From: Streptomyces sp. AM 4-1-1 | GTDB lineage: Bacteria; Actinomycetota; Actinomycetes; Streptomycetales; Streptomycetaceae | DNA length: 64,000 nt | Direction of reading: 5' to 3' | Assembly: GCF_029167625.1 (NCBI RefSeq) | Contig: NZ_CP119145.1 | Span: 4,464,001 to 4,528,000 of the forward strand | Shown: positions 1 through 64,000 of the stretch, piece after piece | Position numbering within the stretch: the stretch's first letter is position 1 | Layout of the letters: each line of letters begins with the position of its first letter | Made by a program: the position numbers and the translations under genes | Notes under the pieces: generated by a model | Seen by the model: the letters and a program-made list of their open reading frames with translations, nothing else | What the model was told of the DNA's origin: nothing | Database searches by the model: none

Positions 1-17
1 GCACCGGAGGTGAGCCC

Positions 18-1616
18 ATGACCGTCCTCCCCACCGCACTCGACCCCACCGATCCCGAGTACGGGGCCAACCGCGCCGCCATGCTCGGCAAGCTCGCCGC
101 ACTCGACGCCGAGCACGCCAAGGCGCTCGCCGGTGGCGGCCGGAAGTACACCGACCGGCACCGCTCGCGCGGCAAACTCCTCGCCAGGGAACGGATCGAG
201 CTGCTGGTCGACCCCGACACACCGTTCCTCGAACTGTCGCCGCTGGCCGCCTGGGGCAGTGACCACACCGTGGGCGCCTCGCTCGTCACCGGCATCGGCG
301 TCATCGAGGGCGTCGAATGCCTGATCACCGCCAACGACCCGACCGTGCGCGGCGGGGCCTCCAACCCCTGGACCCTGAAGAAGGCCCTGCGCGCCAACGA
401 GATCGCCCTCGCCAACCGGCTGCCGTGCGTCAGCCTCGTCGAGTCCGGCGGCGCCGACCTGCCCTCGCAGAAGGAGATCTTCATCCCGGGCGGGGCGCTG
501 TTCCGGGACATCACACGGCTCTCCGCCGCTGGAATCCCCACCGTGGCCGTCGTGTTCGGGAACTCCACGGCGGGCGGCGCGTACGTGCCCGGGATGTCCG
601 ACCACACCGTCATGATCAAGGAACGCTCGAAGGTGTTCCTCGGCGGACCGCCGCTGGTGAAGATGGCGACCGGCGAGGAGAGCGACGACGAATCGCTCGG
701 CGGCGCCGACATGCACGCCCGCACCTCCGGGCTCGCCGACCACTTCGCGGTGGACGAACCGGACGCGCTGCGCCAGGCACGGCGGATCGTCGCCCGCCTC
801 AACTGGCGCAAGGCGCACCCCGGTCCGGGCCCCGCCGAGCCGCCGAAGTACGACGAGGACGAGCTGCTGGGGATCGTGCCCGGCGACCTCAAGGTGCCGT
901 TCGACCCGCGTGAGGTCATCGCCAGGCTCGTCGACGGCTCGGACTTCGACGCGTTCAAACCGCTGTACGGCACCAGCCTGGTCACCGGCTGGGCCCGGCT
1001 GCACGGCTACCCGGTCGGCATCCTCGCCAACGCCCGGGGCGTGCTGTTCAGCGCGGAGTCGCAGAAGGCCGCGCAGTTCATCCAGCTCGCCGACCAGCGC
1101 GACATCCCGCTCCTCTTCCTCCACAACACCACCGGATACATGGTCGGCAAGGAGTACGAACAGGGCGGCATCATCAAACACGGCGCGATGATGATCAACG
1201 CCGTGGCCAACTCCCGGGTCCCGCACCTGTCGGTCCTGATGGGCGCCTCGTACGGTGCCGGGCACTACGGCATGTGCGGGCGGGCCTACGACCCCCGCTT
1301 CCTCTTCGCCTGGCCCAGCGCCAAATCCGCCGTCATGGGCCCGCAACAGCTCGCGGGCGTCCTGTCGATCGTCGCCCGCGCCTCCGCCGCCGCGAAGGGA
1401 CAGCCGTACGACGACGAGGCCGACGCCGGACTGCGTGCCATGGTCGAGCAGCGGATCGAGTCCGAATCGCTGCCGATGTTCCTCTCCGGGCGGCTGTACG
1501 ACGACGGGGTCATCGACCCCCGCGACACCAGGACCGTCCTCGGGATCTGCCTGTCCGCGATCCACACCGCACCGATCGAGGGCGCCCGCGGCGGCTTCGG
1601 CGTCTTCCGGATGTGA
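18..1616 (+). CDS. Acyl-CoA carboxylase carboxyltransferase (beta) subunit
   Basis: Carboxyltransferase half of a biotin-dependent acyl-CoA carboxylase; moves the carboxyl group from carboxybiotin to an acyl-CoA. The 532 residues fit the methylcrotonyl/propionyl-CoA carboxylase beta family. The first crotonase-fold half carries FGNSTAGGAYVPGMSDH (about 174-190) and the second half carries GASYGAGHYGMCGRAYDP and WPSAKSAVMGP, as in methylcrotonyl-type subunits. GGAGG at 6-10 places the ATG at 18; the TGA at 11-13 may be the stop of an upstream gene outside the window. It ends 7 bp before the biotin carboxylase gene, so the two should form one complex. With the dehydrogenase and hydratase downstream it fits leucine or branched/isoprenoid acyl-CoA breakdown; substrate is not decidable here. 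Confidence 0.93.
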   Translation: MTVLPTALDPTDPEYGANRAAMLGKLAALDAEHAKALAGGGRKYTDRHRSRGKLLARERIELLVDPDTPFLELSPLAAWGSDHTVGASLVTGIGVIEGVECLITANDPTVRGGASNPWTLKKALRANEIALANRLPCVSLVESGGADLPSQKEIFIPGGALFRDITRLSAAGIPTVAVVFGNSTAGGAYVPGMSDHTVMIKERSKVFLGGPPLVKMATGEESDDESLGGADMHARTSGLADHFAVDEPDALRQARRIVARLNWRKAHPGPGPAEPPKYDEDELLGIVPGDLKVPFDPREVIARLVDGSDFDAFKPLYGTSLVTGWARLHGYPVGILANARGVLFSAESQKAAQFIQLADQRDIPLLFLHNTTGYMVGKEYEQGGIIKHGAMMINAVANSRVPHLSVLMGASYGAGHYGMCGRAYDPRFLFAWPSAKSAVMGPQQLAGVLSIVARASAAAKGQPYDDEADAGLRAMVEQRIESESLPMFLSGRLYDDGVIDPRDTRTVLGICLSAIHTAPIEGARGGFGVFRM

Positions 1617-1623
1617 GGACCGA

Positions 1624-3594
1624 ATGATCGGAACCCTGCTCGTCGCCAACCGGGGCGAGATCGCCCGCCGGATCTTCCGCACCTGCCGCGCCCTCGGCAT
1701 CGCCACCGTCGCCGTGCACTCGGACCCGGACGCCGACGCCCCGCACGTCCGGGAGGCGGACGCGGCCGTACGGCTGCCGGGCGCCGCCCCCGCCGACACC
1801 TACCTCCGCGCCGATCTCCTCGTCCGGGCCGCCCTGGCGGCGGGCGCGGACGCCGTCCACCCCGGCTACGGATTCCTCTCCGAGAACGCCGCGTTCGCCC
1901 GCGCCGTGGCGGACGCCGGACTCCTCTGGGTCGGGCCGCCCGCCGACGCCATCGCGGCGATGGCGTCCAAGACCCGGGCCAAGGAGCTGATGGGCGCGGC
2001 GGGCGTACCGCTGCTCGCGCCGGTCGACCCGGGCACCGCGACCGCCGACGACCTGCCGCTGCTGCTGAAGGCGGCGACGGGCGGCGGCGGACGCGGTATG
2101 CGTGTCGTCCGCGAACTCCCCGAACTGGCAGGTGAGTTGCGGGCGGCCACGGCCGAGGCGGTGGCCGCCTTCGGGGACGGGGAGGTGTTCGCCGAACCGT
2201 ACGTGGAGCGCGGCCGGCACATCGAGGTCCAGATCATGGCGGACGCGCACGGCGGGGTGTGGACGCTCGGCACCCGCGACTGCTCCCTCCAGCGCAGACA
2301 CCAGAAGGTCATCGAGGAGGCCCCCGCCCCCGGCCTCACCGACGAACTGCGCGCCCGGCTGTACGGGGCGGCCGTGACGGCGGCCCGCACGGTCGGCTAC
2401 CGGGGCGCGGGCACCGTCGAGTTCCTGGTGTCCGCGGGCAAGGACCCGTACTTCCTGGAGATGAACACCCGCCTCCAGGTCGAACACCCCGTCACCGAGG
2501 CGGTGTTCGGGATCGACCTGGTCGCCCTGCAACTGCGTGTCGCGGAGGGCGGACCGCTGCCCGCCGCCGAACCGCCGCAGCCGAGCGGACACGCGGTCGA
2601 GGCCCGGCTGTACGCCGAGGACCCCGCCCACGACTGGCGGCCCCGGGCCGGGACCCTGCACACCCTCGACGTACCGGAGGGCCCGGGGGTGCGCCTGGAC
2701 GCCGGGTACACCGACGGCGACACCGTCGGGGTGCACTACGACCCCATGCTCGCCAAGGTCGTCGCGCACGCGCCGAGCCGCGCCGAGGCCGTACGGCTGC
2801 TGGCCCGCACCCTGGAACGCGCCCGTGTCCACGGACCGGTCACCAACCGCGAACTGCTCGTACGCTCCCTGCGCCACCCCGACTTCGCGGACCCCACCGG
2901 GGCCCGCCTCGACACCGGCTTCTACGGTCGCCACCTGGCCGCGCTGACCACCGCCCCCGACCCACGGGAGCAGCGCCTCGCCGCCGTCGCGGCGACGCTC
3001 GCGGAAGCCGTCCGGCCCGCCGCCGACGCACCGGGCCCGGCCCGTCTCGGCGCCTGGCGCAACGTCCCCTCAGGGCCGCAGACCAAGCGCTACCGGAGCG
3101 AACCCGACGCCACCGAGCACGAGATCGCCTACCGCACCACCCGCGACGGCCCGGCCCCGGAATCCGGCGCCCGGGTCGTGCGCGCCCGCCCGGACCGTGT
3201 CAGCCTCGAAGTGGACGGTGTGACACGGCACTTCGCCGTCGCCGCGCACCACGACCAGGTGTACGTGGACGGTCCCGCCGGCTCGTACACCTTCACCGCC
3301 CTGCCCCGCTTCACCGATCCCGCCACCCACACCGCCCCCGGCTCCCTGCTCGCCCCCATGCCCGGCACGGTCGTCCGCCTCGCGGACGGACTCGTCACCG
3401 GGGGCGCCGTGACCGCCGGGCAGCCGCTGATCTGGCTGGAGGCGATGAAGATGGAGCACCGCGTCCTCGCCCCCGCCACCGGCACCCTCACCGCCCTGCA
3501 CGCCGAGCCCGGCCGCCAGGTGGAGGTCGGCGCACTGCTCGCCGTCGTACAGGAGAACGCCCAGGAACCCGCCGCACCGGAGGAGCACTCATGA
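1624..3594 (+). CDS. Acyl-CoA carboxylase biotin carboxylase/BCCP (alpha) subunit
   Basis: Carboxylates its own biotin using ATP and bicarbonate and hands it to the beta subunit encoded just upstream. 656 residues from ATG 1624 (MIGTLLVANRGEIARRIF, the classical biotin carboxylase N-terminus). The ATP-grasp core shows KAATGGGGRGMRVV and EMNTRLQVEHPVTE. The C-terminal biotinyl domain carries EAMKM with the acceptor lysine near residue 609. An in-frame extension upstream of 1624 only shadows the previous gene. The stop overlaps the next start (ATGA), so translation is probably coupled. Size and domain order match methylcrotonyl-CoA carboxylase alpha rather than the short AccC type. Confidence 0.93.
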   Translation: MIGTLLVANRGEIARRIFRTCRALGIATVAVHSDPDADAPHVREADAAVRLPGAAPADTYLRADLLVRAALAAGADAVHPGYGFLSENAAFARAVADAGLLWVGPPADAIAAMASKTRAKELMGAAGVPLLAPVDPGTATADDLPLLLKAATGGGGRGMRVVRELPELAGELRAATAEAVAAFGDGEVFAEPYVERGRHIEVQIMADAHGGVWTLGTRDCSLQRRHQKVIEEAPAPGLTDELRARLYGAAVTAARTVGYRGAGTVEFLVSAGKDPYFLEMNTRLQVEHPVTEAVFGIDLVALQLRVAEGGPLPAAEPPQPSGHAVEARLYAEDPAHDWRPRAGTLHTLDVPEGPGVRLDAGYTDGDTVGVHYDPMLAKVVAHAPSRAEAVRLLARTLERARVHGPVTNRELLVRSLRHPDFADPTGARLDTGFYGRHLAALTTAPDPREQRLAAVAATLAEAVRPAADAPGPARLGAWRNVPSGPQTKRYRSEPDATEHEIAYRTTRDGPAPESGARVVRARPDRVSLEVDGVTRHFAVAAHHDQVYVDGPAGSYTFTALPRFTDPATHTAPGSLLAPMPGTVVRLADGLVTGGAVTAGQPLIWLEAMKMEHRVLAPATGTLTALHAEPGRQVEVGALLAVVQENAQEPAAPEEHS

Positions 3595-4847
3595 GCACCG
3601 TCCCCGGCACCACCCCCCTCGGCACGACCTCTCACGGCACCACCGCACCTCACCGCACCGCCCCTCACCGCGTCACCGACCCCGTCGGCCCGGCCGTCCT
3701 CGAAACCGAGGAGCACCGGGCCCTGCGCGCCGCCGTCGCCGCCCTCGGGAAACGCTACGGACGCGACTACCTGGCCACCGTCGTCAGCGCGGGCGGCCAC
3801 CCCCACGAGCTGTGGACCGAGGCCGCCCGGCTCGGCTACCTCGGCGTCAACCTTCCCGAGGAGTACGGCGGCGGAGGCGCCGGCCTCGTGGAACTCTCCA
3901 TGGTCCTGGAGGAGTTGGGGGCGGCCGGCTGCCCGCTGCTGATGATGATCGTCTCCCCGGCGATCTGCGGCACGGTCATCGCCCGCTTCGGCACCGACGC
4001 CCAGAAGCGCCGATGGCTCCCCGGACTGGCGGACGGAAGCCTCACCATGGCCTTCGGCATCACCGAACCCGACGCCGGTTCCAACTCCCACCGCATCACC
4101 ACCACCGCCCGCCGGGACGGGGACGACTGGCTGCTCACCGGCCGCAAGGTCTTCGTCTCCGGTGTCGACATCGCCGAGGCGACCCTCGTCGTCGGACGCA
4201 CCGAGGACGCCAGGTCCGGCAGGCTCAAGCCGTGCCTGTTCATCGTCCCGCGCGACGCACCGGGTTTTCACCGCAACCGGATCGACATGGAACTCCAGGC
4301 ACCGGAGAAGCAGTTCGAGCTGGTCATCGACGACGTGCGGCTGCCCGCCGACGCCCTGGTCGGCGACGAGGACGCGGGCCTCCTCCAGCTCTTCGCCGGA
4401 CTCAACCCGGAACGCGTCATGACCGCCGCCTTCGCCCTCGGCATGGGCCGCCACGCCCTCGGCCGCGCCGTCACGTACGCCAGGGAACGCCAGGTGTGGA
4501 AGACACCCATCGGCGCCCACCAGGCCATCGCCCATCCGCTGGCCCAGGCCCACATCGAACTGGAGCTGGCCGGGCTGATGACCCGGAAGGCCGCCACGCT
4601 CTACGACCTCGGTGACGACATCGGCGCGGGCGAGGCCGCCAACATGGCGAAGTACGCGGCGGCCGAGGCGTGCGTCAGGGCCGTCGACCAGGCCGTGCAC
4701 ACCCTGGGCGGCAACGGCCTCACCCGCGAGTACGGGCTGGCGTCCCTGGTCACGGCGGCCCGGGTCGCGCGCATCGCACCCGTCAGCCGGGAAATGATCC
4801 TCAACTACGTGTCCCACCAGACCCTCGGCCTCCCCAAGTCGTACTGA
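3591..4847 (+). CDS. Acyl-CoA dehydrogenase
   Basis: FAD-dependent acyl-CoA dehydrogenase introducing the alpha,beta double bond in an acyl-CoA. 418 residues; about 40 N-terminal residues are a Thr/Pro/His-rich low-complexity lead not typical of the family. Family motifs are AFGITEPDAGSN (flavin/substrate loop, middle domain) and the C-terminal LGGNGLTREYGLASLV region. It starts within the stop of the biotin carboxylase gene (ATGA overlap), so the three genes form one transcription unit. The pairing with a methylcrotonyl-type carboxylase suggests an isovaleryl- or citronellyl-like substrate, but that is inference. Confidence 0.92.
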   Translation: MSTVPGTTPLGTTSHGTTAPHRTAPHRVTDPVGPAVLETEEHRALRAAVAALGKRYGRDYLATVVSAGGHPHELWTEAARLGYLGVNLPEEYGGGGAGLVELSMVLEELGAAGCPLLMMIVSPAICGTVIARFGTDAQKRRWLPGLADGSLTMAFGITEPDAGSNSHRITTTARRDGDDWLLTGRKVFVSGVDIAEATLVVGRTEDARSGRLKPCLFIVPRDAPGFHRNRIDMELQAPEKQFELVIDDVRLPADALVGDEDAGLLQLFAGLNPERVMTAAFALGMGRHALGRAVTYARERQVWKTPIGAHQAIAHPLAQAHIELELAGLMTRKAATLYDLGDDIGAGEAANMAKYAAAEACVRAVDQAVHTLGGNGLTREYGLASLVTAARVARIAPVSREMILNYVSHQTLGLPKSY

Positions 4848-4952
4848 CCGGAGCGCACCGCCCCGCACCACGCCGAGCCCCGTTCCGCCGAGTCCCGTAC
4901 CGTCGGCCCCCGTACACCGCGAACCGCGCGAGCGCGAAAGGGAGGACCACCC

Positions 4953-5687
4953 GTGACCCTGTCCGTCCCGTCCCACGACCGGGGCGTCACCACGCTCACC
5001 CTCGACTCCCCGGCGAACCGCAACGCGCTCTCCGCGCGGCTCGTCGGGGAGTTGTCCGACGCGCTCGACGCGTGCGCGGGCGACGACACCGTGCGGGCGG
5101 TCGTCCTCACCCACACCGGCAACACGTTCTGCGCGGGCGCCGACCTCGGCGCCCCGCCGGACCCGGCCGCGTTCGTCGCCCTGCTCCGGCGGATCGTCGA
5201 GCTGCCGAAACCGGTGGTGGCGCGCGTCACCGGGCATGTGCGGGCGGGCGGGCTCGGTCTGCTCGGCGCCTGTGACATCGCGGTGGCGGGTCCGGACACG
5301 ACGTTCGCGCTCACCGAGTCCCGGCTCGGCCTCGCCCCGTCCGTGATCTCCCTGGTGCTGCCCGCGCGCATGGACCCGAGGGCCGTCGGCCGCTACTACC
5401 TCACCGGGGAGCGGTTCGACGCGGCGGAGGCCGCCCGCACCGGGCTCGTCACGATCGCGGCGGACGACGTGGACCGGGGACTCGTGCCCGTACTCGAAGG
5501 ACTGCGCAGGGCCTCGCCGCAGGGGCTCGCGGAGTCGAAGCGGCTGGCCACCCGGGCCGTCCGGGACCGCTTCGACGCGTACGCCGACGAACTCGTCGGC
5601 CACTCGGCGTCGCTCTTCGCCTCGGACGAGGCACGCGAGGGCATGACGGCCTTCTTCGAGCGGCGGGACCCGGCATGGACGCTGTGA
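4953..5687 (+). CDS. Enoyl-CoA hydratase/isomerase family protein
   Basis: Crotonase-fold enzyme of 244 residues, expected to hydrate an enoyl-CoA or a methylglutaconyl-type CoA made by the preceding enzymes. The CoA-binding/oxyanion segment NTFCAGADLGAPP and the second oxyanion loop GHVRAGGLGLLGACDIAVA are present. The start is GTG 4953 after GGGAGG at about 4941-4946. It lies 105 bp after the dehydrogenase and overlaps the TetR gene by 13 bp, so it belongs to the same operon. Whether it is a hydratase, isomerase or lyase cannot be told from these motifs. Confidence 0.9.
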   Translation: MTLSVPSHDRGVTTLTLDSPANRNALSARLVGELSDALDACAGDDTVRAVVLTHTGNTFCAGADLGAPPDPAAFVALLRRIVELPKPVVARVTGHVRAGGLGLLGACDIAVAGPDTTFALTESRLGLAPSVISLVLPARMDPRAVGRYYLTGERFDAAEAARTGLVTIAADDVDRGLVPVLEGLRRASPQGLAESKRLATRAVRDRFDAYADELVGHSASLFASDEAREGMTAFFERRDPAWTL

Positions 5688-6349
5688 CACCACCGGACGG
5701 ACCGGCCACGGCCCTCGACGCACCGCAGGAACGGCCCACCGGCAAGGCGCCCAAACAGGACCGCAGCCGGGCCACCCGGCAGCGGCTGCTGGAGGCCGCC
5801 GTCGCCTGCCTCGCCGAACACGGCTGGGCGGGTTCCACGGTCTCCGTCGTCGCCGAACGCGCGGGCGTCTCGCGCGGCGCGGCCCAGCACCACTTCCCGA
5901 CCCGCGAGGACCTCTTCACTGGGGCCGTCGAATACGTCGCCGAGGAGCGCTCCGCCGCCCTGCGCGCCCTGCCCGTGCAGGACCGGCCGGCGGTGGTGGC
6001 CGCCCTCGTCGACCTCTACACCGGCCCGCTCTTCCGCGCCGCGCTGCATCTCTGGGTCGCCGCGTCCGACGAGGACCAGCTCCGCCCGAGGGTCACCGAA
6101 CTCGAAGCGCGGGTCGGCCGGGAGACGCACCGCATCGCGGTCGGACTCCTCGGCGCGGACGAGACCAGGCCCGGGGTGCGCGAGACGGTCCAGGGCCTGC
6201 TCGACATGGCCCGGGGCCTGGGCCTCGCCAACCTCCTCACCGACGACACGGCCCGCCGGCGCGGGGTGGTGGCGCAGTGGGCGGAGCTGGTGGACGGAGC
6301 ACTGGGCCCGGCGGTACGGGGCCCGGACGCCCCGCCCGCCACCGGCTGA
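5675..6349 (+). CDS. TetR/AcrR family transcriptional regulator
   Basis: Predicted ligand-responsive repressor of 224 residues. The N-terminal helix-turn-helix reads QRLLEAAVACLAEHGW..VSVVAERAGVSRGAAQHHFPTREDL (about residues 31-83). The C-terminal ligand domain has a conserved-looking DEDQLRPRVTELEARV segment. The ATG at 5675 lies inside the last codons of the hydratase gene, so it is co-transcribed with the catabolic operon and most likely senses an acyl-CoA from that pathway and controls it (inference). Confidence 0.92.
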   Translation: MDAVTPPDGPATALDAPQERPTGKAPKQDRSRATRQRLLEAAVACLAEHGWAGSTVSVVAERAGVSRGAAQHHFPTREDLFTGAVEYVAEERSAALRALPVQDRPAVVAALVDLYTGPLFRAALHLWVAASDEDQLRPRVTELEARVGRETHRIAVGLLGADETRPGVRETVQGLLDMARGLGLANLLTDDTARRRGVVAQWAELVDGALGPAVRGPDAPPATG

Positions 6350-6380
6350 GCGGTGGGCGGCAGGCGGCAGGTTTCCGCGG

Positions 6381-6422
6381 GTGCCGGGTGCCGGGTGCCG
6401 GGTGCCGGGTGCCGGGTGCGGG
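6381..6422. repeat. 7-bp tandem repeat (GTGCCGG), six copies
   Basis: Six head-to-tail copies of GTGCCGG, the last with one substitution, 31 bp after the TetR stop codon. Non-coding. Close in character to the arrays at 7555, 11679 and 61004, which also sit at gene 3' ends. Confidence 0.9.
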
Positions 6423-6441
6423 TACCGGACGCCGTCCGGTT

Positions 6442-6685
6442 CTACGCGGTCTCGCCGTGGCCCGGGATCTCCCCGTGGCCCTCGATCTCGCGCGGGTCAC
6501 GGCTCCCGGGACCGACGTACCGCGCCGAGGGGCGCACCAGCCGTCCCGTCCGCTTCCGCTCCAGGATGTGCGCCGACCAGCCCGCCGTGCGGGCACAGGT
6601 GAACATCGACGTGCACATGTGCGCCGGGAACTCGGCGAAGTCCAGCACGATCGCCGCCCAGAACCCGACGTTCGTCGTCGGCACC
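6442..6685 (-). pseudogene. Citrate synthase 3' remnant (citA-like)
   Basis: About 80 codons on the minus strand still read as the C-terminus of an actinobacterial citrate synthase: [20 protein letters not shown], then [15 protein letters not shown] and [12 protein letters not shown], ending at TAG 6442. Upstream the frame runs straight into antisense pdxH sequence, so roughly the first 300 codons are gone. The Asp of the usual NVDF motif, which supplies the catalytic aspartate in the family, is Gly here (NVGF), agreeing with decay. In Streptomyces relatives citA lies next to pdxH (from memory), so this looks like an internal deletion of a once intact neighbour. Confidence 0.8.
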
Positions 6686-6766
6686 CGGTCCGGGCCCGAG
6701 GGCCCTCCCCACGTACGCCCCGGACCCTCCCCGCGCACTGTTCGACCGCTGCGGGAAGATGGCCCC

Positions 6767-7564
6767 GTGCCCAACGCAGACGCCGCAGATCCCTCGGACG
6801 TGACTTCGTCCGCTCCGTCTTCTCCCGGGATCTCCCCCGGTTCCCCCGGAGCCCCTTCCGGGCCGTCCTCCTCCGCGTCCTCCCCGGGTCCGACGCCTTC
6901 CCCCGAGTCTTCCCGGTCGACCGCCGACCCGGCCGTGATGCGCGAGCAGTACCGCTCCGAGGACCTCACCGAGGACGCGCTCGCCCCCGATCCGATGGAA
7001 CAGTTCGCCCGCTGGTTCCGCCAGGTCGCCGGGGGCGGCGCCCTCCACGAGCCGAACGCGATGGTGGTCTCGACCGCCACCCCCGGGGGCCGCCCGTCGT
7101 CCCGCACGGTGCTGCTGAAGCAGTTCGACGCCCGGGGCTTCGTCTTCTACACGAACTACGGCTCACGCAAGGGACGCGAGCTGGCCGCCAATCCGTACGT
7201 CTCGCTGCTCTTCCCCTGGCACCCGATGGCCCGCCAGGTGATCGTCACGGGCACCGCCGCGCGGGTCGGCCGGGGCGAGACCGTCGCGTACTTCCGTACC
7301 CGCCCGCATGGCTCCCAGCTGGGTGCCTGGGCCAGCGACCAGTCGGCACCGATCGGCACCCGCCGTGAACTCGTCGAGCGGTACGAGGCACTGGCGACCC
7401 GCTACCCGGAGGGCGAACAGGTCCCGGCGCCGCCGGAGTGGGGCGGCTTCCGCGTCGTACCGGACGCGGTGGAGTTCTGGCAGGGGCACGAGAACCGGCT
7501 GCACGACCGGCTGCGGTACGTGCGCGAGGGGAACGGCTGGCGGCTCCAAAGGCTCTGCCCGTAG
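6767..7564 (+). CDS. pdxH: Pyridoxamine 5'-phosphate oxidase
   Basis: FMN-dependent oxidase making pyridoxal 5'-phosphate from pyridoxine or pyridoxamine 5'-phosphate. The catalytic body begins at [10 protein letters not shown], followed by [32 protein letters not shown] and SRKGREL (FMN/substrate contacts), and ends [18 protein letters not shown], close to the usual RLxP end. The chosen GTG 6767 follows GGGAAG at 6753-6758 and gives 265 residues with a 57-residue Ser/Pro/Gly-rich leader that the family lacks; ATG 6938 would give a normal 209 residues. The leader's region abuts the truncated citrate synthase, so the start is uncertain. A 17-bp repeat array overlaps the stop codon. Confidence 0.88.
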
Positions 7565-7656
7565 TCCGGCTCTGCCCGTGGTCCGGTTCTGCCCGTAACC
7601 CGGCTCTGCCCGTGGTCCGGTTCTGCCCGTGGTCCGGTTCTGCCTGTGCTGCGGCC
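7555..7656. repeat. 17-bp tandem repeat, six copies, overlapping pdxH stop
   Basis: Copies of CTGCCCGTGGTCCGGTT-like sequence begin at 7555, 7572, 7589, 7606, 7623 and 7640, an exact 17-bp period with scattered substitutions. The first copy contains the last codons and stop of pdxH, so array expansion started from coding sequence. The period is not a multiple of three and no gene runs through it. Confidence 0.9.
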
Positions 7657-7714
7657 CCGCCCGTGACACCGCCTGCCCGTGCCGCCGCTCCGAGGGGCCG
7701 GCGGCACCGGGAAC

Positions 7715-7916
7715 GCAGAAACCCGCGGGCTCTGGTTCCTCCTTGCGGAGGAGCCGGCCGGACTTACCGGCGAGCCCGCGGGCGGTGACTGCATTGGGTT
7801 TCGGCAGACAGCCTGCCGAGGTGCACAAGAGTGCGACAGCGAGCCGTCAGCCCGCAGTCACCTCACGAGTCCGAGAAGACTGCACTTCCGGATCACCTCC
7901 TTTCAACGTGTACCCA
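7715..7916 (-). ncRNA. Candidate structured small RNA with 12-codon ORF
   Basis: Between the convergent pdxH and nagS genes the minus strand has its own promoter-like sequence and several nested pairings. A 9-bp pairing joins GGTGACTGC (7851-7859) to GCAGTCACC (7786-7794) and encloses a CGGCAG/CTGCCG hairpin and a GCAC/GTGC hairpin. A second domain is closed by GCGGGCTC/GAGCCCGC (about 7723-7774) and holds a GCCGG/CCGGC hairpin and a stem capped by GCAA, a GNRA loop only in the minus-strand sense. Near the 5' end lies AAAGGAGGTGATCC (7890-7903), a full match to the 16S 3' end, then GTG 7885 and 12 codons ending in TGA at 7847. A T-rich tail follows the last stem. I do not recognise the family; predicted from sequence alone. 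Confidence 0.42.
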
Positions 7917-7917
7917 C

Positions 7918-7947
7918 ACCATAGGAACCGCCTCCGCGCGCACACAA
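7918..7947 (-). promoter_or_regulatory. Candidate vegetative promoter for the small RNA
   Basis: On the minus strand TTGTGT (7942-7947) and TATGGT (7918-7923) are separated by 18 bp, a fair match to the HrdB-type -35/-10 consensus. The predicted start lies near 7911, a few bases before the strong ribosome site of the 12-codon ORF. Confidence 0.4.
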
Positions 7948-8028
7948 CCGATTTATCAGAAGTGTTTCTGACGCCCCCCGGGCCGGACGACGGCCTCCGT
8001 CAGGGCCGGGCGACCGGGCGCACACGAC

Positions 8029-8048
8029 GGAGGCCGGCACCGGCCTCC
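8029..8048. terminator. Hairpin downstream of nagS
   Basis: GGAGGCCGG and CCGGCCTCC face each other across two bases (effective loop about four to six), 28 bp after the nagS stop on the minus strand. No T run, as is common in high-GC actinobacteria. Confidence 0.4.
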
Positions 8049-8075
8049 GCCCCCGCTCCACGTCTGCCGTGACTC

Positions 8076-8831
8076 CTACGACCGGTAGAAGATCCGGTCG
8101 CGGTACTTCGTCATGACCCGGCCGTTCCACTCGTGGCCGCCGTCGACGTTCCCGGACCGCAGCAGCGGCGGTTCGATGCCGCGGGCCACCAGCTGTTCGG
8201 CGGCGGCGGCCATCATGGCCTGCATCAGGGCACTGGTGACGACGGTCGACGCGGGCGCGAACGGCGCCTCGATGCCCTCGGCCGTCAGTTCCGCGTCCCC
8301 GATCGAGATCTTGCTGTCGAGGACGATGTCGCAGTGGTCCTTCAGGAACCCGCCCGAGGTGTGCCGGGAGCGGGTGTTGTCCGCGTACGCCACCGATGTG
8401 ACACCGACGACCTTCAGCCCGAGGGCGCGGGCGTTGATCGCCATCTCCACCGGGAGCGCGTTGCGCCCGGAGAGCGAGATGATCACCAGCACGTCGCCGC
8501 GCTCGGCGGGGCTGGAGTCCAGCACCGCACCGGCGAGACCGTCGACCCGCTCCAGGGCGGAGCCCAGGGTCGCGGGCATGACGTCGACGCCCAGCGTGCC
8601 GGGTACGGCGAGCAGGTTCATCAGGGCGAGTCCACCGGCCCGGTAGACGACGTCCTGGGCGGCGAGCGAGGAGTGCCCCGCGCCGAACGCGAAGAGGCGT
8701 CCGTCCGCCGCGACGGTGTCGGCGATCGCGGCACCGGCGGCCGCGATGTTGCCGGACTCCTCGTCGCGTACTCGCTCAAGCAGGCCGATCGCCGCGTCGA
8801 AGAACTGACCGGCCAGCTTGCTGTCGCTCAT
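8076..8831 (-). CDS. nagS: SIS-domain sugar-phosphate enzyme, NagS-like
   Basis: 251-residue SIS (sugar isomerase) domain protein; the phosphosugar site is suggested by FAFGAGHSSLAAQDVVYRAG and VLVIISLSGRNALPVEMA. It starts at ATG 8831 after AAAGG on the minus strand and is divergent from the dmdR1-like gene. In S. coelicolor the SIS gene in this position (SCO4393) has been reported as NagS, a GlcNAc-6-phosphate dehydratase behind aminosugar toxicity; the assignment here rests on recalled synteny and family only. A DasR-like palindrome sits upstream at 8916-8930, which fits control by aminosugar metabolism. Otherwise it should be called a SIS-domain protein of unknown substrate. Confidence 0.75.
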   Translation of the reverse strand: MSDSKLAGQFFDAAIGLLERVRDEESGNIAAAGAAIADTVAADGRLFAFGAGHSSLAAQDVVYRAGGLALMNLLAVPGTLGVDVMPATLGSALERVDGLAGAVLDSSPAERGDVLVIISLSGRNALPVEMAINARALGLKVVGVTSVAYADNTRSRHTSGGFLKDHCDIVLDSKISIGDAELTAEGIEAPFAPASTVVTSALMQAMMAAAAEQLVARGIEPPLLRSGNVDGGHEWNGRVMTKYRDRIFYRS

Positions 8832-8915
8832 GTATGGAGACCTTTCCGGCGGTGGGCTATGGGGGTGGGTGTCCGTACGGTGTTGATCAGGGGCGGTCCG
8901 TGCCGCGATCACGTT

Positions 8916-8930
8916 GCGGTCTGGACCAGC
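8916..8930. promoter_or_regulatory. DasR-type (dre) palindrome upstream of nagS
   Basis: GCGGTCTGGACCAGC contains the near-palindrome GGTCTGGACC, one base from the dre core TGGTCTAGACCA bound by the GlcNAc-responsive GntR repressor DasR. It lies about 85-100 bp before the nagS start and 120 bp before dmdR1, so it could act on either. Predicted by eye. Confidence 0.45.
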
Positions 8931-9051
8931 GACCTGTCAATACCGCCTCGGGGACCGGTCGCGACCGCCCGGCTGCCGACGGAACACGGTTGTCGGCGTC
9001 ATGAGTAAGAATTGAGCCAGGGCCATCGCACGATTTCATCGAGGGGCACGT

Positions 9052-9744
9052 ATGTCCGGACTGATCGACACAACGGAGATGTATCTCCGCACCATCCTCG
9101 AACTCGAAGAGGAAGGCGTGGTCCCCATGCGCGCCCGGATCGCTGAACGGCTGGACCAGAGCGGTCCGACGGTCAGCCAGACGGTGGCGCGCATGGAGCG
9201 TGACGGCCTGGTCGGCGTCGCGGGAGACCGCCATCTCGAACTGACGGAGGAAGGCCGCCGACTGGCGACCCGCGTGATGCGCAAGCACCGGCTCGCCGAG
9301 TGCCTGCTCGTCGACGTCATCGGACTGGAGTGGGAACAGGTCCACGCGGAGGCGTGCCGCTGGGAGCACGTGATGAGCGAGGCCGTGGAGAAGCGGGTGC
9401 TGGAGCTGCTGCGGCACCCGACGGAGTCTCCGTACGGGAATCCCATCCCGGGCCTGGAGGAGCTGGGTGAGAAGACCGAGGCCGATCCGTTCCTGAACGA
9501 GGGCATGGTGAGCCTGGCCGATCTCGACCCGGGCATCGAGGGCAAGACCGTCGTGGTGCGCCGGATCGGCGAGCCCATCCAGACGGACGCCCAGCTGATG
9601 TACACGCTGCGACGGGCGGGCGTGCAGCCCGGCTCCGTGGTCAGCGTGACGGAATCCGCGGGCGGAGTCCTGATCGGCAGCAGCGGTGAGGCGGCGGAGC
9701 TGAACTCCGAGGTCGCCGCGCACGTCTTCGTCGCCAAGCAGTGA
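9052..9744 (+). CDS. dmdR1: DtxR/IdeR family iron-dependent repressor
   Basis: 230-residue metal-dependent repressor. N-terminal winged helix (TTEMYLRTILELEEEGVVPMRARIAERLDQSGPTVSQTVARMERDGL), a metal-binding dimerisation domain with HRLAECLLVDVIGLEW, HAEACRWEHVMSE (residues around 100-107 contain the usual Cys/Glu/His ligands) and a C-terminal SH3-like FeoA domain. Size and sequence match Streptomyces DmdR1, the Fe(II) repressor of siderophore genes; its neighbour nagS also agrees with the S. coelicolor order. I see no clear iron-box palindrome in its own upstream region. A hairpin terminator follows at 9883-9905. Confidence 0.92.
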   Translation: MSGLIDTTEMYLRTILELEEEGVVPMRARIAERLDQSGPTVSQTVARMERDGLVGVAGDRHLELTEEGRRLATRVMRKHRLAECLLVDVIGLEWEQVHAEACRWEHVMSEAVEKRVLELLRHPTESPYGNPIPGLEELGEKTEADPFLNEGMVSLADLDPGIEGKTVVVRRIGEPIQTDAQLMYTLRRAGVQPGSVVSVTESAGGVLIGSSGEAAELNSEVAAHVFVAKQ

Positions 9745-9882
9745 GGGACGGTGCGGTGCGGTAGCGGCCAAGCGCACCGGCCGCTCCCGCATCGGACCAC
9801 CCTCCCCGTCTCCACTCGCGCCCCCGCCGACCCGGTTCCGCACTCCCACCGGCTCCGGACCCGCACCCGCACTTCCACCCGA

Positions 9883-9905
9883 GGCCGCAGGCATCGCCTG
9901 CGGCC
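9883..9905 (+). terminator. Terminator hairpin after dmdR1
   Basis: A perfect 10-bp stem, GGCCGCAGGC/GCCTGCGGCC, with a 3-base ATC loop, 139 bp after the dmdR1 stop. No T tract. Confidence 0.6.
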
Positions 9906-10536
9906 CACGCCGCCCCGGAGTACGCCTGCGGCCCCCTCGGCGAAGGAGAGCCGCTGAACCGCGGCCACCACGTGTCGATTTCCGGCCGCAAGGGCAGCGC
10001 TCGGGCGAATGCCGTGCCAGGCTGTCGCTGACGCACTGCATATGACCTGAGGACGACGGCCGGCCGGGCCGCGCGATCGGGGAGGGGGCAGGGAATGCGC
10101 CGGTCGTACTGGCACACGCGGCAGTGGCACACGCCGCACCGGCACAAGCCGCGACGACTCACGAGGCACCGGCACACGCGCCGGCAGGTGGCTACCCGGG
10201 GCCACGCCGCCCTGGTCCCCCCGGCCGTCGACGTCCCCCTGCGCCGGAGGCCCGTGAGCGCGGGAGAGGGCCCCGGCACCGCACGGCGCCGGGGCCCGTC
10301 CTCCCCGTGGCTGACCTGGAGCCCCGAGCTCTCAAGGCCAATCCCCTCGGACCGTCGTCCCCGAACGGTCCGCCTCCCGCAGAAGATCTCCCCTCGCCGA
10401 CCGTCGCCAATCCTTGGGCGGTGTCACTCGAACGAGGGGTGTTGGTGAGCAGACCTCGGCCTTCGAATTTTTGTTCGATAGTCTGCCGTGACGCGTTCAC
10501 GTGGTGACCGAGAACCAGAAGGGGGTGCCAGGACAG
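9906..10536. other. Gene-free stretch between dmdR1 and the hydrolase
   Basis: No convincing gene on either strand: open frames here are His/Arg/Pro-rich, lack ribosome sites and resemble frame shadows. One further hairpin is visible, GGCCCCGGC (10269-10277) against GCCGGGGCC (10288-10296), 9 bp with a 10-base loop. The AT-richer segment at 10460-10500 is the likeliest promoter region for the next gene. Confidence 0.6.
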
Positions 10537-11628
10537 ATGGTGCGGCGCATCGATGTGACCGGGACCGGGGGCGTACGCCTCGCGGCCTGGGAGTTCGCCG
10601 ATCCGCCCAAGGGACCTGCGGAGGGTGGGCGCGCGCCCGGGATCTTACTGCTCCACGGGCTGATGGGCCGGGCCTCGCACTGGGCGGCCACCGCCCGCCG
10701 GCTCTCCGACCGGTACCGTGCGGTGGCCCTGGACCAGCGGGGCCACGGCCGCAGCGAGAAACCCGCCGAGGGTCCGTACGACCGTGAGGCGTACGTGGCC
10801 GACGTGGAGGCGGCGATCGAACAGCTCGGGCTCGCCCCGGTGATCCTCATCGGGCACGCGATGGGCGCGCTCACCGCCTGGCAGCTCGCCGCGAAGCGCC
10901 CCGACCTGGTCCGGGCCGTGGTCATCTGTGACATGCGGGCCACCGCGCTGGGAGCGGCCTCCCAGCGGGAGTGGGAGGACTGGTTCAAGACCTGGCCGGT
11001 GCCGTTCGCGACGCTCGCCGACGTACGGAAGTGGTTCGGCGAGGACGACCCGTGGGTGGAGCGGCCGAACCCGGCGCGCGGCGACTTCTACGCGGAGGTG
11101 ATGGCCGAGCGGGCGGACGGCTGGCGGCCCGTGTTCTCACGCCGCCAGATGCTCAGGACCCGGGCGACCTGGGTGTACGACGCGCACTGGGAGGAACTGG
11201 CCGGGGTGCGCTGCCCGACGCTGGTGCTGCGCGGACTCGACGGCGAGCTGGGACGGGCCGAGGCCCAGGAAATGGTGCGGGTGCTGCCACGCGGGCAGTA
11301 CGCGGAGGTGGTGGACGCGGGTCACCTCGTCCACTACGACCAGCCGGACGGCTGGCGCGCGGCGGTCGAACCCTTCCTGGAGCAGTTCGCCGAGGACCCG
11401 GCCGAGACCGAGGACCCCGCCGGGACCGAAGTCCCTGCCGGGACGGATGATCCCGTCGGGACCGAAGTCCCTGCCGGGACGGAGGCTTCCGCCGGGACGG
11501 ATGATCCCACCGGGACCGCCGTCCCGGCCGGGACGGACGACCCTGCGGCGCCGAGGACCCCGCCGAGACCGAGGAATCCGTCTCCCCATGACGTGACCCC
11601 GGCGGACAGTGCCCGCCCGACCCCGTAG
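10537..11628 (+). CDS. Alpha/beta-hydrolase-fold protein lacking the nucleophile
   Basis: 363 residues from ATG 10537 (AGGA just before; GTG 10501 would add 12 residues). Fold markers include LLLHGLMGRASHW (oxyanion region), LDQRGHGRSEKP and the C-terminal DAGHLVHYDQP with the presumed catalytic His. The nucleophile elbow reads GHAMG, with Ala108 in place of the Ser of GHSMG, so ordinary hydrolase chemistry is not expected. Residues about 291-338 are eight hexapeptides of the type TEVPAG/TDDPVG from an 18-bp coding repeat. A TTA leucine codon at 10645-10647 makes translation depend on bldA tRNA. Its function is unknown; a non-hydrolytic or decarbonylase-like role is possible. Confidence 0.85.
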   Translation: MVRRIDVTGTGGVRLAAWEFADPPKGPAEGGRAPGILLLHGLMGRASHWAATARRLSDRYRAVALDQRGHGRSEKPAEGPYDREAYVADVEAAIEQLGLAPVILIGHAMGALTAWQLAAKRPDLVRAVVICDMRATALGAASQREWEDWFKTWPVPFATLADVRKWFGEDDPWVERPNPARGDFYAEVMAERADGWRPVFSRRQMLRTRATWVYDAHWEELAGVRCPTLVLRGLDGELGRAEAQEMVRVLPRGQYAEVVDAGHLVHYDQPDGWRAAVEPFLEQFAEDPAETEDPAGTEVPAGTDDPVGTEVPAGTEASAGTDDPTGTAVPAGTDDPAAPRTPPRPRNPSPHDVTPADSARPTP

Positions 11629-11678
11629 CCCTGGAGCACCGCGACTCCTGTCCCCGTAACCCCTTGGCTGCGGACCCG

Positions 11679-11864
11679 CACGTGTCCGAAGCCCACGACC
11701 CCCAAGCGGCACGTGTCCGAAGCCCACGACCCCGAAGCGGCACGTGTCCGAAGCCCGCGACCCCGAAGCGGCACGTGTCCGAAGCCCACGACCCCGAAGC
11801 GGCACGTGTCCGAAGCCCGCGACCCCGAAGCGGCACGCGCCCGAAGCCCCACGACCCCGAAGCG
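11679..11864. repeat. 31-bp tandem repeat, six copies
   Basis: Copies of CACGTGTCCGAAGCCCACGA(..)GAAGCGG start at 11679, 11710, 11741, 11772, 11803 and 11834, an exact 31-bp period, then decay into shorter CCACGACCCCGAAGC fragments to about 11990. The unit is not a multiple of three, so the frames on either strand are not coding. No spacers separate the units, so it is not CRISPR. It fills the space between the hydrolase stop and the convergent ABC permease gene. Confidence 0.92.
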
Positions 11865-12025
11865 GCCAAGCCCACGACCCCGAAGCCGCCACGCCCCGCG
11901 CCCCCGCCCCCGCGACCCCGAAGCCGCCAAGCCCCGCGCCCCACGACCCCCGTGCCCCTGGAGCCCCGCAGCCCCCTGACCCCGTACCCCCGAAGGAAGC
12001 CCCGTGCCCCTGGTCCGCCGACCGG

Positions 12026-13687
12026 TCAGCCCTTGCTGACCGCGGCCAGGATCTCCGGCAGCCGGTCCGCCGTGCGCGGGGCGGCCAGCCGCAGCCCCGC
12101 CCAGCCGATCAGCGTTCCGTAGCCCGCCCCCACCGGCAGGATCAGCCACAGCCAGCCGTGCCCACCGCTCAGATGCAGCCAGATCGTCAGCGCGATCAGC
12201 GGCGCGGACAGCACCGCCGCGAAGAGCATCCCGCCGAAGATGCTGATCGAGGCGATCCCGGCCTGTCCGGGCGCCACGCTCTTGTGCGCGCCGTCCTGCG
12301 GGATCGAGTACGCGAAACGGGCCGAGGCCACCGCACCCAGCCCGAGCATCGCGCCGAGCAGCGCGAGCGACAGGCCCATCACCTCGGGCAGCGCCTTCCA
12401 GTTCCCGACGACCGCCGCCGTCACCACGGTCACCAGGACCGAGTAGGGCACGGTGACCACCAGCAATGCCAGGGCGCGCGCCCGGAGTTCGAGATAGGCG
12501 TCCCGGGCCGACGAGATCGTCAGCGACACCATCCAGAAGGCGGACGTGTCCTGCCCGAACTGGTTGTACATCTGGGTGCCGAGCATCCCGGCGGCGAAGC
12601 ACGCGAAGTAGACCGAGCCATGCTCCTGCACCGCGTTGATCACCGGCACGATCAGACCGACCGCGAGGGACGTCACCCAGGCCGCCTTGGTCTTCGGGTC
12701 GCGGACCGCGTACCGCAGACTGCGCTGCATCACCGTGCCCGTACGCCCCTCCGGCAGCAGCTTCCAGAGCCCGCCACCGCTCCTGCCGGACCTCGCGCGC
12801 TCCGGCTGCGACGCGGCGGCGAGCGTCGAGCCGTCCGGGGCCGTCATCAGCTTCTCCAGGCTGCGCTGCCACAGCCACACCGCGCACACCAGCGCCGCCA
12901 CGGCCAGCAGCGACTGCGCCACGGCCTGCCCGTACGCCCCCTTCGACGCGGAGTCCACCGCCCCGAACGCCGAGGCCGGCGGCACCCACCGCAGCACGGC
13001 CGCTGCCGGGTCGAGGGAGGCCAGCCCGCCCGCCGCGCCGAGCCGCTGCGCCCCGTAGTTGACGAACTGGATGCCCACCGCGATCACCAGACCGCTCAGA
13101 ACCGCCAGATCGCGGCCCTTGCGCGAGGTCAGCAGCCGGATGTTGCCCGCCGCGACGGCCCGCGCGAGCGCCACGCAGACCAGCAGCGCCAGCGGTACGG
13201 CCACCACCGCGAACACCGCACCCGCCGCGCCGTGCGCCAGTGCGATCGCCGAGCCGACCGCGAGGGAGAGCGTGAACAGCGGACCGAGGCCGACCAGCGA
13301 CGCCGTCAGCAGCGCCACGATCAGCGACCGGGGCCGCAGCGGCAGCATCACCAGCCGGGTCGGGTCCAGGGTCTCGTCACCGCTAGGGAAGAACAGCGGC
13401 ATCACGGCCCAGCCGAGCGCCAGCACCGCCACGAGCAGCACCACCAGCGCGTCCGCGTGGGCGTGGCCGCGCAGCAGCACGAGACCGGTCAGCTGGAGCG
13501 CGGTGAACAGCAGGGTGACGACGACACTGGTGACGTACGCGGCCCGGCGCCCGGACGACTGCCGCAGCCCGTTGCGCAGCAGCGCCAGCTTCAGCCGTAC
13601 GAAGACGGGGGTCAGCCCCTGCGCCCCGGCCGGGCGCGCGCCGGGCGCGGTGGCGGGAGCGCCCGCGGGGAGATCGGTGACGCTCAT
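12026..13687 (-). CDS. ABC transporter permease, multi-spanning membrane protein
   Basis: 553-residue integral membrane protein with about twelve hydrophobic segments, for example AAYVTSVVVTLLFTALQL, ALVVLLVAVLALGWAVM and LLVVTVPYSVLVTVVTAAVV. Its start at ATG 13687 overlaps the stop of the ATP-binding gene (ATGA), and the two should form an exporter of the ABC-2-like class. The long soluble loop around residues 290-340 contains QPERARSGRSGGG. The substrate is unknown. Confidence 0.85.
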   Translation of the reverse strand: MSVTDLPAGAPATAPGARPAGAQGLTPVFVRLKLALLRNGLRQSSGRRAAYVTSVVVTLLFTALQLTGLVLLRGHAHADALVVLLVAVLALGWAVMPLFFPSGDETLDPTRLVMLPLRPRSLIVALLTASLVGLGPLFTLSLAVGSAIALAHGAAGAVFAVVAVPLALLVCVALARAVAAGNIRLLTSRKGRDLAVLSGLVIAVGIQFVNYGAQRLGAAGGLASLDPAAAVLRWVPPASAFGAVDSASKGAYGQAVAQSLLAVAALVCAVWLWQRSLEKLMTAPDGSTLAAASQPERARSGRSGGGLWKLLPEGRTGTVMQRSLRYAVRDPKTKAAWVTSLAVGLIVPVINAVQEHGSVYFACFAAGMLGTQMYNQFGQDTSAFWMVSLTISSARDAYLELRARALALLVVTVPYSVLVTVVTAAVVGNWKALPEVMGLSLALLGAMLGLGAVASARFAYSIPQDGAHKSVAPGQAGIASISIFGGMLFAAVLSAPLIALTIWLHLSGGHGWLWLILPVGAGYGTLIGWAGLRLAAPRTADRLPEILAAVSKG

Positions 13688-14532
13688 CGGTCGCCGCCCA
13701 GCCAGTCGAGCGAGTCCCCGGTGTCCCGGCCGCCCGCGCCGACGAGTTCGAGGAACGCCTGCTGCAACGAGGGCGCCTCGCCGCGCACCTGCGCCAGCGT
13801 GCCCTGGGCCCGGATGCGGCCGGCCGCCATGACGGCCACCCAGTCGCACAGCGACTCGACCAGTTCCATCACATGGCTGGAGAAGATCACCGTCGCGCCC
13901 GAGCGGGTGTAGCGCTCCAGGACGCCTCGGATGGTCTGCGCGGACACCGGGTCCACACCCTCGAACGGCTCGTCCAGGAACAGCACTTCCGGGTTGTGCA
14001 GCAGCGCGGCGGCGAGCCCGATCTTCTTCCGCATGCCGGTCGAGTAGTCCACGACCAGCTTGTGCTGGGAGCCCGCCAGATCCAGTACGTCGAGGAGCTG
14101 GGTGGCCCGCTTGTCGACCTCCTCACCCGGCAGCCCACGCAACCGTCCGTTGTACGCGAGGAGTTCGCGCCCCGAGAGCCGTTCGAAGAGCCGCAGCCCC
14201 TCCGGCAGCACCCCGATCCGCGACTTCACCTCGACCGGGTCCCGCCACACGTCGTGCCCGGCGACCTCGATCCTCCCCATGTCCGGCCGCAGCAGCCCGG
14301 TCACCATCGACAGGGTGGTGGTCTTCCCGGCGCCGTTCGGCCCCACCAGCCCGACGAACCTGCCCGCGGGCAGTTCCAGGTCGATGCCCGCGACGGCGGT
14401 CTGCTCACCGAACCGCTTCCACAGCCCCTCCACGCGGACGGCGGGCGGCGCCACCCGCGCCCCGCCCGCCGCGTCGGCGCCGCGTTCGCCGCCCGCCCTG
14501 TCCGCTCCGTATGCCTCTGTCCGGTCCGACAT
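13684..14532 (-). CDS. ABC transporter ATP-binding protein
   Basis: 282 residues, cytoplasmic ATPase of the two-gene exporter. Walker A is GLVGPNGAGKTTTL, Walker B VLFLDEPFEGVD, H-loop IFSSHVMEL; the signature is YSTGMRKK, a variant of LSGGQ seen in ABC-2 type exporters. The first 35 residues are a Gly/Ala/Arg-rich tail. Start at ATG 14532; the permease gene follows with a 4-bp overlap. Substrate not predictable. Confidence 0.92.
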   Translation of the reverse strand: MSDRTEAYGADRAGGERGADAAGGARVAPPAVRVEGLWKRFGEQTAVAGIDLELPAGRFVGLVGPNGAGKTTTLSMVTGLLRPDMGRIEVAGHDVWRDPVEVKSRIGVLPEGLRLFERLSGRELLAYNGRLRGLPGEEVDKRATQLLDVLDLAGSQHKLVVDYSTGMRKKIGLAAALLHNPEVLFLDEPFEGVDPVSAQTIRGVLERYTRSGATVIFSSHVMELVESLCDWVAVMAAGRIRAQGTLAQVRGEAPSLQQAFLELVGAGGRDTGDSLDWLGGDR

Positions 14533-14570
14533 GGTGCACAGCCTTTCGAAGTCCCCGTATCGGGGCCAGC

Positions 14571-15263
14571 CTACGAAAGCCTGGTGCGCGCGTCGGCGGC
14601 GTCCCTTCCGCAGGCGTACGCGAGCGGGCTGATCAGCTCCACGGCGTCCGGCAGCCACCGGTTCGCCTGGGAGGGGCGGCGGGCCCACTGCACCGCGCCC
14701 CGGCCGCCGACCCGGGTCGGCGGGGCCACGACGTAGTGGCCCGTACCCCGCCCGACCAGCCCGATCGCATCGGCCGACCAGCCCAATTCCCGTGCCAGAC
14801 CGGCCGCCTTGTCGGCCGCGCCCGGCAGCACGAAGAAGCACATCCGGCGGTCCGGCGTGCGGGTGACCGGGCCGAGCGGCAGCCCCAGCCGCTCCATCCT
14901 GGCCAGCGCGAGGAACCCCGCCGACTCCGGCACGTCCAGCACGTCGAAGGCGCGGCCGGTCGGCAACAGCACACAGGCGCCGGGGTGTTCGGTCCACATC
15001 CGGCGGACCGCCGCGGCGCTGCCGGTGGCCAGCCCCGCCCAGTCGGCCCCGGCGGGATGCGCGCCCGGCGAGGCGCAGCCGAGATCGCCGCACGAGCAGT
15101 GTTCCGTACCGCCCACGGTCTCCAGCCAGGTGCCCGCGCAGACGTCCCAGTGCCGCTCCTCCGTGTACCGCACGGCGGCGGCCAGCTGGAATTCGCCCCG
15201 CTGCTGGGGAACGGTGTGCCGGGGGACCGGGCCGGCCTGCGTGACTGTGATCAGCTTTTCCAC
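14571..15263 (-). CDS. Bifunctional DNA primase/polymerase N-terminal domain protein
   Basis: About 230 residues with the actinobacterial Prim-Pol-like signature: AAAVRYTEERHWDVCAGTWLE, then the Cys cluster CSCGDLGCASPGAHP, DWAGLATGSAAAVRRMW, GVYLL-type LLPTGRAFDVLDVP and VAPPTRVGGRGAVQW. Such stand-alone domains are common in Streptomyces and their cellular role is not established. The start is uncertain: GTG 15263 has GGGAG upstream, GTG 15287 adds eight residues. It is transcribed in the same direction as the ABC genes, 39 bp upstream of them. Confidence 0.78.
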   Translation of the reverse strand: MEKLITVTQAGPVPRHTVPQQRGEFQLAAAVRYTEERHWDVCAGTWLETVGGTEHCSCGDLGCASPGAHPAGADWAGLATGSAAAVRRMWTEHPGACVLLPTGRAFDVLDVPESAGFLALARMERLGLPLGPVTRTPDRRMCFFVLPGAADKAAGLARELGWSADAIGLVGRGTGHYVVAPPTRVGGRGAVQWARRPSQANRWLPDAVELISPLAYACGRDAADARTRLS

Positions 15264-15505
15264 GAACAGCTCAACTCCCGGGGTCACGGGGGGTTACGGT
15301 CGCGCCCGGGGTGTCAGGAGGGCGCACCGGTCCAGCACGCGGGGCGCACGGGTGCATGGCCGGGGGCGCGCGTGAGGTGGAGCGATGGTGGCTGGGTACC
15401 CACTTCCGGGGGAACGGGCACGACGAACGTGCTGAATGTACGCATTCCTTGTCCAACAGCCGGGCAGTGATCCCCTCCATCGATCACTGCGGCCCAGGGG
15501 GAAAC

Positions 15506-16888
15506 ATGGCAACAAGGCCTCTCGTCGCCCGCCAGCCGAACGAACGGCTCCAGGCGCTCATCCAGGAAGCCGGATGTTCCAACGCGGGTCTCGCCCGCCG
15601 CGTCAACATGGTCGGAGCGGAGCGCGGGCTCGATCTCCGCTACGACAAGACGTCCGTGGCCCGCTGGCTGCGCGGGCAGCAGCCACGCGGCCGGGCGCCG
15701 GGCATCATCGCCGAGGCACTGGGCCGGAAGCTGGGCCGCACGGTCACGATCGACGAGATCGGCATGGCCAACGGCAAGAACCTGGCGGCCGGCGTCGGTC
15801 TCCAGTTCGCGCCGACCGTACTCGGCGCGATCGAGCAGGTCTGTGAGCTGTGGCGCAGCGACGTCGGCCGTCGCGACTTCCTGTCCGGCTCGTCGGTCGC
15901 CTCGTCGGCGCTGGTCGAACCCAGCCGCGACTGGCTGATCACGGGCGCGGACCCGCAGGTCGCGCGGACGGCCGGGGCGCGGGTCGGGCGGTCGGACGTC
16001 GAGGCGGTACGGGCGATGACGGCCGCCCTGGTCGACCTCGACCACCGGTACGGCAGCGGACACGTCCGGCCGGTCCTGGTGCACTACCTCAACAGCGTGG
16101 TCTCCGGGCTGCTGTCCGGCGCGTACCGGGAGACGGTCGGCCGGGAGCTGTTCGCGGCGGTGGCGCGCCTGACCGAGCTGGCCGGTTACATGGCGATCGA
16201 CACCGGCCAGCCGGGGCTCGCCCAGCGCTACTACATCCAGGCCCTGCGACTGGCCCAGGCGGCGGGCGACCGGGCGTACGGCGGCTATGTGCTGGCCGCT
16301 TCGATGAGCCATCTCGCGGCCCAGCTCGGCAACCCGAGGGAGATCGCCCAGCTGGCCCGCGCCGCCCTGGAGGGGGCGCGCGGCCGGGTGACACCACGGG
16401 CGGAGGCGATGTTCCACGCGGCCGAGGCCCGCGGTCACGCCCTGCTCGGCGACGCCCAGACCTGCCGGCTCGCCGCGGGCCGGGCGCTGACCGCCCTGGA
16501 GCACGCGGACCCGGAGAAGGGCGACGACCCGGACTGGATCGCCCACTTCGACCACGCCTACCTCGCCGACGAGCTGGCCCACTGCCACCGCGACCTCGGA
16601 CAGGCGGAGGAGGCGGCCCGGCGTGCCTCCGAGGCCCTGGCGGGCCTCCCGGAGTCCCGGGCCCGCCGCCGCGGGATCGGACTGGTCCTGCTCGCCACGG
16701 CCCAGGTCCAGCGGCGCGAGGTGGAACAGGCCTGCCACACGGGCACCGAGGCGATGGAACTCCTGGCCACGGTCCGCTCCAGCCGGGGCGCGGAGTATCT
16801 GGAGGACCTTCAGCAGCGCCTCGTGCCGTACGGCGACGAGCCCGCGGTCCGCGAGTTCGGCGCCAGGATGGAGTTGCAGGCGGCCTGA
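15506..16888 (+). CDS. NsdA-type regulator with HTH and TPR-like repeats
   Basis: 460 residues from ATG 15506 (GGGGGAAAC before it). The N-terminus is a Streptomyces Xre-like DNA-binding region, NAGLARRVNMVG..YDKTSVARWLRGQQPRG, followed by a short Ala/Ser linker and a helical C-terminus with TPR-like pairs (LAQRYYIQALRLAQAAGDR, AEAARRASEALAGL). The architecture resembles NsdA-type negative regulators of sporulation and antibiotic production. Divergent from the primase-like gene, sharing a 240-bp upstream region. Identity with NsdA itself is not claimed. Confidence 0.75.
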   Translation: MATRPLVARQPNERLQALIQEAGCSNAGLARRVNMVGAERGLDLRYDKTSVARWLRGQQPRGRAPGIIAEALGRKLGRTVTIDEIGMANGKNLAAGVGLQFAPTVLGAIEQVCELWRSDVGRRDFLSGSSVASSALVEPSRDWLITGADPQVARTAGARVGRSDVEAVRAMTAALVDLDHRYGSGHVRPVLVHYLNSVVSGLLSGAYRETVGRELFAAVARLTELAGYMAIDTGQPGLAQRYYIQALRLAQAAGDRAYGGYVLAASMSHLAAQLGNPREIAQLARAALEGARGRVTPRAEAMFHAAEARGHALLGDAQTCRLAAGRALTALEHADPEKGDDPDWIAHFDHAYLADELAHCHRDLGQAEEAARRASEALAGLPESRARRRGIGLVLLATAQVQRREVEQACHTGTEAMELLATVRSSRGAEYLEDLQQRLVPYGDEPAVREFGARMELQAA

Positions 16889-17133
16889 GACCCGCCCGCG
16901 GGGTCGCCTCGCGGATCTTCCGAGCGCACTCCGTCCGATCCGATTCCCGGATTCCGGATGTGGTGAGCCGGGCCCGCGGCGCCCGCCACCAGCGGCTTCA
17001 CCCGACCGTGCGGCCCCGGCGCGCGCCTCGTGCCCGCCTGGAGGCGGCGGGCGACGCCACGCGCGTGGCACAGCGCCGCGACCACCCGATAGCGTGAGGT
17101 GACGATTCCGTAGGTTCACATGTAGGAGTCCCG

Positions 17134-18618
17134 GTGACGCAGAGCGGTCAGGGCGACGAACAGCAGCACCCTGCTGTACGGCCCGCGCACGAAGGTCTCG
17201 TGCTGCCCGCAGAGGGTGGCGACCCCTGGGCGGCTGGAGGAACCGCAGACCGGACCGGGCCCGCGGGCGGTCAGCCGTGGGGGCAGCAGCAGTCCTGGCC
17301 GCAGGAGCCCGGACCCGAGCAGGGCGACCGGCAGCAGTACGCGCAGCAGCCCCCGTACGCACAGCGGCAGCCGCGGCAGGACCAGTTCCAGCGGCCCGGA
17401 CCGGGGCATGCCCAGCCGCTGCCGCCCGCGCAGGGCCAGCCGCACGGAGCACAGCCACCGCACGGAGCACAGCAGTCGTACGGGGGCGGGTCGGCCGTGC
17501 CGCCGGGGCGGCAGCCGTACGGGAACCAGGCCCCTCCTCAGCCGTACGGGGGTCAGGCCGGGCCTCAGCCGTACGCCCAGCCGCTGCCGCCCGAGGCCGG
17601 GCAGCCCGGCGGCCAGGACGCCGACGCGACCCAGTTCATCGCGCCCGTGCCCGGCGGCGTACCGCCCGAGAGCCCCGCTGAGGCCACCCAGTTCCTCCCG
17701 CAGGGGTCGGCGCAGCCGGGCGGACCCTCCGACGCGGACGCCACCCAGTACATCCCCCCGGTACCCGGCGGCGCCCCGTACGGCATCAGGCCCGGGACGC
17801 CCGGCGACCGTCCGCCGCCCGCCGAGTTCGACAGCCTGTTCCGCAGCGACGAACCGTCCGGCGGCACCCAGCAGTTGCCCCGGTTCGACCCGGTCGGGCA
17901 ACGGCCGAAGCCGCCGCAGCAGCCCCGGCAGGCGTACCAGCAGGCCGCCGCCCCCGACGCGGAGCCGCCGCAGGGCCGGGCCGCGCAGCGCAAGAAGCCG
18001 AGGCACATCCCGCTGATCATCGCCGTCGTCGTCGGCTGTTCCGTCGTCGGGCTCGGCGCGGGCGCCCTGTTGAGCGGCGGCGAAGACACCTCGGACAACA
18101 AGCAGCCGGTGGCGTCCGCGAGTTCACCCGCGTCGAAGCCCGCCGAGAAGGCCGCTGACCCGGCCGAGTCGCAGGCGCAGGCGCTCGACAAGCTGCTCGC
18201 CGACAGCAACAGCAGCCGGGCGGCGGTGATCGGCGCGGTGGAGAAGATCAAGGGCTGCCAGGACCTGGACCGGGCCACCACCGATCTCCAGGGCGCGGCC
18301 GAGCAGCGCCGCGAACTGGTGACCCGGCTGGGGGACCTGACCATCGACCAGTTGCCCGAGCACGGCGCCTTGGCGTCCTCGCTGACCAAGGCGTGGGAGG
18401 CGTCGGCGTCGGCCGACGACCACTACGCGGCCTGGGCGGGACAGGCCAAGAACAACGGCAAGGTGTGCAAGCACGGCAAGGCGCGGCAGACGTCCGAGAC
18501 GGCCGAGGCGAACCGCGCCAGCGGCGAGGCCAGCACGGCCAAGCAGCGGGCGTCCGGACTGTGGAACACCATCGCCGACAAGTACGGCCTCACCCGCCGG
18601 GCCCCCACCCAGCTCTGA
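17134..18618 (+). CDS. Pro/Gln-rich single-span membrane protein with ATQ motifs
   Basis: 494 residues from GTG 17134 (GTAGGAG upstream). About 280 N-terminal residues are Gln/Pro/Gly-rich and cytoplasmic, with short repeats DADATQFIAPVPGG, AEATQFLPQG and DADATQYIPPVPGG. A basic stretch RKKPRH precedes one transmembrane segment (IPLIIAVVVGCSVVGLGAGA, about 292-311), then an external Lys/Ala-rich domain of about 180 residues with two cysteines (KGCQDLD, GKVCKHG). The Thr-Gln motifs look like kinase/FHA-type phosphosites. No catalytic domain recognised. Confidence 0.8.
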   Translation: MTQSGQGDEQQHPAVRPAHEGLVLPAEGGDPWAAGGTADRTGPAGGQPWGQQQSWPQEPGPEQGDRQQYAQQPPYAQRQPRQDQFQRPGPGHAQPLPPAQGQPHGAQPPHGAQQSYGGGSAVPPGRQPYGNQAPPQPYGGQAGPQPYAQPLPPEAGQPGGQDADATQFIAPVPGGVPPESPAEATQFLPQGSAQPGGPSDADATQYIPPVPGGAPYGIRPGTPGDRPPPAEFDSLFRSDEPSGGTQQLPRFDPVGQRPKPPQQPRQAYQQAAAPDAEPPQGRAAQRKKPRHIPLIIAVVVGCSVVGLGAGALLSGGEDTSDNKQPVASASSPASKPAEKAADPAESQAQALDKLLADSNSSRAAVIGAVEKIKGCQDLDRATTDLQGAAEQRRELVTRLGDLTIDQLPEHGALASSLTKAWEASASADDHYAAWAGQAKNNGKVCKHGKARQTSETAEANRASGEASTAKQRASGLWNTIADKYGLTRRAPTQL

Positions 18619-18728
18619 CCGGGTCCGGCCCGGACGCCGGCGGGGTGCGCGGGGGAACGGGTGCGTCGGGGCGTGGAGGGGGCGCGACGCCTGCCGTCCG
18701 GGCCCCCGGGACCCCGTACCCCCGCCCC

Positions 18729-20021
18729 TCACCCCGCCGGCCGGGCGTCGGACAGCCGGGCGTCGGACAGGGTCTCGGTGACGTCCACGAACCCCTTGCG
18801 CTGGGCGACCAGCCGCCCGTCCCGGACGATCTGGAACGTGACGTGCCGGTTCACGATGCGGGGGTACGCGGACGAGCCGAGCAGATCACCGAAGCCCCAC
18901 CGCAGTACCGGGGTCAGGCCCCCGGTGTCCACCTCCGTGCCCCGGTTGAGGGCCGTCGCCACCCGGCCCGCGGTGATCCGGGGCTCGTCCAGCGCCTCCA
19001 CGACCGCCTTCAGCGCGGTGTACGCGATCCACGTCGTCTGCACCCCGGTGTCGTCCGGGTCGATCCGGTCGTCACCGAACGCGTACCCCTGGATCACCTG
19101 CCGCATCGCGTCCCAGCGCGGATCGCCCGACTCCGGGTACCAGCCGGTGAGGTACGCCCCCTCGAAGGGGCTGTCGCGCCCGCCCGTACGGTCGATGAGC
19201 GGCTGGCCGACGCTGCCGAGCACCGAGGAGATCCGTACCCCCGCGCGCTCGGGGCCGAGCCGCCGGAACGAGTCGAAGAACGTCTCCGTGCGCTCCCCGA
19301 GCACCGCCGTCACACACCCGCCGGGCGCCCTCCTGAGCGCCGTCGCGGCCGGTTCCTCGTAGGACGTGGCGTCCTCCGGGGCCTTGATGTCGGCGGACGC
19401 GGGCCGGTGGGCCTCCGCGAGGCCGGTGTTGAGGAGGGCGGCCAGGCCGTCGCCGCCCACCGTGTCCGGGCGCACCAGCGAGACCCGCTCGCAGACGCGG
19501 GCGAGCTGCTTGCCGTTGCCCGCGAGCAGCGCGGACTGGCCGCCGTTGACCGGGTACGACAGATAGCTGGTGAACTCCTCGCCGGAGGCGCCGTAACCGC
19601 CGATGTACGGGATTCCGGCGGCCTCCAGCGGGGCCATGAACGCCCGGCCGTGTCCGCTGTACGAGCCGACGACCGCCACCACCCGGTGGTCGACCGCCTG
19701 CCGGGCGCAGTTCGCCGCGCCCAGCGAGGTGTCGCCCTCGTCGCAGGTGATGACGCGCAACTCGTGCCCGTCGATGCCCCCGCGCCGGTTGATCCAGCGG
19801 GCGTAGGCGTCGGCCATGGCGGGCATGCCCGCCATGTTCACCGTGGCCGGTCCCGCCGTGCCCTCGGGTGCCCAGGTCATCACGGTGAGGGGCTCCCTGG
19901 AATCCCCCGGGTCACCAGGGAGCACCCCGCAGCCGGTGAGCAGCGAGACCCCGGCCGCCGCCGCGCACAGGAGGCGCCGGTGGCGGGGGCGGGGGGAAGA
20001 GGGGTGTCGCCGTCCGGTCAT
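18729..20021 (-). CDS. Branched-chain amino-acid-type substrate-binding lipoprotein
   Basis: 430 residues; the N-terminus has arginines, a hydrophobic stretch and the lipobox LLTGC with Cys31 as lipid site, so it is anchored outside the membrane. The body is a type I periplasmic-binding fold (Peripla_BP_6): NMAGMPAMADAYARWINRRG, GHELRVITCDEGD, VVAVVGSYSGHGRAF, AAGIPYIGGYGASGEEF. No permease or ATPase genes are adjacent, so it may be an orphan receptor or a sensor. The start ATG 20021 has only a weak ribosome site. Confidence 0.83.
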   Translation of the reverse strand: MTGRRHPSSPRPRHRRLLCAAAAGVSLLTGCGVLPGDPGDSREPLTVMTWAPEGTAGPATVNMAGMPAMADAYARWINRRGGIDGHELRVITCDEGDTSLGAANCARQAVDHRVVAVVGSYSGHGRAFMAPLEAAGIPYIGGYGASGEEFTSYLSYPVNGGQSALLAGNGKQLARVCERVSLVRPDTVGGDGLAALLNTGLAEAHRPASADIKAPEDATSYEEPAATALRRAPGGCVTAVLGERTETFFDSFRRLGPERAGVRISSVLGSVGQPLIDRTGGRDSPFEGAYLTGWYPESGDPRWDAMRQVIQGYAFGDDRIDPDDTGVQTTWIAYTALKAVVEALDEPRITAGRVATALNRGTEVDTGGLTPVLRWGFGDLLGSSAYPRIVNRHVTFQIVRDGRLVAQRKGFVDVTETLSDARLSDARPAG

Positions 20022-20193
20022 GGGCCCGCACGTTTCCGCGTCCGGAGTAACGTGGGAGTGTGAGCGGGGCAACAATCGATGACGCCGTGGTGAATTACGG
20101 GGGCGGCCCCGCACCCGGCCCGCTTTTCCCCTCCCGCCGGGCGGAACCGGGGGCCGTGCGCCCCGGCCGGCGGAGAACGTACGATCGACAACC

Positions 20194-20691
20194 GTGCAGC
20201 AAGGTTCGGAGAACTCTTCCCGTCGAGGGCGTCGCTCATCCACCATGGGTTCCATGTCGCTCAACGATGTTCCGTGGTGGCGCTGGCGCAGCAACGTGCG
20301 CTCGGCGCTGCACATGCTCTCCGACCCCGTCTTCCACCAGGAGTGCTGGCTGTCCGGCCGGGAGGGGTACGGCGATGTCACCGACGCCGTGTACCGCCTG
20401 GTCGAGGACACCTGGCTGGACAACTGGTCGGCCGAGAGGTACGTCGGGACGATCTTCCGCGACTCCGGCGAGTCCGCCCTCGTGGACGTCGCCGTGCTGC
20501 GGGTGCTGCGCATCATGCACCAGGTGGGCGCGGACGCTCCCGTATCGGCGTATCTGGAGCATCACGGCTGGCCGGAGGCCGTACGGGCGGCCCGCGAGGC
20601 GCATGTGCTGCTCGCCACGAACGACGGCGAGGACCCGGACGTCCCACCGCGCTCGCTGGACGTGCTCCGCATCATGACCAGAACCGGCTGA
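20194..20691 (+). CDS. Conserved hypothetical protein
   Basis: 165 residues from GTG 20194, or 148 from ATG 20245; neither start has a strong ribosome site. Features are LNDVPWWRWRSNVRSALHML, several Trp residues, and an alpha-helical centre (VDVAVLRVLRIMHQVGAD). Codon use is that of a genuine gene. I do not recognise a domain. It lies 28 bp before purU on the same strand and is probably co-transcribed with it. Confidence 0.72.
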   Translation: MQQGSENSSRRGRRSSTMGSMSLNDVPWWRWRSNVRSALHMLSDPVFHQECWLSGREGYGDVTDAVYRLVEDTWLDNWSAERYVGTIFRDSGESALVDVAVLRVLRIMHQVGADAPVSAYLEHHGWPEAVRAAREAHVLLATNDGEDPDVPPRSLDVLRIMTRTG

Positions 20692-20719
20692 CCGCCGGGC
20701 GGTGTGGCACTCTACGAGG

Positions 20720-21628
20720 ATGACCGCGCCGCAGCCTGCCGACTCCGCCATCCCCGCTCGCACCGCCGACTCCGCCGCCGCCGAGCAGTACGTCCTCATC
20801 CTCTCGTGCCCGGACAAACAGGGCATCGTGCACGCCGTGTCGAGCTACTTGTTCATGACCGGCTGCAACATCGAGGACAGCCAGCAGTTCGGGGACCACG
20901 ACACCGGCCTGTTCTTCATGCGCGTCCACTTCTCGGCGGACGCCCCGGTCACGGTGGAGAAGCTGCGGGCCAGCTTCGCCGCGATCGGCGACTCGTTCCG
21001 GATGGACTGGCAGATCCACCGGGTCGCGGACCGGATGCGGATCGTGCTGATGGTCAGCAAGTACGGGCACTGCCTCAACGACCTGCTGTTCCGGTCCCGG
21101 ATCGGGGCGCTGCCGGTCGAGATCGCGGCGGTGGTCTCCAACCACACGGACTTCGCCGAGCTGGCCGCCTCGTACGACATCCCGTTCCGCCACCTTCCGG
21201 TGACCAGGGACACCAAGGCGGAGGCGGAGGGACGGCTGCTGGACCTGGTGCGCGACGAGGACGTCGAACTCGTCGTCCTGGCCCGCTACATGCAGGTGCT
21301 CTCGGACGACCTGTGCAAGCAGCTGAGCGGCCGGATCATCAACATCCACCACTCGTTCCTGCCGAGCTTCAAGGGCGCGAAGCCGTACCACCAGGCGCAC
21401 GAGCGCGGGGTGAAGCTGATCGGCGCGACCGCGCACTATGTGACGGCGGACCTCGACGAGGGCCCGATCATCGAGCAGGAGGTCGAGCGGGTCGGCCATG
21501 ACGTCACGCCGGACCAGCTGGTCGCCATCGGGCGCGACGTGGAGTGCCAGGCGCTGGCGCGTGCGGTGAAGTGGCACGCGGAGCGGCGCATCCTGCTCAA
21601 CGGCCGCCGCACGGTGATCTTCGCCTGA
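20720..21628 (+). CDS. purU: Formyltetrahydrofolate deformylase
   Basis: Hydrolyses 10-formyl-THF to formate and THF, balancing the one-carbon pool. 302 residues: an N-terminal ACT-type domain (YVLILSCPDKQGIVHAVS, NIEDSQQFGDHDTGLFFMR) and a C-terminal formyltransferase-fold domain with VVLARYMQVLS, INIHHSFLPSFKGAKPY and GATAHYVTADLDEGPII, which carry the catalytic Asn/His/Asp set of the family. ATG 20720 follows ACGAGG closely. The 3' flank carries degenerate short repeats. Confidence 0.95.
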   Translation: MTAPQPADSAIPARTADSAAAEQYVLILSCPDKQGIVHAVSSYLFMTGCNIEDSQQFGDHDTGLFFMRVHFSADAPVTVEKLRASFAAIGDSFRMDWQIHRVADRMRIVLMVSKYGHCLNDLLFRSRIGALPVEIAAVVSNHTDFAELAASYDIPFRHLPVTRDTKAEAEGRLLDLVRDEDVELVVLARYMQVLSDDLCKQLSGRIINIHHSFLPSFKGAKPYHQAHERGVKLIGATAHYVTADLDEGPIIEQEVERVGHDVTPDQLVAIGRDVECQALARAVKWHAERRILLNGRRTVIFA

Positions 21629-21631
21629 GGG

Positions 21632-21760
21632 TCTGACGCCCTGAGGCTCTGACGCCGTGACGCCGTGACGCCGTGAGGCTCTGACGCCGTGACTCCCTGA
21701 CGCGCCCTGGTGCCCGACGCGCCCTGGTGCCTGACGCGCCCCGGTGTCCGGCCGCCCGCC
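21632..21760. repeat. Degenerate short repeats downstream of purU
   Basis: Runs of CTGACGCCGTGA/GACGCCGT (8-bp units) followed by GACGCGCCCTGGTGCC units (about 18 bp, three copies) right after the purU stop. Non-coding. Confidence 0.7.
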
Positions 21761-21825
21761 GCCCGGCGGTTCGCGGGCGTGCGGGCGTGCGGGCGAGTGG
21801 GCCGGTACCGGGAGAGGGACGGCCC

Positions 21826-23244
21826 TCAGAGACGGCTGAGGGAGGCCGCGGCGAACAGCACGTCGCTGATCGCCTCGCGGTCGCCTTCCTGGCCCGCCGC
21901 CGCTTCCACGGGTGACACATGTCCCGCGACCAGTTGGCAGAACTCCACCCCGTCGAGCGCGACCTGGGCGACCGCGTGGTCGGGTGAGCCGGGTCCGGCG
22001 GACGCGGTGGGCGAGTCCAGGGGGATGTACCAGTCGCCGCCGCCCGAGCCCTCGATCTCCAGATGGATCGAGCGGCCCGGCGCGTCGGCGGTGCCCGGTG
22101 GACGGGCGGGGCCCGCGAGCCCGACCCGGCGGCGCTCGGCGAGGGCGCCGGGGAGCATGCGCGCCGCCAGGTCGATCAGCCGGTGGAGATGGGCGGCGGA
22201 CGGGGCCTCGTACGGATACGCCACCGCGTCCGCGATGTCACCGGCGTGCACCCAGCACTCGAAGGCCCGCTCCAGCAACGCGTCCTGGAGCGGGAGGGCG
22301 AAGTCCCCGTACGGGACGGAGAGACCGTCGACGTTCCGGGCGGCGAAGGAGACCGTGCGGATGAGCGCGTGGCTCTGGTCGCGCCAGGGCTCGCGGACGG
22401 TGCGGGTCGGTGGACGGCGCACGGCCGACCAGTACGTCTCGGTTCGGGTGGTCGGGCTCAGCGGTATCTCCCGGGCGCCGTGACCGGGGCGGGCGGGCCC
22501 GGCCAGAGAGATGAGCGGGTCGTCGAGGCCGAGGGCGGCGCTGATCAGTCCGTCGACGGTCATCAGATGGCCGATGACTCCGGCGACCGTCGTCCGGCGG
22601 GTCGCCTCCTCCCGGCCGTCGAACCACCTCAGCCGGACCGGGGCGTGCCACTCGCCGTCGCCGATGTCCCGCAGCAGGGAGTCGAGCCTGGCGGTCTCGG
22701 CGTCGTACGGCGCGGCCCAGTCGGGCACCGGGATTCCGGCCGGCCGACGGCTGAGGCAGCCTTCGAGCACCCGGTTGCGCAGCATCGGGTCCAGGTCCAG
22801 GCTGCGGTCGATGTGCAGCAGCCCGACCGCGTCCCGCAACCGCAGGGCCTCGTCGGCGCAGGGGGCGCACTCGGTGAGGTGTTCCTCGACGGCCTCGGTC
22901 TCCTCGGCGGAACAGGCGGCCAGCGCCCAGGCGCCGAGCAGCGACTTGAGTACACGATGGGAGAGGGCCGGGACGGGCGGTGCCAGTGGTGCCACGGGAG
23001 GATTCGGTTCCGGTGTCGGAGGTGCGGGTGCGGGCGGTGTGGGAGGGGTGCGGGGTGTGAACGCGGGTGGTTCGAGGTCGTCCGCCGGGGTCCGTGGAGC
23101 GGGTATCCGCAGACCCCGCCACCACTCGTGGTGGAGCCTGCCGTCCCGCCCGCCGTCCTCCGGGCCGCCGCCGTCCTCGCGATCGTCGGACCGCGGGTCG
23201 TCGGACCGCGGGTCGTCCGGCCTCGGGTCGTCGTGGTCCGTCAC
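21826..23244 (-). CDS. Zinc-finger anti-sigma factor with maleylpyruvate-isomerase-type domain
   Basis: 472 residues. An Asp/Pro-rich N-terminus is followed by a putative zinc-finger anti-sigma motif (ALAACSAEETEAVEEHLTEC, then APCADE; the HxxxCxxC pattern) near residues 106-131. The rest resembles a mycothiol-dependent maleylpyruvate isomerase/DinB-like helical fold (WFDGREEATRRTTVAGVIGHLM, ERAFECWVHAGDIADAVAYP). It overlaps the sigma-factor gene by 4 bp (ATGA), which supports an anti-sigma role. No transmembrane segment, so it is a cytoplasmic, thiol- or metal-responsive partner by inference. Confidence 0.83.
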   Translation of the reverse strand: MTDHDDPRPDDPRSDDPRSDDREDGGGPEDGGRDGRLHHEWWRGLRIPAPRTPADDLEPPAFTPRTPPTPPAPAPPTPEPNPPVAPLAPPVPALSHRVLKSLLGAWALAACSAEETEAVEEHLTECAPCADEALRLRDAVGLLHIDRSLDLDPMLRNRVLEGCLSRRPAGIPVPDWAAPYDAETARLDSLLRDIGDGEWHAPVRLRWFDGREEATRRTTVAGVIGHLMTVDGLISAALGLDDPLISLAGPARPGHGAREIPLSPTTRTETYWSAVRRPPTRTVREPWRDQSHALIRTVSFAARNVDGLSVPYGDFALPLQDALLERAFECWVHAGDIADAVAYPYEAPSAAHLHRLIDLAARMLPGALAERRRVGLAGPARPPGTADAPGRSIHLEIEGSGGGDWYIPLDSPTASAGPGSPDHAVAQVALDGVEFCQLVAGHVSPVEAAAGQEGDREAISDVLFAAASLSRL

Positions 23245-23834
23245 AGGGAGCGCCCGTATCCGGGCGGCGACGAACCCTCCAGCGGGCGGCTGTTCGCGGT
23301 GGACAGCAGCTGGAGGCCCAGCCGCAGCCGCCGCCGGGCCTCGTCCTCGGTGATGCCGAGGTCGGCGGCGGTCTGCCGGTAGTCCCGGCGCTGGAAGTAC
23401 GCAAGCTCCAGGGCGGCCCGCAGCGGTGACGGCATCGAGGTGACGATGTAGTCGGCGCGCGCCGACGCGGTCGCTCTGCGCACCTTCTCCTCCAGCGCGT
23501 CCAGCTCCCGCGGGTCCGCTTCGCCGCCGACCTGCCGGTGCGCGGCGGCCTCGGCCATGCGCAGCCGCTGGACGGCCTGGCGGTGGGTGAGCCGGGCCAC
23601 CCAGGCGCGCATCGAGCCCTGCTTCGGGTCGTACGTCTCCGGGTTCTCCCAGACGTGACCGAAGACCTCGCGGGTCACCAGGTCCGCGGCGGCCTCGTCG
23701 TCGAGGACCAGGTGGGCCTGGCTGTGGACGAGCGAGGCGAACCGGTCGTACAGCTCGCCGAGCGCCGCCGCTTCGCCACGGGCCAGCCGTTGCTGCATCC
23801 TGCGGTCCCAGCGAGGTGGTGAGTCCATCGGCAT
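23241..23834 (-). CDS. ECF-type RNA polymerase sigma factor
   Basis: 197 residues with sigma region 2 (ALGELYDRFASLVHSQAHLV, EVFGHVWENPETYDPKQG, WVARLTHRQAVQRLR) and region 4 (LRAALELAYFQRRDYRQTAADLGITEDEARRRLR). ATG 23834 follows AGGGGGG on the minus strand. The anti-sigma gene follows with translational coupling. Regions resemble the group whose S. coelicolor member is next to a STAS gene; here the STAS gene is 16.6 kb away beyond the accessory block. Confidence 0.92.
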   Translation of the reverse strand: MPMDSPPRWDRRMQQRLARGEAAALGELYDRFASLVHSQAHLVLDDEAAADLVTREVFGHVWENPETYDPKQGSMRAWVARLTHRQAVQRLRMAEAAAHRQVGGEADPRELDALEEKVRRATASARADYIVTSMPSPLRAALELAYFQRRDYRQTAADLGITEDEARRRLRLGLQLLSTANSRPLEGSSPPGYGRSL

Positions 23835-24302
23835 AAGCCCCCCTGCCTCAGATCCGAGCCCCTCGTCCCCCCGAATGTAGTCGGCGGTTGTGACACCGCA
23901 CGCACCTTTGCACCAAGTACGTCCCTACGGAGCCCCGGGATGGTAGGGGAGCGCGCACCGGACGGTGTCCCGCGTCCGGCGGGACCGGGTCCGACGTGAT
24001 CACTTCTGTGTGAAGGGCGCCGAGGCTTCCGGAACGGGGCCGGGGCCCTCCGGGGCGCCGGGGGAAGTCGGCGGGGGTGCTGATCCGCGGGGCTCTCGCG
24101 CCGGCCAGGGGGCGGAGCAGCGGTGGAACGGCCCCGGTAGGCCGTTCCTCGTGCCCTGCCCGCTTCCGGGCAGATCAACCGCACATGTCTGAGGCGAAGT
24201 TGCGATCGGGCCGGGCCGAATGCCGCATTCTTCGCACCAGGTCGGCGTGCTGTTGACGTCCCGTCAGAAGCGCGGGTCCGGCCGCTGTTCGTGATGACCT
24301 AC
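23835..24302. other. Gene-free stretch at the left edge of the accessory block
   Basis: No supported gene on either strand; short minus-strand frames lack ribosome sites. Probably holds the sigma-factor promoter on the minus side. No tRNA, integrase remnant or direct repeat marking an insertion junction is visible. Confidence 0.6.
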
Positions 24303-24373
24303 GTGTGAAAGTCGTGCACATCATCTGCAGAGTGTGAAGGTCTTGACGCGTTCTGATCACGTGTGCGAAAGTC
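24303..24373. promoter_or_regulatory. Three GTGTGAAAGTC direct repeats, 29-bp period
   Basis: GTGTGAAAGTC at 24303-24313, GTGTGAAGGTC at 24332-24342 and GTGTGCGAAAGTC at 24361-24373. The spacing is exactly 29 bp twice, about 245-315 bp before the first gene of the accessory block. Looks like a regulator-binding array; the block has no regulator of its own. Confidence 0.5.
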
Positions 24374-24616
24374 GGCGCGCCGTGAGGGATTTCCGATACT
24401 CCGCATCAAGTCGCACATCGAACTCCACGGCAAGCTCCTTAGCGGTTTTCCCTTTTCAGCAGTGTCCGTGGTGCCCCCTGCTCCTGGGTCCGTCACCACC
24501 AGAACCAACGCACCGACCCGACGCAACGCACCGCCCTGCCCGGCCACTTCGGCCTGGCCGCTCGCGCCACCACGTACTGCTGACACCACCGAGCTCCGAG
24601 GACCCGAGGAATCACC

Positions 24617-25207
24617 ATGGGCAAGATCGCCGTACTCACGAACGACCTGCAGGCCGACGTCGTCCACAAGACCCCTGAGCGCACCGCGGCGATGGCGGAT
24701 GCCCAACCGGTCTTCGTGAAGTTCCTGGACGCGATGCGTCAGCGCGGACACGGCGTCTATCACCTGCAGTTGGTGAACCTGCCGGACGACCCGAACGTGG
24801 AGCGCGACCTCGACGGCACCCTTCCCCTTCAGCGCGGCAGCGCCGGCGCGGCCATCCTGCACGACTTCACCGCCCCGACGGACGTGGTCGTGGAGAAGAA
24901 CAAGGACAGCGGCTTCTACGAGACCGAGCTGCACGACCTCCTCCAGAAGGCGGGCGTCGACACGGTGCTGGTGACCGGCCTGCAGACCCAGATATGCGTC
25001 CAGACCACCGCCGCGGACGCCTTCTTCCGCGGCTACAACATCTGGGTTCCGTCCGACTGCGTGGTCTCCGGTGACCCCGAGGCGCGCGACCGGTCCCTGG
25101 AATGGCTGCGCGGGTACTGCGCCACGGTCGCCGACTCGGCCGAGATCCTGGACACCCTCGACACCCGGGGCGAGCTGCCCCGCAAGGTCGTCAAGATCCT
25201 TCCGTAG
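24617..25207 (+). CDS. Isochorismatase-superfamily cysteine hydrolase
   Basis: 196 residues; the Asp-Lys-Cys triad of the family is visible: TNDLQADVV (Asp10), VVEKNKDSGFYET and VTGLQTQICVQTTAADA (Cys near 119). Members hydrolyse amides and carbamoyl groups (nicotinamidase, N-carbamoylsarcosine amidase) or isochorismate. ATG 24617 follows CGAGGA. It opens the eleven-gene block, 56 bp before the HypE gene. Because HypE/HypF work on a carbamoyl group, an N-carbamoyl or amide substrate is attractive, but this is inference. Confidence 0.88.
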   Translation: MGKIAVLTNDLQADVVHKTPERTAAMADAQPVFVKFLDAMRQRGHGVYHLQLVNLPDDPNVERDLDGTLPLQRGSAGAAILHDFTAPTDVVVEKNKDSGFYETELHDLLQKAGVDTVLVTGLQTQICVQTTAADAFFRGYNIWVPSDCVVSGDPEARDRSLEWLRGYCATVADSAEILDTLDTRGELPRKVVKILP

Positions 25208-25263
25208 TCCCTTCGTTCCGCAGCTCGCACCCCCACGAACCGCATGCCCTGAAGGGACCACGG

Positions 25264-26289
25264 ATGACCACCCCGGCAGCCGACCTCGGCGAAATCGTTC
25301 TCGACCACGGAAGCGGGACCCAGCTCAGCCATGAGCTGGTCTCTCTCATCGTGGAAACCCTCGGCGACGTCTACATCGGCGAGATGGAGGACAGCGCCAT
25401 GCTGCCCTTCCCGGGCGGTCAGATGGCCATGACCACCGACTCGTTCGTCGTCGACCCGCCGTTCTTCGGCAACGGGGACATCGGGAAGATCGCGGTCTGC
25501 GGCACGGTCAACGACCTCGCCGTGGTCGGCTCCAGGCCGTTGTACCTCACGCTCGGCATGATCCTGGAGACCGGGCTGCCGGTCTCGCGGCTGGTGCAGG
25601 TCCTCACCTCCATCAGGGAGACGGCTCGCGAGGCGGGCGTCCAGATCGTGTGCGGGGACACCAAGGTGGTGCGCAAGGGCGAGGCGGACCAGATCTACCT
25701 CAACACCGCCGGGGTCGGCGTGTTCGAGCGGTCGCCGCTGCGCATGCGGAACGTCCGGCCCGGCGACCGGGTCATCCTCAGCGGCCCCATCGGCAACCAC
25801 ACGGTCCACCTGCTGTCGATCCGCGAGGGACTGGGCTTCGAGCAGCGCGTACTCAGCGACTGCGCGCCGGTCAACGGCATGCTGGACGAGCTGTTCGCCG
25901 GTGTCGGCGAGGACGACGTGCACTCGGTGCGCGACGTCACCCGGGGCGGACTGGCGGCCGTGCTGCAGGAATACTCCGAGGCCGTCGGACGCACCATCAG
26001 CATCGACCAGGCCGCCCTGCCGATCCAGTTCGAGACCGTCATGGCGATGGACATGCTCGGGATCAACCCGATCCACTCCGCCAACGAGGGCTGCGTCTGC
26101 CTGTTCGTCGACCCGTCGGCCGAGCAGTCGGTGCTGGACACGCTGCGCTCCCACCGTTACGGCTCGGGCGCGGTGACCATCGGCGAGGTCACCGAACAGG
26201 CCGACGCCCAGGTGCTCCTGCGGGACGCGGACGGTCGCGTCACCGTGGTCGAGGAGCTTCAGGGCGCCGAGCTGCCCCGGCTCTGCTGA
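25264..26289 (+). CDS. hypE: HypE-type carbamoyl dehydratase
   Basis: 341 residues with the AIR-synthase/HypE fold. AMTTDSFVVDPPFFGNGDIG, then KIAVCGTVNDLAVVGSRP form the ATP site; VCGDTKVV and DVTRGGLAAVL are as in HypE. The protein ends LPRLC; in HypE the C-terminal Cys of the PRxC tail is carbamoylated by HypF and dehydrated with ATP to a thiocyanate, so the reactive residue is kept. In hydrogenase maturation the cyanide then goes to iron on HypC-HypD; neither exists here. It sits between a cysteine hydrolase and hypF, co-directional with biosynthetic genes. SelD/ThiL were considered and excluded by the tail. Confidence 0.93.
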   Translation: MTTPAADLGEIVLDHGSGTQLSHELVSLIVETLGDVYIGEMEDSAMLPFPGGQMAMTTDSFVVDPPFFGNGDIGKIAVCGTVNDLAVVGSRPLYLTLGMILETGLPVSRLVQVLTSIRETAREAGVQIVCGDTKVVRKGEADQIYLNTAGVGVFERSPLRMRNVRPGDRVILSGPIGNHTVHLLSIREGLGFEQRVLSDCAPVNGMLDELFAGVGEDDVHSVRDVTRGGLAAVLQEYSEAVGRTISIDQAALPIQFETVMAMDMLGINPIHSANEGCVCLFVDPSAEQSVLDTLRSHRYGSGAVTIGEVTEQADAQVLLRDADGRVTVVEELQGAELPRLC

Positions 26290-26302
26290 CCCCGCCCGGA
26301 TC

Positions 26303-28672
26303 ATGGAAGAGACACCACTCACGAAGCGCCGGAGCATCCGGGTCACCGGCGTGGTCCAGGGCGTCGGCTACCGGCCGTTCGTCTACAAGGCGGCCCACGC
26401 ACTCCAGTTGACCGGATGGGTCCTCAACGATCCGGAAGGCGTGCTGATCGAGGTCACCGGACCGGCCGGTGTGCTCGACGAGTTCGCCGGGCGGCTGAGC
26501 GAGCAGGCACCCCCGCAGGCCCGCGTCACCTCGGTGCGTGTCGAGGAACTGCCACTGCCCGCGAGGCTCCCGGAGAACTTCGTCATCCGGGAGAGCGTGC
26601 GCAGCGGAAGCAAGAGCACCATCGTCCCCGCCGACGGTCACGTCTGCGCGGACTGCCTCGCCGAGATGCGCGACCGTACGGACCGCCGGTACCGCTATCC
26701 GTTCATCAACTGCACGAACTGCGGTCCGCGTTACTCCATCGTGCGGGCGCTGCCGTACGACCGGGCGCAGACCACGATGTCGGCCTTCACCATGTGCCCA
26801 CCGTGCGCCGGGGAGTACGCGGACCCGCTGGACCGGCGCTACCACGCCCAGCCCAACGCGTGCGGGGACTGCGGCCCCGAGCTGCTGCTCGCCGACGCCG
26901 CAGGTGACGTACGGCGCGGTGAGGACGCCCTGTCCGCCGCCGTACGGGCGCTCGTCGGAGGGGGCATCGTCGCCGTCAAGAGCGTCGGCGGCTTCCACCT
27001 GGCCGTCGACGCGCGCGACGCCGGGGCGATCGACCGGCTGCGGGCGGGGAAGCGGCGCGACTCCAAGCCGTTCGCGGTGATGGCGCGCGACCTGGACACC
27101 GTCGCCGGGTTCGCCGAGTTCAGTCCGGCCGAAGCCGGTCTGCTCAGCTCGTCGTCCCGCCCGATCGTCCTGGTGCGCAAACGGCCGGGCGCCCTGCCCG
27201 AGGCCATCGCCCCCCGCAACCCCAATCTCGGGGTCATGCTCCCCTCGGCCCCGCAGCACCACCTGCTGGTGGACAGCGCCGGGCTCGGCGCGCTCGTGAT
27301 GACCAGCGGGAACATCTCCGGTTACCCGATCGCCTACCGCAACGAGGAGGCGCTGGAACACCTCTTCCGGATCGCCGACCTGGTGCTCTACAACGACCGG
27401 GACATCGAGACCAGGGTCGACGACTCGCTGGTGCGGCACTCGGTGCACGCCGGGCTCGACCGGCCGCTGGTCAGCTTTCTGCGCAGGGCGCGTGGTTACG
27501 CCCCGTACCCGGTGGAGGTCGGCGTCGAACTGGTGCCGCTGGTGGCCTACGGCGCCGAGCTGAAGACCACCGTGGCGCTGTCGAGCGGCACGCGCGTCCA
27601 CCTCAGCCAGCACATCGGCGACCTGAAGAACGACGAGACCTGGGAGTCGCACCAGCAGACCGCCCGGCATCTCGCCCACCTCCACGAGCTGACGCCCCGG
27701 CACGCGGCGGTGGACCTCCACCCGCAGTTCCGCGCCACCCGGCTGGCGCTCCAGGAGCGGGGCGGATCGTTCGGAGAGGTGGTCCAGGTGCAGCACCACC
27801 ACGCGCACATGGCCTCCTGCATGGCCGAGAACCGGCTCACCGGGACCACCCTCGGTGTGATCTTCGACGGAGCCGGCTACGGCGAGGACGGCACGACCTG
27901 GGGCGGCGAGTTCCTGCTCGGCACGTACCGCGAGGTCCGCCGTGTCGCCCATCTGCGCACCGTTCCACTGCTCGGGGGCGACCGCGCGGTGCGGGAGCCG
28001 ATCAGGACCGGCTTCGCACTGGCCCTGGACGCCTTCGGCGACACCGATGCCGCCGGTGCCGCCTTCCCGGTGCTGGAAACCCTCGACGACCAGCAACGTC
28101 ACGTCTTCGCGACCATGGCTCGGCGCGGGGTCAACGCCCCGCCGTCGTCCAGCATGGGGCGGCTGTTCGACGCCGTCGCGGCTCTGCTCGACGTCACCAC
28201 GCACGCCGAGTACGAGGCACAGGGGCCGATCGAGCTGGAGGGGCTGCTCGCGCGGGACCTGACGATGTCCGGTCCGGCGGAGCGCTACCGGTTCGGCGGC
28301 GGCACCTCCGCCGGCGCGACGGAGATCGATCCACGCCCCGTGGTGCGGGCCATCGCCGCCGACCTCGCGGCCGGTGCGGACACCGCCACCGTCAGCCGGC
28401 GCTTCCACTCGGGAGTGGTCGACATGGTCGTCGAACGCTGCCGGGCGGTACGGACGGACACGGGCGGTCGGGCGACCGGTCAGGTGGTGCTCTCCGGAGG
28501 CGTCTTCCTCAACGAGTTCCTGCTGGTCAACTGCATGGTGGAGCTGGGCCGCGCGGGGTTCGACGCCTACTGCCAGCAGCAGGTGCCCACCAACGACGGC
28601 GGTATCGCCCTGGGACAGATCATGGTGGCCAACGCCCGGCTGACGGCGGAGAGCGCGGAGCCGGCGCGATGA
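26303..28672 (+). CDS. hypF: HypF-type carbamoyltransferase
   Basis: 789 residues with all four HypF parts in order: acylphosphatase domain (VTGVVQGVGYRPFVYKA), zinc fingers (CADCLAEM, CTNCGPRYS, CPPCAGEY, CGDCGPE), YrdC-like domain (KSVGGFHLAVDA, RAGKRRDSKPFAVMA) and a Kae1-like carbamoyltransferase domain (VQHHHAHMASCMAE, GVIFDGAGYGEDGTTWGGEF, LSGGVFLNE, PTNDGGIALGQ). The family turns carbamoyl phosphate and ATP into carbamoyl-AMP and loads HypE. Length and motifs argue against decay. It follows hypE by 13 bp and overlaps the ATP-grasp gene by 4 bp. Confidence 0.95.
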   Translation: MEETPLTKRRSIRVTGVVQGVGYRPFVYKAAHALQLTGWVLNDPEGVLIEVTGPAGVLDEFAGRLSEQAPPQARVTSVRVEELPLPARLPENFVIRESVRSGSKSTIVPADGHVCADCLAEMRDRTDRRYRYPFINCTNCGPRYSIVRALPYDRAQTTMSAFTMCPPCAGEYADPLDRRYHAQPNACGDCGPELLLADAAGDVRRGEDALSAAVRALVGGGIVAVKSVGGFHLAVDARDAGAIDRLRAGKRRDSKPFAVMARDLDTVAGFAEFSPAEAGLLSSSSRPIVLVRKRPGALPEAIAPRNPNLGVMLPSAPQHHLLVDSAGLGALVMTSGNISGYPIAYRNEEALEHLFRIADLVLYNDRDIETRVDDSLVRHSVHAGLDRPLVSFLRRARGYAPYPVEVGVELVPLVAYGAELKTTVALSSGTRVHLSQHIGDLKNDETWESHQQTARHLAHLHELTPRHAAVDLHPQFRATRLALQERGGSFGEVVQVQHHHAHMASCMAENRLTGTTLGVIFDGAGYGEDGTTWGGEFLLGTYREVRRVAHLRTVPLLGGDRAVREPIRTGFALALDAFGDTDAAGAAFPVLETLDDQQRHVFATMARRGVNAPPSSSMGRLFDAVAALLDVTTHAEYEAQGPIELEGLLARDLTMSGPAERYRFGGGTSAGATEIDPRPVVRAIAADLAAGADTATVSRRFHSGVVDMVVERCRAVRTDTGGRATGQVVLSGGVFLNEFLLVNCMVELGRAGFDAYCQQQVPTNDGGIALGQIMVANARLTAESAEPAR

Positions 28673-29949
28673 CACGACCGCACGGGCACATCGTCGTCCT
28701 GCACCGCTGGCGCGACCGGCACGCCCACTACGCCGACTACCTGGACCACGACGCCTACCGGGTCAGTTACGTGACGACCCGGCTCGGCCTGGCCTCCGTC
28801 CCGGCCGCCGCGGCCGCAGTCGCCGAGGTCTCCGCCACCGACTCGCTGGCCGAGACCACGGCCGCGGTGGCCGCACTGGCCGAACGGCTCGGTCCGGTAC
28901 GGCGCCTGGTGGCCCTCAACGAGGGCGACCTCGACACGGCCGCGGCGCTGCGGGCCGGGTTCGCCCTGCCCGGCCAGTCCGCCCAGGAGCTGGAGCGGTT
29001 CCGGGACAAGCTCACGATGGTCACCCTGGTGGACCGGGCGGGGATCGCGGTCCCCCGCTACGGCGACGCGGTGAGCCGGGAGTCCGTACGGGAGTTCGCC
29101 CGGAGCAACGGCTGGCCGGTGGTGGTCAAGCCGCGCCGCGGCACCGCGAGCCGTGGTGTGGCGGTACTGCGCGGCCCGGCCGACCTGGACGCGTCCGCGC
29201 TGTTCGACGGGGCATCCTCCGAGTCCCGCATCGCGCAGTCCTTCGTCGCCGATCCCGTCTTCCACGTCGACGGGCTGTGGACCGGGTCCGCACTGGGGCC
29301 GTGGCGCGCGTCGCGTTACGTCAACAGTTGCCACGACTTCACCGAAGGGGCCTTCCTCGGCTCGGTCGAGGTCGACGAACCCGAACTGCTGCCCCCGCTC
29401 GCGGACTTCACCGCGGCCGTCGGCGAGGCCCTGGGGGAGGGGCGGCCCTGGGTCTTTCATCTGGAGGTGTTCGTGGGCTCCGGTGAGGACGGCGCCCCAC
29501 GGCTCACATTCCTGGAGGCCGGGGCCCGGGTGGGAGGCGGCGAGATCCCCTTCGTCTGGCGGGAGGTCCACGGCCTGGACCTGATGGCCGCCGCCGCGGA
29601 CATCCAGATGGACCGCCCGCCGGCCGTGCCCGCCACCGGCTCCGCTCCCGGAGGCACGGCCGGATGGCTGTTGCTGCCCATGCCCGTTCCGGCGCCCTGC
29701 CGGGTGGTCGAGGTGACCCGGGTGCCGGACCTCACCGGCCCGGAGTCCGGCCCGTACGCGCGGGTGGTGCCCGAGCCGGGCACCGTGATCCCGCGGACCG
29801 GTGGCTACGAGCACGTCGCCGCCCGCTTCCGGTTCCGCGGCTCCTCCAGCCGCGAGGTGGAGGCGGCGATCGAGAAGACCGCCGGGGCCTTCACCGTCCG
29901 TTGCGAGTCCCTGCCGGTCCCAGCACCACAACCAGCGAAGGAAATGTGA
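28669..29949 (+). CDS. ATP-grasp carboxylate-amine ligase
   Basis: 426 residues of the L-amino-acid ligase/BacD-like ATP-grasp class, forming amide bonds through acyl-phosphates. RDKLTMVTLVDRAGIAVPRY and WPVVVKPRRGTASRGVAVL hold the nucleotide-binding lysines; LTFLEAGARVGGGEIP is the Mg-binding segment, with Glu then Gly-Gly instead of the more usual E-N-R. Its start overlaps the hypF stop (ATGA). With no NRPS modules in the block, this is a likely peptide-bond-forming step. Substrates unknown. Confidence 0.88.
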   Translation: MTRPHGHIVVLHRWRDRHAHYADYLDHDAYRVSYVTTRLGLASVPAAAAAVAEVSATDSLAETTAAVAALAERLGPVRRLVALNEGDLDTAAALRAGFALPGQSAQELERFRDKLTMVTLVDRAGIAVPRYGDAVSRESVREFARSNGWPVVVKPRRGTASRGVAVLRGPADLDASALFDGASSESRIAQSFVADPVFHVDGLWTGSALGPWRASRYVNSCHDFTEGAFLGSVEVDEPELLPPLADFTAAVGEALGEGRPWVFHLEVFVGSGEDGAPRLTFLEAGARVGGGEIPFVWREVHGLDLMAAAADIQMDRPPAVPATGSAPGGTAGWLLLPMPVPAPCRVVEVTRVPDLTGPESGPYARVVPEPGTVIPRTGGYEHVAARFRFRGSSSREVEAAIEKTAGAFTVRCESLPVPAPQPAKEM

Positions 29950-29956
29950 GCGTCCG

Positions 29957-32590
29957 ATGAGTGAGCCCAGGAGCCATCTCATAGTGGTGGGCAGCCGGTT
30001 GAAGGCGTACCGCGAGTACGCGATGGCCTCCCTGGCCCGGCGGTACGACATCGCTCTGGTGACCTCGCAGGAGGTCACCTGGGAGAAGTCGTACGTCTCC
30101 GCCTACCGGACGGCCGACACCACCGACGCCCACGCCCTGCGCGGCGCGGTCGAGGACCTCCTCACCGTGACACCCGCCGGAACCGGACTGTTCACCTGGG
30201 ACGAGCTGTCCCTGATCGCCACCTCCGAGGTGGCCGAACAGCTCGGCCTGCGGCATCTGTCCGCGTCGGCCGCCACCGCCTGCCGCGACAAGTACGCCGC
30301 CCGAGGGCTGCTGGACCGGGCCGGACTGCCGGGCGTGCGGCACCGCCTGGCGCACTCCGTCGAGGAGGCGTCCGCCGCGGCCGCCGCGATCGGCTACCCC
30401 GTGGTGCTCAAGCCGCGCTCACTGGCGGGCAGCATGGGCGTCACCGTGGCACGCGACGCCGCCGAACTGCGGGACGCCTACGCCGCGGTCGTCCGCACGA
30501 CGTTCCCGGGAATCCGTACCGAGGCCGGCGTACTGGTCGAGGAGTACCTCCAGGGCCCCGAGATCAGCGTCGACAGCTGTGTGGTCGACGGCGAGGCCGA
30601 ACCGGTCTTCGTCGCCCGCAAACGCCTCGGCTTCCATCCCGCCTTCGAGGAGGTCGGCCACCTGGTCGGCCCGTGGCGCCACGAGCCGTGGGCCGCCGAG
30701 GTGGAGGACCTGGTCAAGGCGGCACACCGGGCGCTCGGCGTCGAGCTGGGCCTCACCCACACCGAGATCCGGCTGACCCCCTCCGGCTGCCGGCTGATCG
30801 AGCTCAACGGCCGTCTCGGCGGTGACCTCATCCCGCACCTGGGCGCACTGGCCACCGGGATCGACCTGCCGTCGGCCGGTGCCGCGCTGGCGTCCGGGGC
30901 GCGGCCCGACCTCGCCGCGGCCCACGACCGCTGGGCGGAGGTCCGCTTCCTCTACCCCGCGCACGACGGCGTCCTGGAGCGGCTGGAGCTGGGCGGAGCG
31001 GCCGAGGTGCCGGGGGTGGCGGAGATCATCACCCTGGCCGGACCCGGTGACGAACTGCTGCTGCCGCCGCAGGCCCTCACCCCGCGTACCGCCGCGGTGA
31101 TCGTCGTGGGCGACGACGCGGCCGGATGCACCGCGGCCCTGGACCGCGCCGAGGCGGAGGTGGTCCCGGTGCTCCGCGGCTCCGCGCTGGACGGACTGGG
31201 AGCGCTGCTGGAGAACCCGGTCACCCGCCGCTACCTGGCGCTGGAGAACGGCCTGGAGAACATGGTCGTTCCCGAGCTGCGCAACGACTGGAACAGCTAC
31301 GGAGCGGGGGGCGGAAAGGCCCTGAACCGGCCGGTGTTCCTGGCGACCGCGGACCGGCTCGGCCTGGAGGCCGACCTCAACGGACTGTTCGAGCTGCTGA
31401 CGACCATCCCCGACCGGCTCTTCGGCGGTGACCGCCGGGCGTTCGCCGAAGCCGTGGGCATGACGCCCACGCAGATCGACCTGGTGACGCGCGGCGCGGG
31501 CCTGCGGATGCCCGCGATGTCCCGGGCCGACATGTACCGCGAGCCGGGCGGGTTCAAGCTGATGGAACTCAACACCGGCAGCTCGCTGGGTGGTTGGCAG
31601 ATGGGGGAGTTCTCCCGGCCGGCCGGCCGCAACAAGGCGTTCCGCGACTTCACCGACTCCGAGGGTCTGGTCCACCCGGACCCCGTCGGACGGATCGCCG
31701 ACGTCCTGCGCGCCGAGGCGGCCGACGCGGGCTTCGAACTCCCGGCCCGTCCGGTGCTGGCCCTGACCGAGTGGCCCGACGGCTACGACCACACCAAGCC
31801 CTGGCTGGACTTCGTGGTGCCCGACTGGCTGCGGCACGGGTTCGACACCGTCGTGTGCAGCCTCGCGGAGTTCGACTACCGCGACGGCGTGCCGTACATC
31901 CACGGCCGCAAGGTGGACGTGGTCTACCGGATCTTCCTGCCCGGCGAAATGGCCGACGAGCAGCGCAGCCACGACCTGGTCGACCCGCTCCTGGACGCCG
32001 TCGGACAGGGGCACACCTTCCTGTTCGCCGGACTCGACTGCGAGCTGTACGGCAACAAGGGCAGCCTCGCGATGCTCAGCGACGAGCGCAACCGCGACGC
32101 CTTCACCGCCGCCGAGCACGGACTGATCGACCGCATCCTGCCGTGGACCCGCTTCCTGCGGGACGAGTCCGTGCGGCGTGACGACGCGGACGTCGATCTG
32201 CTGCCGTATGTACTGGCCCACAAGGACCGGCTCGCGCTGAAGCCCACCCTGCTGTACGGCGGTGTCGGTGTCGTCCCCGGCTGGTCGGTGGACCAGGAGG
32301 AGTGGGAGAGGCACGTGCGCGGCGCGGTGGACGGCCCGTACGTGGTCCAGGAACGCGTGCTGCCGGTCGCCGAACGGTTCGTCGCCGAGGACGGCCGTGG
32401 ATTCGAGCGGATGGTGGTCGCCTACGGCGTGCTCATGGTCGGCGGCGCGTACGCCGGCATGCTGGTGCGCGGTACCCCCGACCCCCGGGTCGGCATCGTC
32501 AGCATGTCCAACGGCGCCCAGATCGGCTGCTGTTACCACATCGAGGACGACGCCGCGGGCGCCGAGGCGGTCGCCGGGGTCCAGGAGTGA
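29957..32590 (+). CDS. Fusion of ATP-grasp ligase and circularly permuted ATP-grasp
   Basis: 877 residues. Residues 1 to about 405 are a second carboxylate-amine ligase: RDKYAARGLLDRAGLPG, YPVVLKPRSLAGSMGVTV (near 150) and RLIELNGRLGGDLIPH. Residues about 415-877 resemble circularly permuted ATP-grasp enzymes related to glutathionylspermidine synthase: FKLMELNTGSSLGGWQM (near 535) comes before LALKPTLLYGGVGVVPG and YVVQERV, the reverse of the normal order. The two halves likely catalyse successive ligations. ATG 29957 follows AAGGAAA at 29938-29944. It overlaps the transporter start (GTGA). I know of no characterised protein with exactly this fusion. Confidence 0.85.
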   Translation: MSEPRSHLIVVGSRLKAYREYAMASLARRYDIALVTSQEVTWEKSYVSAYRTADTTDAHALRGAVEDLLTVTPAGTGLFTWDELSLIATSEVAEQLGLRHLSASAATACRDKYAARGLLDRAGLPGVRHRLAHSVEEASAAAAAIGYPVVLKPRSLAGSMGVTVARDAAELRDAYAAVVRTTFPGIRTEAGVLVEEYLQGPEISVDSCVVDGEAEPVFVARKRLGFHPAFEEVGHLVGPWRHEPWAAEVEDLVKAAHRALGVELGLTHTEIRLTPSGCRLIELNGRLGGDLIPHLGALATGIDLPSAGAALASGARPDLAAAHDRWAEVRFLYPAHDGVLERLELGGAAEVPGVAEIITLAGPGDELLLPPQALTPRTAAVIVVGDDAAGCTAALDRAEAEVVPVLRGSALDGLGALLENPVTRRYLALENGLENMVVPELRNDWNSYGAGGGKALNRPVFLATADRLGLEADLNGLFELLTTIPDRLFGGDRRAFAEAVGMTPTQIDLVTRGAGLRMPAMSRADMYREPGGFKLMELNTGSSLGGWQMGEFSRPAGRNKAFRDFTDSEGLVHPDPVGRIADVLRAEAADAGFELPARPVLALTEWPDGYDHTKPWLDFVVPDWLRHGFDTVVCSLAEFDYRDGVPYIHGRKVDVVYRIFLPGEMADEQRSHDLVDPLLDAVGQGHTFLFAGLDCELYGNKGSLAMLSDERNRDAFTAAEHGLIDRILPWTRFLRDESVRRDDADVDLLPYVLAHKDRLALKPTLLYGGVGVVPGWSVDQEEWERHVRGAVDGPYVVQERVLPVAERFVAEDGRGFERMVVAYGVLMVGGAYAGMLVRGTPDPRVGIVSMSNGAQIGCCYHIEDDAAGAEAVAGVQE

Positions 32591-33921
32591 CGGAGTCGAC
32601 GGACGGGACCGGCGTGAGGTCCGGACGGTTCGGCGGGCTGTGGCGCGACCGGGAGTTCCTCAAGCTGTGGACCGGCGAGTCCGTCTCGCAGATGGGCGCC
32701 CAGATCACTCAACTGGCGCTGCCGCTCGCCGCCGTCTACCAGTTCGAGGCGTCGTCGTCCCAGCTGGGACTGCTGAACGCGGCGAGCTTCGCACCCTTCC
32801 TCGGCGCCACGCTCTTCATCGGGGTCTGGGTCGACCGGCGCCGCCGTCTGCCGTTGATGATCTGGAGCAACGTCGGACGTGCCCTGCTGGTGGGCAGTGT
32901 GCCGCTGTGCGCGGCGCTGGACGTGCTGAGCATCGGATACCTGTACGTCGTGGCGCTGCTCATCGGCGTGCTCACCGTGCTCTTCGACGTCTCCTACCAG
33001 TCCTATCTCCCCTCGCTGATCAGACGCGAGCAGTTGGTGGAGGGCAACAGCAAGCTCCAGGCCACCAGTTCGCTGGCCCAGATCGGCGGCCCCGGACTGG
33101 CCGGTCTGCTGGTCGGCTGGCTCACCGCCCCGGTCGCGCTGCTGGCCAACGCGTTCGGCTACGTGGTGTCCGTCGCCGGTCTGCTGGCGATCCGCCGCCC
33201 CGAGCCCGCCCCGGCCGTGCCCGTACAGCGCGTCTCCACCGCGCGCGGAATCGCGGAGGGCCTGCGGATGGTGTTCCGCAACGCGCCCATCCGGGCGATC
33301 GCCCTGGAGGCCGGGACGTACAACCTGTGCTGGATGTCGCTGCAGACGCTGTTCGTGCTCTACGCCGCGCGGGAACTCGGCATGGGGCCGGCCACCATCG
33401 GCCTCGTCCTCGGGATCGGAGCGGTCGGCTCACTGGTGGGCGCGGTCTGCGCGAGCCGGCTCAAGGACCGGCTGGGACTGGGCCGGGCGGTCATCGCCGA
33501 ACTGGTGCTCTGCTGCGCCGCGCCCGTGCTGGTGCCGCTGGCGCCCGGCGCCGGCCCGCTGTCGTACACCATGTACGTCACCGCCTTCGCCTGCTGCGGC
33601 ATCGGCTCGACCATGTCGACCATCCATGTGGTGAGCCTGCGCCAGGTGATCACACCGGACCATCTGCTCGGCCGGGTCAACGCCGGCTGCCGGTTCATCG
33701 CCTGGGGGCCGCTGCCGCTGGGCGCGCTGATCGGCGGGTACCTCGGCGACGCCGTGGGGCTGCGCCCCGCCCTGTACATCACGGCGTTCGGATTCCTCTT
33801 CGCCCTGCTGTGGGTGGTGTTCTCACCCGTCCCGGCGCTGAAGGACTTCCCAGCGGGACCACCGCCGGAGCCCACCACCACGGCCTCCGGGCCTCCGTCC
33901 GACACCGGGGCCACCGACTAG
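32587..33921 (+). CDS. MFS exporter
   Basis: 444 residues from GTG 32587, overlapping the ligase stop. About twelve hydrophobic segments; LWRDREFLKLWTGESVSQMGAQIT and FIGVWVDRRRRLPLMIWSN match the MFS_3 (EntS-like) exporter group. A Pro/Thr/Ser-rich tail ends the protein. It is probably the export and self-protection step for the block's product (inference from position). Confidence 0.88.
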   Translation: MTESTDGTGVRSGRFGGLWRDREFLKLWTGESVSQMGAQITQLALPLAAVYQFEASSSQLGLLNAASFAPFLGATLFIGVWVDRRRRLPLMIWSNVGRALLVGSVPLCAALDVLSIGYLYVVALLIGVLTVLFDVSYQSYLPSLIRREQLVEGNSKLQATSSLAQIGGPGLAGLLVGWLTAPVALLANAFGYVVSVAGLLAIRRPEPAPAVPVQRVSTARGIAEGLRMVFRNAPIRAIALEAGTYNLCWMSLQTLFVLYAARELGMGPATIGLVLGIGAVGSLVGAVCASRLKDRLGLGRAVIAELVLCCAAPVLVPLAPGAGPLSYTMYVTAFACCGIGSTMSTIHVVSLRQVITPDHLLGRVNAGCRFIAWGPLPLGALIGGYLGDAVGLRPALYITAFGFLFALLWVVFSPVPALKDFPAGPPPEPTTTASGPPSDTGATD

Positions 33922-33993
33922 GAGCACCCCTTCCGGCGCTCCCCCTGCCCACCGCCCATGCCGTCGTCCGCCCTATCGCGTAGGAGATCACTC

Positions 33994-35544
33994 GTGACCA
34001 CGAACGTGCCTGGTCCGCTGTACCAGCCCGCCGGGACCGCCGCAGGACTGGAGAGCGTACGGACCCTGGTGAACACCGCCCTGGACATCCTCCAGGAGGT
34101 CTCCGCCGCGCGTCTGGGACCGGTGGCGCCCGGCGGCCCGGAAGGCGCCCGCGCCGCCGCCGGCCGAGCGCTGGCGGGCCCGCTCCTGCCGGAGGAGGGC
34201 GGCGACCCGGCCGCCGTGCTGGCGGAGCTGATCCGGCCCTACGCCCAGTGGTCGGTGGACATCACCCACCCGGCGGCGCTGGCCCGGATGCAGCCACCGC
34301 CCGCCGACGTGGCCGTCACCGCCGAGCTGGTCACCGCCATCCTCAACCAGTCCCTGCACGCCTGGGAGAGCGGACCCTTCGCCCTGGAGCTGGACCGCTG
34401 GGTCATCGCCCAACTGGCCGAACTGGTCGGCTACGACGCCTCGGAGGCGGGCGGCGCGCTCACCCCGGGCGGCAGCGTCTCCAACCTCATGGCGATGACC
34501 ATGGCCCGGGACACCACCCTGGCGGAGAAGACCGGCGACTACCCCTTCGCCGGGGGGCTGCGCCGGCTCGACGTCCAGCCGGTCGTGCTGTGCCCGGCGG
34601 GTGTGCACTTCTCCGTCGAACGCGCGGTGCGCCTGCTGGGCCTGGGCGAGGAGCACATCATCACCGTCCCGGTGGACAAGGACGGCCGGATGATCCCCGA
34701 GGAGGCCGACCGCGTTCTCACGGAGCTGCCCGCCGACCAGGTCGCCGTCGCCCTCGTGGCGGTCGCGGGCTCCACCGACCTCGGCATCGTCGACCCCCTT
34801 CCCCGGCTCGCCGAGATCGCCCGGCGCCACGGCGTCTGGCTGCACGCCGACGCGGCCTACGGGGCCGGCGCGCTGTTCTCCCCCCGGCTGCGCGGCATGC
34901 TCGACGGGCTGGCCGAGGCCGACTCGGTCACCGTCGACCTGCACAAGTTCGGCTGGGCCCCGGCCTCCTCGGCCGTCCTGCTGGTCCGCCGCGCCGAGAC
35001 CATGCTCTCGTTCGGCCTCCAGCCCACCACCTGCCTCAGTGCCGACGACGACACCTGCGCCGGGTTCATCGGACTCCAGAACACCTCCCTCCAGACCACC
35101 CGGCGGGCGGACGCCCTCAAGATCGCGGTCACCATGCGGACCCTCGGCAGCAAGGCCATGGGCGCCATGGTGGACACCTGCCACGACCTCGCCCGGCACG
35201 CCGCGGCCTGGATCGACGCCCAGCCGCGCCTGGAACTCGGCACCGAACCGCCGCTCACCGCCGTGCTGTTCCGCTACCTCCCCGATGGCGGCCTGGACAC
35301 CGACGCCTTCAACGGCGCCCTGCGCCGCCGGGTCATGGAGGAGGGGCGCGCGCTCATCGCGCGTACGCACATCGCCGACGGGTCGGGCGGCAGCAGGGTC
35401 TTCCTCAAGCTGATGCTGCTGAACCCGGAGACCACGACCGGCCAACTCGACGCCGTGTGCGAGGAGGTGCTGGCCATCGCCACCGAGATGGAGGCCGCCG
35501 CACTGCGGACCCCGGCCCGGGGAGCCGGCCCGGCCGGCTCCTGA
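33994..35544 (+). CDS. PLP-dependent group II decarboxylase
   Basis: 516 residues from GTG 33994 (TAGGAG at 33981-33986). The family signatures are THPAALARMQPP, LTPGGSVSNLMAM, WLHADAAYGAGALFSP and TVDLHKFGWAPASSA, where the Lys of DLHK binds PLP. It is most like diaminobutyrate/aspartate-type decarboxylases and the VinO-type enzyme that decarboxylates 3-methylaspartate in vicenistatin-class macrolactams. The glutamate mutase genes 1.4 kb downstream support 3-methylaspartate as substrate, giving 3-aminoisobutyrate. Alternative substrates are aspartate or diaminobutyrate. Confidence 0.87.
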   Translation: MTTNVPGPLYQPAGTAAGLESVRTLVNTALDILQEVSAARLGPVAPGGPEGARAAAGRALAGPLLPEEGGDPAAVLAELIRPYAQWSVDITHPAALARMQPPPADVAVTAELVTAILNQSLHAWESGPFALELDRWVIAQLAELVGYDASEAGGALTPGGSVSNLMAMTMARDTTLAEKTGDYPFAGGLRRLDVQPVVLCPAGVHFSVERAVRLLGLGEEHIITVPVDKDGRMIPEEADRVLTELPADQVAVALVAVAGSTDLGIVDPLPRLAEIARRHGVWLHADAAYGAGALFSPRLRGMLDGLAEADSVTVDLHKFGWAPASSAVLLVRRAETMLSFGLQPTTCLSADDDTCAGFIGLQNTSLQTTRRADALKIAVTMRTLGSKAMGAMVDTCHDLARHAAAWIDAQPRLELGTEPPLTAVLFRYLPDGGLDTDAFNGALRRRVMEEGRALIARTHIADGSGGSRVFLKLMLLNPETTTGQLDAVCEEVLAIATEMEAAALRTPARGAGPAGS

Positions 35545-35617
35545 GCGGCACCGGTCCCACGGAGAGACGTCCCCGAGTCCCCAGTCCAGCTCGAAGACCA
35601 GCGGAGAGAGAGCGGCG

Positions 35618-36859
35618 ATGCCCGAGGTGAACGACCCGCGTACGCGCCCCGGCCGCGTGCCCGGCGACGGGACCGGCCATGGCTCCGGCGCGCCGGACCG
35701 CGTGCGCGAATCCATGCGGGTGCTGCCGCGCCCCTTCGCCGTGCCGCTCACCCTGCTGACCGGCCGCCCGTACGCCGGTCAGCGGGCGGTCCACTTCACA
35801 CCGACCCGCCATCTGGTGAACGCCGTCATGTCGATCGCCTGCGGGGTGGCCCTCAGCGGGACCGCGCTGTGGGCGGCGGGCTGGCTCCTGGTCCTGCTGC
35901 TGCCCGGGTGGGCGATGACCCTGCACGGCGCCCGGAACCTGCGGATGATGGTCTACCACCAGTGCGCCCACCAGAACATGTGGCGGCGGCGCGGCGCCGA
36001 CGCCGCCCTGGGCCGGTTGCTCGCCGCCGTGCTCCTGGTCCAGGACTTCGGCCGGTACAGCGTGGAGCACGTCGGCGACCACCACGCCCTGCATCACATG
36101 ACGCGCCGCGATCCCACGGTCCAGGCCGTCCTGATCAGCCTGGAACTGCGCCCCGGGATGTCCCGCCGCCAGATGTGGCGGCGGATGCTGGGGAAGGTCT
36201 TCTCCCCCTGGTTCCACGCCAGGTTCCTCACCGCCCGGTTCCGCTCGTACTACTCCTTCGCGAGCACCGGCGGGCGCGTGGCGTCCGCGGCCGGCCTCGT
36301 CACGGTCGCGGCGCTGGCCACCTGGCTCCACCTCTGGCTCTTCGTACTGCTGGCCTGGGTACTGCCGATGACGGTCCTCTTCCAGATGAGCAACGTCCTG
36401 CGGCTGTGCGTCAAGCACACCTTTCCCGCACCGGACCGGACCGTGCGCCGGGGCAAGGCGTACTTCGCCGGCCTCACCAACGCCATCTTCATCGGCGAGG
36501 CGGCCCCCTCGCCGGAACTGCCACGGCCGCGCCGGTACGCGGCCTGGGCGCGCTGGTGGACGCGGATGCTGCTGATCCACTTCCCCAGCCGGTACCTGGT
36601 CCTCACCGGCGACACCGTGGTCCACGACTTCCACCACAGGCATCCGATGAACAAGGACTGGGCGAACTACATCTTCGCCCGCGAGGAGGACCACCGCCGT
36701 GGCAGTCCCGGCTGGCCCGACTACCACGAGGTCTGGGGGCTGGTCGCGGCGATCGACCTGGTCTTCGACTCGCTCCGGGAAGCCGACCCGGAGGAGTACC
36801 ACCCCGACCGGATCACCGAGGTCAACCACCGTGAGCTGTTCATGGCGTTCGACGACTGA
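35618..36859 (+). CDS. Membrane di-iron fatty-acid-desaturase-like enzyme
   Basis: 413 residues with the three histidine boxes of membrane di-iron desaturases/hydroxylases: YHQCAHQN, HVGDHHALHH and VVHDFHHRHP, plus several hydrophobic stretches (SIACGVALSGTALW, GWLLVLLLPGW, LHLWLFVLLAWVLPM). The family inserts double bonds or hydroxyls in acyl chains or amines. The first 35 residues are polar. ATG 35618 follows GGAGAGAGAG. There is no fatty-acid synthase nearby, so the substrate may be a small amide or amine rather than a lipid; not decidable from sequence. Confidence 0.85.
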   Translation: MPEVNDPRTRPGRVPGDGTGHGSGAPDRVRESMRVLPRPFAVPLTLLTGRPYAGQRAVHFTPTRHLVNAVMSIACGVALSGTALWAAGWLLVLLLPGWAMTLHGARNLRMMVYHQCAHQNMWRRRGADAALGRLLAAVLLVQDFGRYSVEHVGDHHALHHMTRRDPTVQAVLISLELRPGMSRRQMWRRMLGKVFSPWFHARFLTARFRSYYSFASTGGRVASAAGLVTVAALATWLHLWLFVLLAWVLPMTVLFQMSNVLRLCVKHTFPAPDRTVRRGKAYFAGLTNAIFIGEAAPSPELPRPRRYAAWARWWTRMLLIHFPSRYLVLTGDTVVHDFHHRHPMNKDWANYIFAREEDHRRGSPGWPDYHEVWGLVAAIDLVFDSLREADPEEYHPDRITEVNHRELFMAFDD

Positions 36860-36934
36860 CCGCCGCGCCCGCCCCGATCCGACCCAGCCACCGTCCCACC
36901 CCGTGAGCACCCGTCCCCAGGAGGAATGGAGCCG

Positions 36935-37378
36935 ATGATCACGATTCCAGGGCAGAGCGGACGCCTCGTCATCCTGGGCGTCGCCGAGAGCGATGCGCAC
37001 GCCGTCGCCAACCACCTGATCACCATGCAGTTGCGGGACCACGGCTTCACCGTGGTCAACCTCGGTGTCTGCACCCCGCTGAGCGACTTCGCCGACGCCC
37101 TGGACCGGCACCCCCAGGCCGAGGCCGTCCTGATCGGCACCCTCAACGGCCACGCCCACCAGGACCTCAGGGCCCTGCCGGAGCTGCGCGCCGCCGGGCG
37201 GCTGAACTGCCCCGTGGTGGTCGGTGGCAACCTCTCGGTCGGCAGCCACAAGGACGACGCCGACGAACGGCGACTGTACGACCTGGGCGTCGACCACCTG
37301 CTCTCCGACGCCGGCGAACTCGTGCTGCTGCTCGACAGGCTCCACGCGACGATGGCGGCCGAGTCGCGGAATGGCTGA
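36935..37378 (+). CDS. glmS: Glutamate mutase B12-binding (sigma/S) subunit
   Basis: 147 residues, cobalamin-binding Rossmann domain of glutamate (methylaspartate) mutase. The DxHxxG motif appears as D20-A-H22-A-V-A25: the histidine that replaces the lower base ligand is kept, the glycine is alanine. The later VVVGGNLSVGSHK and VLIGTLNGH fit the family. AGGAGGA at 36919-36925 suits ATG 36935 better than ATG 36926, which would leave no spacing. It overlaps the large-subunit gene by 8 bp, so the two are coupled. (Gene symbol is used for the mutase, not glucosamine synthase.). Confidence 0.87.
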   Translation: MITIPGQSGRLVILGVAESDAHAVANHLITMQLRDHGFTVVNLGVCTPLSDFADALDRHPQAEAVLIGTLNGHAHQDLRALPELRAAGRLNCPVVVGGNLSVGSHKDDADERRLYDLGVDHLLSDAGELVLLLDRLHATMAAESRNG

Positions 37379-38771
37379 ACTGAACGGCCTCGAACTGGCC
37401 CCGGAGGTCGCCGCCGCCCTGCCCGGCTGGTCCGACATCCTGACGTATCTCCAGGACGCCCGGCGTCCCTTCGTCGTCGACGTGCTGCGCGCCGCCGACG
37501 CCGCCGGCCGCCCGGCCGTCCAGCCGCGCTGCGGCGTCGGCGGGCACGAGGAGATGCTGGCGCTGCTGCGTGAACTCGAACCCGCCGGGCCCGACATCCT
37601 CTCCGTCACCATCGACGCGCACACCCGCCTGCGGAAGTTCGACACCGCCCGCGAGCTCATGCTCGACAGCCCGGCCGACCTCAACGGCTACCCGTTGGTG
37701 TCGCACGGCTGGCGGCGGGGCCGGGAACTCGGCGAGGCCGTCCACGTCCCGCTGGAGGTCCGGCACGGCTCGCCCGACGGCCGTGACCTGTTCGCGGTGT
37801 CGATCGCCGCCGGAATCACCTCCTTCGAGGGCGGCGGCATCGGTTACAACCTGCCGTACTCCAAGAACGTGCCGCTCTCCCGGTCGCTGCGGGCCTGGCA
37901 ACAGGTGGACGCTCTGTGCGGCGCCCTCGCCGCGTCCGGACTGATCATCGACCGCGAGCTGTTCGGCACCCTGACGGCCGTACTCGTCCCCCCGTCGGTC
38001 AGCCTCGCCATGACGATGCTGGAAGGGATCGCGGCGGTCCGGGAGGGCGTCCGCTGTCTGTCGGTCTCCTATCCGCAGGGCGGCGAACCGCACCAGGACA
38101 TCGCGGCCCTGCGCGCCGTCCGGACGCTTTCGCGCCGCTACCTCGGGACGGCGGTCGAGGTGTACCCGGTGCTCCACGAGTTCATGGGGGTCTTCCCGGC
38201 CACCCCCGAGTTCGCCGGGCTGCTGATCCTCCACGGCGGCCTGACGGCCCGGCTCGGCGGCGCGACCAAGGTGATCAACAAGACCGTGCAGGAGGCGTAC
38301 GGCATCCCCGACGCCGGCGCCAACGCGAACGGTCTGCGCATCGCGGCGCTGGGCGCCTCGCAGCTGCTCGACTTCGTCCGCGTCGACGAGGACCGCGTCG
38401 CCGAGGAACAGCACTGGATCGAACGGGAGGTCGCCGAGATCATCGAGCCGGTGCTCGCCACCGGCGCGCTGTTCGACAGCATCGACGCGGCGTTCCGCGC
38501 CGGCCGCCTGGACATCCCCTTCAGCGCCAGTGTCCACGCCCGCTCCCAGGTGATCCCCCGACGCGACCGCACCGGTGCCGTCCGGTACGGCGACAGCGGG
38601 GGCCTGCCGTTCTCCGGCGCCGTGCTCCGCCGGCAGGCCGACCTGCTCAGGGAGCCGGAGGGCACCCGGCCCCGCACCCGCATCGAAGCGGCCACCGCCG
38701 ACATCCACTACTTCCCGGACCTGGAGAACGCCTTCCGTTCCGGCTGCTCCCCCTACCGTTCACAGCCCTGA
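37371..38771 (+). CDS. glmE: Glutamate mutase catalytic (epsilon/E) subunit
   Basis: 466 residues, TIM-barrel subunit of coenzyme-B12-dependent glutamate mutase, turning L-glutamate into threo-3-methylaspartate. Recognisable segments are RCGVGGHEEMLALLREL, NGYPLVSHGWRRGREL, SFEGGGIGYNLPYSKNVPL, YPQGGEPHQDIAALRA and KVINKTVQEAYGIPDA. ATG 37371 lies inside the S-subunit gene. No MutL/GlmL reactivase is in the block. Methylaspartate is known as a precursor of aminoisobutyrate starters and of lipopeptide residues. Confidence 0.92.
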   Translation: MAELNGLELAPEVAAALPGWSDILTYLQDARRPFVVDVLRAADAAGRPAVQPRCGVGGHEEMLALLRELEPAGPDILSVTIDAHTRLRKFDTARELMLDSPADLNGYPLVSHGWRRGRELGEAVHVPLEVRHGSPDGRDLFAVSIAAGITSFEGGGIGYNLPYSKNVPLSRSLRAWQQVDALCGALAASGLIIDRELFGTLTAVLVPPSVSLAMTMLEGIAAVREGVRCLSVSYPQGGEPHQDIAALRAVRTLSRRYLGTAVEVYPVLHEFMGVFPATPEFAGLLILHGGLTARLGGATKVINKTVQEAYGIPDAGANANGLRIAALGASQLLDFVRVDEDRVAEEQHWIEREVAEIIEPVLATGALFDSIDAAFRAGRLDIPFSASVHARSQVIPRRDRTGAVRYGDSGGLPFSGAVLRRQADLLREPEGTRPRTRIEAATADIHYFPDLENAFRSGCSPYRSQP

Positions 38772-38782
38772 TCGAGGTACTG

Positions 38783-40189
38783 ATGACAACCGAGAACCCG
38801 ACCGTCCCCCAGCCGACCGGCCCGCGTCCTGCCACGCCGGACCCGCAGAAGGGGGCCCGGGTCGTCGCCGACGACCGGGCCCATCTCTTCCACTCCTGGG
38901 CCGCCCAGGGCAATCTGGCCCCGGTGCCCGTGGCGGGTGCCTCGGGGCGGTACTTCTGGGACTACTCAGGGAAGCGCTACCTGGACTTCTCGTCCCAGTT
39001 CATCAACCTGAACATCGGGCACGCGCACCCCAAGGTCGTCGCGGCGATCAAGGACCAGGCCGACGAGATCTGCATGATCGCCTCGACCTTCGCCAACGAC
39101 AAGCGCGGTGAGGCGGCCCGGCTGATCGCCGAGCTGGCGCCCGAGGGGCTCGACCGGGTCTTCTTCACCAACGGCGGGGCGGAGGCCAACGAGCACGCGG
39201 TGCGGATGGCCCGCATGCACACCGGCCGTCCCAAGGTGCTGTCGGCCTACCGTTCGTACCACGGCGGCACGTCGACGGCCATCAGCCTGACCGGTGACCC
39301 CCGCCGCTGGGCCAACGAGCACTCCGGCAGCGCTTCGGGAAACGTCGCGCACTTCTTCGGCCCGTACCTCTACCGCTCACACTTCCACGCGGCCACCGAG
39401 GCCGAGGAGTGCGCGCGGGCCCTCGCCCACCTGGAGCAGGTCATCGCCTTCGAGGGCCCTTCGACGATCGCCGCGGTCGTCCTGGAGACCGTCGTCGGCA
39501 CGGCGGGCATCCTCGTACCGCCGCCCGGCTACCTCCAGGGCGTCCGTGAGCTGTGCGACCGCCACGGCATCCTCTACATCGCCGACGAGGTGATGTCCGG
39601 CTTCGGGCGCACCGGCGCGTGGTTCGCCGTCGACCACTGGGACGTCGTCCCCGACCTCATCACGTTCGCCAAGGGGGTCAACTCCGGCTACGTCCCGCTC
39701 GGCGGCGTACTCCTCTCCGACGCCGTCCACGAGACCTTCCGTGACACGGTCTACCCCGGCGGCCTCACGTACTCCGGGCATCCGCTGGCCTGTGCCGCCG
39801 CCGTCGCCACCATCACCGCGATGAAGGAGGAGCGGATCAACGAGAACGCCACACGCGTCGGCGAGGAGGTCATCGGCCCCGGCCTGCGGCAGATCGCGGA
39901 GAACCACCCGTCGGTCGGTGAGGTGCGCGGCCTGGGCGTCTTCTGGGCGGTGGAACTGGTACGCGACCGCGAGACCCGCGAAATGCTCGTTCCGTACGCG
40001 GCGGGAGGCGCCCTGACGCGCCCGGTGGACGAGGTGGTCGCCGCCTGCAAGGAGGGCGGCCTGTGGCCCGTCTACAACTTCAACCGCATCCACGTCGTCC
40101 CGCCGTGCAACATCACCGACGACGAGGCGCGTGAGGGTCTGGCGATCCTCGACGGAGCGCTCTACGCCGCCGACAAGTACGTCGGCTGA
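38783..40189 (+). CDS. Class III aminotransferase
   Basis: 468 residues, fold type I PLP enzyme of the omega-aminotransferase group (taurine- or beta-alanine-pyruvate type). YLDFSSQFINLNIGHAHPKV, FFTNGGAEANEHAVRMAR, ADEVMSGFGRTGAWFAV and LITFAKGVNSGYVPLGG (Lys binds PLP) are present. Such enzymes act on terminal amines and beta-amino acids, so it could deaminate 3-aminoisobutyrate or aminate an aldehyde intermediate. It is the last gene of the block, 11 bp after glmE, followed 6 bp later by a strong terminator. Confidence 0.9.
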   Translation: MTTENPTVPQPTGPRPATPDPQKGARVVADDRAHLFHSWAAQGNLAPVPVAGASGRYFWDYSGKRYLDFSSQFINLNIGHAHPKVVAAIKDQADEICMIASTFANDKRGEAARLIAELAPEGLDRVFFTNGGAEANEHAVRMARMHTGRPKVLSAYRSYHGGTSTAISLTGDPRRWANEHSGSASGNVAHFFGPYLYRSHFHAATEAEECARALAHLEQVIAFEGPSTIAAVVLETVVGTAGILVPPPGYLQGVRELCDRHGILYIADEVMSGFGRTGAWFAVDHWDVVPDLITFAKGVNSGYVPLGGVLLSDAVHETFRDTVYPGGLTYSGHPLACAAAVATITAMKEERINENATRVGEEVIGPGLRQIAENHPSVGEVRGLGVFWAVELVRDRETREMLVPYAAGGALTRPVDEVVAACKEGGLWPVYNFNRIHVVPPCNITDDEAREGLAILDGALYAADKYVG

Positions 40190-40195
40190 CGGGAG

Positions 40196-40239
40196 GCGCG
40201 TCGGTGCCGGGGCGCGGCCACGCCCCGGCACCGACGCGC
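40196..40239 (+). terminator. Strong terminator closing the accessory block
   Basis: A perfect 19-bp stem (40196-40214 with 40221-40239, core GTCGGTGCCGGGGCG) and a 6-base loop CGGCCA, 6 bp after the aminotransferase stop. Confidence 0.88.
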
Positions 40240-40445
40240 GAGCCGCCGGACCCGAGGCGGACGCCCCGAGGTGAATGCCCCGCGCCATGCCCCGCGCCAT
40301 GACCCGCGTCACCGGACCGGCCGGTGACCTTACGGCCTCGCGGTTCGGTCGGGAAGGGGTGTTTCATGGAGGTGTGGTGAGGGCAGCCGCGAGGAGAAGT
40401 GCAAACTTCCGGGACGGGGAATCCGCGGACGAGAGGTCCAGTCGC

Positions 40446-40820
40446 GTGACGCTGAAGGTGGACGAGACCGAGCACGGCGCGTGGACCGTGCTGCACATCC
40501 GCGGCGAGCTGGACCTGGCGACCTCTCCCGCCGTACGGCAGTCCGTCCACGAGGTGGTCGCGAGCGGCCGGCACGACGTGGTGGTCGACCTCGGCGAGGT
40601 CTTCTTCTGCGACTCCAGCGGGGTCGGCGAGCTGATCGCGGCCCGCCGTCTGATGCGCTCCTGCGGCGGACGGCTGCGGCTGATCCTCCCGGACCGGGGC
40701 GCGGCCGACGGCTCCCACGTCAATCGCGTGCTGAACGCCCTCGGGGTGCGCCGGCTGTTCGACGTCTACCCGGACACGACGGCGGCCATGGACGAGCGGG
40801 CGCAGCCGCTCTCGGCCTGA
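40446..40820 (+). CDS. STAS-domain anti-sigma factor antagonist
   Basis: 124 residues from GTG 40446 (GAGAGG upstream); a longer in-frame reading from 40275 lacks a good ribosome site. WTVLHIRGELDLATSPAVRQ and VVVDLGEVFFCDSSGVGELIAARR are the STAS fold with the phosphorylatable Ser in CDSSG, as in SpoIIAA-like antagonists. Two HATPase-type kinase genes lie 1.1 and 2.9 kb downstream, but partners cannot be assigned. Confidence 0.88.
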   Translation: MTLKVDETEHGAWTVLHIRGELDLATSPAVRQSVHEVVASGRHDVVVDLGEVFFCDSSGVGELIAARRLMRSCGGRLRLILPDRGAADGSHVNRVLNALGVRRLFDVYPDTTAAMDERAQPLSA

Positions 40821-41081
40821 GGTGATCGATCCGGCGGCGAGGGCCGGGGACGGGCCGTGGACGCCCGTACCGTACCCGTCGACACCCCGTCCGTACCCGT
40901 CCGTGTCCGTGGAGCGCGTCCGCCGACGGCCGCCCGCCGCCCCTGTCGCGTGGAACCGGCCGTCGTGCCCGAGCGCCGGCGCCACCACCGGGAGCCGGAC
41001 GACCGATTGAGGCCCAGTTCGTAACAATGAGCGGGGGCTCATCGGTGACACAGGAAGCTGTCGGCGTCGTACGCTCCCCGC

Positions 41082-41603
41082 ATGGACAGCGCAGAGTACG
41101 AGCGCAAGATCGCCTTCCGCTTCGCCGCCTTCGACCAGGACGGCAACGGCTGTATCGATCGTGCGGATTTCAGTTCGGCCGCGGCCCGTCTGCTCGCGGA
41201 ATTCGGTACGACGGCCCGTTGCGACAGGGGCCAGGCCCTCTACAGCGGGGCGGAGGCGTTCTGGCAGGGCATGGCGGGGATCGCCGATGTCGACGGGGAC
41301 CAGCGCGTCACCCGTGAGGAGTTCGTGGGCGGCGCCGTGAAGCGGCTACGGGACAGCCCCGAGCGCTTCGCGGAGATCGCCCGCCCCTTCCTGCGCGCGG
41401 CACTGGCCGTCGCCGACAAGGACGACGCGGGCGGGGCGTCGGTGCCCGCGGTGGAGCGGGCGCTGCGGGTGCTGGGCGCGAGCCCCGAGATGGCGGGGGT
41501 CGCCGCCCGGACACTCGACGCCGACCAGGACGGCCGGATCACCGAGGACGAGGTGGTCGCGGCGCTCGCGGTCTACTTCACGGTGGTCGAGCCGGACGCG
41601 TGA
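41082..41603 (+). CDS. EF-hand calcium-binding protein
   Basis: 173 residues, calmodulin-like. EF loops: FDQDGNGCIDRADF (near 18-31), VDGDQRVTREEF (near 69-80) and LDADQDGRITEDEV (near 147-160); the third position, DKDDAGGASVPAVE, is degenerate with poor Ca ligands. ATG 41082. Probably a cytoplasmic Ca2+ sensor or buffer, as known in Streptomyces. A terminator follows 12 bp after the stop. Confidence 0.92.
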   Translation: MDSAEYERKIAFRFAAFDQDGNGCIDRADFSSAAARLLAEFGTTARCDRGQALYSGAEAFWQGMAGIADVDGDQRVTREEFVGGAVKRLRDSPERFAEIARPFLRAALAVADKDDAGGASVPAVERALRVLGASPEMAGVAARTLDADQDGRITEDEVVAALAVYFTVVEPDA

Positions 41604-41615
41604 CCTGACCCGACA

Positions 41616-41638
41616 GGGCCCGGCTCTCCGCCGGGCCC
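41616..41638 (+). terminator. Terminator after the EF-hand gene
   Basis: GGGCCCGGC and GCCGGGCCC pair perfectly (9 bp) around a TCTCC loop, 12 bp downstream of the stop. Confidence 0.75.
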
Positions 41639-41885
41639 GGACGTCTCCTGGGCCCGAACCTGTTCCGGACCCGACCCTCCCGCCCTCCCGGGCCCGCGAA
41701 GGAGCCGCGGGCCCACCCGGCCCGGCCCGGCGTCGATGTCGGCTCCGCGCACCGGTCATCACGTCGGCGGCGACGGAGTGCGTCAGCCCGCGCGGGCGCC
41801 TACGGCGCGGTCGTGGGGCGTCGGGCCTGAGTGTGCCGCACGGCACGGGACCTCCGTGGGGTCCCGGTGTGACAACGGGTACCCG

Positions 41886-42311
41886 TCACCACGTCAGTTC
41901 TGCCCACACCACTTTTCCCATCGGGCGATCGTCGGTTCCCCAGCGGGCAAGGCGTTCCACGATGAGCAGCCCCCTGCCGCGGTCACGGACATCGCTCTCC
42001 GGGCGAAGACGCGGTCGGCGGCGGACGGGGTCCTGGACCTCGACCCGTACGCGATCGGGCTCGGCCTCGATGGCGACACACAGCGAGTCACCGGGTTCGG
42101 TGCCGTATCTGACGCTGTTCGTGACCAGTTCGGACACGACCAGCTCGACGTCGTCGACGCGGTCGGGGCGGATTCCGGGCGCCTGCCAGGCCACGACTTC
42201 GCGAGCGTAGCGGCGGGCGTGCGCCACGGATTCCGGATGGCCGGCGAAGACCGCCTGTGGGGGTGGGCCGGGGATCGGATAGGGGGATGCCGAAGCTTCA
42301 AGCGCTGTCAC
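41886..42311 (-). CDS. HATPase (anti-sigma/serine kinase-type) protein
   Basis: 141 residues from GTG 42311 (GAGAGGA upstream on the minus strand). The N box ELVVSELVTNSVRYG and G box RDRGRGLLIVERLARWG identify the SpoIIAB/RsbW-like HATPase_c_2 family. Divergent from a GntR-type gene, with GntR-like operator repeats in the shared upstream region. Most such Streptomyces proteins are of unknown target. Confidence 0.85.
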   Translation of the reverse strand: MTALEASASPYPIPGPPPQAVFAGHPESVAHARRYAREVVAWQAPGIRPDRVDDVELVVSELVTNSVRYGTEPGDSLCVAIEAEPDRVRVEVQDPVRRRPRLRPESDVRDRGRGLLIVERLARWGTDDRPMGKVVWAELTW

Positions 42312-42344
42312 TGTGCGTTCCTCTCGGAGCCGTTGCACGCTCTG

Positions 42345-42445
42345 TGCTAGGCCAGAACGTAGCGTGACCTAGGACAGAGTGCCAGGCATTCTCGGGGGTA
42401 TCCGCACAAGGTGTGACCTAGTACAGTCGTGTTGACCTAGGACAG
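42345..42445. promoter_or_regulatory. TGACCTAGGACAG repeats between HATPase and gntR genes
   Basis: TGACCTAGGACAG at 42365-42377, TGACCTAGTACAG at 42414-42426 and TGACCTAGGACAG again at 42433-42445, plus a weaker TGCTAGGCCAG at 42345-42355. All are in the same orientation; the last ends 10 bp before the gntR start. A likely operator array for the GntR protein controlling both divergent genes. Confidence 0.65.
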
Positions 42446-42455
42446 AGAGGAAGCC

Positions 42456-43211
42456 GTGTCAGAGACCCAACCGCCCTACATGCAAGTGGCCGAGCGCATT
42501 CGGCGGCGCATTCTCGACGGGGTGTTCGCGGAAGGGATGAAGCTGCCGCCGGTCCGAGAGCTGGCCAAGCAGGAAGGGGTGGCCGTCGCCACTCTCGGGC
42601 GCAGCCTTGATCACCTTCAGGTGGAGGGGTACATCACGACGTCCCGGAGAGGGACCTTCGTGGCCGACGCGCCGTCGGTCGCTCCCAGCGCGTACGACCG
42701 GATCAGCCGCGTTCTGCGGAGCGGTTCGGTTCTCGGTGACGGTGAAACGATGCTCGTGACCGACGCGGACCTGGTCGTGCCGCCCGTCTACGTCGCCGAC
42801 ATCTTCGACCTGGACCCGGGTGACCAGGTGGTGCGTCGGCAGTGGCACACCGGCAAGGGCGCGCAGCGCCTGATGCTGGCCGTGACCTGGTACCCGGCCC
42901 AATTCGCCGCCCTGGTGCCGGACTTGCTCTCCACCGCGCCGGGCAAGGGAACCGGTCTGCTCCCGCGCATTCAGGACGCCACCGGGCGCCGTGTCACGGC
43001 CGGGCGCGACGACGTGCACGGCAGGGACGCCGACGCGCGTGAGGCCTCGTTCCTCGGGATTCGGCCGGGGTCCCCGATCCTGGCCGGGGCGCATCGGCTC
43101 TGGGACGACGAAGGTGTCATGGAGTACGGCGAGTGGTGCCTCCCGTACCGCCTCGTCATCGGTTACGAGTACGGCATCGACGCGGCCCCTGATCGGGACC
43201 GGACCACCTGA
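42456..43211 (+). CDS. GntR/HutC family transcriptional regulator
   Basis: 251 residues. The winged helix spans about residues 6-75 (YMQVAERIRRRILDGVFAEGMKLPPVRELAKQEGVAVATLGRSLDHLQVEGYITTSRRGTF is the region, key residues P..RELAK and T.GRSL). The C-terminal effector domain is the UTRA type: DQVVRRQWHTGKGAQRLMLAVTWYP, GRDDVHGRDADAREASFLGI, SPILAGAHRLWDDEG. GTG 42456 follows AGAGAGGAAG. Repeated TGACCTAGGACAG sites just upstream suggest autoregulation. Confidence 0.87.
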   Translation: MSETQPPYMQVAERIRRRILDGVFAEGMKLPPVRELAKQEGVAVATLGRSLDHLQVEGYITTSRRGTFVADAPSVAPSAYDRISRVLRSGSVLGDGETMLVTDADLVVPPVYVADIFDLDPGDQVVRRQWHTGKGAQRLMLAVTWYPAQFAALVPDLLSTAPGKGTGLLPRIQDATGRRVTAGRDDVHGRDADAREASFLGIRPGSPILAGAHRLWDDEGVMEYGEWCLPYRLVIGYEYGIDAAPDRDRTT

Positions 43212-43713
43212 GCTGTCCGACCCCGGACTCCGGACGCGCGGTCGATTTCGGCGCCCCGGTGACGTAGAAGAGCCCTGAGCCTCACGCTGTGGAGTTACGC
43301 AGCGCAGTCGGTGGGCATCGAGACCGGGTTGTGTCCTCTGCGTGATTCGTCACGGGCCGGAGTCGGTGTCCGTTTCGGGTACTCTCCGTGGGATGCGAGT
43401 GGTTCTGGAACCGAGCGATCCGGATGTGGCCCCTGCGGCGACTCCGATCCGGGAACGCTGTCCCGCTCGCGCCTTGGGGAGAAGCGCCGGACCGGTACGG
43501 AGATCGATTTCCGTGACGGTGGTGCGTCCCTGTTCGACTCTCCGCGACGCGCGTCGCACAGTATGCACCCGGCGTACTCCTTCGCGCTGGAATATGCCCG
43601 AAGCGCTTGTTGCGGTGACTGTACGTCAACCATGCTGTCGCGTAAGGGAATCACGTTCCGTGACCCTGAGGAGACGCGAGGCGATGTGTCCGCCGGTTCG
43701 GATGGTGTGAGCG
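43212..43713. other. Gene-free, lower-GC stretch
   Basis: About 500 bp with visibly lower GC than its surroundings. Open frames exist on both strands, but their third positions are not G/C-biased and they lack ribosome sites, so I do not call a gene. It probably holds the promoter region of the following HATPase gene. Confidence 0.55.
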
Positions 43714-44238
43714 GTGCAGGTGCTTCAGGTGCAACTTGAGATCGGGGCCGATCCCGCAGAGGTCGGGCGGGCTCGTAGATGGGCGCGGTCGAGGCTGGTC
43801 GGTTCCGGAATAGGGGACGACGAGCCGCTGGCCGAGACGCTGATCCTGCTGATCTCGGAACTCGTGACGAACGCGGTCGTCCACACCGGCTGCCCGGCCG
43901 TGCTGCGGATGCTGTTCGGCTGTCCGGGGACGCCGGGAGCGGCCGAGACCGTACGGGTCGAGGTGGCCGACGTCAGCTGCCGCCCGCCACGTCAGCGGCA
44001 TGCCGAGGGCGACGACACCAATGGGCGGGGCCTGGAGCTGGTCGACGGCCTCGCCGACCGCTGGGGCTGGCAGCCGGAGGGCGTCGGCAAACGCATCTGG
44101 TGCGAGGTCGACCGGGAGGCGCCGGAAGCGCGGAAGCGGACGGACGTCCGTGGCGCGCACGGCGGTGGCGGAGCGTTCGAGGTGGCCGGGCCGCCGGTCG
44201 CGTACGGGCCGACGCGCGCCGTCACCCACAGCGTCTGA
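43714..44238 (+). CDS. HATPase (anti-sigma/serine kinase-type) protein
   Basis: 174 residues from GTG 43714, with GTGTGAG as a weak ribosome site. LISELVTNAVVHTG is the N box; GRGLELVDGLADRWGWQPEG is the G2 region; the C-terminal 45 residues are a low-complexity tail. Same RsbW-like family as the protein encoded at 41886. Target unknown. Confidence 0.83.
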   Translation: MQVLQVQLEIGADPAEVGRARRWARSRLVGSGIGDDEPLAETLILLISELVTNAVVHTGCPAVLRMLFGCPGTPGAAETVRVEVADVSCRPPRQRHAEGDDTNGRGLELVDGLADRWGWQPEGVGKRIWCEVDREAPEARKRTDVRGAHGGGGAFEVAGPPVAYGPTRAVTHSV

Positions 44239-44441
44239 CGGCGAGCGGGCGGCGGCCGGGTGGCGATCGGGTCGCGACCGGGTCACGTTCGGATGTCCGG
44301 GGCCGGGTCGCGATCGGATGGTCCGGGGCCGGGAGAGGCCGCGGACCGGGAAGGCCCACGGACCGGTAGGGGGCCGACAGGGGCCGGCCGGGCGCTGGCG
44401 ATGCCGCTTCCGCCCGCTCCGCCCCCGCCCGTCCCCGACCC

Positions 44442-45437
44442 TCAACCCGCCTGTCGGTCCGCCGTCGCGCGGAACGTGCGGCGGTACACCGTCGGCGGCA
44501 CGCCCAGCGACGCCTGGATGTGCTGGCGCAGTGACGTCGGCGTACCGAAGCCCGCGTCCCTCGCCACCCGGTCGATGGAGAGGTCCGTCGACTCCAGCAG
44601 TTGCCGCGCCCGCTCCACCCGTTGCAGGACCAGCCACTGACCGGGGCTGATCCCCACCTCCTCGCGGAACTTGCGGGTGAACGTCCGGATGCTCATCGAC
44701 TCCTGCTGCGCCATGTCCCGCAGCTGTATCGGCCGGTCGAGCCGGTCCAGCGCCCAGGCCCGTGCGGTGGTCGTGGTGGCGGACCGCGGTTGCGGGACGG
44801 GGCGCCGGATGTACTGCGCCTGCCCGCCCTCGCGGTGCGGCGGTACGACGGTGTGGCGTGCGACGTCGTTGGCCACGGCGGTGCCGTGGTCGCGGCGCAC
44901 GATGTGCAGACAGAGATCGATCCCGGCGGCCACCCCCGCCGACGTCAGCACGTCACCGTCGTCGATGAACAGGACGTCCGGATCGACCCTCACCTTCGGG
45001 AACAGCTCCTGGAAGTGGTCGGCGAACGCCCAGTGGGTGGTGGCGGGGCGGCCGTCGAGACGCCCGGCGGCGGCGAGCACATAGCTGCCCGTGCAGATGG
45101 ACACCATGCGGGTGCCCGGCCTGATGTACGCGAACGCCGCGGCCAGTTCGTCGGTGAGCACGCCGTGCGTCCGCACCGGCCCGAGTTCGTTCGAGGCCGG
45201 GATGATCACCGAGTCCGCGGTGGCCAGGGCCTCCGGGCCGTTCTCCACCACGATCGTGAAGTCCGAGTCGGTGCGGACCGGGCCCGGCGGACGAATGGAA
45301 CAGGTCACGACTTCGTACAGTTTTCGACCCTCGTCGTGCGACTCCACACCGAACGATCTGCCGAATATCCTCTGAGGGATGCCCAGTTCGAACAGGAGCA
45401 ACCCGTCGAGGGCCAGGACGACGATTCGATGCGGCAT
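44442..45437 (-). CDS. GlxA/FtrA-type AraC family regulator (DJ-1 domain plus HTH)
   Basis: 331 residues: an N-terminal DJ-1/PfpI amidotransferase-like domain (MPHRIVVLALDGLLLFELGI; SICTGSYVLAAAG with the usual Cys; TTHWAFADHFQELFP) and a C-terminal AraC double HTH (IQLRDMAQQESMSIRTFTRKF, LLESTDLSIDRVARDAGFGT). ATG 45437. Divergent from an MFS gene, which it may control. Confidence 0.9.
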   Translation of the reverse strand: MPHRIVVLALDGLLLFELGIPQRIFGRSFGVESHDEGRKLYEVVTCSIRPPGPVRTDSDFTIVVENGPEALATADSVIIPASNELGPVRTHGVLTDELAAAFAYIRPGTRMVSICTGSYVLAAAGRLDGRPATTHWAFADHFQELFPKVRVDPDVLFIDDGDVLTSAGVAAGIDLCLHIVRRDHGTAVANDVARHTVVPPHREGGQAQYIRRPVPQPRSATTTTARAWALDRLDRPIQLRDMAQQESMSIRTFTRKFREEVGISPGQWLVLQRVERARQLLESTDLSIDRVARDAGFGTPTSLRQHIQASLGVPPTVYRRTFRATADRQAG

Positions 45438-45494
45438 GGCGGACTCCCTCCGGTACTAGCTGGTATAGACCTTAAGCTGATACATGTCACCGGT

Positions 45495-46934
45495 GTGAGG
45501 GATAAACCGAGACAGAGCGACGGCATTCCCGGGCCGGCCCCCGATGGGGAACCCCGCGCGGTATCGAGCGCGGTATCGACCGCGGGACACGGTGTGACGA
45601 TCGGTGCCGGGCCGGTGGTCGTGCCCGGCGGTCCCGATGGGAACGCGGCGCCCGGCGGTCCGGGCCGGAACGTGCCGCCCGGCCGTGTCGCGGTCGAGCG
45701 AACTGGCGCGGCCCTCCTGCCGCCGGAGCCGGGGCGGTTCGGCGGCGAGCTCTGGAACCGTAACTTCCGGCTCTTCTTCATCGCCCGTACCGCCGCGCTC
45801 TTCGGCGACGGCATGATTCCCGTGGCACTCACCGCGGGCCTGCTGGGCGCCGGGCGCCCGGCCTCCTCCGTGGGCTACGCGCTGGCCGCGTGGATGGGGC
45901 CGCTCGCCTTCTTCGTGCTGTTCGGCGGCGTACTCGCGGACCGGTTCACCCCCCGCCGCATGATGATCATCGCGGACGTGCTGCGGCTGGTCGGGGCCTC
46001 GCTGCTCGCGGTGACCTTCGCGGCCGGCGATCCGCCGCTCTGGTCCGTGTACGCGCTCAGCTCGGTGGCCGGTGTCGGCGCCGCGCTCTTCCAGCCGGGG
46101 GTCGCCTCGACCGTGCCCCGGGTGGCGGGTGACGTCCAGCGGGCCAACGCCGTGCTGCGGGTCTCCGAGGCGCTGATGACGATGGCGGGTCCCGCGTTCG
46201 CGGGGGTGCTCGTCGGTCTGGCGAGCGCCGGTGCGGTGTACGCGGCCAACGCGTCGACCTTCGCCGTGTCCGGCGTCTGCCTCTTTCTGCTGCGGCTCGC
46301 GCCCGCCCCGGCCGACACCGCCGTGCGGGGCACGATGGTCGCCGAACTGGTCGGCGGGTGGCGCGAGTTCAAGGCCAGGAGCTGGCTGTGGGGGGTGATC
46401 GCGATCTGGACGGTGTACGGGTTCACGGTCCTCGGCCCGATGCTCCCGCTCACCGCCGTCCAGGTCACCGAGACCCACGGGTCGGGGACGTACGGCGCGA
46501 TGATGGCGGTCAACGGAGCGGGCAGTGTGGTCGGCGGCCTGCTCGCGCTGCGTCTGCGGCCACGCCGCCCGCTGGCGGCCGGGGCGATGGCCCTGTCCGG
46601 GGTCGGGGTGAACCTGGTGGTGCTCGGACTGGGGCTGCCGGTGCTCGCGCTGGGCGCGGGGCAGTTCGTGGCGGGCGCGGTGTTCGCGTTCTGGCTGGTG
46701 ATGTGGTCCACGACGGTCCAGACGCATGTCCCGCCGGAGGCCCTGAACCGGCTGCACGCCTACGACGTGGCCGGTTCCCTGCTGATGCTGGCGGCCGGCC
46801 GGGCGCTGGCGGGACCGGTCGCCGAGGCGGTGGGCACGTCGGAGGTGCTGCTGGCCGGTGCGGTGATCAATGTGCTGGCGGTGACGGTACTGCTGGTGGC
46901 CCGCCCGATCCGGCGGTTGGAACGGGTGGTGTGA
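45495..46934 (+). CDS. MFS transporter
   Basis: About 479 residues; GTG 45495 is a weakly supported start, and GTG 45594 would give 446. A Pro/Gly-rich cytoplasmic lead precedes WNRNFRLFFIARTAALFGDG and roughly eleven to twelve membrane segments; VLADRFTPRRMMIIADVLRLVG is the loop 2-3 motif of MFS_3 exporters. Divergent from the GlxA-type regulator; palindromic AT-rich sequence around 45458-45480 is the probable shared promoter. Substrate unknown. Confidence 0.82.
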   Translation: MRDKPRQSDGIPGPAPDGEPRAVSSAVSTAGHGVTIGAGPVVVPGGPDGNAAPGGPGRNVPPGRVAVERTGAALLPPEPGRFGGELWNRNFRLFFIARTAALFGDGMIPVALTAGLLGAGRPASSVGYALAAWMGPLAFFVLFGGVLADRFTPRRMMIIADVLRLVGASLLAVTFAAGDPPLWSVYALSSVAGVGAALFQPGVASTVPRVAGDVQRANAVLRVSEALMTMAGPAFAGVLVGLASAGAVYAANASTFAVSGVCLFLLRLAPAPADTAVRGTMVAELVGGWREFKARSWLWGVIAIWTVYGFTVLGPMLPLTAVQVTETHGSGTYGAMMAVNGAGSVVGGLLALRLRPRRPLAAGAMALSGVGVNLVVLGLGLPVLALGAGQFVAGAVFAFWLVMWSTTVQTHVPPEALNRLHAYDVAGSLLMLAAGRALAGPVAEAVGTSEVLLAGAVINVLAVTVLLVARPIRRLERVV

Positions 46935-47155
46935 GGAGGCGGGGCGGCCGGAGTGGGTCGGGTGGCCGGAGTGGGTCGGGTGGCGTGAGGGCGCGGGGCG
47001 GCCGGAGTGGAACGGGCGGCGTGAGGGGGAGGGCGGCCGGAGTGGGGCGGGACGGCGCGTGAGGGGGCGGGGCGACAGGAGCGGGTCGGGACGGCGCGGA
47101 GGGGACGGGCGCGGTGGGAGGCGGGGAAGTGATGCCGGGGGAGCGGTGGCACGGG
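46935..47155. repeat. Degenerate GGCCGGAGTGGGTCGGGTGG repeats
   Basis: Imprecise units of about 17-37 bp rich in GGCCGGAGTGG and GGGTGGCGTGAGGG follow the MFS stop codon. No gene on either strand. Confidence 0.65.
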
Positions 47156-47166
47156 GTACGGGAGCT

Positions 47167-47547
47167 GTGCGGGTGCGCGCGGCGGCGGCCGGGGCGGCGG
47201 TCCTGACCGTGGCGGCCGGTCTCGGTGTCCGCGCGGTGGCGGGCGGTGACCTCGCCAAGTACGCCGGGGACGCGCTCTACACCGTGCTGATCCACATCTT
47301 GGTGGTGCTGATCGTGCCCCGGGTGCGGCCGGTCACGGCGGCCGGGGTCGCGCTGATCTTCAGCTGGGCGGTCGAGCTGCTGCAACTGACCGACCTACCG
47401 GCGTGGTTGGCCGAGCGGAGCGTGGCGGCCCGGTTGGTTCTCGGCTCGACGTTCAATGCCCCGGACCTCGCCTGGTACGGGGCGGGCGCGGCTCTCGCCT
47501 GGTGCGCGCACACGGCGTGCGCGCGGGTGGTGGCCCGGGAGCCGTGA
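47167..47547 (+). CDS. DUF2809 family membrane protein
   Basis: 126 residues from GTG 47167; GTG 47173 has better spacing to GGGAG at 47160-47164 and is two residues shorter. Three to four hydrophobic segments with GGDLAKYAGDALYTVLIHIL, FSWAVELLQLTDLPAWL and VLGSTFNAPDLAWYGAGA, as in DUF2809 (VanZ-like) proteins. Function unknown. Confidence 0.75.
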   Translation: MRVRAAAAGAAVLTVAAGLGVRAVAGGDLAKYAGDALYTVLIHILVVLIVPRVRPVTAAGVALIFSWAVELLQLTDLPAWLAERSVAARLVLGSTFNAPDLAWYGAGAALAWCAHTACARVVAREP

Positions 47548-47636
47548 GCGCGTCCCGTGCGCCGCGTGCACCCGGGTGGCCCGAAACTTTCGAAGCATGT
47601 CCCTCCGGCCACTCGTGGTGGACCGGCCGCCGCCGG

Positions 47637-49202
47637 ATGCTGAGTGACGTGATCAAGTCAACCAACAGCACCGCCGAGCAGGACGACGACCGACCGGTCG
47701 TCACCGGCCCGGACCACCCACCGACCTCCGCGGCAGCTGAGACCACCGTTCCCCAGGCGGGCCCGCACGGGACTGCCGCTCCGCACGCGGCCGCCGCCGC
47801 TTCGGCCGGTACACGCGCGACCCCGGCCGGACCCCGCGCCGATGCGGCCGGACCGTGTGCGGCCCCGGCTCCTTCGGACGGCCGGCGCGGGGCCGCCGCC
47901 CCTCCGGCCGTTCCGCACGCGGCCTCCGCCCCTCCGGTTGGCCCGCGCCCCCGTTTCCGCGTCCACCGGGCCTGGATCGTCGCCGCCGTCGGCTTCCTGA
48001 CGATCGTCGGCGCCGCTGCCTTCGGCTCGCTTCCCGGTCTGCTGATCGATCCGCTCCACACGGAATTCGGCTGGTCGCGCGGCGAGATCGGCCTCGCCAT
48101 CTCCATCGACATGGCGCTCTACGGCCTCACCGCCCCCTTCTCCGCCGCGCTGATGGACCGGTTCGGCATCCGGAGGGTCGTGGTCGGCGCGCTGAGCGCC
48201 ATCGCGGCGGGCGCCCTGGCCAGTGTGTGGATGACGGCCGCCTGGCAGCTGATGATCTACTGGGGGCTACTCGTCGGCCTCGGCACCGGGTCCATGGCGG
48301 TGGCGTTCTCCGCGACGATCACCGACCGCTGGTTCGTCGCCCGCCGGGGCCTGGTGACCGGCATCCTCACCGCGGCGGGTGCCTCCGGCCAACTCGTCTT
48401 CCTGCCGCTCTGCGCCTGGATCGTGGATCAGCACGGCTGGCGACCGGCGTCGGTCACCGTCGCTCTCGCGGCGCTCGCCGTCGTACCGTTCGTCTGGCTG
48501 CTGATGCGCGACCACCCGGCCGATGTGGGCATCGCCCCGTACGGCGGTACGTACGTGCCGAAGCCCGCGCCCACCCGGGGAGCTGTGTCCCGCACCTTCC
48601 GGGTGCTCCGCGACGCCGCCCGCACGGGACCGTTCTGGCTGCTCGCGGGCTCCTTCGCGATCTGCGGTGCCACGACCAACGGACTGATCCGTACGCACTT
48701 CGTGCCGTCCGCCCACGATCACGGCATGCCGATAACCGCCGCCGCCTCACTGCTCGCGGTGGTCGGTGTCTTCGACATCGTCGGCACGATCTTCTCCGGC
48801 TGGCTCACCGACCGCTTCGATTCCCGCCGGCTGCTCGCCGTCTACTACGCGCTGCGCGGCATATCGCTGCTCTTCCTGCCGCTGCTGCTGGCCCCGACCG
48901 TGGAACCGCCGATGATCTTCTTCATCGTCTTCTACGGCCTGGACTGGGTCGCCACGGTCCCGCCCACCCTGGCGCTGTGCCGGGCGCACTTCGGGGCGGA
49001 CACCGCGATCGTCTTCGGCTGGGTGCTCGCCTCGCACCAGGTGGGTGCGGCGGTGGTGGCCCTGCTCGGCGGTCTGGCCCGGGACGCGTTCGGTTCGTAC
49101 GACCTGGTCTGGTACGCGTCCGGCGCGCTGTGCGCCACCGCCGCGCTGATGGCGCTGGTGATCCGGCGCAGACCGGTCGTGCCGGTGCCACCGGTGGCGT
49201 GA
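47637..49202 (+). CDS. MFS transporter (oxalate/formate or monocarboxylate type)
   Basis: 521 residues from ATG 47637, or 517 from GTG 47649. The first 110 residues are Ala/Pro-rich and cytoplasmic. The body has twelve membrane segments, FGSLPGLLIDPLHTEFGWSRGEIGLAIS and WFVARRGLVTGILTAAGASGQL being typical of the oxalate:formate antiporter/monocarboxylate group. Later: FSGWLTDRFDSRRLLAVYY. Substrate unknown. Confidence 0.85.
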   Translation: MLSDVIKSTNSTAEQDDDRPVVTGPDHPPTSAAAETTVPQAGPHGTAAPHAAAAASAGTRATPAGPRADAAGPCAAPAPSDGRRGAAAPPAVPHAASAPPVGPRPRFRVHRAWIVAAVGFLTIVGAAAFGSLPGLLIDPLHTEFGWSRGEIGLAISIDMALYGLTAPFSAALMDRFGIRRVVVGALSAIAAGALASVWMTAAWQLMIYWGLLVGLGTGSMAVAFSATITDRWFVARRGLVTGILTAAGASGQLVFLPLCAWIVDQHGWRPASVTVALAALAVVPFVWLLMRDHPADVGIAPYGGTYVPKPAPTRGAVSRTFRVLRDAARTGPFWLLAGSFAICGATTNGLIRTHFVPSAHDHGMPITAAASLLAVVGVFDIVGTIFSGWLTDRFDSRRLLAVYYALRGISLLFLPLLLAPTVEPPMIFFIVFYGLDWVATVPPTLALCRAHFGADTAIVFGWVLASHQVGAAVVALLGGLARDAFGSYDLVWYASGALCATAALMALVIRRRPVVPVPPVA

Positions 49203-49274
49203 CCGGCGGACGTCGTCGGTCACGGCACCAGCGGTACGGTCACGGCACCAGCGACGCGGGTGCGCGGCACGCGG

Positions 49275-49922
49275 TCAGCTCGACGGCATGAGGACTTCGT
49301 CGACGGTGTAGACCTTGGCGTTCGACGTCTTGAGGTTGCCGCAGTCGATCTTCGCCTTGTCGTTGACCTTGAACGAGGTGCCGGAGCCGGAGGTGGTCAG
49401 GGAACCGCCCTCGTCGGTCTTGAAGCTGCCGTCGTGGAGCTGGCTCGGTTTCACGTCCTCCTTCACCCAGTGGTACGAGATGATCTTCTTGAGGCGTGCC
49501 GTGTCCTTGAGGAGCTTGTCGACCTGGGCCTTGCCCAGCTTGTCGAACGCCTTGTCGGTGGGGGCGAAGAGGGTGCTGTCCTTCGCCTTGTCGAGCGTGT
49601 CGCTCAGTCCGGCCTTCATCACCGCCTTGTTCAGCGTCGACAGCTCGGGGTTGTGCGCGAGGGCTGTCGCGACCGGCTCCTTGGCCATCTCGCTGACGCT
49701 GCCCCGACCGCTCTTCGGCAGGGCCGAGCACCCCGGGCCGAACGGCTTCGAGTCGTCCGGAGCCATGGAGGCACTCGAACTGGCGCTGGCGCTCGCGCTG
49801 GTGGACGGGCTCGGCGATGCCGTGTCGGCGAACGCCGTGGGCGCGAGGGTGCCCAGGGTCACCGGAAGGGCCACTGCGGCCGCGACGGCCAGAGCGGTGG
49901 TGCGGAAGCGGGGAGACTGCAT
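49275..49922 (-). CDS. Secreted fasciclin-domain protein
   Basis: 215 residues. A Sec signal peptide (TTALAVAAAVALPVTLG.., cleavage after about AFA31) is followed by a Ser/Ala linker and one FAS1 domain: ELSTLNKAVMKAGLSDTL, STLFAPTDKAFDKLGK, ISYHWVKEDVKPSQL, VYTVDEVLMPSS. ATG 49922 follows AGGAAGAGGA. Extracellular adhesion-type domain; often a surface lipoprotein, but no lipobox is seen here. Confidence 0.92.
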   Translation of the reverse strand: MQSPRFRTTALAVAAAVALPVTLGTLAPTAFADTASPSPSTSASASASSSASMAPDDSKPFGPGCSALPKSGRGSVSEMAKEPVATALAHNPELSTLNKAVMKAGLSDTLDKAKDSTLFAPTDKAFDKLGKAQVDKLLKDTARLKKIISYHWVKEDVKPSQLHDGSFKTDEGGSLTTSGSGTSFKVNDKAKIDCGNLKTSNAKVYTVDEVLMPSS

Positions 49923-50190
49923 GTCAAATCCTCTTCCTGACGGGAGTGGGGTCCGGTTTCGTCTCCGGAACGAGGGGCAGCCGCGTCGGCTCCCCTGGTG
50001 CGGCCGGGCGGGGACAGGGCCGTACTCACCTGCCGGGCGCCGCGTGATCCTGTTGTCGATCAAGCCACTCACCCAGTTAAGCGCGATACCGCCGACACGG
50101 CATCTCGAAACCGCGTCCGCCGCCGGCCGGGTAGCCGTGTCCGCCGCCCCGCCGGGGAGGTGCGGGACGGGGCCGGGTGTGCGGGACGGG

Positions 50191-51363
50191 TCAGCTGGTC
50201 GCCGCGAGCCGCTTGGCGATCTTCCGGGCGTCCAGGGCGATTTCGCGGAGCATGCCGCTCAGCGGGTTGGTGAACCCGGTGAAGTACAGCCCGGGTGCCT
50301 GCTTCGGCGTCCGGCCGCCGCGCACCACCGGGCGCCCCTGGGCGTCGAGTACGCCGAGGTGACCGACCAGCCCCTCCAGGGACCGGTGGTACCCGGTCGC
50401 CGCGATCACCACGTCCGGTGTGATCCGGCTGCCGTCCGCCAGTACCACGGCGTCGCCCTCGAAGGAGTCGACCGCGCCCACCGGCTCCACCCGGCCGCCC
50501 CGTACCGCCTTGATCAGGCCCACGTCCTGGACCGGGATGGCGCCTTCGGTCACCCGGGAGTACAGGCCCGTCCGGGGCCTCGGAAGGCCGTGCGCGGCGA
50601 GGTCCGGTACGGCGACCCGGCACATCAGGCCCGCCGCCCCGTCGACGAGGCGGACCGGCAGCCTGCGGGCGAGGATGCCGGTCGCCTGGGCCGGCCAGCC
50701 CGCCGTGGAGCGGCGCACGATGTGCGGGACGGTGCGGACCGCGAGCCGTACCCGGGAGGCGCCGCCCTCCACCAGGTCCACCGCTATCTCGGCCCCGGTG
50801 TTGCCGACGCCGACGACGAGGACGTCCTTGCCCGCGTACGGGGCGGGTGCGTGGTACGCCGACGCGTGCGCCAGCTCCCCGGTGAAGGTGTCGCGGCCGG
50901 GCCACTCGGGGACGCGCGGGGTGTGGTTGTGGCCGGTGGCCACCACGACGGCCCGCCCGGTCAGCTCGCGCCCGCCCGACGCGCTGAGCCGCCAGAGACC
51001 GTCGACGGGGTCGATGCGGGAGACCTCGACGCCGGTCACGACCTCCAGTTCGTGATGGTCGGCGTACTTCTCCAGGTAGCGCACCACGTCGTCCCGGGAC
51101 ACCCACCGCCCGAAGGAGCGCGGCATCGGGAGCCCCGGCAGCGCGGACCAGCGGCGGGTGGTGTGGAGGTGCAGCCGGTCGTAGTGGCGGCGCCAGGAGG
51201 CCCCGACGCTCCCGGACTTCTCCAGCACGATGGCCCGTACGCCCCGTTCGCGCAACGCGGCGGCGGTCGCGAGACCACCCGGGCCGCCCCCGACGACGTA
51301 GACGGGCTGACTCCCGGTCATGCCGGTCGAGGAGGCGGAGGAGGAGCGGGCTATGTCGGGCAT
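50191..51363 (-). CDS. Flavin-containing monooxygenase-like NAD(P)/FAD protein
   Basis: 390 residues. FAD Rossmann motif VYVVGGGPGGLATAAAL (near 21-37), second nucleotide motif VLVVGVGNTGAEIAVDL, and the ATGY motif IAATGYHRSLEGL. The arrangement is that of YUCCA/trimethylamine-type class B monooxygenases; the FMO signature FxGxxxHxxx(Y/F) region reads DTFTGELAHASAY. ATG 51363 follows CAGGAA. Substrate unknown. Confidence 0.87.
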   Translation of the reverse strand: MPDIARSSSASSTGMTGSQPVYVVGGGPGGLATAAALRERGVRAIVLEKSGSVGASWRRHYDRLHLHTTRRWSALPGLPMPRSFGRWVSRDDVVRYLEKYADHHELEVVTGVEVSRIDPVDGLWRLSASGGRELTGRAVVVATGHNHTPRVPEWPGRDTFTGELAHASAYHAPAPYAGKDVLVVGVGNTGAEIAVDLVEGGASRVRLAVRTVPHIVRRSTAGWPAQATGILARRLPVRLVDGAAGLMCRVAVPDLAAHGLPRPRTGLYSRVTEGAIPVQDVGLIKAVRGGRVEPVGAVDSFEGDAVVLADGSRITPDVVIAATGYHRSLEGLVGHLGVLDAQGRPVVRGGRTPKQAPGLYFTGFTNPLSGMLREIALDARKIAKRLAATS

Positions 51364-51502
51364 GGTTCCTGAGCGTAGTCGTGCGCTCACTTGATGGGTC
51401 TCGGACAAGCTGGGAAATCGGTTGCGAATTGATCACGGCACGGGGGCGGGTGCGGGGCGCGTCATGAACCGGCCCGCGACCGCCCCCTCCCGGGAGCGTG
51501 TC

Positions 51503-51754
51503 CTATCGGCTCCGCCACGGGGTCGGCCGATGCCACCCGGTGGAGTACGGATCGCCTGATTCCCCTTTCACCGTGATCGCGTTCCCCGCGATCGCGGCAG
51601 GACCGTCCGGACTCGCCGGGTCCTCGATCGACGCCTCGCTTTTTCCGGGGAAAGGAATGCCGTCGGCGACGGCTCTTCCCGCTCCACCGGCCGCCATGAC
51701 GATCAATACCGCCGCCGTTCCCCAGCGAAGTCGGTCGCGCGTGCGGCACTTCAT
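51503..51754 (-). CDS. Small secreted protein of unknown function
   Basis: 83 residues with a signal peptide (WGTAAVLIVMAAGGAGRAVA, cleavage near 31) and a 52-residue mature part with ITVKGESGDPYSTG. ATG 51754 follows GGGGGG. No cysteine pair, so not a chaplin; not a known family to me. Confidence 0.7.
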   Translation of the reverse strand: MKCRTRDRLRWGTAAVLIVMAAGGAGRAVADGIPFPGKSEASIEDPASPDGPAAIAGNAITVKGESGDPYSTGWHRPTPWRSR

Positions 51755-52136
51755 CGGAATCCCCCCGTCGTCGTCCGTCTTATGAGCATGACGCGATCGG
51801 ACGGAATGGGCTACGGAGAGTGATCCGGCTCTCTCCTCTCCGGAAGGAGCAACCATGTGTATGGGCAAGGCGGTTCGGTGCGTTCCCGCTCTCCGTCCCG
51901 GAACGGACCGCGCCGGAAAGCGATCCGCCGCCGGGGGATCACAGGCCGCCGCTCATACGTCGTACGTGTACAGCTCGGCGTTGATCGAGCTTCCCTTACC
52001 GGTCCGTCGAGCTGTGAACTTCGCAATTCCTGGAGCCTGGCCGGACGGCATGTCCTGGGGACGACCGGGCCGCCGCACGCCGTCGCGCCGGGCGCCGCCG
52101 GTCCCGCCCCTGCGAGGAGCGGCGCCCCGCGCGCTC
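51755..52136. other. Gene-free stretch with a possible 3' gene remnant
   Basis: No full gene seen. On the minus strand about 25 codons ending at 51953 read AKFTARRTGKGSSINAELY and then TYDV, with normal codon bias, and merge upstream into antisense pspAB sequence; it may be the tail of a lost gene. A plus-strand ATG at 51855 with GGAAGGAG leads to an Arg/Pro-rich frame that looks like a shadow. Confidence 0.35.
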
Positions 52137-52721
52137 TCACAGCCCCGGCGCGCCCCAGACCGGGAACCAGCGGGACAGGTCCTTCTCGATCCGCAGGTCG
52201 TCCCCCAGGACCGCCCTGACCTGGAGTTCGCGCTCGTTGTCACGTTTCTCGACGTCACCGGGCAGCGGCGCGAAGGGGTAGAACGTGCCGCGCTTGTAGA
52301 GGTAGACCAGCGCCAGTGCCCGCTGTTCGGCGTCGCGGAAGCCGATCAGCGAGCAGAGCAGGTGAGGGCCGTAACCGCCGTCCTGGAGCAGGGTGTTCAC
52401 CGCGTGCAGGTCGTTGACCAGCCCGGCCGTGTCCTCGGGGGGCTGGCTGGCCAGCAGCCAGGTGTAGCCGTACGAGTCCTGGCTGAACTCCACCGGGACG
52501 CCGCCCCGGCCGGTGTCCGCGTCGAGGAGTTCCCGTACGTCCTGCTGGACGCGCGCGAAGCCGCCGCCCTCCACGCCCGCGAAGCACACCGACCCCAGAC
52601 CGGTCGGGGTGAAGCCCGCGCCCGCCTGGAGGGTGAGGGCGGCGGACGGCACGGCGAAGAGCTGGTCGAGGTCGGGGCGGACCGGTTTGCTGCGGCCGAG
52701 GATGGTGTCGAGAAGGCCCAC
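52137..52721 (-). CDS. pspAB: PspA-associated protein PspAB
   Basis: 194 residues from GTG 52721 (AAGGAG upstream). MGLLDTILGRSKPVRPDLDQLFAVPSAA is the typical PspAB start; the rest (YLYKRGTFYPFAPLPG, KDLSRWFPVWGAPGL) fits the family. It lies 62 bp after htpX on the same strand, the usual actinobacterial pairing, suggesting a role in membrane/envelope stress. Exact function is not established. Confidence 0.82.
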   Translation of the reverse strand: MGLLDTILGRSKPVRPDLDQLFAVPSAALTLQAGAGFTPTGLGSVCFAGVEGGGFARVQQDVRELLDADTGRGGVPVEFSQDSYGYTWLLASQPPEDTAGLVNDLHAVNTLLQDGGYGPHLLCSLIGFRDAEQRALALVYLYKRGTFYPFAPLPGDVEKRDNERELQVRAVLGDDLRIEKDLSRWFPVWGAPGL

Positions 52722-52783
52722 GGGGGCTCCTTACGTGCGGGGACCGGCCGGCCCGCGCGGTGCGGCTCGGGGGCCGGGCGGGC

Positions 52784-53695
52784 TCACGGGCGGGACAGGT
52801 CGGCGGAGATGCGCGCGAGCTGGTCGAGGCGCTGTTCGAGGGTCGGGTGCGAGGAGAGCAGTCGGCTCAGGCTCTCCTTGGAGGAGAAGGCGGGCACGAA
52901 GTAGAAGGCGTTGTACGGCTCCGCCTTCCGCAGGTCCTCCGTCGGTATCCGGGACATCTGGCCGCTCACCTTCGTCAACGCGGAGGCGAGCGCGGACGGA
53001 CGCCCGGTGAGGAGGGCGGCGGTGCGGTCGGCGGAGAGCTCGCGGTAGCGCGACAGCAGCCGGGTGAGCAGGAAGCTCAGCGCGTACACCACCGCGCTGA
53101 TCAGCGGGATCAGCATGATCGCGATGCCGATGGGGTCGTTGTTGCGGTTGCTGCGCGACAGGCCGCCCCAGAGGGCGACCCGGGTGATGATCCCCGCCAG
53201 CACCCCCAGGAACGAGGCGATCGTCATGACGGCCACATCGCGGTGGGCGACGTGCGACATCTCGTGGGCGAGGACGCCCTCCAGTTCCTCGGGCTCCAGT
53301 CTGCGCAGCAGACCGGTGGTGGCGCAGACGAGGGCGGTGCGTTCGCTGCGGCCGGTGGCGAAGGCGTTCGGCACATCGCTCTGTGAGATCGCCACCCGTG
53401 GCTTCGGCATGTCGGCCAGGGCGCAGATCCGGTCGATGGCGCCGTGCAGTTCCGGGGCCTCCTCGGGCGTGACCTCACGGGCGCCCATCCCGAAGGCGGC
53501 GATGCGGTCGCTGAACCAGAACTGCGCGATGAAGATTCCGCCGGTGATGACGAGAATGATCGGCCAGGACCCGCGCAGCACCGCCAGGAGTACGCCCACC
53601 AGCACCACGTACAACAGTCCGATCAGGAACATGGTCGTCACCATGCGCGTGGTGAGACCTCTGTCCTGGGCATAGCGGGTACGGGTTCGTGCCAT
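52784..53695 (-). CDS. htpX: HtpX membrane zinc metalloprotease
   Basis: 303 residues, M48B family. Two N-terminal membrane segments (MFLIGLLYVVLVGVLLAVL, PIILVITGGIFIAQFWF), the zinc site LAHEMSHVAHRDV (HExxH) and the downstream glutamate in RELSADRTAALL, then two more membrane segments. Degrades damaged membrane proteins. ATG 53695 and operon with pspAB. Confidence 0.94.
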   Translation of the reverse strand: MARTRTRYAQDRGLTTRMVTTMFLIGLLYVVLVGVLLAVLRGSWPIILVITGGIFIAQFWFSDRIAAFGMGAREVTPEEAPELHGAIDRICALADMPKPRVAISQSDVPNAFATGRSERTALVCATTGLLRRLEPEELEGVLAHEMSHVAHRDVAVMTIASFLGVLAGIITRVALWGGLSRSNRNNDPIGIAIMLIPLISAVVYALSFLLTRLLSRYRELSADRTAALLTGRPSALASALTKVSGQMSRIPTEDLRKAEPYNAFYFVPAFSSKESLSRLLSSHPTLEQRLDQLARISADLSRP

Positions 53696-53957
53696 GGTCT
53701 CCTCCAGTCACCCCCGGTCGTCGCTGCTTCCCGCTCCGTGATCCACCGCTCGCGACCGCCTCCGCTCCTTCTTCCGTCGTCTCTCCACCTTCCCTCCATC
53801 TTGCTCCTCTTTCCCGTTCGAACCGGATAAAGCGGGTGCGAGGCCGGGGGAGGGGGTGAGGGGCGGGGCGCGAGGGGCGCGGGGATGCCGGGCCGGGCGG
53901 GCGCGGATGCCGGGCCGGGCGGGCAGGCGGGCATGAGACGGGCGGGCCCATGAGATA

Positions 53958-53997
53958 CGCCGACGGCGGACCACAGGGGTGTGGTCCGCCGTCGGCG
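53958..53997. terminator. Bidirectional hairpin between tetR and htpX
   Basis: A perfect 17-bp stem (53958-53974 with 53981-53997; core GACGGCGGACCAC) and a 6-base loop. It lies downstream of the TetR gene on the minus strand, with htpX further on. The rest of 53696-54077 is Arg/Gly-coding noise and a short repeat GGGATGCCGGGCCGGGCGGGC. Confidence 0.8.
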
Positions 53998-54077
53998 AGA
54001 CAGGACGTGGGTGTGAGGGTGGGGGGCCCGGGCGGGCGTACGGCCCCGGGGCGCGCGGTGGGTGTCCGGGGTGGGGC

Positions 54078-54725
54078 CTACTTCGCCGGCTTCTTGCCGG
54101 TGATGCCCAGATGCACCAACAGGGCGAGATTGGGGCGGAGTTCGTTCTGCTTTACGCCCCAGGTGGAGAAGCCCTTCTGATGCGAGGCGACCGCGGCCAG
54201 CATCGCGACCAGGGAACCCGCCATCGCCGCGGGGCTGACGTCCTTGTCCACCTTGCCCTTGGCCTGGAGGTCCTTCACCGCGTCGGTGAGGGAGCCGGTG
54301 ACCGAGTTGAGGATCTTCATACGGATCTTGTAGAACCGTTTGTCGCCCTCGGCCGCGCCCAGATCGATCACCCGGAGGATCGCGTCGTTGCGCCGCCAGA
54401 AGTCGAGGAATCCGTCGACGAGTTCTTCCGCCGTGACGCGGCCCGCCTTGCCGACCCAGGAGCGTCCGGCGACCAGTTCGGTCAGTCCGGTCCCTTCCTT
54501 GGCCATTTCCTCGGCGATTTCGAGAACAGCGCCCTCCACATCGGGGAAGTACTGGTAGAAGGTCGCGGGTGAAGTCCCCGCCTTCCGGGCCACGTCGATG
54601 ACTTTGACGTCCCGGTAGGGCGAGGAGCTGAGCATCTCGCTGAGGCAGTCGAGCAGCTTCTGCCGAGTCGCCTGACCGCGTCGACCGGCCACGCGGCCAT
54701 CGACGGTGCGTACTTGTCCTGTCAT
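54078..54725 (-). CDS. TetR family transcriptional regulator
   Basis: 215 residues from ATG 54725. The HTH is TRQKLLDCLSEMLSSSPYRD, then VKVIDVARKAGTSPATFYQYF (about 19-60). The C-terminal domain carries WVGKAGRVTAEELVDGFLDFWRR, VIDLGAAEGDKRFYKIR, a TetR_C33/SCO-type region. No obvious target gene next to it. Confidence 0.9.
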   Translation of the reverse strand: MTGQVRTVDGRVAGRRGQATRQKLLDCLSEMLSSSPYRDVKVIDVARKAGTSPATFYQYFPDVEGAVLEIAEEMAKEGTGLTELVAGRSWVGKAGRVTAEELVDGFLDFWRRNDAILRVIDLGAAEGDKRFYKIRMKILNSVTGSLTDAVKDLQAKGKVDKDVSPAAMAGSLVAMLAAVASHQKGFSTWGVKQNELRPNLALLVHLGITGKKPAK

Positions 54726-54984
54726 GCCGTCAGCTTACCGAGGGGTGATCGGAGCGCGATTCGGCCGACTGCAAATGGGGAACGCCGCCGGAATTCAACG
54801 GGTCGGAACGGCATCCGCCGGTACTCCGAAGGGTGCGCCGGGAATTCACCGGGGGATTGCGGATGGTGTCACTCGTGGTGTTCGCCGGGTTTCGTTCCGG
54901 AGTGGGGGAGGGGCGGGAAAGGCGCGTCGGGCGCTCGGCCGGATGCTGTCACCGGAAGGCCTCCGCAGGGCGGAAGGGAAAGTG

Positions 54985-55018
54985 TTATCAACAGCCTGTG
55001 GACAAGATCCGTGGACAA
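54985..55018. promoter_or_regulatory. Three DnaA-box-like 9-mers
   Basis: TTATCAACA (54985-54993), TGTGGACAA (54997-55005, the reverse of TTGTCCACA) and CGTGGACAA (55010-55018). TTGTCCACA is the preferred Streptomyces oriC DnaA box. Centres lie 12-13 bp apart in the gene-free 54726-55198 stretch, in which I see no gene. Confidence 0.5.
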
Positions 55019-55198
55019 CTTCTGTCCGCCCTCGCCCGTGAAGCATCCACGTGGTGCCCGAGAGTGACCGCGTGTGTCCCGATAGCGTCGCAAACGTTTC
55101 ATATCGCCCGCCGAGGCGCGCCGCCCGGCCCTCAAGGTTACGTTGGGTGTGACGGGCGTCACCGCCAGGGGCAGCTCTCAGGGAAGGACCCGGATTCC

Positions 55199-56002
55199 AT
55201 GGCCGCATTCGCGCGGTCCGCGCCGTGCTGGGCGGATGTGCAGCTCCCCGACCTCGAAGCGGGCAAACGTTTCTACGGTGGCCTCTTCGGGTGGACCTTC
55301 CGGCAGGGCGAGGGCCCCTACGCCGACGCGCACGGCCGGGGCGACGGCAAGCTGGTCGCCGCGCTCGCCGCCAAACGGGACGGCAGACTGCCGACCGCCT
55401 GGGGCATCTACTTCGCCACCGACGACATCGCCGACTCCGTCGGCCGGATCAGGGCGGCGGGCGGCCAGGTGATCACCGAGCCGGTGCGCGCCGGGCGGGC
55501 CGGGGTGCTCGCCCAGGCGGCAGATCCCGGCGGCGCGGTCTTCGGACTCTGGCAGGCCGGGGAGCGCGAGGGTTTCGAGAAGCAGAACGAGCCCGGCTCC
55601 TTCTGCTGGACCGAGGTCTACACCCGGCAGAAGGACCGCGTGGACCCCTTCTACGAGCAGGTCTTCGACTTCCGCTCCACCGACCTCGACGCGCGGGACA
55701 CGGCAGACCCCGGCGGCGGGGTGGGCATCGACTTCCGCATGTGGTCCCCGGCGGGCACCGAACCCGGCCCGGACACCGCGGTCGGCGGGCGCGGTGTCAT
55801 CACCGACGCCTTCCCCGCCGAGATGCCCAGCTACTTCCTCACCTACTTCGCCGTCGCCGACTGCGACGCCGCTGCCGAGAGCGCGGTCCGGCTCGGCGGC
55901 CGGGTCACCGCGCGCCCCTTCGACATCCCGCACGGCCGGATGGCGGTGCTCCACGACGACCAGGGCGCCTTCTTCGCCGTACTCCAGCCCCCGGCGTCCT
56001 GA
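55199..56002 (+). CDS. VOC (glyoxalase/bleomycin-resistance) family protein
   Basis: 267 residues made of two VOC modules: CWADVQLPDLEAGKRFYGGLFGW...YFATDDIADSVGRIRAAGG and WTEVYTRQKDRVDPFYEQVF...YFAVADCDAAAESAVRLGG. Metal-binding residues are not all evident. ATG 55199 follows GGGAAGGAC. A two-module protein of this type is common in Streptomyces; function unknown. Confidence 0.87.
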   Translation: MAAFARSAPCWADVQLPDLEAGKRFYGGLFGWTFRQGEGPYADAHGRGDGKLVAALAAKRDGRLPTAWGIYFATDDIADSVGRIRAAGGQVITEPVRAGRAGVLAQAADPGGAVFGLWQAGEREGFEKQNEPGSFCWTEVYTRQKDRVDPFYEQVFDFRSTDLDARDTADPGGGVGIDFRMWSPAGTEPGPDTAVGGRGVITDAFPAEMPSYFLTYFAVADCDAAAESAVRLGGRVTARPFDIPHGRMAVLHDDQGAFFAVLQPPAS

Positions 56003-56313
56003 GGGCGGGCAGCGGCCTCCTCCGCGACCGGGAGTGGATCAGCGAGCGGAGTCGCGGAACGGCTGGAGCCCGCTCCCTGTCGGGAGCGAGCGGATTCGGG
56101 GAACGCCTGGAGCCCGCTCCCTGTCGTGGGGGAGGCCGATAGTGACGGAAGTGGTGTGAGACACCCCGGTTCGCCCCCGGGTTCGCAACCAGGGACTTCG
56201 CCAGGAACAATCGGGGTGCGCACCGCCAGGTGGTGCCCAGTGGTGAGACGCTGCACATGGCGGTATTTGGCGGACTTCTGTTCCTGGGGTCCGTACGGGG
56301 AGGTGGCAGGCAA
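56003..56313. other. afsK upstream region with a 44-bp-spaced direct repeat
   Basis: CTGGAGCCCGCTCCCTGTCG occurs at 56063-56082 and again at 56107-56126, a 44-bp spacing. No gene seen. The afsK promoter is expected here. Confidence 0.6.
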
Positions 56314-58713
56314 GTGGAGCAGCTGACGCAGCACGACCCGAGGCGGATCGGCCCGTTCGAGGTGCTGGCACGACTCGGAGCCGGTGGCATGGGCCTGGTC
56401 TATCTGGCCCGCTCGGCGTCCGGCCGACGGGTGGCGATCAAGACCGTGCGTACGGAACTCGCCGAGGACCAGCTGTTCCGGGTGCGCTTCACGCGCGAGG
56501 TGGAGGCCGCCCGCGCGGTCAGCGGCTTCTACACGGCCGCCGTGGTCGACGCCGATCCGCGCGCCGCCGTGCCCTGGCTCGCCACCGCCTACGTGCCCGC
56601 CCCCTCGCTCGAAGAGATCGTGAACGAGTGCGGCCCGATGCCCACGCAGGCGGTCCGCTGGCTGGCGGCCGGTATCGCCGAGGCCCTTCAGTCCATCCAC
56701 GGCGCCGGGCTGGTCCACCGCGACCTCAAGCCGTCGAACGTCCTGGTGGTCGAGGACGGTCCGCGCGTCATCGACTTCGGCATCGCGTCCGGCGTCTCCA
56801 ACACCCGGCTGACCATGACGAACGTCGCCGTCGGCACCCCCGCCTACATGTCGCCCGAGCAGGCGCGCGACTCGCGCAGCGTGACGGGCGCCAGCGATGT
56901 GTTCTCGCTGGCGTCGACGCTGGTGTTCGCCGCGACCGGCCACGCGCCGTTCCACGGCGCCAACCCGGTCGAGACGGTCTTCATGCTGCTGCGCGAGGGC
57001 CCCGACACGGAGGGCATGCCCGAGGACCTGCGCCCGCTGATCGAGTCCTGCATGCTCATGGACGCCACCCAGCGGCCCACCCCCGCCGATCTCCAGGCCC
57101 AGCTCGCCCCGCACCTCTTCGGATCGGGAAGCGACGACAGCGGCACGGCGTCGGCCTGGCTGCCGCTGAGCGCCACCGCGATGATCGAACGCCGCCGGGG
57201 CGGAGGCCGCGCGGCCGTACCCGCCCCCGTGGCCGTACCGCCGCCTCCCTCCCGGCCGCCGCTGGTCGTCCCCGACTGGGACGGAGGCGCGGGCGGCAGG
57301 CACGGCGGCTCCGACCTCCGCTCGCCCTCGCCGGGCCGGGCACCCTCGCTCGACGGCGGCGGTCCGGTCCGGCTGCCCGGCGCCAAGGTGCCCATCGGCC
57401 CCGGCCCCCGGGCGGCCGACATGCGCGCCGCGGCCACCCCCGACACCGGTCCCGCCACCGGCTGGGTGCGCCCGCCCGCCGGGGCGGACGGCACCCGGCA
57501 CCCGGCCGCGACCACCCCGATGCCGGCGCCCGCCCCCGTCCCCTCCCCGGCTCCTGCCCAGCGGACGGCCGCCCCGGACCGCTGGCGCCCGTGGCGGTTC
57601 CGGATGTCCAACGACGTCTGGGGCACCCCCGTCGTCGTGGGCGACCTGCTGTACGTGACGTCGTTCGAGGTGCACGCGCTGGACGTCGGAAACGGGCGGC
57701 GTCAGTTCAAGACCCGCGACGTCGCCTGGTCGATGGCCGTCGACGGCGGTCGCATCCACGCCTCCGACGGCCCGTCCCTGTACGCCCTCGACGCGCTCAC
57801 CGGCGCCGAACGCTGGCGGCTCCGGACCGACGCCTGGGTGTACGCGCTCCGGGCCGACCGGGGCACCGTCGTCACCGCCACCCGGGGCGGCGGCGTCCAG
57901 GCGTGGGAGGCGTCCAGCGGCGAGAAGCTGTGGGAGACGACCGGCGCCCAGACCGACTTCGAGACGGCGGAGGCCGGACCCACCGTCCACGAGGGCACGG
58001 TGTACGTGTGGCAGGACGCCCGGCTGCGCGCCCTCGACGCGCGTACCGGCATCGAGGGCTGGTCGTACCCCATCGGCGACGCGGCCTCCTGCGGGGGAGT
58101 GCCCGTCCGGGTCACCCCCGCCCCGGACGGCTGTGTGTACGTCTGTGCGGGGACCCGTGTCCTCGCCGTCGACACCGCGTCCGGCCGGGTGCGCTGGCAC
58201 TTCGAGGCACCCGCCGTCTTCCTCTCGCCGCCCGCCTTCGCGCCGGGTCCCGCCGTCACGGGCGGCGGGGTCTACCTCGCCGACTACCTCGGCACGGTGT
58301 ACGCGCTCGACGCGGCGACCGGCAAGGACCGCTGGCGCATCGCCACCGAGGCCCGCCAGTCCGTCGAACCGGTCCTGGTCGCCATGGGCAACGTCCACGT
58401 CGGCAGCGGCTGCGCGCTCTACACCCTGGACGCGGTCACCGGCACCCCGAAGTGGCGGTTCGCGGCGGGCGGCGAGGTGGTGGGCGCCCCGGTCGTCGCG
58501 GACGGCCGGGTGCACTTCGGCTCCGCCGACCACGTGCTGTACACGCTGGACGCGGCGGGCGGCCAACTGCGCTGGAAGCTCGCCACGGGCGGTGAGATCA
58601 CCGGATCACCGGTCGCACGGGCCGGGGTCGTGTACGCGTGCAGCAAGGACCGTTGCGTGTACGCGCTGGACGCGCTGAAGGGGACGGGCACGGGGAACCG
58701 GGCCCACACGTAG
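56314..58713 (+). CDS. afsK: Serine/threonine protein kinase AfsK
   Basis: 799 residues from GTG 56314, the reported length of S. coelicolor AfsK; longer in-frame readings lack support. Kinase domain, residues about 10-280: RLGAGGMGLVYLARS (P-loop), VAIKTV, VHRDLKPSNVLV (catalytic loop), VIDFGIASG (DFG), GTPAYMSPEQA. A Pro-rich linker of about 150 residues leads to a C-terminal PQQ-like beta-propeller (about 430-790) with repeated YALDALTG/LYTLDAATG blades. AfsK phosphorylates AfsR and also works at hyphal tips. Position beside afsS and afsR supports the call. Confidence 0.95.
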   Translation: MEQLTQHDPRRIGPFEVLARLGAGGMGLVYLARSASGRRVAIKTVRTELAEDQLFRVRFTREVEAARAVSGFYTAAVVDADPRAAVPWLATAYVPAPSLEEIVNECGPMPTQAVRWLAAGIAEALQSIHGAGLVHRDLKPSNVLVVEDGPRVIDFGIASGVSNTRLTMTNVAVGTPAYMSPEQARDSRSVTGASDVFSLASTLVFAATGHAPFHGANPVETVFMLLREGPDTEGMPEDLRPLIESCMLMDATQRPTPADLQAQLAPHLFGSGSDDSGTASAWLPLSATAMIERRRGGGRAAVPAPVAVPPPPSRPPLVVPDWDGGAGGRHGGSDLRSPSPGRAPSLDGGGPVRLPGAKVPIGPGPRAADMRAAATPDTGPATGWVRPPAGADGTRHPAATTPMPAPAPVPSPAPAQRTAAPDRWRPWRFRMSNDVWGTPVVVGDLLYVTSFEVHALDVGNGRRQFKTRDVAWSMAVDGGRIHASDGPSLYALDALTGAERWRLRTDAWVYALRADRGTVVTATRGGGVQAWEASSGEKLWETTGAQTDFETAEAGPTVHEGTVYVWQDARLRALDARTGIEGWSYPIGDAASCGGVPVRVTPAPDGCVYVCAGTRVLAVDTASGRVRWHFEAPAVFLSPPAFAPGPAVTGGGVYLADYLGTVYALDAATGKDRWRIATEARQSVEPVLVAMGNVHVGSGCALYTLDAVTGTPKWRFAAGGEVVGAPVVADGRVHFGSADHVLYTLDAAGGQLRWKLATGGEITGSPVARAGVVYACSKDRCVYALDALKGTGTGNRAHT

Positions 58714-58796
58714 GGCCCGCGCTCCCCCCTCGGCCCGATCCCCTCGACCCCATCCCCTGGGTCCGGTCTTGGCCCGGTCCCCGGCGGCCCAGACGG

Positions 58797-59510
58797 TCAG
58801 ACCCGGTCCGGACCGCCCGGCCCCCGCCGGTCGTCCGGGCCCCGGTCCGGTTCCGCCGGACCCGCCGCCCCGGTCGTACCCGCCGCACCGGCCGCGCCGG
58901 TCGGGCCCTCCGGTTCCGTCCACGGATAGGGGTCCGTCTCGGGCTCCGGATACGGGCTCGTCTGCATCGAGGGCCCCGGCTCACGCGTCGGCGGCCACAC
59001 GTCCGGGTCGTCAGGACCGGGATACGGCTCCGGCTGCCGGTCGGCAGTCCCCGTACCGCCACGGCCGTGACCGGCGCCGCGCCCCCGTACCGCCCGGCGC
59101 CCCGACATCAGTGCCGCGCCCAGCAGGAGCAGCACCCCGCCGGCCGCCGCGCTCGCCACGCCCGTCCGGAGCCCCGAATCGTCGGGACCGACGGACAGAC
59201 TGCCCGCCGCCTGGCCCTGACGCACCATCCACAGCACCGTGAAGGCCAGCACGATCACACCCGCGATCACCACCAGCAGGCGTGACCGCAACAGCACCCC
59301 GGCCAGCGTCACCACCGCGGCGACGATGAACGGCAGCAGGATCGAGACCATCACCCCGGAGTGCGCGTGGGTGATGCCGGTGCCGGTGAACAGGTCGGAC
59401 ACCCGGTAGTCACGGCCGAGCCGGCCGTCGTACCAGTACCGGAAGGGACTCACCACGGCCCCCGCCGCTCCGATCAGAGCGACGATCGAGCCGAGAACAT
59501 TGCGGATCAT
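58797..59510 (-). CDS. Four-span membrane protein next to afsK
   Basis: 237 residues from ATG 59510 with AGGAGG at good spacing. Four membrane segments (LGSIVALIGAAGAVVSPF, SGVMVSILLPFIVAAVVTLAG, LLVVIAGVIVLAFTVLWMV, TGVASAAAGGVLLLLGAALM), then a Pro/Asp/Gly-rich cytoplasmic tail of about 90 residues. Convergent with afsK, 83 bp apart. No known function. Confidence 0.8.
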   Translation of the reverse strand: MIRNVLGSIVALIGAAGAVVSPFRYWYDGRLGRDYRVSDLFTGTGITHAHSGVMVSILLPFIVAAVVTLAGVLLRSRLLVVIAGVIVLAFTVLWMVRQGQAAGSLSVGPDDSGLRTGVASAAAGGVLLLLGAALMSGRRAVRGRGAGHGRGGTGTADRQPEPYPGPDDPDVWPPTREPGPSMQTSPYPEPETDPYPWTEPEGPTGAAGAAGTTGAAGPAEPDRGPDDRRGPGGPDRV

Positions 59511-59726
59511 CAGGCCTCCTGCGTCGGCCCCTGAGTGCGGACCGGCATATAAGCGGATCAACGCGGCTCTCCGAACGACGCTACGCCCGACGAGTGACCC
59601 CCGCCACCAGACACCGTCCGACCCGGGCCGGGGGCGCCGGACGGAGTGTGCGCTACGGTGTCGCGCGTTCGTTCGGCAGCAAGGCCGACATCGGACAACG
59701 ACGTCAACAGCAGGGGGGCTGCGTCA

Positions 59727-60308
59727 ATGATGCGGCGACGTATGAGGTTCGCGGGAGTTCTGCTCGTGGTGGTGCTCGCGCTCACCGGATTCCAGACCTC
59801 GTCACACAGCGGCAAGAGCCGCGGTGGCAAGAGCCGCAGCGGCAGCGGCAGGAGCACCAGCAAGCACAAGGGGTCGAGCGGCAGCAGCGGTGGTGGCTGC
59901 TCCAACTCGAAGAAGAACAACAGCGACTACCACGGCCACGGCACCGACAACTACGGTTCCACCGGCGGTGGTACGAGCGGTGGCACCACCAGCGGCACGA
60001 TGTCCGACACCACGGAGACGGCCGGCCCGGAGCCCGAGACCTCCGTCGTGGACTGTGTGAGCCCCGGCAAGGGCAGGCGCAAGGCGGACACCACGTCCAC
60101 CGTCCGGCTCACCGCCCGCGGGACGGGCTCGCACACGTACGAGGTCGACGTCACCTTCCTCGACGCCCACGGCGTCTACGTCGACAGCGGCGAGGCGGAG
60201 GTGCGGCTGGACGGCGGCGACACCAGAACCCTCTCGGTGCGGATGGACAGCCCGTCGCGGGTGTCCCGGGTGAAGAAGTGCGCGGTCACGGCCACGTACG
60301 TCTCCTGA
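59727..60308 (+). CDS. Secreted Ser/Gly-rich protein between afsK and afsS
   Basis: 193 residues from ATG 59727 (CAGGGGGGC upstream). A signal-like N-terminus (MMRRRMRFAGVLLVVVLALTG) is followed by a Ser/Gly/Lys/Thr-rich stretch of about 85 residues and a beta-rich 75-residue domain with two cysteines (VVDCVSPGKG, VKKCAVTATYVS). The last codons, TACGTCTCCTGA, are copied into the downstream hairpin. Function unknown. Confidence 0.72.
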   Translation: MMRRRMRFAGVLLVVVLALTGFQTSSHSGKSRGGKSRSGSGRSTSKHKGSSGSSGGGCSNSKKNNSDYHGHGTDNYGSTGGGTSGGTTSGTMSDTTETAGPEPETSVVDCVSPGKGRRKADTTSTVRLTARGTGSHTYEVDVTFLDAHGVYVDSGEAEVRLDGGDTRTLSVRMDSPSRVSRVKKCAVTATYVS

Positions 60309-60333
60309 GGCGCGTCCCCGGTACCGATCGGTC

Positions 60334-60383
60334 GCGTACGTCTCCTGACCCGTGTCCCCCGACACGGGTCAGGAGACGTACGC
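60334..60383. terminator. Perfect 23-bp hairpin, CCCC loop
   Basis: 60334-60356 pairs without mismatch with 60361-60383 around CCCC. The stem repeats the sequence CGTACGTCTCCTGA that also ends the preceding gene at 60296-60309. It separates that gene from convergent afsS, so it can serve both. Confidence 0.88.
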
Positions 60384-60509
60384 CGGTCCGCGCCTCCGCC
60401 CCCGTGGCCCGGCCGCACGGACGTCCGTGCGCGGGCCCGGAAGCGCGGCGGCCGCGACGGCTCCCCCTCCGCGCCGCCGTGGCCGTTCCCCGCCCCCCGT
60501 CAGAAAGGT

Positions 60510-60740
60510 CTACAGAGCTTCGCCACCGGTCATGTGGCTGTCCTGGGTCTTGAGCACGGGCTCACCGGTCATATGACTGTCCAGCGGCTTCACGTCGAAC
60601 TTCGGCTTCCCCGGCAGCGGCGTGCCCACCGGCAGCGGCTGCTCCACCGGCTGGCCCGTCATGTGGCTGTCCTGGGGCGTGACGTCTCCGACGGTCCCCG
60701 TCTTCGGTGCGGGCACCTGTATCTTCTCGTCGCTGCTCAT
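60510..60740 (-). CDS. afsS: AfsS-type small activator of secondary metabolism
   Basis: 76 residues from ATG 60740 (GGAG upstream on the minus strand). Three DSHMTG repeats at about 24-29, 54-59 and 67-72; AfsS of S. coelicolor is a 63-residue protein with similar repeated T-x-D-N/S-H-M motifs, activated by AfsR. Position between afsK and afsR fits. The 30-residue gap between repeats 1 and 2 is longer than expected. An AfsR-type direct repeat lies about 170-190 bp upstream. Confidence 0.85.
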   Translation of the reverse strand: MSSDEKIQVPAPKTGTVGDVTPQDSHMTGQPVEQPLPVGTPLPGKPKFDVKPLDSHMTGEPVLKTQDSHMTGGEAL

Positions 60741-60779
60741 ATGCGGAACTCCGTTGCTCGGTGCGTGCTGGTCGGCGTA

Positions 60780-60817
60780 GCCCGTCCGGCTGCTCCCCCG
60801 TTGGCCGCCGGACGGGC
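60780..60817 (-). promoter_or_regulatory. Hairpin in the afsS leader
   Basis: GCCCGTCCGGC (60780-60790) and GCCGGACGGGC (60807-60817) form a perfect 11-bp stem with a 16-base loop, 40 bp before the afsS start. It would lie in the 5' untranslated RNA. Confidence 0.5.
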
Positions 60818-60909
60818 CCCTCGGAGCCGTTCACCTTAGTGCGCGGCCTCGCGGTCGACTCGTCTGCCCCCCGACGCGACGCATCGACTGACAGAAGAGT
60901 GCACCGACG

Positions 60910-60931
60910 CGATAAACGAACGATGAACGTC
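60910..60931 (-). promoter_or_regulatory. AfsR (SARP) box upstream of afsS
   Basis: Read on the minus strand, CGTTCATCGTT is followed directly by CGTTTATCGCG: two 11-bp direct repeats starting CGTT(C/T)ATCG, the spacing used by SARP regulators bound next to the -10. It fits AfsR activation of afsS, known in S. coelicolor. Confidence 0.65.
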
Positions 60932-61003
60932 CTCTCAGCGCCCGGTCCACCACCCGGCTCGGCGCCCCGGTCCACCACCCGGCTCGGCGCTTCGACCGGC
61001 GCC

Positions 61004-61094
61004 CAGCGCTTCGGTCCAGCGCTTCGGTCCAGCGCCTCGGTCCAGCGCCTCGGTCCAGCGCCTCGGCTCAGCGCCTCGGCTCAGCGCCCCGGCG
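61004..61094. repeat. 13-bp tandem repeat at the afsR 3' end
   Basis: CAGCGC(C/T)TCGG(T/C)C units begin at 61004, 61017, 61030, 61043, 61056, 61069 and 61082, an exact 13-bp period. The last unit holds the afsR stop codon and final codons. Confidence 0.92.
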
Positions 61095-64000
61095 CCATCG
61101 CCGTCGGCGGCGCCGACGCGAGCAGCCGGCGCACGGTCTCCGCCTCCGCGGACTTCAGCCGCTCGAAGATCGCCAGCGCGTCCCGCCAGCACACGCCGGC
61201 CCGGTCGCCCTGGCTGATGCCCTGGAGCGCCTTGCCCAGCACGGTGAGCACGTTGGCCCGCCGCCACTCCCCGCCGATGTGCAGCAGCACGGCCAGGGCC
61301 TGCTCCGCGTGGGCGGCGGCCAGCGCCGGCTGGTGGACGGTGAGGTGGATCTCGGCCAGCCGGAAGAGGGTCATCCCCTCCCACAGCCGCTGACGGCTCT
61401 CACGGAACACGGTCAGCGCCTCGGAGAGCCGGTCCTGGGCCTCGTCCTGCCGCCCCGCGCGGGACAGCGCGAGCCCGAGCGCGTAGCGGCCGTTGGCCAG
61501 ACGCAGGGTCAGGCCCATCCGGTTGTAGAGGGCGACGCCCCGCTCGGCGAGGCCGACGGCGCTCGTGGTCCGGCCGATGGCCAGGTGCACCCGGGACAGA
61601 TTGCAGAGGGCGCTGGCCTCGCCCGGCCGGTTGTCGTCGGCGCGGAACGCGGCGATGGTCTGCTGGAGATAGCTCTCGGCGGCGTCGAGCTGGTTGCGGT
61701 AACCGGCGATGATCCCGCGCTCGTTCGGCGCGTTGCAGCTCGTCCACGGGTCCTCGGCCTCCGGGGTGAGCAGCATCGCCCGGCGCGCCTCGTCGTCCGC
61801 CTGGTCGAAGCGCCCCGCCGTGGAGTGCACCTGGGCGAGTGTCGTGCGGGCGCGCGCCTCCGAGCGGGGGTCGCCCGCGGTGGCCGCCGCGTCCCGCACG
61901 GCGGTGGCCGCGGTCTCGAACTGCCGTGAGTTGGCGCCCGATTCCGCCAGGTCCTTGGCCGCGAGCAGCAGGTCCACCGCGCGTCGGAGGGTGCTCGCCG
62001 TGAGGGACTGCTGGACGCAGGCGAGCAGGCAGTTGGCCTCCGAGTAGAGCCAGTCGAGCGCCTGGCCGTGCTCGGCGAACGAAAGGCCCGGGTACGCGGT
62101 CGGCTCCAGATGGTCCACCGTGCGGTCGCCCGGCCGCTCGATCGCGTACACCCCGGCCGCGGTGGCGAGGTAGAAGTCCAGCAGCCGAGAGAGCGCCGAC
62201 TCCCGTCCCTGGACCGGGTCCTCGTCACGTTCCGCGCAGGAACGGGCGTAGAGGCGGACCAGGTCGTGGTAGCGGTAGCGGCCGGGGGCCGCCGATTCCA
62301 GCAGGCTCGTGTCGATGAGCGCTTCGAGCAGGTCCTCGGCCTCCTGCGGTGCCAGGTCCAGCAGGGCCGCGGCGGCGGCCAAAGAGATGTCCGGCCCGTC
62401 CGCCAGGCCCAGCAGACGGAAGGCGCGGGCCTGCCCGGGCTCCAACTGGCCGTATCCCAGCTCGAAGGTGGCCTTGACCGCGAGGTCGCCCGCCTGGAGC
62501 TCGTCGAGCCTGCGGCGCTCGTCGGCGAGCTTCGCGGCCAGCACCGACACCGTCCAGGTGCGGCGGGCGGCCAGCCGGGAGGCGGCGATCCGGATGGCCA
62601 GCGGAAGGAAGCCGCAGGCGGCCACCACGTCGAGGGCCGCCTCGCGTTCGGAGTTGACCCGCTCGGTGCCGACGATCCGGGTGAACAGCTGAAGGGCCTC
62701 GTCGGGGGACATGACGTCCAGGTCGATGAGGTGCGCGCCGGCCAGGTCGACCATCCGGACCCGGCTGGTGACCAGGGCCGCGCAGCCCGCCGTGCCGGGC
62801 AGCAGCGGGCGGATCTGGGCCGCGTCGTGGGCGTTGTCCAGGAGGACCAGGATGCGGCGGCCGTCCAGGGTGGAGCGGTAGAGGGCGGCGCGTTCGTCGA
62901 GGGTTTCCGGGATCGCCGACTCCGCGGTGCCCAGGGCCCGCAGGAACGAGCCGAGCACGGTCTCCGGTTCGGCGGCCCGCGCCCCCGCGCCCTGGAGGTC
63001 CACGTACAACTGCCCGTCGGGGAAGTGCGGTCGGGCCTGGTGGGCGACGTGCACGGCCAGGGTCGTCTTGCCGACCCCGCCTATGCCGGCCAGCGCGGAC
63101 ACGGCCATCACGGAGGTCTCGGCGGCGGCGAGCCGGGCGCCCAGCTCGCGCACGACGGACGAGCGCCCGGTGAAGTCGGGCACGGTGGCGGGCAGTTGGG
63201 CCGGGCGGACCGGGGCCGGCGCGCTGTCCTCGGGATCGCCCGCGCGGGCCAGTCCCTCGTCGGCCTGGAGGATGCGCTGCTGGAGCTGGGCGAGCCCGGG
63301 GCGCGGATCGACGCCCAGCTCGTCGGCGAGCAGCCTGCGGGTGTCCGCGTACACCGCCAGCGCCTCCGCCTGCCGTCCGCTGCGGTAGAGCGCCACCATC
63401 AGCAGCTCCCGCAGCCGCTCCCGGAGCGGGTGCGCGGCGGTGAGCGCGGTCAGCTCGGACACGGCCTCCGCGTGCTGGCCGACCTCCAGGTCCAGGTCCA
63501 GGCGCGTCTCGGTCAGCTGGAGGCGCCACTCCGCGAGCCGGGTCCGCTGGTTCTCCGCGTACGGGCCCGGTACGGAGGCCAGCGGCTCACCGGCCCACAG
63601 CCCCAGCGATTCGTCGATCAGCGCACGGGCCCGCTCCCGGTCCCCGCGCGTCCGCGCCTTCTCCGCCTCGGCCGCCAGCTCCTGCGCGTGTACGAGGTCC
63701 AGGGCCGCCGCGTCCCGGCCGACCCGGATCGCGTACCCGCCCGACTCGCTGACCAGGGTGTCCGGATCGAGCACCTTCCGGAGCCGGGAGGCGTACGTCC
63801 GTACGGCGGCGAGCGCCTGGGACGGTGGCTCCTCGCCCCAGATGGCGTCGATGAGTTCGGAGGCGGTCGCCGTGCGGCCGTCCCGCAGCAGCAGCGCGGC
63901 CAGCAGCGCCCGCTGCTGCGGCGAACCGGACGGCAGGGCCTCGTCGCCGCGCCACGCCCGCACCGGCCCGAGCACGGCGAAGCGCAGCCCGGCGCCGGCC
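61081..64000 (-). CDS. afsR: AfsR global SARP-NB-ARC-TPR regulator (5' end outside window)
   Basis: 972 residues visible; about 20 N-terminal residues are missing compared with the 993-residue S. coelicolor protein. SARP part: LRFAVLGPVRAWRGDEAL, winged helix TASELIDAIWGEEPP..VRTYASRLRKVL, then the bacterial transcriptional activation domain to about 275. ATPase: LAGIGGVGKTTLAVHVA (Walker A), RILVLLDNAHD (Walker B). The C-terminal 350 residues are TPR-like helices. AfsK phosphorylates it, which raises DNA binding and afsS transcription. The stop overlaps a 13-bp repeat. Confidence 0.96.
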   Translation of the reverse strand, partial: AGAGLRFAVLGPVRAWRGDEALPSGSPQQRALLAALLLRDGRTATASELIDAIWGEEPPSQALAAVRTYASRLRKVLDPDTLVSESGGYAIRVGRDAAALDLVHAQELAAEAEKARTRGDRERARALIDESLGLWAGEPLASVPGPYAENQRTRLAEWRLQLTETRLDLDLEVGQHAEAVSELTALTAAHPLRERLRELLMVALYRSGRQAEALAVYADTRRLLADELGVDPRPGLAQLQQRILQADEGLARAGDPEDSAPAPVRPAQLPATVPDFTGRSSVVRELGARLAAAETSVMAVSALAGIGGVGKTTLAVHVAHQARPHFPDGQLYVDLQGAGARAAEPETVLGSFLRALGTAESAIPETLDERAALYRSTLDGRRILVLLDNAHDAAQIRPLLPGTAGCAALVTSRVRMVDLAGAHLIDLDVMSPDEALQLFTRIVGTERVNSEREAALDVVAACGFLPLAIRIAASRLAARRTWTVSVLAAKLADERRRLDELQAGDLAVKATFELGYGQLEPGQARAFRLLGLADGPDISLAAAAALLDLAPQEAEDLLEALIDTSLLESAAPGRYRYHDLVRLYARSCAERDEDPVQGRESALSRLLDFYLATAAGVYAIERPGDRTVDHLEPTAYPGLSFAEHGQALDWLYSEANCLLACVQQSLTASTLRRAVDLLLAAKDLAESGANSRQFETAATAVRDAAATAGDPRSEARARTTLAQVHSTAGRFDQADDEARRAMLLTPEAEDPWTSCNAPNERGIIAGYRNQLDAAESYLQQTIAAFRADDNRPGEASALCNLSRVHLAIGRTTSAVGLAERGVALYNRMGLTLRLANGRYALGLALSRAGRQDEAQDRLSEALTVFRESRQRLWEGMTLFRLAEIHLTVHQPALAAAHAEQALAVLLHIGGEWRRANVLTVLGKALQGISQGDRAGVCWRDALAIFERLKSAEAETVRRLLASAPPTAMAPGR

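Follow-up and report, generated by a model that had tools for sequence, protein, structure and literature searches.

HypE and HypF are textbook maturation proteins of hydrogenases, and the question raised by the locus considered here is what such a pair may do in a Streptomyces gene block that encodes no hydrogenase. In their known role, as set out in passages of PMC12134894 and PMC4506123, the two proteins lead from carbamoyl phosphate to a protein thiocyanate and so to the CN ligand of [NiFe]-hydrogenase.

The gene block

The pair lies in the window (the whole stretch of 64,000 nucleotides that was analysed) within a block of 11 same-strand genes at 24617-40189 (+), separated by intergenic gaps of -8 to +73 bases:

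24617..25207, + strand: ICH, isochorismatase-family cysteine hydrolase, cassette gene 1, proposed cyano transferase (126.6 bits; Asp10, Lys94, Cys127)
25264..26289, + strand: HypE, cassette gene 2 (TIGR02124, 414.7 bits, cut-off 251.6; end GAELPRLC)
26303..28672, + strand: HypF, cassette gene 3 (TIGR00143, 700.8 bits, cut-off 466.1; five Pfam domains; single copy in the source genome)
28669..29949, + strand: ATP-grasp protein 1, weak family match (PF02222, 22.5 bits, below the cut-off of 27; NF002563, 49.1 bits, cut-off 625)
29957..32590, + strand: ATP-grasp ligase 2, L-amino-acid-ligase-like in its N half (PF13535, 68.5 bits; nearest solved chain 3vot, an L-amino acid ligase)
32587..33921, + strand: MFS exporter (PF07690, 117.4 bits, upstream-extended start scanned)
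33958..35544, + strand: PLP decarboxylase, like the L-2,4-diaminobutyrate decarboxylase RhbB (PF00282, 156.5 bits; NF052646, 281.3 bits, below the cut-off of 900)
35618..36859, + strand: predicted membrane FA_desaturase-type di-iron oxygenase, distantly like the arginine hydroxylase GntB (PF00487, 38.2 bits; NF041365, 35.5 bits, cut-off 380)
36926..37378, + strand: B12-binding S subunit, methylaspartate (glutamate) mutase-like (PF02310, 44.1 bits; NF002612, 92.1 bits, cut-off 110)
37371..38771, + strand: E subunit of the same mutase-like enzyme (PF06368, 368.4 bits, extended start scanned; NCBIfam, 321.3 bits, cut-off 390.1)
38783..40189, + strand: class III aminotransferase (PF00202, 321.7 bits, extended start; NF004718, 757.6 bits, cut-off 472)

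An earlier note on this DNA had described a tight co-directional block with full-length HypE and HypF, and both the layout and the two proteins, each above its family cut-off, are as it said; its labels for the other genes also held, several of them as remote family matches only, as judged by the Pfam and NCBIfam scores. It was silent on gene 1, ICH, which is the third member of the cassette and in the present analysis the key one.

The mutase-like pair falls under both curated equivalog cut-offs, and the suggestion that it works like a mutase is made because of the Pfam matches (PF02310 and PF06368). ATP-grasp protein 1 has a conserved position in the gene order; the nearest solved chain to the aminotransferase in the PDB comparison is the taurine:2-oxoglutarate aminotransferase 6jix; and His boxes are present in the translation of the di-iron protein, for which, as for the C half of ATP-grasp ligase 2, no match was found among PDB sequences up to E 1. 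The predicted model of that C half, made from six near-identical rows, is unusable (pLDDT 34).

The gene order of the block is kept in all six relatives read end to end, and the E-chain mutase gene is 72-88% identical in 9/9 searchable type A genomes, a search that covered nine of the ten named type A loci (L044 was left out); in the type A locus L040, MutE lies on a separate contig. The neighbourhood, whose absence from other strains the earlier note had named as one finding that would speak against its reading, is thus conserved; the other such finding, a hydrogenase locus elsewhere without its own hypE/hypF, is taken up next.

Hydrogenase machinery in the genome and near the cassettes

In the source genome (7.47 Mb, 99.99% complete), neither HypD (PF01924) nor HypC (PF01455) has a match, the control genomes with a match numbering 4/14 for each family, and the only match to the [NiFe]-hydrogenase large subunit is a sub-cut-off one (21.2 versus 25.8 bits) that sits in the complex I 49-kDa subunit (236.2 bits). 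The lack of a hydrogenase and of HypC and HypD, read before from the block, is therefore found in the genome as well, and no hydrogenase locus without its own hypE/hypF was found in it. Near the cassettes, where HypA and HypB were searched for too, sequence comparison detects HypA-D or hydrogenase genes in one of 57 records (seven of which repeat others) and in 6/6 controls. Among 20 further cassette genomes at least 90% complete, a count that leaves out G038 (not a cassette genome) and G374 (55% complete), HypD is absent from seven and lies elsewhere in the genome in 13, at least seven of which hold a second HypE (about 41-44% identity) right beside HypD.

Since no HypC, HypD or hydrogenase was found in the source genome, since seven of the 20 further genomes are without HypD, and since the cassette occurs in many unrelated gene settings (see below), it is well supported that HypE and HypF in the block serve something other than hydrogenase. 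This part of the earlier proposal stands; its second part, in which a small molecule would receive a cyano or carbamoyl group, we still infer.

Linkage, spread and rarity of the cassette

Wherever a locus was found whose HypE has at least 49% identity, ICH and HypF are present too (50/50 distinct loci, gathered by HypE or ICH similarity, the count meaning that each locus with such a HypE has the other two genes). ICH and HypF stand beside HypE at 22/22 loci among 392 congeners and at 38/38 in named genomes; L070, which is frameshifted, was counted by its pieces among the 50 and left out of the HypE termini and tree. ICH is absent at 12 further loci with a HypE of 41-47% and at eight (L025-L032) with one of 44-48%, all outside the 50. 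On plasmids, for which the gene tables are incomplete, ICH at E 1e-20 or better and a HypE of at least 54% identity pick out one identical set of ten records, and ICH occurs in none of the other 95 plasmid HypE records.

The cassette is found in at least seven gene settings, in Streptomyces, Nocardia, Rhizobium, Paraburkholderia, Photobacterium and Citrobacter. In a class-wide sample of 394 genomes, a HypE scoring E 1e-80 or better turned up in two, the source genome and one congener, which represent 1/137 genera; at that breadth the cassette is rare, compared with 22/392 genomes within the genus. Plasmids of Citrobacter and Salmonella carry the shortest operons, which consist of the cassette, a HAD phosphatase and an MFS protein, so that ICH is the only further enzyme common to all loci; the HAD protein is sugar-phosphatase-like, under family cut-offs, and the DNA of the Citrobacter operon found no match in the E. 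coli genomes searched. The cassette of the Rhizobium plasmid, split by a DMT transporter gene, is not such a short operon because ABC and SDR genes precede it on the same strand.

Sequence features of HypE, HypF and ICH

HypE of the block passes the curated equivalog cut-off for the carbamoyl dehydratase family. The C-terminal Cys is kept in 48/48 cassette HypE, with the end LPRLC, and the 15 hydrogenase-type HypE compared, some of them labelled as such by this very feature, end in LPRIC, so that Ile to Leu separates the groups. Sixty-seven positions are near-invariant in both groups and six separate them; several of the residues common to the two are lost in cysteine-free HypE homologues. Retention of these shared residues suggests that cassette HypE would be able to carry out the dehydration to thiocyanate, their roles in the cassette clade being our assumption. 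In the HypE tree, hydrogenase-type HypE forms a clade of its own, apart from cassette HypE, where the label 'hydrogenase' is given by annotated hyp neighbours for six rows and by the LPRIC end and tree place for L076, L115 and L026-L032, and is not extended to the cysteine-free homologues. One of an identical pair (L106 = L025) was left out of the tree, and L115 (Acaryochloris), whose 7 kb show neither a hyp nor a hydrogenase gene, was not among the neighbour-search controls.

HypF of the block has the domain order acylphosphatase, zinc fingers, YrdC and Kae1-like (five Pfam families), and of 39 cassette HypF compared, 37 have the acylphosphatase and finger motifs and all have the Kae1 His motif. 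With YrdC followed by Kae1, and with acylphosphatase and fingers, HypF of the block differs from O-carbamoyltransferases of the TobZ/GdmN type, in which, according to a passage of PMC6022934, a Kae1-like domain comes before the YrdC-like one and acylphosphatase and zinc fingers are missing.

ICH has the isochorismatase-like cysteine hydrolase fold. Its Asp10, Lys94 and Cys127 are present in the block and form what we take to be the catalytic triad of amide hydrolases; over 38 aligned loci, Cys127 is found in 38 and Lys94 in 32, the six Nocardia proteins having Arg for Lys94 and Gly for Asp10. Gln123 and Gln129, around Cys127, are invariant. The protein resembles enzymes acting on N-carbamoyl compounds (triuret, biuret, N-carbamoylsarcosine, ureidoacrylate), other family members scoring about equally, and its close folds are hydrolases, isochorismatases and uncharacterised members of the isochorismatase family. 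The loss of Asp10 and Lys94 in Nocardia can be read either way.

Neighbouring genes and proposed mechanism

Carbamoyl-phosphate synthase genes adjoin the cassette in 5/50 loci, in one of which carA-carB directly follows hypF. Amine-making enzymes close by include an aminotransferase in 29/50 loci and a SHMT/transaldolase-like PLP enzyme in 7/50, and ATP-grasp and NRPS genes are found in 23/50 and 7/50, respectively. An agmatinase-like ureohydrolase occurs in all five type G loci; a diaminobutyrate transaminase is encoded directly 3' of hypF in L049, L059 and L068; and type C loci contain GNAT and M20 hydrolase genes, the latter distantly like N2-acetyl-diaminobutyrate deacetylase. An amine-making enzyme was not found in 9/50 loci, namely four of type A, in which the examined stretch stops before the aminotransferase, two of Nocardia, where the 10 kb downstream contain no such enzyme, and three on plasmids.

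The reading that we favour, with a probability of roughly 0.55, is that HypF and HypE would convert carbamoyl phosphate into the cyano group of HypE-S-CN and that ICH likely passes this group on to an amine. In keeping with what the family is known to do, and with every domain present, HypF would carbamoylate the C-terminal cysteine of HypE, and HypE with ATP would dehydrate the carbamoyl group to HypE-S-CN, as the retained cysteine and shared residues suggest. ICH, replacing the missing HypC/HypD, would likely take the cyano group on Cys127 or position HypE, and deliver the group to the acceptor, a role that we attribute to it because its linkage to the pair is obligate, its cysteine does not vary and the enterobacterial operons are short. 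The acceptor would probably be an amine formed by the PLP enzyme that accompanies the cassette, perhaps diaminobutyrate in several relatives and, as a guess, an amine derived from 3-methylaspartate in the source cluster; the product may, speculatively, bear an N-cyano group or, once a neighbouring amine or hydroxyl has attacked that group, be a cyclic guanidine or isourea. The ATP-grasp ligases would then attach amino acids to the building block, which the MFS protein would export.

More tentatively, and with somewhat less than an even chance, HypE-S-CN and ICH as a cysteine cyanotransferase would constitute an undescribed pathway class, a biological counterpart of cyanogen bromide that turns amines into cyanamides and cyclised guanidines or isoureas, with a cassette that moves from one bacterial phylum to another and serves pathways of the NRPS, ATP-grasp, amino-sugar and nodule-expressed kinds.

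Alternative explanations

The foremost alternative, although unlikely, is that only the carbamoyl group is transferred, HypE being a carrier loaded by HypF from which ICH would move the group to an amine or hydroxyl to give a urea or carbamate. The likeness of ICH to enzymes of N-carbamoyl compounds, shared about as strongly with other family members, would suit such a role, but cassette HypE keeps the residues in common with the dehydrating hydrogenase-type HypE, several of which the cysteine-free homologues lose, and simpler N- and O-carbamoyltransferases using carbamoyl phosphate are described in a passage of PMC6022934.

Because members of its family are hydrolases, ICH may instead hydrolyse an intermediate. 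It could be a clean-up or deblocking enzyme (e.g. for stray N-carbamoyl or cyanamide by-products), the cyano group being donated by HypE alone or together with pathway enzymes; the complete triad outside Nocardia and the nature of the close folds are consistent with this. However, ICH is present in all 50 loci while other pathway enzymes vary, and is retained in the enterobacterial operons, which makes us regard this role, too, as rather improbable. Those operons, with only cassette, phosphatase and transporter, would also fit the release of a free C1-N compound (cyanamide, thiocyanate, cyanide or cyanate) as end product or diffusible building block, an explanation to which we give a small chance, as the numbers of loci with ATP-grasp, aminotransferase and NRPS genes call for a larger product and the sugar-phosphatase-like HAD protein points to a phosphorylated acceptor.

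That the gene products modify a RiPP, as the decRiPPter study suggested for one candidate cluster with hypE, hypF and ATP-grasp genes in the relevant passages of PMC7794033, is very improbable: no conserved precursor gene was seen in the gaps of the block or in the 783 bases upstream when ten relatives were compared, because no gap exceeds 73 bases and only the two nearest relatives resemble the upstream stretch for several hundred bases, and NRPS and amino-sugar settings do not fit. Finally, leftover or moonlighting hydrogenase maturation genes, with which the hydrogenase-maturation family cut-offs exceeded by HypE and HypF and the HypD found elsewhere in 13 of the 20 genomes would agree, are rejected with next to no probability left to them, given the missing HypD, HypC and hydrogenase, the seven genomes likewise without HypD, the single record of 57 with such neighbours, the separate clade of hydrogenase-type HypE and the second HypE beside HypD.

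Significance and comparison with known systems

If the cassette works as proposed, natural products would have a further way to acquire C-N triple bonds or guanidines, and a set of enzymes for cyanation would be available that may not need the iron scaffold; ICH-HypE-HypF without HypC/HypD would be a three-gene marker for cryptic products in antibiotic-producing genera, and a hypE/hypF annotation by itself should not be taken as a sign of hydrogen metabolism.

The earlier note knew of no characterised pathway with this gene set. An orphan Streptomyces hypE and hypF with an ATP-grasp gene and no other hyp genes had been remarked on in 2020, with a 'novel function' proposed, in a passage of PMC7794033 (decRiPPter); the ICH partner and the breadth of the cassette were not found in the open-licence literature searched, which leaves most subscription journals and all preprints outside its scope. 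An expression table (PMC8305402) was found beside that remark; a match in PMC5867869 is merely a primer named HypF, and the hypE of PMC10454058 is presented in the passage concerned as a hydrogenase gene.

Compared with the decRiPPter cluster, a RiPP candidate that resembles the block by its description in part of PMC7794033, the present analysis adds the breadth, plasmid spread and non-RiPP settings, which are not in the relevant passages of that paper; the word 'isochorismatase' is absent from its main text. With the synthesis of the [NiFe]-hydrogenase CN ligand (HypE 2i6r; HypE-HypF 3vti), the cassette has in common the HypF domain set, the HypE family and shared residues and the C-terminal cysteine, but it has no HypC/HypD scaffold or hydrogenase, includes an obligate ICH, has biosynthesis-type neighbours, and ends its HypE in LPRLC instead of LPRIC. 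The isochorismatase-like amide hydrolases (N-carbamoylsarcosine amidase 3eef, triuret hydrolase 6xix, biuret hydrolase and RutB) share with ICH the fold and, outside Nocardia, the triad, whereas cassette ICH adjoins HypE-HypF in 50/50 loci and has invariant Gln123 and Gln129, its transferase role being one that we only infer. Single oxidases that form nitriles, such as AetD, as described in part of PMC11611611, likewise would put a cyano group in a natural product; AetD, however, rearranges part of its own amino-acid substrate, whereas in the cassette carbamoyl phosphate would supply the cyano carbon via a carrier protein.

The cluster and its genome

As stated in the earlier note, eleven co-directional genes lie at 24617-40189, and no hydrogenase accompanies them. 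The genes are all on the plus strand and are spaced -8 to +73 bases apart. The lack of a hydrogenase extends to the whole genome of the window (7.47 Mb, 99.99% complete), in which neither HypC nor HypD was found, HypF occurs in one copy and the sole match to a [NiFe] large subunit falls in a complex I 49-kDa subunit. The cassette consists of:

24617-25207, plus strand: ICH, an isochorismatase-family cysteine hydrolase; first gene of the block, absent from the earlier note
25264-26289, plus strand: HypE, passing the curated family cut-off; the longest open reading frame begins upstream of the start used
26303-28672, plus strand: HypF, passing the curated family cut-off

Immediately upstream of the cluster (21826-23834, minus strand) lies a pair formed by a sigma factor and a zinc-finger, anti-sigma-like protein, the sigma gene being unmatched in the fetched upstream flank of relatives (0.5-2.3 kb). 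A PurU-like formyltransferase with an ACT domain, an ordinary C1 enzyme, is found at 20702-21628.

ICH as constant partner of HypE and HypF

HypE of at least 54% identity was found in 22 of 392 congeners sampled (genome of the window counted; next best 48% and lower), and ICH and HypF are present in all 22 loci (about 4 kb each); neither was found in the eight congener loci fetched with HypE at 44-48%. The HypE search of the named-genome collection returned 50 loci: in the 38 whose HypE is at least 49% identical (e.g. 93% in L033, Streptomyces sp. SID12501) the three genes always occur together, and none of the 12 with HypE at 41-47% has ICH. Among 72,556 plasmid records, the 10 with ICH (E 1e-20 or better) are the identical 10 with HypE of at least 54%; the remaining 95 HypE records have no such ICH, identity being at most 45.8% among the matches listed. 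With further loci added, the complete cassette is found in 50/50 distinct loci of this HypE type.

Across 38 loci, the pairwise distances of the three cassette proteins correlate with one another (0.86-0.94), the pattern to be expected of genes passed on as a unit. Gene arrangement varies: the ICH gene is divergent in four Streptomyces loci (L098-L101) and on an S. clavuligerus plasmid, and a DMT transporter gene separates hypE from hypF on a Rhizobium plasmid. Six Nocardia ICH sequences (L055, L056, L057, L061, L062, L066) keep the cysteine, with Asp10 replaced by Gly and Lys94 by Arg.

Independence from hydrogenase maturation

When 57 cassette records, 7 of them repeats of others, were compared with sequences of HypA, HypB, HypC, HypD and hydrogenase subunits, one gave a match, versus 6/6 control loci; the single exception is Paraburkholderia phymatum, where a hydrogenase locus adjoins the cassette. 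In other cassette genomes at least 90% complete, HypD is absent in 7/20 and lies elsewhere in the genome in 13/20.

In a HypE tree of 75 rows (48 cassette, 15 hydrogenase-type, 12 cysteine-free homologues), the hydrogenase-type sequences form one clade (100/100), separate from the cassette HypE; the cysteine-free homologues form a third, within the cassette rows, deep placings being unsure because several branches are long. The C-terminal end reads LPRLC in 48/48 cassette rows and LPRIC in hydrogenase-type rows. Six positions tell these two groups apart and 67 are near-invariant in both, including Asp84, Lys134, Arg227, Asn274, Glu275 and Cys341 of the HypE of the window (E. coli 83, 133, 224, 271, 272 and 336), some of which presumably have roles in ATP binding and dehydration.

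The homologues without the C-terminal cysteine (L071-L075, L077-L082, L106) mostly also lack Lys133, Arg224 and Glu272 (E. coli numbering); their loci hold an MFS transporter family in 12/12 and an AfsA-type protein family in 11/12, and neither HypF nor ICH was detected at the 12. On an Acaryochloris plasmid, the 7-kb record around a HypE that ends in LPRIC (L115:2971-4083) has no further hyp or hydrogenase gene annotated.

Gene settings of the cassette

Across the 50 loci, the constant part is the cassette.

Gene settings around the cassette (families scanned in one or two representatives per type, extended to others by similarity; eight loci fall outside the lettered types)
Type A, 11 loci including the cluster of the window: ICH-HypE-HypF-two ATP-grasp-MFS-decarboxylase-di-iron-MutS-MutE-aminotransferase
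Type B, 4 loci (Amycolatopsis, Saccharothrix, Streptomyces): epimerase, DegT aminotransferase, Nudix, phosphatase, MFS, carbamoyl-phosphate synthase
Type C, 9 loci (L047 cut short, L070 frameshifted): GNAT, haem-oxygenase-like protein, diaminobutyrate transaminase, MFS, M20 hydrolase, two ATP-grasp
Type D, 7 loci: NRPS with transaldolase/SHMT-like PLP enzyme and gamma-glutamyl hydrolase
Type E, 6 loci, Nocardia (content per L061): UbiA, HisC-like aminotransferase (aminotransferase in 4/6), TPP enzyme, SBF transporter
Type G, 5 loci: DUF3865 protein, agmatinase-like ureohydrolase, MFS; ATP-grasp in two
Photobacterium: ATP-grasp, diaminobutyrate transaminase, EamA
Actinosynnema: diaminobutyrate transaminase
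Streptomyces TRM68367 (L067): mutase, aspartate-kinase-like protein, diaminobutyrate transaminase
Alphaproteobacterial MAG: DegT aminotransferase, Nudix; hypF then carA-carB
Paraburkholderia phymatum: diaminobutyrate transaminase, GNAT
Citrobacter and Salmonella plasmids, one locus each: cassette, HAD phosphatase, MFS
Rhizobium plasmid: SDR and ABC genes, cassette, DMT transporter

The neighbourhood, whose absence from other strains would by the earlier note have spoken against its reading, does recur: type A gene order is kept in 6/6 relatives read end to end, and MutE was found in 9/9 searchable type A genomes. The enterobacterial plasmids (L110:10001-15871, L109:5187-11101) carry a five-gene operon of ICH, HypE, HypF, a sugar-phosphatase-like HAD protein and MFS, adjoined by a divergent LysR gene. 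In the alphaproteobacterial MAG, the third gene upstream of the cassette is ribonucleotide-reductase-like (L069:5568-7259), and a nitrilase-superfamily (CN_hydrolase) gene lies inside an NRPS-type Nonomuraea locus (L065:15430-16395).

Candidate acceptor

Type C, Actinosynnema, Photobacterium and Paraburkholderia have a diaminobutyrate transaminase gene adjoining the cassette, and L067 has one upstream of it; three of the four proteins scanned pass the TIGR00709 cut-off, that of L067, its start called short, falling below. The GNAT and M20 hydrolase of type C look as if one amine were protected and the other modified; the hydrolase scores 239.8 bits against N2-acetyl-diaminobutyrate deacetylase (cut-off 550) and higher, 270.2, against a carboxypeptidase family. 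In L067, the mutase, the aspartate-kinase-like protein (family matches under cut-offs) and the transaminase suggest 3-methyl-diaminobutyrate; in the cluster of the window the mutase, an RhbB-like decarboxylase and a taurine-type aminotransferase suggest an amine derived from 3-methylaspartate. A cyano group placed on such an amine, with an amine or hydroxyl nearby, would undergo ring closure to a cyclic guanidine or isourea; in the flask, cyanogen bromide closes amines with a neighbouring amine or hydroxyl to these same products.

On the P. phymatum symbiotic plasmid (L108:10757-18059), diaminobutyrate transaminase, GNAT and cassette genes lie next to the hydrogenase locus. According to PMC8305402, a nifA mutant in nodules gave log2-fold changes of -7.58 (ectB), -8.06 (GNAT), -5.17 (hypE) and -7.47 (hypF), the neighbouring hydrogenase genes responded likewise, and reduced 2,4-diaminobutanoate could, in its authors' view, be connected to ectB. 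What these data show is NifA-dependent expression of the cassette operon in nodules, not its function.

Relation to known systems

A 2020 study describes one Streptomyces candidate with hypE, hypF and an ATP-grasp gene, for which a novel function was proposed (PMC7794033). The open literature, in a search covering few subscription journals and no preprints, yielded no paper on ICH as a partner, on how widely the cassette occurs or on its chemistry. In our preferred reading (probability about 0.55), HypF and HypE make HypE-S-CN from carbamoyl phosphate and ICH likely passes the cyano group to an amine. Whether the cassette is categorically new depends on this transfer step; since it draws on known enzyme families and its two opening steps should follow established chemistry, it would be a variation on a known theme.
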